Shown: in pieces, positions 1-22,147 of the stretch | Numbering within the stretch: the first letter of the stretch is position 1 | Layout of the letters: each line of letters begins with the position of its first letter | From: Plasmodium relictum | Taxonomy: Eukaryota > Apicomplexa > Aconoidasida > Haemosporida > Plasmodiidae | Assembly: GCF_900005765.1 (NCBI RefSeq) | Contig: NW_021628839.1 | Span: 1-22,147, forward strand | DNA: 22,147 bases | Direction: 5' to 3' | The notes under the pieces: generated by a model | What the model was told of the DNA's origin: nothing | The model's input: only the letters and a program-made list of their open reading frames with translations | The model's database searches: none | Program-made: the position numbers and the translations under genes

Positions 1-253
1 CAACCCCAAACCCGAAACCCTCCACCCCGGAACCCAAACCCCGAACCCCAAACCCTGAACCCTAAACCCTGAACCCTGAACCCTGAACCCTGAACCCTGA
101 ACCCTGAACCCTAAACCCTGAACCCTAAACCTGAAACCTGAACCCTAAACCCTGAACCCTAAACCCTAAACCCTGAACCCTAAACCCTAAACCCTGAACC
201 CTAAACCCTAAACCTGAACCCTAAACCTGAACCCTAAACCCTGAACCCTGAAC
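1..253. repeat. Telomere repeat array (CCCTRAA)n
   Basis: The array consists of heptamers CCCTGAA and CCCTAAA with a few shortened CCTGAA units. The complementary strand reads TTYAGGG, the Plasmodium telomere motif, so the chromosome end lies to the left. CCCTGAA runs dominate about 55-120, then CCCTAAA and CCCTGAA are mixed. The outermost 55 bases are irregular (CCCCAAA, CCCGAAA, CCACCCCGGAA). The array stops abruptly at about 253 and passes straight into AT-rich unique DNA. Confidence 0.97.
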
Positions 254-712
254 ATCTAATTTACTTATATAATAATTATAAAAAAAAGTAAAATTTTTAT
301 ACATAAAATAAAAACTTAGTTTGCTTAAATGTTAAATATTTATTGAAAAAAAATTCTATTACTCTAATGTCTTTTTATAATAAATACCAAGAAAAAACAA
401 ATCAATAAAAAATTTTAAATATTGTAAGGAAAAACTGAATGAAAAACATTAAGTTTACAAACTTAAAAATAATCATTTCTTACTTATAATATTTAGCATA
501 ATTCTAAATTATTCTAGTTTCTTAATTTTACAATAAAACCAATAGCAATAAACTGGAAATATAACCCATTCCATTATAATTTATTCATAAATCCTTATAG
601 AAAATATATATATGCATTTTATTAATGTAAGCCTTTTATAAATCCTAATTTTATTCATTAAAAAAAAAATCATAAAAAATTAGTAACTTCATTATTAACT
701 TTATTTGAAACT
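254..712. other. Gene-free spacer between telomere and first gene
   Basis: About 460 bp of AT-rich DNA with A and T runs. I see no coding sequence, and none of the tandem subtelomeric arrays known from P. falciparum (TARE or rep20 type). It probably holds the 3' untranslated region of the minus-strand gene that ends at 713. Confidence 0.6.
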
Positions 713-1465
713 TCAATTAGTCCTTTCATTCTTTGCTGAACCTAATTCATTTGGATATAGTTCATCAAATAAGTCTCGGATGCTTTCACTTATTCTTAAT
801 GCCATGGAATTTACCATATGTTCTTGTAACACAACCTTTGAATCATTAAAAGTATTATTAACTAATCCTTTTATGGAATCTATATCATCTATAACACGAT
901 TTCTCTCCTCTTCATTACTTTTACAACTCGCTTCTTTTAATACATGATATGATAACACATTCTCAAACATGTAAAGTTTTAATCTACAATTAATTTGATC
1001 AGTTGTTAAAGGTCCATCAGAAAATATTTCCCTAATACGACAAATTATCCTCATTGCCATATTTCTAATTTTTTCTTCTGAATATATAATTTTATAAGTT
1101 CTAAGCAATGGTAAAATTATGTTACAAAAAATTCCAATGTTATTCATAGCATCTTCATTCAAACCCCCAAAATTATCAACGACCTTTTGCGTTGATAACT
1201 TAAGAGCTAAAAATTCTATATCACCAGCGGTAGATACAGATAAAGATTCATCATATGTTAGTGAACCATCATGTTTACGTTTCCTATTTAATCCTAAAGA
1301 ACTACCTTCTGCAAGATTTCTTTCTTTTTTATGACATATTTTTAAATCAAATTTATGTAATATGTCATTAGGTATAGTTACAAATAAATTAACCTTATAT
1401 AAAAGTGTTATATATAAGCTGAAGCATAAAATACTAAAAAAATATAATACTTTTAAATTTTTCAT
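713..1465 (-). CDS. Predicted Plasmodium exported protein (PEXEL), single exon, family unknown
   Basis: A 250-residue protein read without interruption from ATG at 1465 to TGA at 713, pointing toward the telomere. Residues 5-30 are hydrophobic (signal peptide or signal anchor, starting MKNLKVLYFFSILCFSLYI). A PEXEL export motif R-x-L-x-E is present as RNLAE at residues 49-53, about 20-25 residues after the hydrophobic stretch, the usual spacing. In known PEXEL proteins this is cut after Leu by plasmepsin V in the ER and the protein is then exported into the host cell. The mature part (54-250) is mostly polar and looks helical, with scattered Cys and no second membrane segment. Base composition is clearly less AT-rich than the flanks, which supports coding. 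Most Plasmodium exported genes have an intron between the signal segment and PEXEL; none is needed here. I cannot assign the family; a lineage-specific avian exported family is possible. Confidence 0.85.
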   Translation of the reverse strand: MKNLKVLYFFSILCFSLYITLLYKVNLFVTIPNDILHKFDLKICHKKERNLAEGSSLGLNRKRKHDGSLTYDESLSVSTAGDIEFLALKLSTQKVVDNFGGLNEDAMNNIGIFCNIILPLLRTYKIIYSEEKIRNMAMRIICRIREIFSDGPLTTDQINCRLKLYMFENVLSYHVLKEASCKSNEEERNRVIDDIDSIKGLVNNTFNDSKVVLQEHMVNSMALRISESIRDLFDELYPNELGSAKNERTN

Positions 1466-3313
1466 TTAAAGAAATAAATAAATATAAAAAAAATAATAAT
1501 TTTCTCTACAAAAACATAAATCCTAAAAATCTATACATGTATATATAATTCTAAAAAAAAATGATAAAGAACAATTTTTTTTTTTTTTTACTTTTAAAAT
1601 TAATTTCTATATTATTAACAAAAATATAAATATAAACAAAAAATTTTAATAATTATTTCTCTAATAATTTTCTTCTAATGTTCACCTTTTAGAAACATTA
1701 TAAAAATTCTATAATTATTAAAATAAAAAAAGAGTAATTTTATATAAAAATATCCACTATTGTATGATATTTTATATCTAAACAAGTAATAATAATAAAA
1801 GTATAAAAATATTTATATGAAATATGCCAAATTAATTTTAAAACAAAAGTACATGATCTAAAAAAAAATTAAAATATACCTAAACAAAAAAAGAAATCAA
1901 CTAACGAGAACTCAAAATTCAAGCTACCAAATAATTATAAATAAAAAACCATGCAAGAACAAAAATTAATTTGTAAAAAGCAAAATGTAAAGCATATATT
2001 TCATTTATTTATACTTTTTTATTTTAAATAATTTTACAAATAAAGAAAAAAGGTATAATTATTATTTTTTTCTACATTTATATAATAAAGGGCAAAAAAT
2101 TCACATCTATATAAAGTTGAAATTTATAGAAAATCCCAAATATAATCGAAAGAATCTTTCCTTTACGCTCAATAATACAAATTATATTTAAATAATTTAA
2201 AATAAGTAGAATGTTCCATATCAAAAAAAAAATTAAAACAAACTAAAATTAAAAAAAAATTAAAACAAACTAAAATTAAAAAAATTAAAACTAAAATTAA
2301 AAAAAAAATAAAACAAACTATAATTAAAAAAAATTAAAACAAAGTAAAATTAAAACAAATAAATATCAAAATATACTATAAATGTTTTAATATCAAAATT
2401 TTATACTTTCAAACAATTTTCTTTAGTTTCATATAAAAATATTTTATCTTTGGATCAAAATTCTTTTCTAAAAATATGAAAAAATTGTCAAAAATTAGGA
2501 ACTAAAAAATAAATGAGAATTATTCTCTTATATCATATTGATGAAAAACTTTATAATTATTTATTTTTAAAATTATAAAATATAAATAATTTCCTTTTTT
2601 TTTTTTATGAAATTTTTATTTTAAGATAAATAACTTATTGAATTTTTTTTTTGATAAAATATTAAGCATATGTTGACGTAATGGTATGTATTAATTATAA
2701 TTTCTTCCTTTTTAATAATTATAAATTTAATTAATATTTATTAATATATTTTTGTGACTAAATATGCATGGTTATTATAATTATGATTTATATCCTATAA
2801 TACTTATTTTTAATTTTTGTTTTTATTATTTTATGTTTTCTTTACCTTAATTTATCTTTTATTTATAATTTAAAAATTTATTATGAATATTATATATTAC
2901 ATAATATGTATTTTTAACATTATTTTTATTATGCTATTTTTCATTAACTTTTTTATAAAAATTTTGAATAATTATAAATCAACAATATACTTTATTACTT
3001 ATATTTTTTTTAATTGTTAAAATTTATAGTTAAAAAAAAAAAATATAATAAAATAATTTATTTTTATTATATCTTACATAAAAAAATATATCACGAGTAA
3101 CTTAAGTGTTTATCAATATAATATGAAGAAATTAATTTTTATTTTCTATGAGCATTTCTTTATATATTTATTCCAGTAAAAATACAGTTACCAAGAAAAA
3201 AAAATTCTAATATCGTCCGATTTTTCCCAAATTTATTGAATTTATATACGCATGCTACAAATATTTCATATTTAAAATAATTACCATATATTATATTTTT
3301 TAAATGTATATCC
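1466..3313. other. Gene-free AT-rich region
   Basis: About 1.85 kb with long A, T and AT runs and no credible coding sequence on either strand. It probably includes the promoter and 5' untranslated region of the minus-strand exported-protein gene that starts at 1465. The only ordered structure I see is the tandem repeat at 2223-2359. Confidence 0.6.
2223..2359. repeat. Short tandem repeat, ~27-nt unit, about 5 copies
   Basis: The unit is an A run followed by ATTAAAACAAACTAAAATT. Copies of about 28, 27, 21, 27 and 26 nt follow each other directly. The third has a deletion and the fourth and fifth have point changes (ACTATAATT, AAAGTAAAATT). It is a minisatellite in noncoding DNA. Confidence 0.85.
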
Positions 3314-3374
3314 GATTTATTAATAGGCTCTTTAATGACTCTGTCAGAGTATTAAATAAACAGATTAATAAAGA
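3314..3374. repeat. 60-bp palindromic element, copy 1
   Basis: This is the cleanest copy of an imperfect palindrome found at least eight times in the window. The core arms are TTTAAT-G-ACTCTG and CAGAGT-ATTAAA, fully complementary except for one unpaired G, and outer arms pair ATTTATTAAT with ATTAATAAA. The sequence after it (GAGCATGTATAA) is shared with the other direct copies, but the following repeat body is missing. The tail of an inverted unit begins at about 3425 instead. Confidence 0.85.
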
Positions 3375-3424
3375 GCATGTATAATTCAATATACTGATTT
3401 TTAGTGTATTGGTTAAAAAAAAAA

Positions 3425-4058
3425 TGTTATTTACCTTTTGTAATATAATATTATCTTACTAGTTAGGAAAATATAAGTTAACCATGCACTAACACTAGTT
3501 AAAAAAAAATATATATATAGCTATATTTTTTTTTATTTATTTTTTTTTTATATATCTTAGTAATTTAAAAGCAAAAAAAATTTATATATGCATCTTTTTT
3601 TTTAATTTTATATATATTTGTAATTTAAAAAAAAAAACTTAATTTTTTTTTTTTTGGCTGCTCATGTCTTTGAGTTAAGATTATTAATTTTTAATTAAAA
3701 TATAAAAATTGTGTTAAAGTATAATGCTTGTATTATAATCGATTTGTTTATTGTGAAATAACATTTGATAACTTAGGGTTTATTTTTTTTACTTGTTATA
3801 ACTTAATTATTTGTTTATGTTTCTAAATTAAAAAAAATATTCTTATTCTTTGTAAATAAATGCACATTTTTCAAAATAAATATATGTTTGCTAAGAAAAA
3901 TAGAATTGCTTCAAATTAAATGTTATATCTGATAAATATTTCTATGCGTAATATAAGAATAAGTATATACATGAAAAATATGTATGTTTAGTTACGCTTA
4001 CTCTTTATTAGTTTGTTCAGTATTCTAACAAAGTCACTGAACAGCTAATTAATATATC
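3425..4058 (-). repeat. Palindrome-headed subtelomeric repeat unit, inverted
   Basis: This copy of the large repeat is in reverse orientation. Its palindromic head is at 4002-4058 and its tail at 3425-3510 (ACCTTTTGTAATATAAT, then GTTAGGAAAATA and ACCATGCACTAAC). It matches the reverse complement of the tail seen at 7610-7655. The body at 3655-3960 (CTTTGAGTTAAGATTATTA to TTCTTTGTAAATAAA to CAAATTAAATGTTATAT) is closely similar to 20765-21030. In the palindrome the arms read GTTCAGT and ACTGAAC, different from other copies yet still complementary. Confidence 0.8.
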
Positions 4059-4092
4059 AACTGAATAAACTTAGTTTCACTAGTGTTATTAT

Positions 4093-4260
4093 TTATCTAA
4101 GTTAATACAGCTTATATGGCATAAGATGATAAATCAGTATAAATAGTACTTAGTTTTCCTAATTTGGGAAATGATAAATAATCTATTTCATCCATTTTAT
4201 TTTTAATTTGCTAAGGTACTTGTTAATGTTCTTCTGGTTAACAAAATTATGTGCATTAAC
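4093..4260 (-). pseudogene. Ty3/Gypsy RNase H domain, N-terminal remnant
   Basis: In minus-strand translation a stretch reads FPKLGKLSTIYTDLSSYAI, then a stop (TAA at 4112-4114), then AVLT. This fits the family pattern P-x-L-x(4)-F-x-L-x-T-D-A-S-x(2)-G-I-G-A-V-L-x-Q. The catalytic Asp of the T-D pair is kept (4133-4138). Just upstream, in another frame, NFVNQKNINKYLSKLK resembles the W-x-E-x(4)-F-x(2)-LK segment that precedes RNase H in gypsy elements. The domain breaks off before the palindrome at 4002-4058, so the remaining catalytic residues are absent. Confidence 0.7.
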
Positions 4261-4860
4261 TTTTTGTATATAATAACTACCTAAAATATAAATAAAGAAA
4301 TTTAGCCTCGCACACAATGTTATCAAAGCCAATCACTCATTTTTAGATAAATAATCAATAGCCGAGAAAAAGAAAAAAATTCTTTAATTTATTTTTTTTA
4401 ACTTTTTTGGTTTTGTAAATAAAGATATTTTAATTTTTATTTTTATTTTTTTGGGAAAGATTAAATTTTTTTTTGGAAGAAAAATATATAATATATATTT
4501 TTAAAAAAGAAAATAAACGAATTTAAAAATCAAAAGCTTTTGAGGATGCATAAACTTAAGTGAAAGGCATAATCTTTAATCAAAGATATTATGTATGTAT
4601 ATTTATATAAGGTGTTTATTATATGTTAGTTATATGTTATTTATTAAAGACTTATAAATTATTAAATAATTAAACAGTTTATCATCTTAATTTAAATTCA
4701 CTAAAAAAAAAAAGCATAAACCAATAAAAATATTATTCACATTGCAAAAATTCTCTTTATTAAATTGTTCATTCAATACCTTAGCGAAGTCATTAAATGA
4801 GCAATTAATAAATCATCTTCATTTCATTCAAACTTTTTTAGTCAACAAAAAATATAATTT
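4261..4860. other. Palindrome plus unrelated DNA separating RT and RNase H remnants
   Basis: In an intact element the RT thumb (ending near 4870) and the RNase H start (near 4260) would be separated by only a few tens of codons. Here roughly 550 bp of AT-rich DNA intervenes, with a full inverted palindromic element (4754-4814) at its right edge. The body does not obviously match the other repeat units. It may be a diverged unit or a deletion/insertion scar. Confidence 0.5.
4754..4814 (-). repeat. 60-bp palindromic element, inverted copy
   Basis: It reads TCTTTATTAAATTG...GCAATTAATAAATC. The arm segments CATTCAAT and ATTAAATG pair apart from one position, with a third variant of the arm sequence. 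It lies directly after the reverse transcriptase thumb remnant. Confidence 0.8.
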
Positions 4861-4869
4861 AAAGTCTCA

Positions 4870-5672
4870 ATTTGAAAATTTTCTTCTATAATTTCTTTAA
4901 TAATTAGAAGCTCCTAAAAACGATCTTAATAATTTCTTTGATTTAAATCGTTCTGCTTTAATAATTGTTTCTATTATATATTAAGAAGGTCTTATTCTTT
5001 TTTTATCTATTACTTTCCCCAAATATGTAATAGAAGTTTTATACAACTCACACTTTTCGATATCTATTCTAATTTATTATCTATAAGCAATTTATAAACT
5101 CTTTTAAAACACTATGATGCTCAATTATTGTTTTTGTTAAAATGATGATGCCATCAATATACACAACATAATTTTCTTGAATTAATTTCATAGAAATATT
5201 TTCCATTATTCCTTGAAAATACATAGGACTTGTTTTCAATTCAAACGGTAGCGCGTTAAATACAAATGTATCACTTATGAGAATTACAAACAAATGTATA
5301 TTGCTTACTATTCTCTTCTAATGCAATATTCCAAAAGCCATTTTTGAGATATATTTTCGAAAACCATTTAGTACTATGAAAATTTTGAAATATATGTTTC
5401 ATATGGGGAACAACATGTAAATCATCTAGTATAAATTTATTTAGATAACAATAATCTATAGTGGTTATTCATTGTCCACCATTCTTTCGTATCATTACAA
5501 TAGGTAAAGTCCACTTTTCATTAACAACATTACTTATAGAATTCAATTGTAGCATTTCATCTATTTTCTGATGTAATATTTTGAATATTTCTCCACTTAA
5601 TGCTTTAGGACTATAACAACGAGTTTTTTCTCTTACCTTAATAGAAACTTTACATTTATCGTTAGGTTTCAT
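4870..5672 (-). pseudogene. Ty3/Gypsy reverse transcriptase remnant, frameshifted and catalytically dead
   Basis: Successive minus-strand pieces cover the domain. The fingers are at 5469-5672, with IDEMLQLNSISNV and LPIVMIRKNGGQ matching the family's E-L-L-x(2)-G-x-I and P-x-V-x-V-x-KK-G-G segment, then a TGA. Next come TIDYCYLNK (for V-D-Y-R-x-LN) and FSKIYLKNGFWNIALEE, where the first catalytic Asp of F-S-x-x-D-L is Tyr (5349-5351). The palm is at 5081-5293, with FNALPFELKTSP-x-YFQGIM and YIDGIIIL at 5150-5161, where the second Asp of Y-x-D-D is Gly. After a frameshift, KCELYKTSITYLGKVI and, further on, LLRSFLGASNY match the connection/thumb. Two lost Asp residues plus stops exclude activity. 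A homologous, shorter piece lies at 19136-19400. Confidence 0.88.
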
Positions 5673-5684
5673 ATTTTTATTCTC

Positions 5685-6060
5685 TTAAAGTTTAATACTC
5701 TTTTCTAATAAAGTTTTCACTTTATCTTTATTCTTCTGATCATTAAAATTATATTTGTCAATAAAATTCTGTATGACTTCTTTATTTAATTTTTGTACTT
5801 TTTCTTCTGTATCTTCGATATTAACTTCTATAACATAAACATTCTTTTTATCCTCATCATGAATAGAATATAATAATCCTTTTAGTAACGTGACACTTAG
5901 CAAAATAAGAGGTTTATTTTTTTCAATTATTACAAACTTTATTTTAATTGTTCTACCATTAACATTTTTAATACAATCATTTTAGATTTTCTTGATTTAT
6001 TACTAATAAATAATAATGTTATTACAAATGGTGGAACTGTTAAATCAGGTTCTATGTTTT
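5685..6060 (-). pseudogene. Retroelement protease end and protease-RT linker remnant
   Basis: An uninterrupted reading from 5903 to 5685 (about 72 residues, Lys/Glu/Asn-rich, ending EKSIKL before TAA) leads into the RT start after a few codons. The piece at 19205-19400 is its homologue. Upstream, the reading GRTIKIKFVIIEKNKPLILL resembles the C-terminal part of a retropepsin. Further upstream N-S-S-T-I at about 6026-6041 could be the remains of the active-site D-S/T-G-x-x motif, with stops after it. The protease assignment comes from position between zinc knuckle and RT and from weak pattern similarity; the linker is well supported by the second copy. Confidence 0.55.
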
Positions 6061-6523
6061 ATTCTTTTGTGGAATAAATCAATATCGTATTTACCTTTTC
6101 TCTCGAGTCTAGTAAAACATCTATTCATTTCTATTAACTTTCACTTATCTTTTTTCTATATATCTTGCAATTTTGTCTTCACAAAATTTAATTATATTAA
6201 CGGTAAATATATCTCCTTCAGACTTTTTTGAATAATCATTATTTTAAGACCATTTTTCTTATTTATCTTTTTCATTTATCTTGTGAACTTTATTTTTTTT
6301 TCTAGTAAGATCATTATTACTTTCTTTATCTTGTTTTTCTTTATATTTCTCCTTTGTTCTTTCCTCTTGTTTTGTGATTTATTCCATCTCCTTATCAAGG
6401 TATCTTTGCATTTGATGAATTCTTTGTGGATTAGTTTCATTTTTGAACATTTTAACATGAATATCTTAAATTTTTTATTATTCCTTTGATTCCATCTTCG
6501 TCATCTCTCAACAATTTATTTTT

Positions 6524-6565
6524 TCATACCTTTGCTAAATGACTTATTATATTACAATTTCTACA
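6524..6565 (-). pseudogene. Gag CCHC zinc knuckle with last Cys replaced by a stop
   Basis: Minus-strand translation gives C-R-N-C-N-I-I-S-H-L-A-K-V followed by TGA. The spacing is exactly C-x2-C-x4-H-x4-[C], so the final Cys (TGT or TGC) has become TGA by one base. A second, more damaged Cys-rich stretch (KCYCRGQISR, stop, KKDC) lies just upstream in the element at about 6585-6640 and may be a first knuckle. The position between the gag body and pol is the normal one for nucleocapsid. Confidence 0.7.
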
Positions 6566-6682
6566 TCTTTCCTCATTATATGTACAATCTTTCTTTTAAC
6601 GACTTATTTGTCCACGACAATAACATTTAATAATTGCTTAATTTTTTTAACAAATGTCTTACTACTATTCCTATCATCTATA

Positions 6683-7085
6683 TTATATACTTCTGTTTTC
6701 ATTTCTCCATATCCATTTCTTTTTATTAATTCTATTTCCCTTAGTTGATCCATAACTCTTTAAATTTTTAATACTTGTCATATTTATGAAAACTTTATCT
6801 TTAATATCAATAGGAATAATATGTTTTTTGAAATTTCTCCAAAGGTTGGATTTTGGTAAGCTACTACATTTCTTCATGCAAAGACATCTTTTAGCATAAA
6901 TTGTGCAGTCATTAATAAATGTATCTATAACTTCAAGTACATTTTCTTTCTCTTTTAAATTAATTATCTTTGCTAATATTTTATATATTTCTGTTTTATC
7001 CCTATACATAGATCTTACTAAAACAGCTCATAATTGTAATATGTTAGTTATTTCTTCGTTAATTGAAAAATTACATAAATTATTT
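6683..7085 (-). pseudogene. Retroelement gag remnant, C-terminal capsid part
   Basis: An open reading runs from 7009 to 6683 (108 codons). Upstream, after one TGA, about 18 more codons (LCNFSINEEITNIL) continue in the same frame. The protein is Lys/Ile/Asn-rich, contains a Cys-rich patch (CTIYAKRCLCMKKC), and precedes the zinc knuckle by about 40 codons. It is not recognisable alone; I call it gag from its place between the capsid-like piece at 7669-7845 and the CCHC knuckle. Confidence 0.6.
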
Positions 7086-7099
7086 TAAAATTTTATTAT

Positions 7100-7668
7100 G
7101 GCATTAAATCAACAATTTAATAGAGATCATGTGCAACTAAATATACAGATTTCATATATATATATATATACTTTATGACATATATAGTAGCATTTTATAA
7201 TATATAATATTTAATTTGAATTAAACAATTCTATATTGCTTAAGAGGCATATGTTTACTTTTATAAATGTATTTTTATTTACAAGAATAAGTACATTTTT
7301 TTTTTTAAAATTACACACAAAATTTATAACAAATAGCAAAAATTAAACTATAAGTTATTCAAGGTTATTTCAAAATATACAAATCGAGTACAACATAAAC
7401 ATTATATTGCTTATACATTAATTCTTATCATTCAATTAAAAAAATTAGTTATATTTCAACTCAAAATGTTAAAAATTCAGAAAAAAAAAATTAAATTATT
7501 TTTTTTTTTAAATTACAAAGATGTATTAAAATAAAATAAACAAAAAAAATATAGCTATATATATAATTTAATTTTTTTTTATATAACTATCGTTAGTGTA
7601 CGGCTAACTATTATTTTCCTAACTAATAATCTAATTTTATATTACAAAAGGATAATAATATTCTTTTA
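7100..7668 (+). repeat. Palindrome-headed repeat unit inside gag, direct
   Basis: It begins with the right half of the palindrome (GCATTAAATC...AATAGAGATCATG, 7100-7126) and continues ACTAAATATAC. The shared body follows: AATATTTAATTTGAATTAA, TTTTTATTTACAAGAATAA, TTATAACAAATAGCAAAA, TTCAAGGTTATTTCAAAATA, AATTACAAAGATGTAT. The shared tail is CTAACTATTATTTTCC then TTATATTACAAAAGGATAAT. The gag reading breaks off on both sides of it, so it sits inside the retroelement. Confidence 0.8.
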
Positions 7669-7845
7669 TTAACCATAGATAGAGCTAACTATGAACTCCA
7701 GAATCACACGTGCTTCTTCTCTGGATAATTCCAGTATTTTTATTTTGTTCTAAAACACTGTTAACCATTCAAAATATACTTTTAATAATGTATCATTAAA
7801 TTATGGTAATCCAGGTCTTTCGATTCTTTTAATTTCATTATCACT
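7669..7845 (-). pseudogene. Retroelement gag remnant, N-terminal capsid-like part
   Basis: The minus-strand reading contains RPGLP, a stop, FNDTLLKVYFEWLTVF, a stop, then NKIKILELSREEARVILEFI and IVSS-IYG before TAA at 7669-7671. The pattern P-x-F-x-G/D-x(4)-Y-x-W-L-x-x-F followed by an L-S-x-E-E-A helix is typical of Ty3/Gypsy gag capsid. Two internal stops lie at positions where a sense codon is one base away. The rest of gag resumes beyond the repeat insertion, at 7085. Confidence 0.65.
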
Positions 7846-7990
7846 CTTTGAAAAAATAAAATTAATCAAATAATACAATATTAACAAATATGTTCAAATT
7901 AAGATTCTCTATTTATTTTTCCATTTTTATGACTTGCTAATCAAAGGGGTTTTGTTTGAGTAGACTTCAAATTTCCTACCGTTGTCAATT
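7846..7990. other. Probable gag 5' end or leader, unresolved
   Basis: It lies between the capsid-like remnant and the next palindromic head. It is less AT-biased than the surroundings and holds a minus-strand ATG near 7925 followed quickly by stops. It may be the decayed gag start or untranslated leader. I find no primer-binding site that I can defend. Confidence 0.35.
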
Positions 7991-8634
7991 GATTTATTAG
8001 TTATCTGCTCAATGGCTTTCCTAGAGTATTGAACAAACAAATTAATAAAAAGCATTTATAACTAAATATACTGATTTTAATATGTATATGTCTATTTATA
8101 CTATATATAGAAAATGCTTATATATAAGTATCATTTAATTTGAAGAAATTATATATAGTATAAAACAAACATCTATTCACTTTGAGAAATGTATAATTAT
8201 TTATAAAGAATAAGTATATTCTTTTAATTTAGAAACGCACCTAAATAATTAGGTTATAACAAATAACCAAATTAAATTTTAAGTTATGCATTGTTATTTC
8301 ATAATATACAAACTGAATATCACACAAACATTATACTTTTTATTCATTGAAAGAAATAAAAAGTTTTCTTATATTTACTTTTCATACATTATTTTTTATA
8401 TTTTAAGTAAAAATTAACTCTTTATTTATAATTTAACTAACAAAAAAAATAAAAAATTAAACCTTTTTCTTTTTTTAATTACAAAATATATATAAAGAAT
8501 AAAATAAACATAAAAAAAAATATAGCTATATATATATTTTTTTAACTAGAGTCTTTGCATGATTGACTCATATTTTTTTTAACTATTAAGCTAACTTTAT
8601 ATGTTATAGAAGGTTAATAACATCTTTTATTAAT
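7991..8634 (+). repeat. Palindrome-headed repeat unit, direct
   Basis: The head palindrome at 7991-8051 has arms GCTCAAT and ATTGAAC around CTTTCCTAGAG. It is followed by AGCATTTATAACTAAATATACTG, then TTATAACAAATAACCAAA, TTATTTCATAATATACAAAC, and the tail GCTAACTTTATATGTTATAGAAGGTTAATAA split over 8590-8622. The right half of a further palindrome (GAATACTAAACAAACAAATAAAGAA) follows at 8635-8660. Confidence 0.8.
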
Positions 8635-9528
8635 CGAATACTAAACAAACAAATAAAGAATACTTGGAGATGTTTCTACTGATTTTATTTATTGCAAAAA
8701 TATATGTATGCTACTAATACGTAAATTTTATATATACGATTTACATAATTAAACAATTAATGCATGGGAAATATTTATGTATATTAATAAAAAAATATTC
8801 GTTTTTTCTTTTTTTATTAAAAACTAAAACCTTTATTAAAATTGTCGATAATGTAAAAATTACTTAAATAAAATAAAACATATAAATTTAAATCATAGTT
8901 ATTAACAGTATTTCGAAAATAATTGAAAATTGAATAATAATAAAAATATAATTCTTTTTTTTTTCTCTCTAATTTCTCATTTAATTTTTTTATTTTTTTT
9001 TATTTAATTGGATTTGACAACAAAAATTTTACCAAATTATTTCCAAAAACTATTATATATTTTTTCATGAAGAAAAAAAAAATATAAATTTTTGTCTTTA
9101 AAATCAATAGAAATAAACTTAAAGCAATATACATGCAGGAAAAATTATCATATGTTTTCTTAAACTAGCAAACGTATGTCTAACTCGCTATTTTCCTTAT
9201 AGAAAAAAATATTATTATATAAAAGGATAATAATATCTATTAATAATCACTAATAAATAAATAATTAAGAGAAATAAAAAAACACATTAAAGGTGAAGAC
9301 AATAACAAAAAAAATATAATCTATATATCAAATAGAGCACATTCATGCATGCATACAATTTAATTTAAATAGTTATGTATATACAAGATTGAATAAACAT
9401 ATATTAAACGATCCAATAGTTTAAATTATCATTTAAAATAAATTTTCTCAATAAAATTATTGCATGAAAATACTTGTGAGATAGTAGAATCTTATAAATT
9501 TTTTAATTTTTTAATTACTTTAACATGT
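8635..9528. repeat. Diverged repeat remnants
   Basis: It starts with a half palindrome (8635-8660) and ends with a recognisable unit tail at 9165-9240 (AACTAGCAAACGTATGTCTAAC, TATTTTCC, ATATAAAAGGATAATAATATC). The body between is AT-rich and too diverged to align by eye with certainty. No coding sequence is seen. Confidence 0.5.
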
Positions 9529-9585
9529 GATTTATTGACTATTTGGATATTTTTACAGTATTTTAAATAGTCATATTAATAAAGA
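9529..9585. repeat. 60-bp palindromic element, diverged direct copy
   Basis: GATTTATTGACTATTTGGAT...AATAGTCATATTAATAAAGA. The ends match the other copies and GACTATTT pairs with AAATAGTC, giving a new complementary arm pair. The centre has diverged from the usual CTTTGCTAGAG. Confidence 0.65.
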
Positions 9586-10287
9586 GTATATAAAGAAATA
9601 TATGCTTATTTTACTTATAACAAAGCTAATTACTATAAGTATATATTCCTTATGTTATTATCTAAATAGAATAAAATAAAATTAATTTTTTATATATTTT
9701 GCTTTATCTTAATCACGTTTTTAGTAGATTCTATTACAAAATATTTTAACTTATAAATTTGAATCACTCACGTAAAAAAAAATTATAAAAAAAAAAAATT
9801 AATATACATAATTATAATTGTTATATCATGCATATCTTTTTGCAATATATATTTTAAGATATGCTTTTTTTTATACCAATCGTTATATAGAAAATCGTGC
9901 CATATGTATCTTTATATATATATCTTTATACACACACATCTCTTAACTTACATGCATTAACAATTTTCTTAAGTAATTTTTTTTATTATTTTAAAATTTC
10001 AAATAAATATATAAAATATTTTACTGGTCAATGTGCTGCACTCTATTACTTTGTACTATATTATGTAACTTAAAGTATTTTGTACTTGAATGAATCTTTT
10101 TTAAACTGTTATATAATAACATAAAACTCTTATTTCAAAATAAAAAATAATACTTTAAAATATTTCATAAAATATTAATAAGATGATATAAATAAATTTT
10201 TCTTTTTATTAAAAATAATAACAAAAGAAAAAAAAATTAAATTATTAGTATTTCCTATACTCTCCTTAATGTAATTAATTTTTATTC
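9586..10287. other. Gene-free AT-rich region
   Basis: About 700 bp of AT-rich DNA with short TA and CA runs (ATATATATCTTTATACACACACA near 9915-9940). I see no coding sequence or repeat copy. Confidence 0.5.
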
Positions 10288-10440
10288 TTAATCTAAATAT
10301 ATATTATCAGCATGCTTTTTTGTTTTCATTTTTCTAGATACATTCAATTTTATATCTTCTTTAAAAATAATAAATTCATATCCTTTTAATGAACATTTTT
10401 TGTATCTAGCATTTTTCTTAGTTTTCCTTTTTTTAATTGA
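10288..10440 (-). pseudogene. Possible coding remnant or terminal exon, unknown
   Basis: A minus-strand reading of about 50 codons ends in TAA at 10288-10290, with clearly less AT-rich codons than the flanks. Its C-terminus is Lys-rich (RYKKCSLKGYEFIIFKEDIK then RKMKTKKHADNIYLD). An in-frame TGA precedes the first codon. Immediately upstream another frame is open (GCAAATTTT... reading FDQLKKGKLRKMLDTKNVH) and overlaps it, which would fit one frameshifted protein. No credible T-rich 3' splice site lies at the start. It could be the last exon of a decayed gene, or chance. Confidence 0.3.
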
Positions 10441-11275
10441 TCAAAAAAAAAATTTGCATCTTGTAATATTATTAAAAATAACTCATAATGAAAATTAAAT
10501 ATATTTAAAATGAAAGATACAAATTATTAAATCTATATTTAAAAAAAAAAAAATTATTAATATAAATATTAATTAAACATCCAAATAATTAAAAATTGAA
10601 AATAAATATAAAATAAAAAAAAATTAAATATTATAAATTTATTAATAGATTTATCTTTTTAATTTCTTTATAAATATTTGTTTAATGTAATATATTTATT
10701 AATATTCCTATTTAATTTAAATAATAAATTTATTTTTTTTTTTACTAATTTGTTAAAAAGGAAACAAATTGAAATAACTAAATAATATTATCATAAAAAT
10801 TATAAATTAATTTTCCTTTTTTTAATAGCAGTTGTATTTATATATAAATAATTTTTTTAAATATTAAAATATAGATAAAAAAAAATAGAGAATCTTATGA
10901 TTTCAGAAATAATTTTTCCTATATAGTTGAAAATTAAAATTTTTCTTTTTATTAGTTTTTAAATAAAAAAAAAATTAAATTTTAAAAGAACGATAATATC
11001 TATAGTTAATAATATAAATTTTTAATCATTTCTTTTAGTTATTCTAGCTTGTAAATCTATAAGAATTCTTTTAAGCATAATTTCAATAAAAACATTTTTT
11101 TTTATCACATATCCTATTTTTTTAATTATATAGTGTAATAATTTTTATTTTTACTTTTTTTATTAATACAAATAAAAATTTCATATAATAACATCTGTAG
11201 TGTTAATTATATTGAAATTCAAAGATAAATTACTTTTTAAGGCAATTTGTTTTGTTTTTTAAGAATATATTGAAG
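10441..11275. other. Gene-free AT-rich region upstream of the PHIST-like gene
   Basis: About 830 bp of extremely AT-rich DNA with long A and T tracts, likely containing the promoter and 5' untranslated region of the gene at 11276. No sequence motif stands out that I could name. Confidence 0.5.
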
Positions 11276-12486
11276 ATGGGATTTAGTAACACACTAAATT
11301 TATTTTTAAAAAGAAGATTTTTAGCCTCCAATAATACAAATGTAAAAAATGAATTTGTGTCTTCATTAAATAGGAAGGGAAAAAATTTTCAAAAACGAAA
11401 TTTCTCAAATTTTGCATTTTCTAAACTTTTTATTTATTTTTGTCTTTCCCTATTTTATCTCTTGTTACTAGTAAGATAAAATTCAAATTTATAAGTGTAT
11501 GTACTTTTTTTAATCTTTAAGATATTCAATTAAATTAAAATAATTTATCTATAAATATTTTTTAAATACTTATATTTAAAATGCTATTATAGAATATATG
11601 TATATCTAAAAGAAATATCATTTCAGACTTACAATTAAGTAACGGATATTCCAGGAAACTAACTGAATGTATTTGTAAAAAAAAGAAAAAGAAAAGTGTA
11701 CAACTTAGATCAAGTTGTAGCAATTCTGTGTGTTTAGAAGAAAATGGCCAAGGCGAAAAAAGTGATGATGAAGTAAATGGCCAAAGTAAAGAAGGAGAAG
11801 AAGAAGAGGAAGAGGAAGTAAATAGCCAAAGTAAAGAAGAAGAGGAAGAGGAGGAAGAAGAAGTAAATAGTCAAAGTAAAAAAGAAGAGGAAGAGGAAGT
11901 AAATAGCCAAAGTAAAAAAGAAGAGGAAAAGGAAGTAAATAGCCAAAGTAAAGAAGAGGAAGATGAAGTAAATGGCCAAAGTAAAGAAGGGGAAGATGAC
12001 ATAGACACTGAATCGGGTAAAGTAAACTCACAAAAAAAAAACAATAAGGAAAAAAATTCAGAGCTATTTGAACAGTTAAGTGAAGAAGAAATAGATGAAA
12101 TGCTTGATGGATTAGATGATATTCCAAATATACAAGATGTATACATATTATGGTGGCAACACCGAGGTAGCCAAAGAAATTATTTTCTTGATTTAATGTC
12201 AGAGTTATCGGATTTATATAATTCCCTTGTAGATATGTATAATTATAATAAAAAAAATTTAGAGAAGGAATGGAAAAAATGGTATTTAGGATTATTAAAG
12301 GATTTAACAGATAAGGAAACTGAAGATAATAAAACATTTTATTCTTTAACTAATCAAGGAGGATTGACACGTGAAGGACTTGGAAGTTTTATAAATGAAA
12401 ATAAAGAAGAATGGAAGGATCATAAAGAAAATACGAGAAATAAGTGGAAAGACATTATTACTACGGATTTTATGAAGAAGAAATAA
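11276..12486 (+). CDS. PHIST/PRESAN-like exported protein with acidic repeats, two exons
   Basis: Exon 1 is 11276-11470 (65 codons), the intron 11471-11592 (GTAAGA...TATTATAG, 122 nt) and exon 2 11593-12486 including TAA; 362 residues in all. The start is the first in-frame ATG. Residues 47-65 are a recessed hydrophobic segment (KLFIYFCLSLFYLLLL) serving as ER entry signal. PEXEL RKLTE follows at 86-90 in exon 2, the classical two-exon exported-protein layout. Lys-rich residues follow (about 94-99), then six acidic repeats EVN-S/G-QSK-E/K-E(n) at about 125-201. The C-terminal domain (about 222-350) begins LSEEEIDEML and holds Trp-rich segments (VYILWWQHRG, EWKKWYLGLL, EEWKDH, NKWKDI), which match the PHIST/PRESAN pattern of Plasmodium proteins that bind the host red-cell skeleton. 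The TTTCAG at 11621-11626 looks a stronger acceptor but would break the frame after this donor. Export is inferred, not shown. Confidence 0.85.
11770..12000 (+). repeat. In-gene acidic tandem repeat, six units
   Basis: Units begin GAAGTAAATRGYCAAAGTAAA at 11770, 11815, 11860, 11896, 11932 and 11965, with lengths 45, 45, 36, 36, 33 and 36 nt, all multiples of three. Length differs by the number of GAA/GAG codons. It encodes EVN-S/G-QSK followed by a Glu run. The outer two units carry Gly (GGC) and the inner four Ser, so unit duplication was internal. Confidence 0.93.
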
Positions 12487-15400
12487 TTGTACAACAAATT
12501 TTGCTTAATCTTTTAGTTGTTCTACTAATATAAAATAGAATAAATTAGTTAAATTTCAAAAATATATCATATTTAACATAATAAAATATGATTTAGCCAT
12601 TGATAAACATCATGTTAATCTTTTTCTATAATAATGAGGTAGTACTAAGGTGTGCACAAAAGAAAATTATGTATTATCTATATTATTTATATATGTTCAA
12701 ATATATGATAGATAATACTGTCTTTTATAAAACTAGGATACATAAATTAAATATATTTTCTTTTACGAGTATTTTTTTCTTTTGATTTTAACTCATGACG
12801 ATGAAAACCAAAAAAAAAAAATACTCGTAAAAGAAAATATATTTTTTTATTCTATTAATGGATCAGTTTCAAGCTTAGTAATAGAAATGTTGTGTAATAT
12901 GAAAAATTAGAGTTTTAAATAACATTTTTATTTATAAAATTTTATTATTTTTGTTAATTTAAGGTATAGTATTTTTTTTTTTACTTTAAAATATTTAGTA
13001 TGTACTAGTATATAACTAAATTAAGAAAATGTTTAATTTTTTTTTTTTTTGAGTTGTCAAATTTTTAAGTAAATTTAATGATATGTAATTCTGATAATAT
13101 ATGGAAGAACATCATGAAAAAATTAAGAATGTAGATATATATTTTAATGAAAACATATAGACAAAAAAAAAGTTATTTTCTTTCATCTAAATCTTAAAAG
13201 ACAAAAATTAAAAGGAAAAATAATTATTTTCTATAAATTGTTTCGATAAATAAAGATAAAAACAAAGAATAATAGAAAGTTAAAGTTTGATATTTATATA
13301 TGCAATATTACATAATGTAAAGAATATTTTAATTATATAAAAATATATGAGCGAAAACCTTGTATTTATAATGAAAATTTTTATTTCGTCTCTCTCTTTT
13401 GTATGATATAATTGAAATATGGTATCATATCTATTTTTTTTTCAAAATACTATATAAAAGAAATTCATAAATAATTTATTGCAATTTTAAAAACATGTTA
13501 ATAAGCATGTGACGTAAATTAGGGAATTTCATACATATTTAAAAATAGTATTTTAATTCTTTTTATATGATAATAACAAATAAATATTTTAATAATTTTT
13601 TTTATATTAGGCATATTTTTTTACTAATTATTTTTAATAAATGAATGTATGTTTGAAAATTTTAATCTATATTTATTGGCATGTAGGGCAATTTTAGAAT
13701 TGTATACAATAACCCATCTTGTTTTTTAAAGATATTCCTTAACAAAAATTTATTTTTTATTATCATAAATCTTACTAAAACTAATATGTTTATTACAATG
13801 TGTTAAGATAAAAAGACTTTCTTGTAGTATGCTAATACATTCAATGGAAATTTTTATTCCATTTTGTGGAATTTAAATAAATTAGATTTATGTATAATAT
13901 TTATAAACATATCCATAAATTTTACAAAAAAGAATGTTCTATTAATAAAGGCAGTATTTTTTTTTTATGAAGGTTCTTATTTCCAGATTAAAAAAAAATT
14001 AATGCATTTTAACATAATGGAATATGTTCGAAGTAAATAAATACACAATATTGTATAACTTAATCATATATGATATAAAAAGATGTAGAAGTTTTATAAT
14101 ATGCACATTTTAATTGTATATATGTATTAACAATTATAACATGTATATAATGTTAGTTATAAATGATGCGATTAATTATTAGAAAAAGATGTATTATGCA
14201 ATACAAATATTCACTTTATTATAAAATTAAAACCCATAATTAATAATATGATATATAAAAAAAAATTTTTTTATTATTTTTTTCATTTAAATATATAATG
14301 AATATATTTTTTATCTATATTTAATATATTTATTTATAATTTTTTTTTTTTTTTTGTTATACTAAAATAAGAATAAATTAATTTTTTTAACACAAATTTA
14401 CTGTCTAATATATGAATTTAAAAAATTTATATTACACATAACTAATTTTTACTATATATAAAAATAGGAATAATGTACTTTTTAAATAATTATAAAATTT
14501 ATATCTTAATTTATACAATATTATTTTATAATATTAGTGTAATTTTTTTAGCGAAAAATATAATATGATAATAACTTAACGTAGTAGCAAAATTTGCTAT
14601 GCTTATTATAATCAATCATGTTAATAGAAAATTATTTTTAAAACTAATGTAATAACGGAAACTAGTATAATCATTACTTCTATAACGAATACTCTATATA
14701 TTATGCTATCGACTAATGATGTAAATTATAGCATGCACTTTCTTTTTTTTCATAAAGTTATCATTTTATTAACAAAAAATACCATAATTTCAAAATTCTA
14801 CATTTATTTATTTATCTATTTATTTTTGCATTAATATTTCTTAACCTCTTCAAAAAAAAAAAAAATTCAGTCAATTATGCCTATTATAAGAGTTTTAACA
14901 TTTTAATTCTTATAAATTTCTATTTAAATTTGTCAAAAAATAAGTTTTGTAGTAAAATTTATATAAAAATAAATACGTAAATAAATAATCAAATTTACTT
15001 TGTGCGTCCGATGAATGATTTTGTAAAAAAATTAAAGGTATATATAAAAACGTATTTTTTTTTTTATTATTTTACATTATGGAATTGTTATAATACAATT
15101 AGAAATACCATAAAGATATCTTTTTAGTACATTTGTTTAAAATATCATAAATTTAACAATATAAAGAATACTATATCTAATAAATTTTAAAGGAATTATG
15201 TAACTTATTTATGTAATAATATAATTTATTCTATTTTCCATTTTTTCTTTCCTGATTTATTACTTTCTGTAAATGAAAGAAAACATCCTTACTGAACCTT
15301 GTTGTTAATAAAACAAGTAACTATTATAATTTTTTTTTTTTTAGTTAGATATGACGAAAATGCAATTCTTCTATCTAGAAATTTATATTTATTAATATAT

Positions 15401-18001
15401 TTTCATAATTAGTTTATGTTCTATAAAAAAAAAATTTTTTTCAATGGGTAAATGCATCTAAATGTATATATAAAAATATAAAACAAATAAAATAAATTGT
15501 TTTTTCCAAAAATATATTTATAAAAATAATAAATTACTCTAAAACAATTTTTCAAATTATATTAAAAAAGATAAAACATGTATTAAACACTTTTATTTTA
15601 TATATACTAAAATAATTTATAATTTAAAAAAAAATTTTATTTTTTAAGAATATATATTAATTAGTTAATTATATTATATTCCTCTCACTTTCGATTTTAT
15701 TTAAAAAGTTAATTTTTAATATTTATCTCTATTTTGATATTTTTTTTTTTGTCATTATTAGCATTATATGATTTAATAATTTTCATTATTAATATTACAA
15801 TTAACTTTACTGTTATTTTAAGTCTTTCTCTATTCTAGAGAAAAATATTTTTTTTTCCTTTTAATTAATTCTTGTAAATGATTTCATATAGCATTAATGT
15901 TTTCATAATATCTATATTTTTTCTAATAAACTAATAAAAAAAAAAGTGAAAATAAATTAAATAAGAAATGATAAAGGAAAGAGCATACGAATTTAAAAAA
16001 AAATATATAAATGAAAAATATTTACTTTTTATTTTAATAAAAATTTTAAAGTACCAAAAACAAATATATTTAAAAAGAAGTATTTTAACACAAATAGTTA
16101 TTGTAATAAAAGATAATGTAACTTTTTTTTATTAATTTCTATATTAAAATATTTAATTTTTTTTAAATCTTTCTTTTTTTTTCTTATACAATAAATTCAC
16201 GTGACAAAAAATAGAAAAAAAACGGTTTATAAAAATTGAGCACATGCCACATATCGTAAAATAAGATGTTATTTATATTTGTGTAGGATACATATAAAAT
16301 GAAAATGATATAATTTTATAATATAGGTTTATCCATTAAATGAATAAGTAATAAAAAAAGAAAAATCATTATAATTAATTAGAAATGTATTACTAATTAT
16401 ACAATAATGCTATGCTACTATATCTATTTCTTTACATTTTCTTCTTTCTAGTAAATATATCTGGATATTTTAAAAAAAAAAATAGTTTAAATCACAATTA
16501 ATAGAACTTAATTTTTGAAGTTATGATATTAAAGAATGTATATCCTTCTTATGAGATTATACAATGTTTCTGTTAATTTTTTAAAGTTTTACAATAAAAT
16601 ATTTTATTTTTCCGGAATGTTTATTTTGAAATTTATTTTTATGAAAATTTCAGCATTACAAATAAAATAAAAAATTAAAATTTTATATTAAAAAATTAAC
16701 TATTTGATGTATTATATCTTAAATTTATAGCATTTGGCATGTGCTAAAGTTTTTTTTGTATCCATTATATTCTATTAATAAAAAAAAACCTGCAGTGAAA
16801 AAATTAATTGGAATAAATAATTTGTATATTTTCGTAATAAAAATACAAATAAATGAAATAACTAAATAATAACAATTAATTACATTATAAAAGGGTGAAA
16901 ACAACAATTATAGAACCAACATAATAAAAAAATTAAAAATGTATATATATATAATATATAAAATTTTAAGTAGAAAACAGCAATCAATAATATGTACGTT
17001 TTTTTAATATCAATTTTTTTTTTTATTTTAAAAATTGTTTAAATTTTTTCATGTATTTTCAGAAGTGTCATGATGAATTACATAAATTAATATGAAGTAC
17101 TTTCATGCAAAAAAAAAAATTTTTAATAATAAAATGAAATATTTACTAAATGATATAAAAGGTAAATTCATATATCAATTTTTTTTTTGTATTTCTTCAG
17201 GTTTAATTTTTAAGAAAGATATGAGTAGAAGTATATGAAATAATAAAAATTTTAATAAATAATATAATTTAATAAATATATTTATATTTACTACTAATAA
17301 TATTAAAAATACATTAAAAAAATTGTAATTATATAAAAAATATAGAATTAAATATGATGTAAAATATGAAGAAATTTTTTTCTTTTTCTATAAAAATTCA
17401 TTCATTTTTTAAATTTAAGAATGCATTAATTATTTATGCAAAATAATATATTATTATAAATTTGTGTAAATTAATGTTTTTATCTTTCAAGCTTATATAT
17501 ATCTAATTATTTATTTGTCAAAGCGATTTTTAAATTAAATTAAAATTATATTTTAAGTAAAACTTTACTTATTATTGATTCATAATAATTTTTACATTAT
17601 TTTTAATCAAGTGTTTATGTTTCTACAAATATTTATTCAAAAATAATATATATATTAATTAATCTTATTTTTTTTTTTATTGTTTATTTTAACTTCCCAT
17701 AAAAACAGTTATAAAAAAAAATACAGAAACTTTTAGTATTTAATATTTAAAGATGAACCATTAACTTTTTTGTTGGATTTAATTTTTTAATATGAATTTA
17801 CAAATATTTTACTAAATTTTAAACTAATGTAAATATAGAATGTTCTTTTTTATTATTTCCTTTTTTTTTATACAATTATATATATATATTCGTTGTAATT
17901 TTTTTTTTATATAAAAAATAGTTTACATTATTTTTACTTGAATATAACTACAGCACAAGTAATTATGTAAATAAACAAATTAAGAGCATCTTTTGTTTAA
18001 T
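12487..18001. other. Long gene-free AT-rich region (5.5 kb)
   Basis: No coding sequence I would defend on either strand. Short open stretches (for example 12600-12785 plus and 16725-16907 minus) have the composition of noncoding DNA. The one strong structure is the 30-bp perfect inverted repeat at 12749-12844. I see no palindrome-headed repeat, no retroelement motif and no tRNA or rRNA. Slightly less AT-rich patches at 13670-13740, 15240-15310 and 16195-16260 are unexplained. Confidence 0.6.
12749..12844. repeat. Perfect 30-bp inverted repeat with 36-nt loop
   Basis: The left arm 12749-12778 contains TTTTCTTTTACGAGTATTTT and the right arm 12815-12844 contains AAAATACTCGTAAAAGAAAA; all 30 positions pair. 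The loop at 12779-12814 holds ACTCATGACGATGAAAACC and ends in an A run. The non-AT-repetitive core TACTCGTAAAAG makes chance unlikely. It lies about 260 bp after the stop codon of the PHIST-like gene, so it may form a hairpin in that gene's 3' untranslated region, or be a foldback element. Confidence 0.9.
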
Positions 18002-18370
18002 ATGAGTATTCAACAACAAAATATATCTTCTTTAAATTCAACAGAACTTGCAAGTAATTCTTCAGTGAATATAACATCAACTTTATATGTTAATAATCGT
18101 ATAAATATAATATATCTTCCTGTATTATTATTCGCATATATTTCTCTTATACTTATGTTTCTTTTAATAGCCAAACACTTCCAAGTAAAGTCACATTTAA
18201 AATGTATATTTATATTATTTTTAATTACATATATAACTTAAAATAATATTAAAATATAGGGACATCATGGAAGATATTGGCGTAATCATGTGCAAATATT
18301 AAGTGCAGATTCAGGTTTTTTCGATGACTTTGACGAGAATGAACAAGAAGCAAATTTAGATCAAGAATAA
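18002..18370 (+). CDS. Small single-pass membrane protein, unknown function, two exons
   Basis: Exon 1 is 18002-18184 (61 codons), the intron 18185-18259 (GTAAAG...AAATATAG, 75 nt, phase 0) and exon 2 18260-18370 including TAA; 97 residues in all. The start is the only in-frame ATG near the front. Residues 1-35 are Ser/Asn/Thr-rich with several N-x-S/T sequons (NISS, NSTE, NSSV, NITS). Residues 39-58 are a strongly hydrophobic membrane segment (IIYLPVLLFAYISLILMFLL), followed by AKHFQ and, across the splice, GHHGRYWRNH. The tail is acidic (SGFFDDFDENEQE). The uneven charge suggests an outside N-terminus and a cytosolic acidic tail. No PEXEL is seen. Both exons have coding-like composition and a clean splice, so it is probably real, but I do not recognise the family. 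Confidence 0.7.
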
Positions 18371-18519
18371 ATATAGACATAAATTCAAGGAAAATATTTA
18401 TTCTCTTTTTTCTGAAATTTTATGTTCATAAATAATAAATTAAAAAAAAGTTTTATAATAATCTATTATTTTGATACTTAGTAAATAAATGATACTATTA
18501 GTCCTTTATAAAATAATAG

Positions 18520-19102
18520 TTGTTAATAGGGGAAATATTGAGTTTGCCATGCATTCGCTAGTTTTGAAAAAAAAATAAAATAAGTATGAACATTTTTTTT
18601 TTTTTGTCCATTTATTGTTTCTGTTAAACTTATTTTTATTCATTTAATAAAAAAAAAGAGATATTTTTTTTTTATGAAAGATTAAATAGCAACCTTTTTG
18701 TTACAAGAATATAAGCAATAAAAAAATTAAATTGGAAATTTAAAAGAAAAGCAAAAAGAATCTTTTTTTTACTAATATTTAATTTTTAAGTTCCTTTTTT
18801 AAGAGACTGTTTATCGGTATATTTTAAATTAATTTGTTTGTTGTAATTATTTATTTTACATAATCAATAATTTTAATGAGGACTTATATTTCTTATCAAA
18901 ATAAAGGTATATATTTATTAAAGTAAATAAATATGTCTAAAACAATAATTTCTCAGTTATTTAAATTATATGCATAAATTAATTTTTTTAATAGCGTAAA
19001 TATATTTTTCCAATGAATAAAATCAGTACAAAAAACTCTACGTCTTCTTTACTAACTTTTTTGTTCGATGCTCTAGAAAAGTCATTGAATGGTTAATAAA
19101 AA
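18520..19102 (-). repeat. Palindrome-headed repeat unit, inverted
   Basis: The tail at 18520-18580 (AATAGGGGAAATATTG, CCATGCATTCGCTAG, then a long A run) matches the inverted unit tail at 3458-3510. The head palindrome is at 19046-19102 (TCTTTACTAACTTTT...TTCGATG CTCTAG AAAAGTCATTGAATGG). The body is diverged. The unit ends about 35 bp before the second retroelement remnant. Confidence 0.7.
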
Positions 19103-19135
19103 AATATATATTACTGATAATATTTCTTAACTTAA

Positions 19136-19399
19136 TGGCCTATAGATATAATGACAATGTTTTCTTTGCACTTTAATAAAAACTTTATATTTATCTTTAG
19201 TTTCCATATTTTTATTTTTCCAAAGTTTAGAATTTTCTCCTAATTCATTTTTTAACTTATCATTATCTTTTTGATCAATTAAATAATAATTGTCAATGAA
19301 ATTTTAAATAACTTCCTTGTTTTGTTTTTCCATCTTTTCTTTTATTCCCCAGGTTTAATTTTCATGATATATATATGATTATCATAAGCCTCTTTAATT
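19136..19399 (-). pseudogene. Second Ty3/Gypsy remnant: protease-RT linker and RT start
   Basis: The minus-strand reading from 19207 gives METKDKYKVFIKVQRKH, homologous to MKPNDKCKVSIKVREKT at 5672 in the first copy. Upstream, DQKDNDKLKNE-x(6)-KLWKNKN aligns with DQKNKDKVKTL-x(4)-KLxENKN. Where the first copy has a TAA stop this copy has TGG (Trp), so that stop is a late mutation of copy 1. Copy 2 ends at the start of the RT fingers; no palm motif follows. It is bounded by palindrome sequence on both sides (19046-19102 and 19400-19430). Confidence 0.8.
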
Positions 19400-19430
19400 G
19401 ATTTATTAATTGGATGCTTGGTTAATGAAT
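19400..19430. repeat. Left half of the palindromic element
   Basis: GATTTATTAATTGGATGCTTGGTTAATGAAT matches the left arm of the full palindromes (GATTTATTAATTGCCCGTTTAATGACT). The right arm is missing. It forms the other border of the second retroelement remnant. Confidence 0.6.
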
Positions 19431-19689
19431 GAATATGTTAACCATTTTCAAAATAAAATGCAATTGTGTGCAAGTAGAATAAAAAATAGATAGTTGGACT
19501 AGCTACTTTATTACAAAAAAAATTTAGTAAATTTTTTCTAACCAAAAATACCTCGTCTTAGTAAATACATAAATGAAAAAAAAAATATCAATTTTTTTTT
19601 TTAAATCGGTTTTGAATAGATTTCAATATCATATAATATTATATAACTGAAATATATAATATGAAGATAGAAGAAATTTATAGATAATT

Positions 19690-20175
19690 GATTTATTAAT
19701 TTAATGTTCAATAACTTTGCTAGAGCATTAAAAAAACAAATTAATAAAGAGCATGTATAATTAAATATACTTATTCATATATTATACATAGAAATATTTA
19801 TCATATATGTCAGTTAATTTGAACTAAGATATTCTATATTGCATAACAAACATGTATTTGATTTGATAAATGTATACTTATTTATAAAGAATAAATATAT
19901 CCTTCTAATTTAAAAACGCACACAAGTACTTAAGCTATAACAAATAAAAAAATTTAATTTTTATTTATTCACTGTTATTACGAAATATGCAAATAGAATA
20001 AAACGGAAACGTTATGCTTTTTATTAATTTAAATGAAATAAAAAGTTTTTTTATTGTCATTTTTCATATATTAATCTTTATATAAGTAAGAATTAATTCT
20101 TCATTTATCATTTAACCAACAAAAAAAAAGAAAATTAAAATCTTTTTTTTTTTTAATAACGGCAAATATATAAAT
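19690..20175 (+). repeat. Palindrome-headed repeat unit, direct
   Basis: The head is at 19690-19750 (GATTTATTAATTTAATG...TTGCTAGAGC...AATTAATAAAGA), followed by GCATGTATAATTAAATATAC and the shared body (TATTTATAAAGAATAA, TATAACAAATAAAAAAATT, ACTGTTATTACGAAATATGCAAAT). It is cut by the half palindrome of the next unit at 20176 and lacks the usual tail. Confidence 0.8.
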
Positions 20176-20715
20176 GCTTTATTAATTTGTTTGTTCAATA
20201 TTCTAGCAACTTATTTTTATTATATATATGATGGTTTTTTATGATACATAATATTTAATTTGAATTAAATTATGCTGCATTGTTTAATAGACATGTTAAA
20301 CTGTTATAAATGAGTTTTTATTTACAAAAAATTAATATACTCTTTTAATTAAAAAACACACAAATAAAATTTATAACAAATAACAAAAGTTAAAATTCTA
20401 ATTTATTCAATGTTATTTCAATATATTTACATCGAATACAACATAAATGTTATACTTTTTATATATGTCTATTTTTTTGTGTAAATAAAAACTTATTCTC
20501 TTTTTAATTTGAACAAACGTCTATTGACAAAAAAAAAAAATAATTTTAATTTTTTTTTTTTTAATTACAAAGATGCATATAAATAAAATAAACAAAAAAA
20601 AAAAAATAACTCCATATATATATACACATATTTTTTTTTTTTTAAACTAGCATCGGCATATAGCTGATCTCTATTTTCCAGACCGGTAGCTCATTTTATT
20701 TTACAAAAGGTTAAT
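20176..20715 (+). repeat. Palindrome-headed repeat unit with half head, direct
   Basis: It starts with GCTTTATTAATTTGTTTGTTCAATATTCTAGCAAC, half of the palindrome. The body follows (ATAATATTTAATTTGAATTAA, TATAACAAATAACAAAAG, AATTACAAAGATGCATATAA), then the tail ACTAGCATCGGCATATAGC, CTATTTTCCAGACCGG, TTTTACAAAAGGTTAATAA. It is the copy most like 7100-7668. Confidence 0.8.
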
Positions 20716-20719
20716 AAAA

Positions 20720-21030
20720 TAAATAAAAAAAAAAATAATAAATTTTTTTTTTCATGGGAAGTTGGCGTTTTTGAGTTAAAAAAATAATTAATTTTTACTT
20801 ATATAAAAAATTATTATATGAAAAAGTATAATGTTTGTTTTATATTTAATTTATATATTTTGAAATAACATTGAATAATTTGGTTTAATTTTTGTTATTT
20901 TTTATAAATTTAAATGTGTTTTTAATTAAAAGAATATACTTATTCTTTGTAAATAAAAATATATTTATAAAAGTAAACATATATTTGTTAAGCAATACAG
21001 AATTATTTAATTCAAATTAAATATTATATA
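20720..21030 (-). repeat. Repeat body, inverted, joined tail to tail
   Basis: GTTTTTGAGTTAAAAAAATAATTAATTTTT, then GAAATAACATTGAATAATTTGG, TACTTATTCTTTGTAAATAAA, TAAACATATATTTGTTAAGCAATA and TTCAAATTAAATATTATATATCTGA follow the order of the inverted unit at 3655-3960. It abuts the tail of the direct unit on its left and shares the palindrome at 21034-21094 with the direct unit on its right, so head-to-head and tail-to-tail junctions both occur here. Confidence 0.75.
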
Positions 21031-21033
21031 TCT

Positions 21034-21578
21034 GATTTATTGATTGCCCGTTTAATGACTTTGCTAGAGTATTAAACAAACAAGTTAATAAAGAGCATTG
21101 TATAACTAAATATACGTTTATATATATATTAGTTTTTTTTTTTAATTATTATAAATGAGTTTTTATTTACAAAGAATTACTTATTTTTTTAATTAAAAAC
21201 ATACAGATAAACTATAATAACTAATAAAGTCAAAATTTTATTATATTCAATGTTATTTCAAAATATGCATTGAATAATACATAAACATTTCTTTTATCTC
21301 TTAAGTTTTTATAAGAAAACATTAATTCTTTTAATTTTTAAAACACTAAAAAAAATTAAAACATAACATGACATAACAAAAGAATAATTTCGACAACCAA
21401 AAAAAAAATATTTAATTTTTTTTTTTTTTTAATTACAAAGATGCATATAAATAAAAATAAACAAACAAACAAAAAATTAACTTTATTTTTTTATTTTTTT
21501 TTTTTTTTATTATTATTAAGTAGCATCATTGCATGGCTAACTTGTACGCACACAAGTAGTAAACTAGCTTAGTGTACT
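21034..21578 (+). repeat. Palindrome-headed repeat unit, direct, tandem copy 1
   Basis: The head is at 21034-21094 (arms GTTTAAT and ATTAAAC around GACTTTGCTAGAGT), and the next head starts 548 bp later. The body carries TTTTTATTTACAAAGAATTA, TTCAATGTTATTTCAAAATA, TACATAAACATT-like segments, a long T run, AATTACAAAGATGCATATAA and a short tail (GTAGCATCATTGCATGGCTAAC). Confidence 0.85.
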
Positions 21579-21581
21579 ACT

Positions 21582-22147
21582 GATTTATTAATTGCCCGTT
21601 TAATGACTTTGCTAGAGTATTAAACAAACAAATTAATAAAGAGCATGTATAACTAAGTATACGTTTATGTATATATATTCGTTTTTATTATATATATATA
21701 TACTGTTTTCTTATGATGCATAATATTTAATCGAAGTTAAATTTTACTGCAACTTTTAATAATCCTATTAACAGTTATAAATGAGTTTTTATTTACAAAG
21801 AATTAATATCTTCTTTTAATTAAAAACATACAAATAATTTATAGCAATTTATTAAGTCAAAATTTTATGATATTCAATGTTATTTCAAAAATATACATTG
21901 AATAATACATAAATATTTCTCTTATCTCTTAAGTTTTTAATAAGTTAACATTTCTTTCTTTTAATTTTTATTTACACTAAAAATTAAAACATAACATAAC
22001 ATTTCATAACATTCATTCATAAAACTCTTCCAAAAAAAAAAAATATTAATTTTTTTTTTTTTTTTTAATTACAAAGATGTATATATATATAAATAAACAA
22101 ACAAAAAAAAAATAACTTTATTTTTTTTTTTTTTTTTTTTTTTTAAA
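21582..22147 (+). repeat. Palindrome-headed repeat unit, direct, tandem copy 2, runs off window
   Basis: The head at 21582-21642 is almost identical to that at 21034-21094 and the body follows the same order (ATAAATGAGTTTTTATTTAC, TTCAATGTTATTTCAAAAAT, AATTACAAAGATGTATATAT). The window ends inside the T-rich part before the tail. Together with the previous unit this is a short tandem array that probably continues. Confidence 0.85.

Follow-up and report, generated by a model that had tools for sequence, protein, structure and literature searches.

The analysed window comprises all 22,147 nucleotides of contig NW_021628839.1 from Plasmodium relictum and holds A-type LTRs, remains of Ty3/Gypsy-type pol sequence and a dispersed palindrome, copies of which in the genome fall into three lineages (A, B and C). 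An A-type LTR fragment on the plus strand (3313-3414, LTR positions 2-102) begins with the palindromic hairpin and is followed on the minus strand by a nearly full-length A-type LTR (3410-4059, reference LTR positions 1-669; hairpin 4002-4059), at which a target duplication was looked for and not found. A broken Ty3/Gypsy-type pol relic occupies 4061-6237 of the minus strand in blocks with 49-74% amino acid identity to the C266 pol frame, and contains an RVT_1 match at 5084-5281. Inside this relic lies a solo LTR of 581 bp (4235-4815, minus; hairpin 4754-4815), flanked by a 5-bp duplication, GAAGA, that reads TCTTC on the plus strand (4230-4234 and 4816-4820). The 5' side of the relic is marked by a plus-strand A-type LTR with a truncated hairpin (7087-7675, LTR positions 23-669). 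A further A-type LTR of near full length (7990-8633, plus; hairpin 7990-8051) is succeeded by the half hairpin of another copy at ~8637, visible by eye.

The plus-strand C-type terminal hairpin at 9528-9585, with inner arms GACTATTT and AAATAGTC, is taken for an LTR end by resemblance. Towards the end of the contig, a minus-strand A-type hairpin piece (19046-19105) abuts a pol fragment on the same strand (19106-19342, 58% amino acid identity to the C266 frame). The remaining features are A-type LTRs and pieces thereof: 19689-20160 (plus, positions 1-487, hairpin 19689-19750), a half hairpin at 20169-20209 (minus, positions 29-71), an LTR without hairpin at 20211-20721 (plus, positions 85-629), a piece at 20711-21032 (minus, positions 103-449), an LTR at 21033-21580 (plus, hairpin 21033-21094) and a last one at 21581-22147 (plus, hairpin 21581-21642), which ends at the contig end.

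All nine full palindrome copies listed in the initial annotation were found at their places, those at 4002, 4754 and 19046 in minus orientation. The unit itself starts one base earlier than had been proposed, with TG (CG at 3313), and the copy placed at 9529 spans 9528-9585. Two of the reported half copies were recovered by profile (7090-7138 and 20172-20209), while those at ~8637 and ~19399 are visible by eye only. A one-base bulge, described as fixed, is retained by eye in most A-type copies but is not general, as lineages B and C differ there. For copy 21581-21642, the fold z score was -6.1 with the sense RNA and -4.1 with the antisense RNA, and none of 200 shuffled sequences folded as well. 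As a control, 150 windows of 62 nt from 9700-18500 gave a median z of +0.22, none of them below -4. Within the window, an Rfam search returned no matches at gathering score and a tRNA scan found no tRNA.

The initial annotation missed that the palindrome copies are the terminal ~62 bp of LTRs (by resemblance in the case of the C copy at 9528) of Ty3/Gypsy-type retrotransposons, a common component of the subtelomeres here. Homology between copies breaks off sharply at the TG preceding ATTTATTAATT, and 574 of 1811 pairwise alignments among 61 copies end exactly at this left border. The ATTAACCA end together with an exact 5-bp target duplication was present in 22 of the 156 copies examined (lineages mixed); in lineages A and B, the LTRs are bounded by TG...CA with a short target duplication. 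A near-complete element on C6 carries LTRs at 517381-517892 and 522458-522908, each starting with the palindrome in plus orientation, and is flanked by TATTA on both outer sides. The target duplication sets the LTR lengths to 512 and 451 bp. Its minus strand encodes RVT_1 (520026-520514) and an integrase zinc-binding domain (519023-519199), so that reverse transcriptase lies upstream of integrase. The palindrome forms the sense 3' end of both LTRs and, at the 5' LTR, adjoins a putative primer-binding site. On C321, the A-type hairpin at 57, the far LTR end at ~711 and an integrase domain at 1146-1322 (minus) are oriented as expected. A free-standing, MITE-like palindrome is ruled out, since homology stops on the TG side only and continues into the LTR on the other, and the target duplications enclose the LTR and not the palindrome.

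A motif representing the putative primer-binding-site side, which we take to be tRNA-like where it lies beside the B LTR, was found at four places, with a B hairpin five bases off at three of the four (among the 40 of 233 candidates listed). The four places, matched by the 24-mer with up to two mismatches, are all on contigs with reverse transcriptase or integrase matches, and none is in a separate tRNA gene. Adjacency of hairpin and putative primer-binding site was observed for lineage B only. The motif is absent beside the one A hairpin on L039 that was taken to mark a 5' LTR, and this hairpin may be a separate insertion.

The outer arms are nearly identical across the three lineages, whereas the inner arms have diverged in sequence, in length and in their loop, yet pair at several separate positions rather than in one tract. 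Alignment of A with B LTRs stays in register for the most part only across the initial ~66 bp, extending to ~115 in two rows (among the first 25 rows listed). The lineage C hairpin has 35 matches in the genome, including 9528-9585, a copy of a different lineage within the window set. Part of the paired change first noticed in the window is therefore change between lineages. In addition, a second inverted repeat of 16 nt adjoins the first at the same place and with the same length in A (GTATAACTAAATATAC) and C (GTAGAGAAATCTCTAC); within C, it is weakly supported, its score having been reached by 33 of 500 shuffles.

The initial interpretation is supported in part: foldability was retained, with an excess of both-sided change over shuffled controls. 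The window's nine copies gave 10 both-sided cells compared to 4.6 after shuffling (1 of 500 shuffles as high), and the covariation score was 0.226 versus 0.164 (3 of 500), with six sliding controls at 0.032-0.088. A cross-lineage set of 16 copies gave 16 both-sided cells versus 7.1 (0 of 500 as high) and a covariation score of 0.201 versus 0.141, the best slide reaching 0.076; five of these 16 rows were hand-picked among A variants, and the window copies alone give the weaker result. Within lineage A, a single pair (21 with 42) covaries strongly. No such excess over shuffles was seen among 35 decayed C copies, which showed 4 both-sided pairs versus 8.1 (the observed number was reached or exceeded in all 500 shuffles) and for which RNAalifold predicted no pairs. 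The alternative raised initially, gene conversion between the arms of standing copies, is thereby unsupported, and rejected for lineage C. Since both-sided change is in excess across lineages and not in excess among the decayed C copies, the data argue that pairing was maintained while the element lineages were active. A tree of 107 A copies, which is weakly resolved and serves as support only, showed 249 losses and 77 gains of Watson-Crick pairs on terminal branches, with 9 double changes in which one Watson-Crick pair replaced another, and 38 losses, 31 gains and 2 double changes on internal branches. The dozens of relics set paired change between active lineages against decay after insertion.

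In lineage A, for which 114 of 126 rows were counted (12 were left out because they had gaps or became duplicates on trimming), the sense strand pairs in 88.6% of cells compared to 81.6% for the antisense strand. For one A copy, the fold has -16.1 kcal/mol in the sense RNA compared to -12.0 kcal/mol in the antisense RNA, an advantage gained through G-U pairs of positions 15-17 with 46-48. A test by wobble type counted 297 sense-type and 107 antisense-type cells, 166 of the 297 at positions 15-17; the preference for the sense strand is modest and comes largely from positions 15-17 and 19. Lineage B folds about equally well on either strand, with sense z below -2 in 19 of 19 copies (median -6.8), and the copy in the C6 3' LTR folds better as antisense (z -6.5 versus -5.0). 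For the C copy L092, neither strand gave a better fold than its shuffles (z -0.1 and +0.5).

On balance, we lean towards a cis-acting sense-RNA hairpin at the LTR end that would serve reverse transcription or packaging. As the LTR's 3' end in the sense direction, the palindrome is U5 by position, and the element RNA is predicted to fold there into a hairpin of ~60 nt that stops three bases short of the LTR terminus and lies immediately 5' of the putative primer-binding site. There it could present the primer-binding site or guide packaging and dimerisation. Pairing would have been retained in each active lineage while the inner arms drifted, and copies, once inserted, would lose it base by base. 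We infer selection on RNA rather than on DNA, and likewise the step served. The U5-IR stems of retroviruses pair U5 with leader sequence beyond the primer-binding site; they reach past that site, whereas the hairpin described here, from folds of the LTR end, is complete inside the LTR, in U5 by position and, in lineage B, beside a putative site. A retroviral U5-IR stem-loop and a similar structure in Tf1, as covered in parts of PMC3601003 and PMC4600332, place an RNA stem in U5 by the primer-binding site, which the present hairpin would resemble.

There is some chance that the hairpin instead serves transcript 3'-end formation or insulation, blocking transcripts into or out of the LTR from either side. 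Each arm has AATAAA on its own strand (TTTATT...AATAAA), and by eye, most copies of A, B and C show AATAAA in the 3' arm whichever strand is read. For LTRs, PMC3601003 reports AATAAA motifs as well as stem-loops of the R region. At 18% G+C, however, AATAAA is frequent by chance, and cleavage directed by the sense motif, three bases before the LTR end, would land beyond the LTR.

Action as DNA, either as a cruciform or as a hairpin of the cDNA end to which integrase or some host factor binds, appears unlikely. The outer arm forms the LTR terminus, which integrase must bind, and DNA folding z scores reach -4.9 for an A and -4.1 for a B copy, but only -1.6 for a C copy; decayed copies show no paired repair, and the better pairing of the A sense strand speaks against a cruciform. 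The apex of the A-type hairpin is also a self-insertion hotspot, with up to 49 pattern matches at one LTR position (A LTR positions 36-40, duplication AGTAT/ATACT). With repeated 9-mers removed, 3 hotspot events remain among 20 insertions into A LTRs. The corresponding apex in B, the strongest hairpin, had none of 33 matches, two of the 33 lying elsewhere in the B hairpin, and a site outside the hairpin accounted for 17 of 32. Because the outside site is used and the B apex is not, the hotspot is probably driven by sequence and not by folding, and it gives no proof of cruciform targeting. As for target preference, 159 of 183 distinct flanks have a T three bases ahead of the 5-bp duplication. 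It is similarly doubtful that the hairpin has a dual role, as cis-acting RNA element and as an A-type landing site steering insertions into old family copies; such a site would be a self-made safe haven, sparing genes in a compact genome.

That the fold is unselected, a single ancestral inverted terminal repeat having been inherited and the paired differences having arisen by arm-to-arm copying during reverse transcription, we hold to be improbable: the nearly alike outer arms would fit, and copying in the cDNA would give both-sided change in active lineages only, matching observation, but the inner arms of A, B and C differ in the manner described above and still pair at several separate positions.

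The sense-RNA hairpin would provide a precise, testable RNA structure for the avian Plasmodium retrotransposons, with LTR ends fixed through the target duplication. According to the sections of PMC5880244 (2018) drawn on here, these were the first retrotransposons found in the genus and have Ty3/Gypsy domain order, with mostly subtelomeric fragments and one near-complete copy located in the chromosome 6 core of P. relictum, all of which the elements described here have in common with them. For the chromosome 6 copy, taken to be the same, LTRs of 253 and 257 bp are given there compared to 512 and 451 bp here. The main text of that paper contains no occurrence of 'palindrom', and its section 8 no description of a terminal hairpin. 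Nested LTR insertions in plants, as far as presented in the relevant part of PMC6911290, likewise occur partly into the own family and at non-random sites with a weak palindromic target motif. Insertion into LTRs is not common in that case, whereas here one LTR position collects up to 49 pattern matches.

The dispersed palindrome of about 60 bp is a real, conserved terminal hairpin of retrotransposons of a known type. Three lineages, A, B and C, carry it with differing inner arms, and most window copies belong to A. All nine palindromes listed in the initial annotation are present (9/9), three of them in reversed orientation. The paired arm change proposed there holds for these nine copies, with 10 both-sided cells (paired positions with both arms changed) against 4.6 in shuffles on the sense strand, i.e., the strand of the element RNA, but has to be qualified in that the copy at 9528-9585 represents another lineage, C. 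Paired cells amounted to 86.4% versus 83.0% in shuffles on the same strand, and the covariation score was 0.226, compared to 0.032-0.088 for six sliding controls. In a 16-copy cross-lineage set, composed of the nine window copies, two B copies and five A copies, the last five picked by us, both-sided cells numbered 16 versus 7.1 (sense) and 18 versus 8.2 (antisense), with 0 of 500 shuffles as high on either strand. RNAalifold predicted 11 pairs for this set, six of them with both-sided change. The one-base bulge, called fixed in the initial annotation, is a trait of A-type copies and not general to all copies. A second inverted repeat of 16 nt adjoins the first at 21647-21662 and in lineage C (genomic loci L087-L120); its place is shared between A and C, its letters are not.

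A genome search with window 21570-21660 returned at least 48 matches (40 scored of 1563 first-look candidates), so that copy numbers from it are lower bounds. Among 61 strong copies, 574 of 1811 pairwise alignments ended exactly at the T of TGATTTATTAATT, defining a sharp left border, and to the right of the palindrome similarity extended, often for hundreds of bases. The TG at this border suggests an LTR end. In the B-type element on contig C6, the minus strand carries reverse transcriptase and integrase, both LTRs begin with the palindrome in plus orientation and TATTA is found at both outer ends; the palindrome is therefore the 3' end of the LTR in sense orientation. By target duplication, the LTRs of this element (C6:517381-522908) measure 512 and 451 bp, whereas PMC5880244, from which LTR elements of avian Plasmodium are known, gives 253 and 257 bp for the P. 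relictum chromosome 6 copy.

At the C6 5' LTR, the palindrome immediately precedes a tRNA-like motif. This motif adjoins the B LTR at L086:530-560 and at three further sites and appears similar to the 3' part of a tRNA over about 28 nt; a search for a 24-mer from it, allowing up to 2 mismatches, hit no separate tRNA gene. The far end of the A-type LTR reads TTTTATTAACCA in many copies, and ATTAACCA followed by an exact repeat of the 5 bases preceding TG was found in 22 of 156 copies examined, of mixed lineage, with LTR lengths of 456-669. Within the window, a solo LTR of 581 bp (4235-4815), flanked by GAAGA on both sides, splits a pol relic whose residues resume across it (396-473 at 5067-4834 and 480-537 at 4234-4061). 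Contig C321 carries an A-type LTR, with its hairpin at 57 and its far end near 711, next to an integrase domain oriented as expected. Genome-wide matches (E at most 0.001) numbered 90 for RVT_1 and 73 for the integrase zinc-binding domain. The A and B palindromes are almost certainly LTR ends.

The inner arms read GGATATTCA/TGAATATCC in B (40 scored of 233 candidates) and GACTATTT/AAATAGTC in C, which has a second inner stem and for which 35 of 35 candidates matched. By its resemblance to the other two, the C palindrome is likely an LTR end of a retrotransposon as well. All three lineages share the outer TTTATTAA/TTAATAAA, which is decayed in single copies. Among the first 25 rows listed, the alignment of A with B LTRs stays in register for the initial 66 bp at about 74%, reaching about 115 bp in two rows, and the remaining matches are short ones at shifted positions; thus the hairpin is the best-kept LTR part between A and B.

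Folding energy relative to shuffles, expressed as a sense z (negative is stronger), had a median of -6.8 in B (19/19 copies below -2), -2.6 in A (39/60, the A set having been limited to 60 copies) and -1.3 in C (12/33); one C copy gave -0.1 sense and +0.5 antisense with 200 shuffles. Across 35 C copies, paired cells (80.7%) did not exceed shuffles (80.8%), both-sided change showed no rise over shuffles and RNAalifold predicted zero pairs. Lineage A, with 114 distinct rows, shows covariation at pair 21-42 (TA 62, CG 27, CA 10, TG 9), and its pairing lies above shuffles on both strands by at most 1 percentage point (0/500 as high). On the weakly resolved A tree, Watson-Crick pairs were lost 249 times and gained 77 times on terminal branches, with 9 double changes keeping one, versus 38 losses, 31 gains and 2 such double changes on internal branches. 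These data fit pairing that is maintained in active lineages and lost once inserted, and the folding order B, A, C may be an order of age.

As sense RNA, one A copy reaches a folding energy of -16.1 kcal/mol, versus -12.0 as antisense, because positions 15-17 and 46-48 form G-U pairs in the sense strand only. The preference for sense RNA is modest, since B differs little between strands (median z -6.8 versus -6.1) and the C6 3' LTR copy favors antisense (-5.0 sense, -6.5 antisense). We infer a function of the hairpin in RNA. No description of this terminal hairpin was found in the literature searched, which covers subscription papers thinly. Retroviruses and Tf1 are known to carry stem-loops in their LTRs and U5-IR stems close to the primer-binding site (PMC3601003, PMC4600332).

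Genome-wide, LTRs are nested in the hairpins of other, A-type LTRs, chiefly at positions 36-40 with the duplication AGTAT/ATACT (e.g., loci L079:1033, L065:1502 and L083:1502; at L079 both junctions are visible). In the whole genome, AATACTN{0,25}TGATTTATTAATT was gapless in 33 of 60 matches and AGAGTATN{0,25}TGATTTATTAATT in 16 of 22, while reversed-pattern controls for both gave 0; five more matches of the former end at hairpin position 27 and one at 15. Of the junctions read (24/33 and 16/16), 21 and 15 show a leftover hairpin arm by eye (36/40), which is absent or unclear in the other four, and 8 and 4 flank pairs are at least 95% alike and may be duplicates. The 49 are therefore pattern matches rather than proven independent insertions. 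Position -8 of the target flanks is a T in most cases (159/183 distinct 9-mers). A symmetric sequence model ranked the hotspot 20 of 655, so it is used above the prediction of this model. A role of the fold in targeting is nevertheless disfavored, because the equivalent site of the B hairpin had 0 of 33 gapless matches (two of 33 lay elsewhere in a B hairpin), even though fewer B copies exist, and position 135, an LTR site outside the hairpin, is also preferred (17/32). We read the hotspot as sequence preference of the integrase, combined with nesting. Plants are known to have nested insertions whose target motifs are weakly palindromic (PMC6911290).

The window is a Plasmodium subtelomere, with telomere-like CCCTGAA/CCCTAAA repeats at 1-250 and a G+C content of 18.4%. 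Near the telomere lies a Pfg27-like frame of 250 aa (713-1465, minus strand; weak Pfg27 domain match, E 6.8e-6), and 11728-12486 on the plus strand encodes a PRESAN (PHIST) domain protein (Pfam E 5.9e-26) with an acidic repeat stretch ahead of the domain. Downstream of the PRESAN gene, at about 12749-12842, a long inverted repeat, made up of ATATTTTCTTTTACGAGTATTTTTTT and the complementary sequence, is seen by eye, which is unlike the LTR hairpin.
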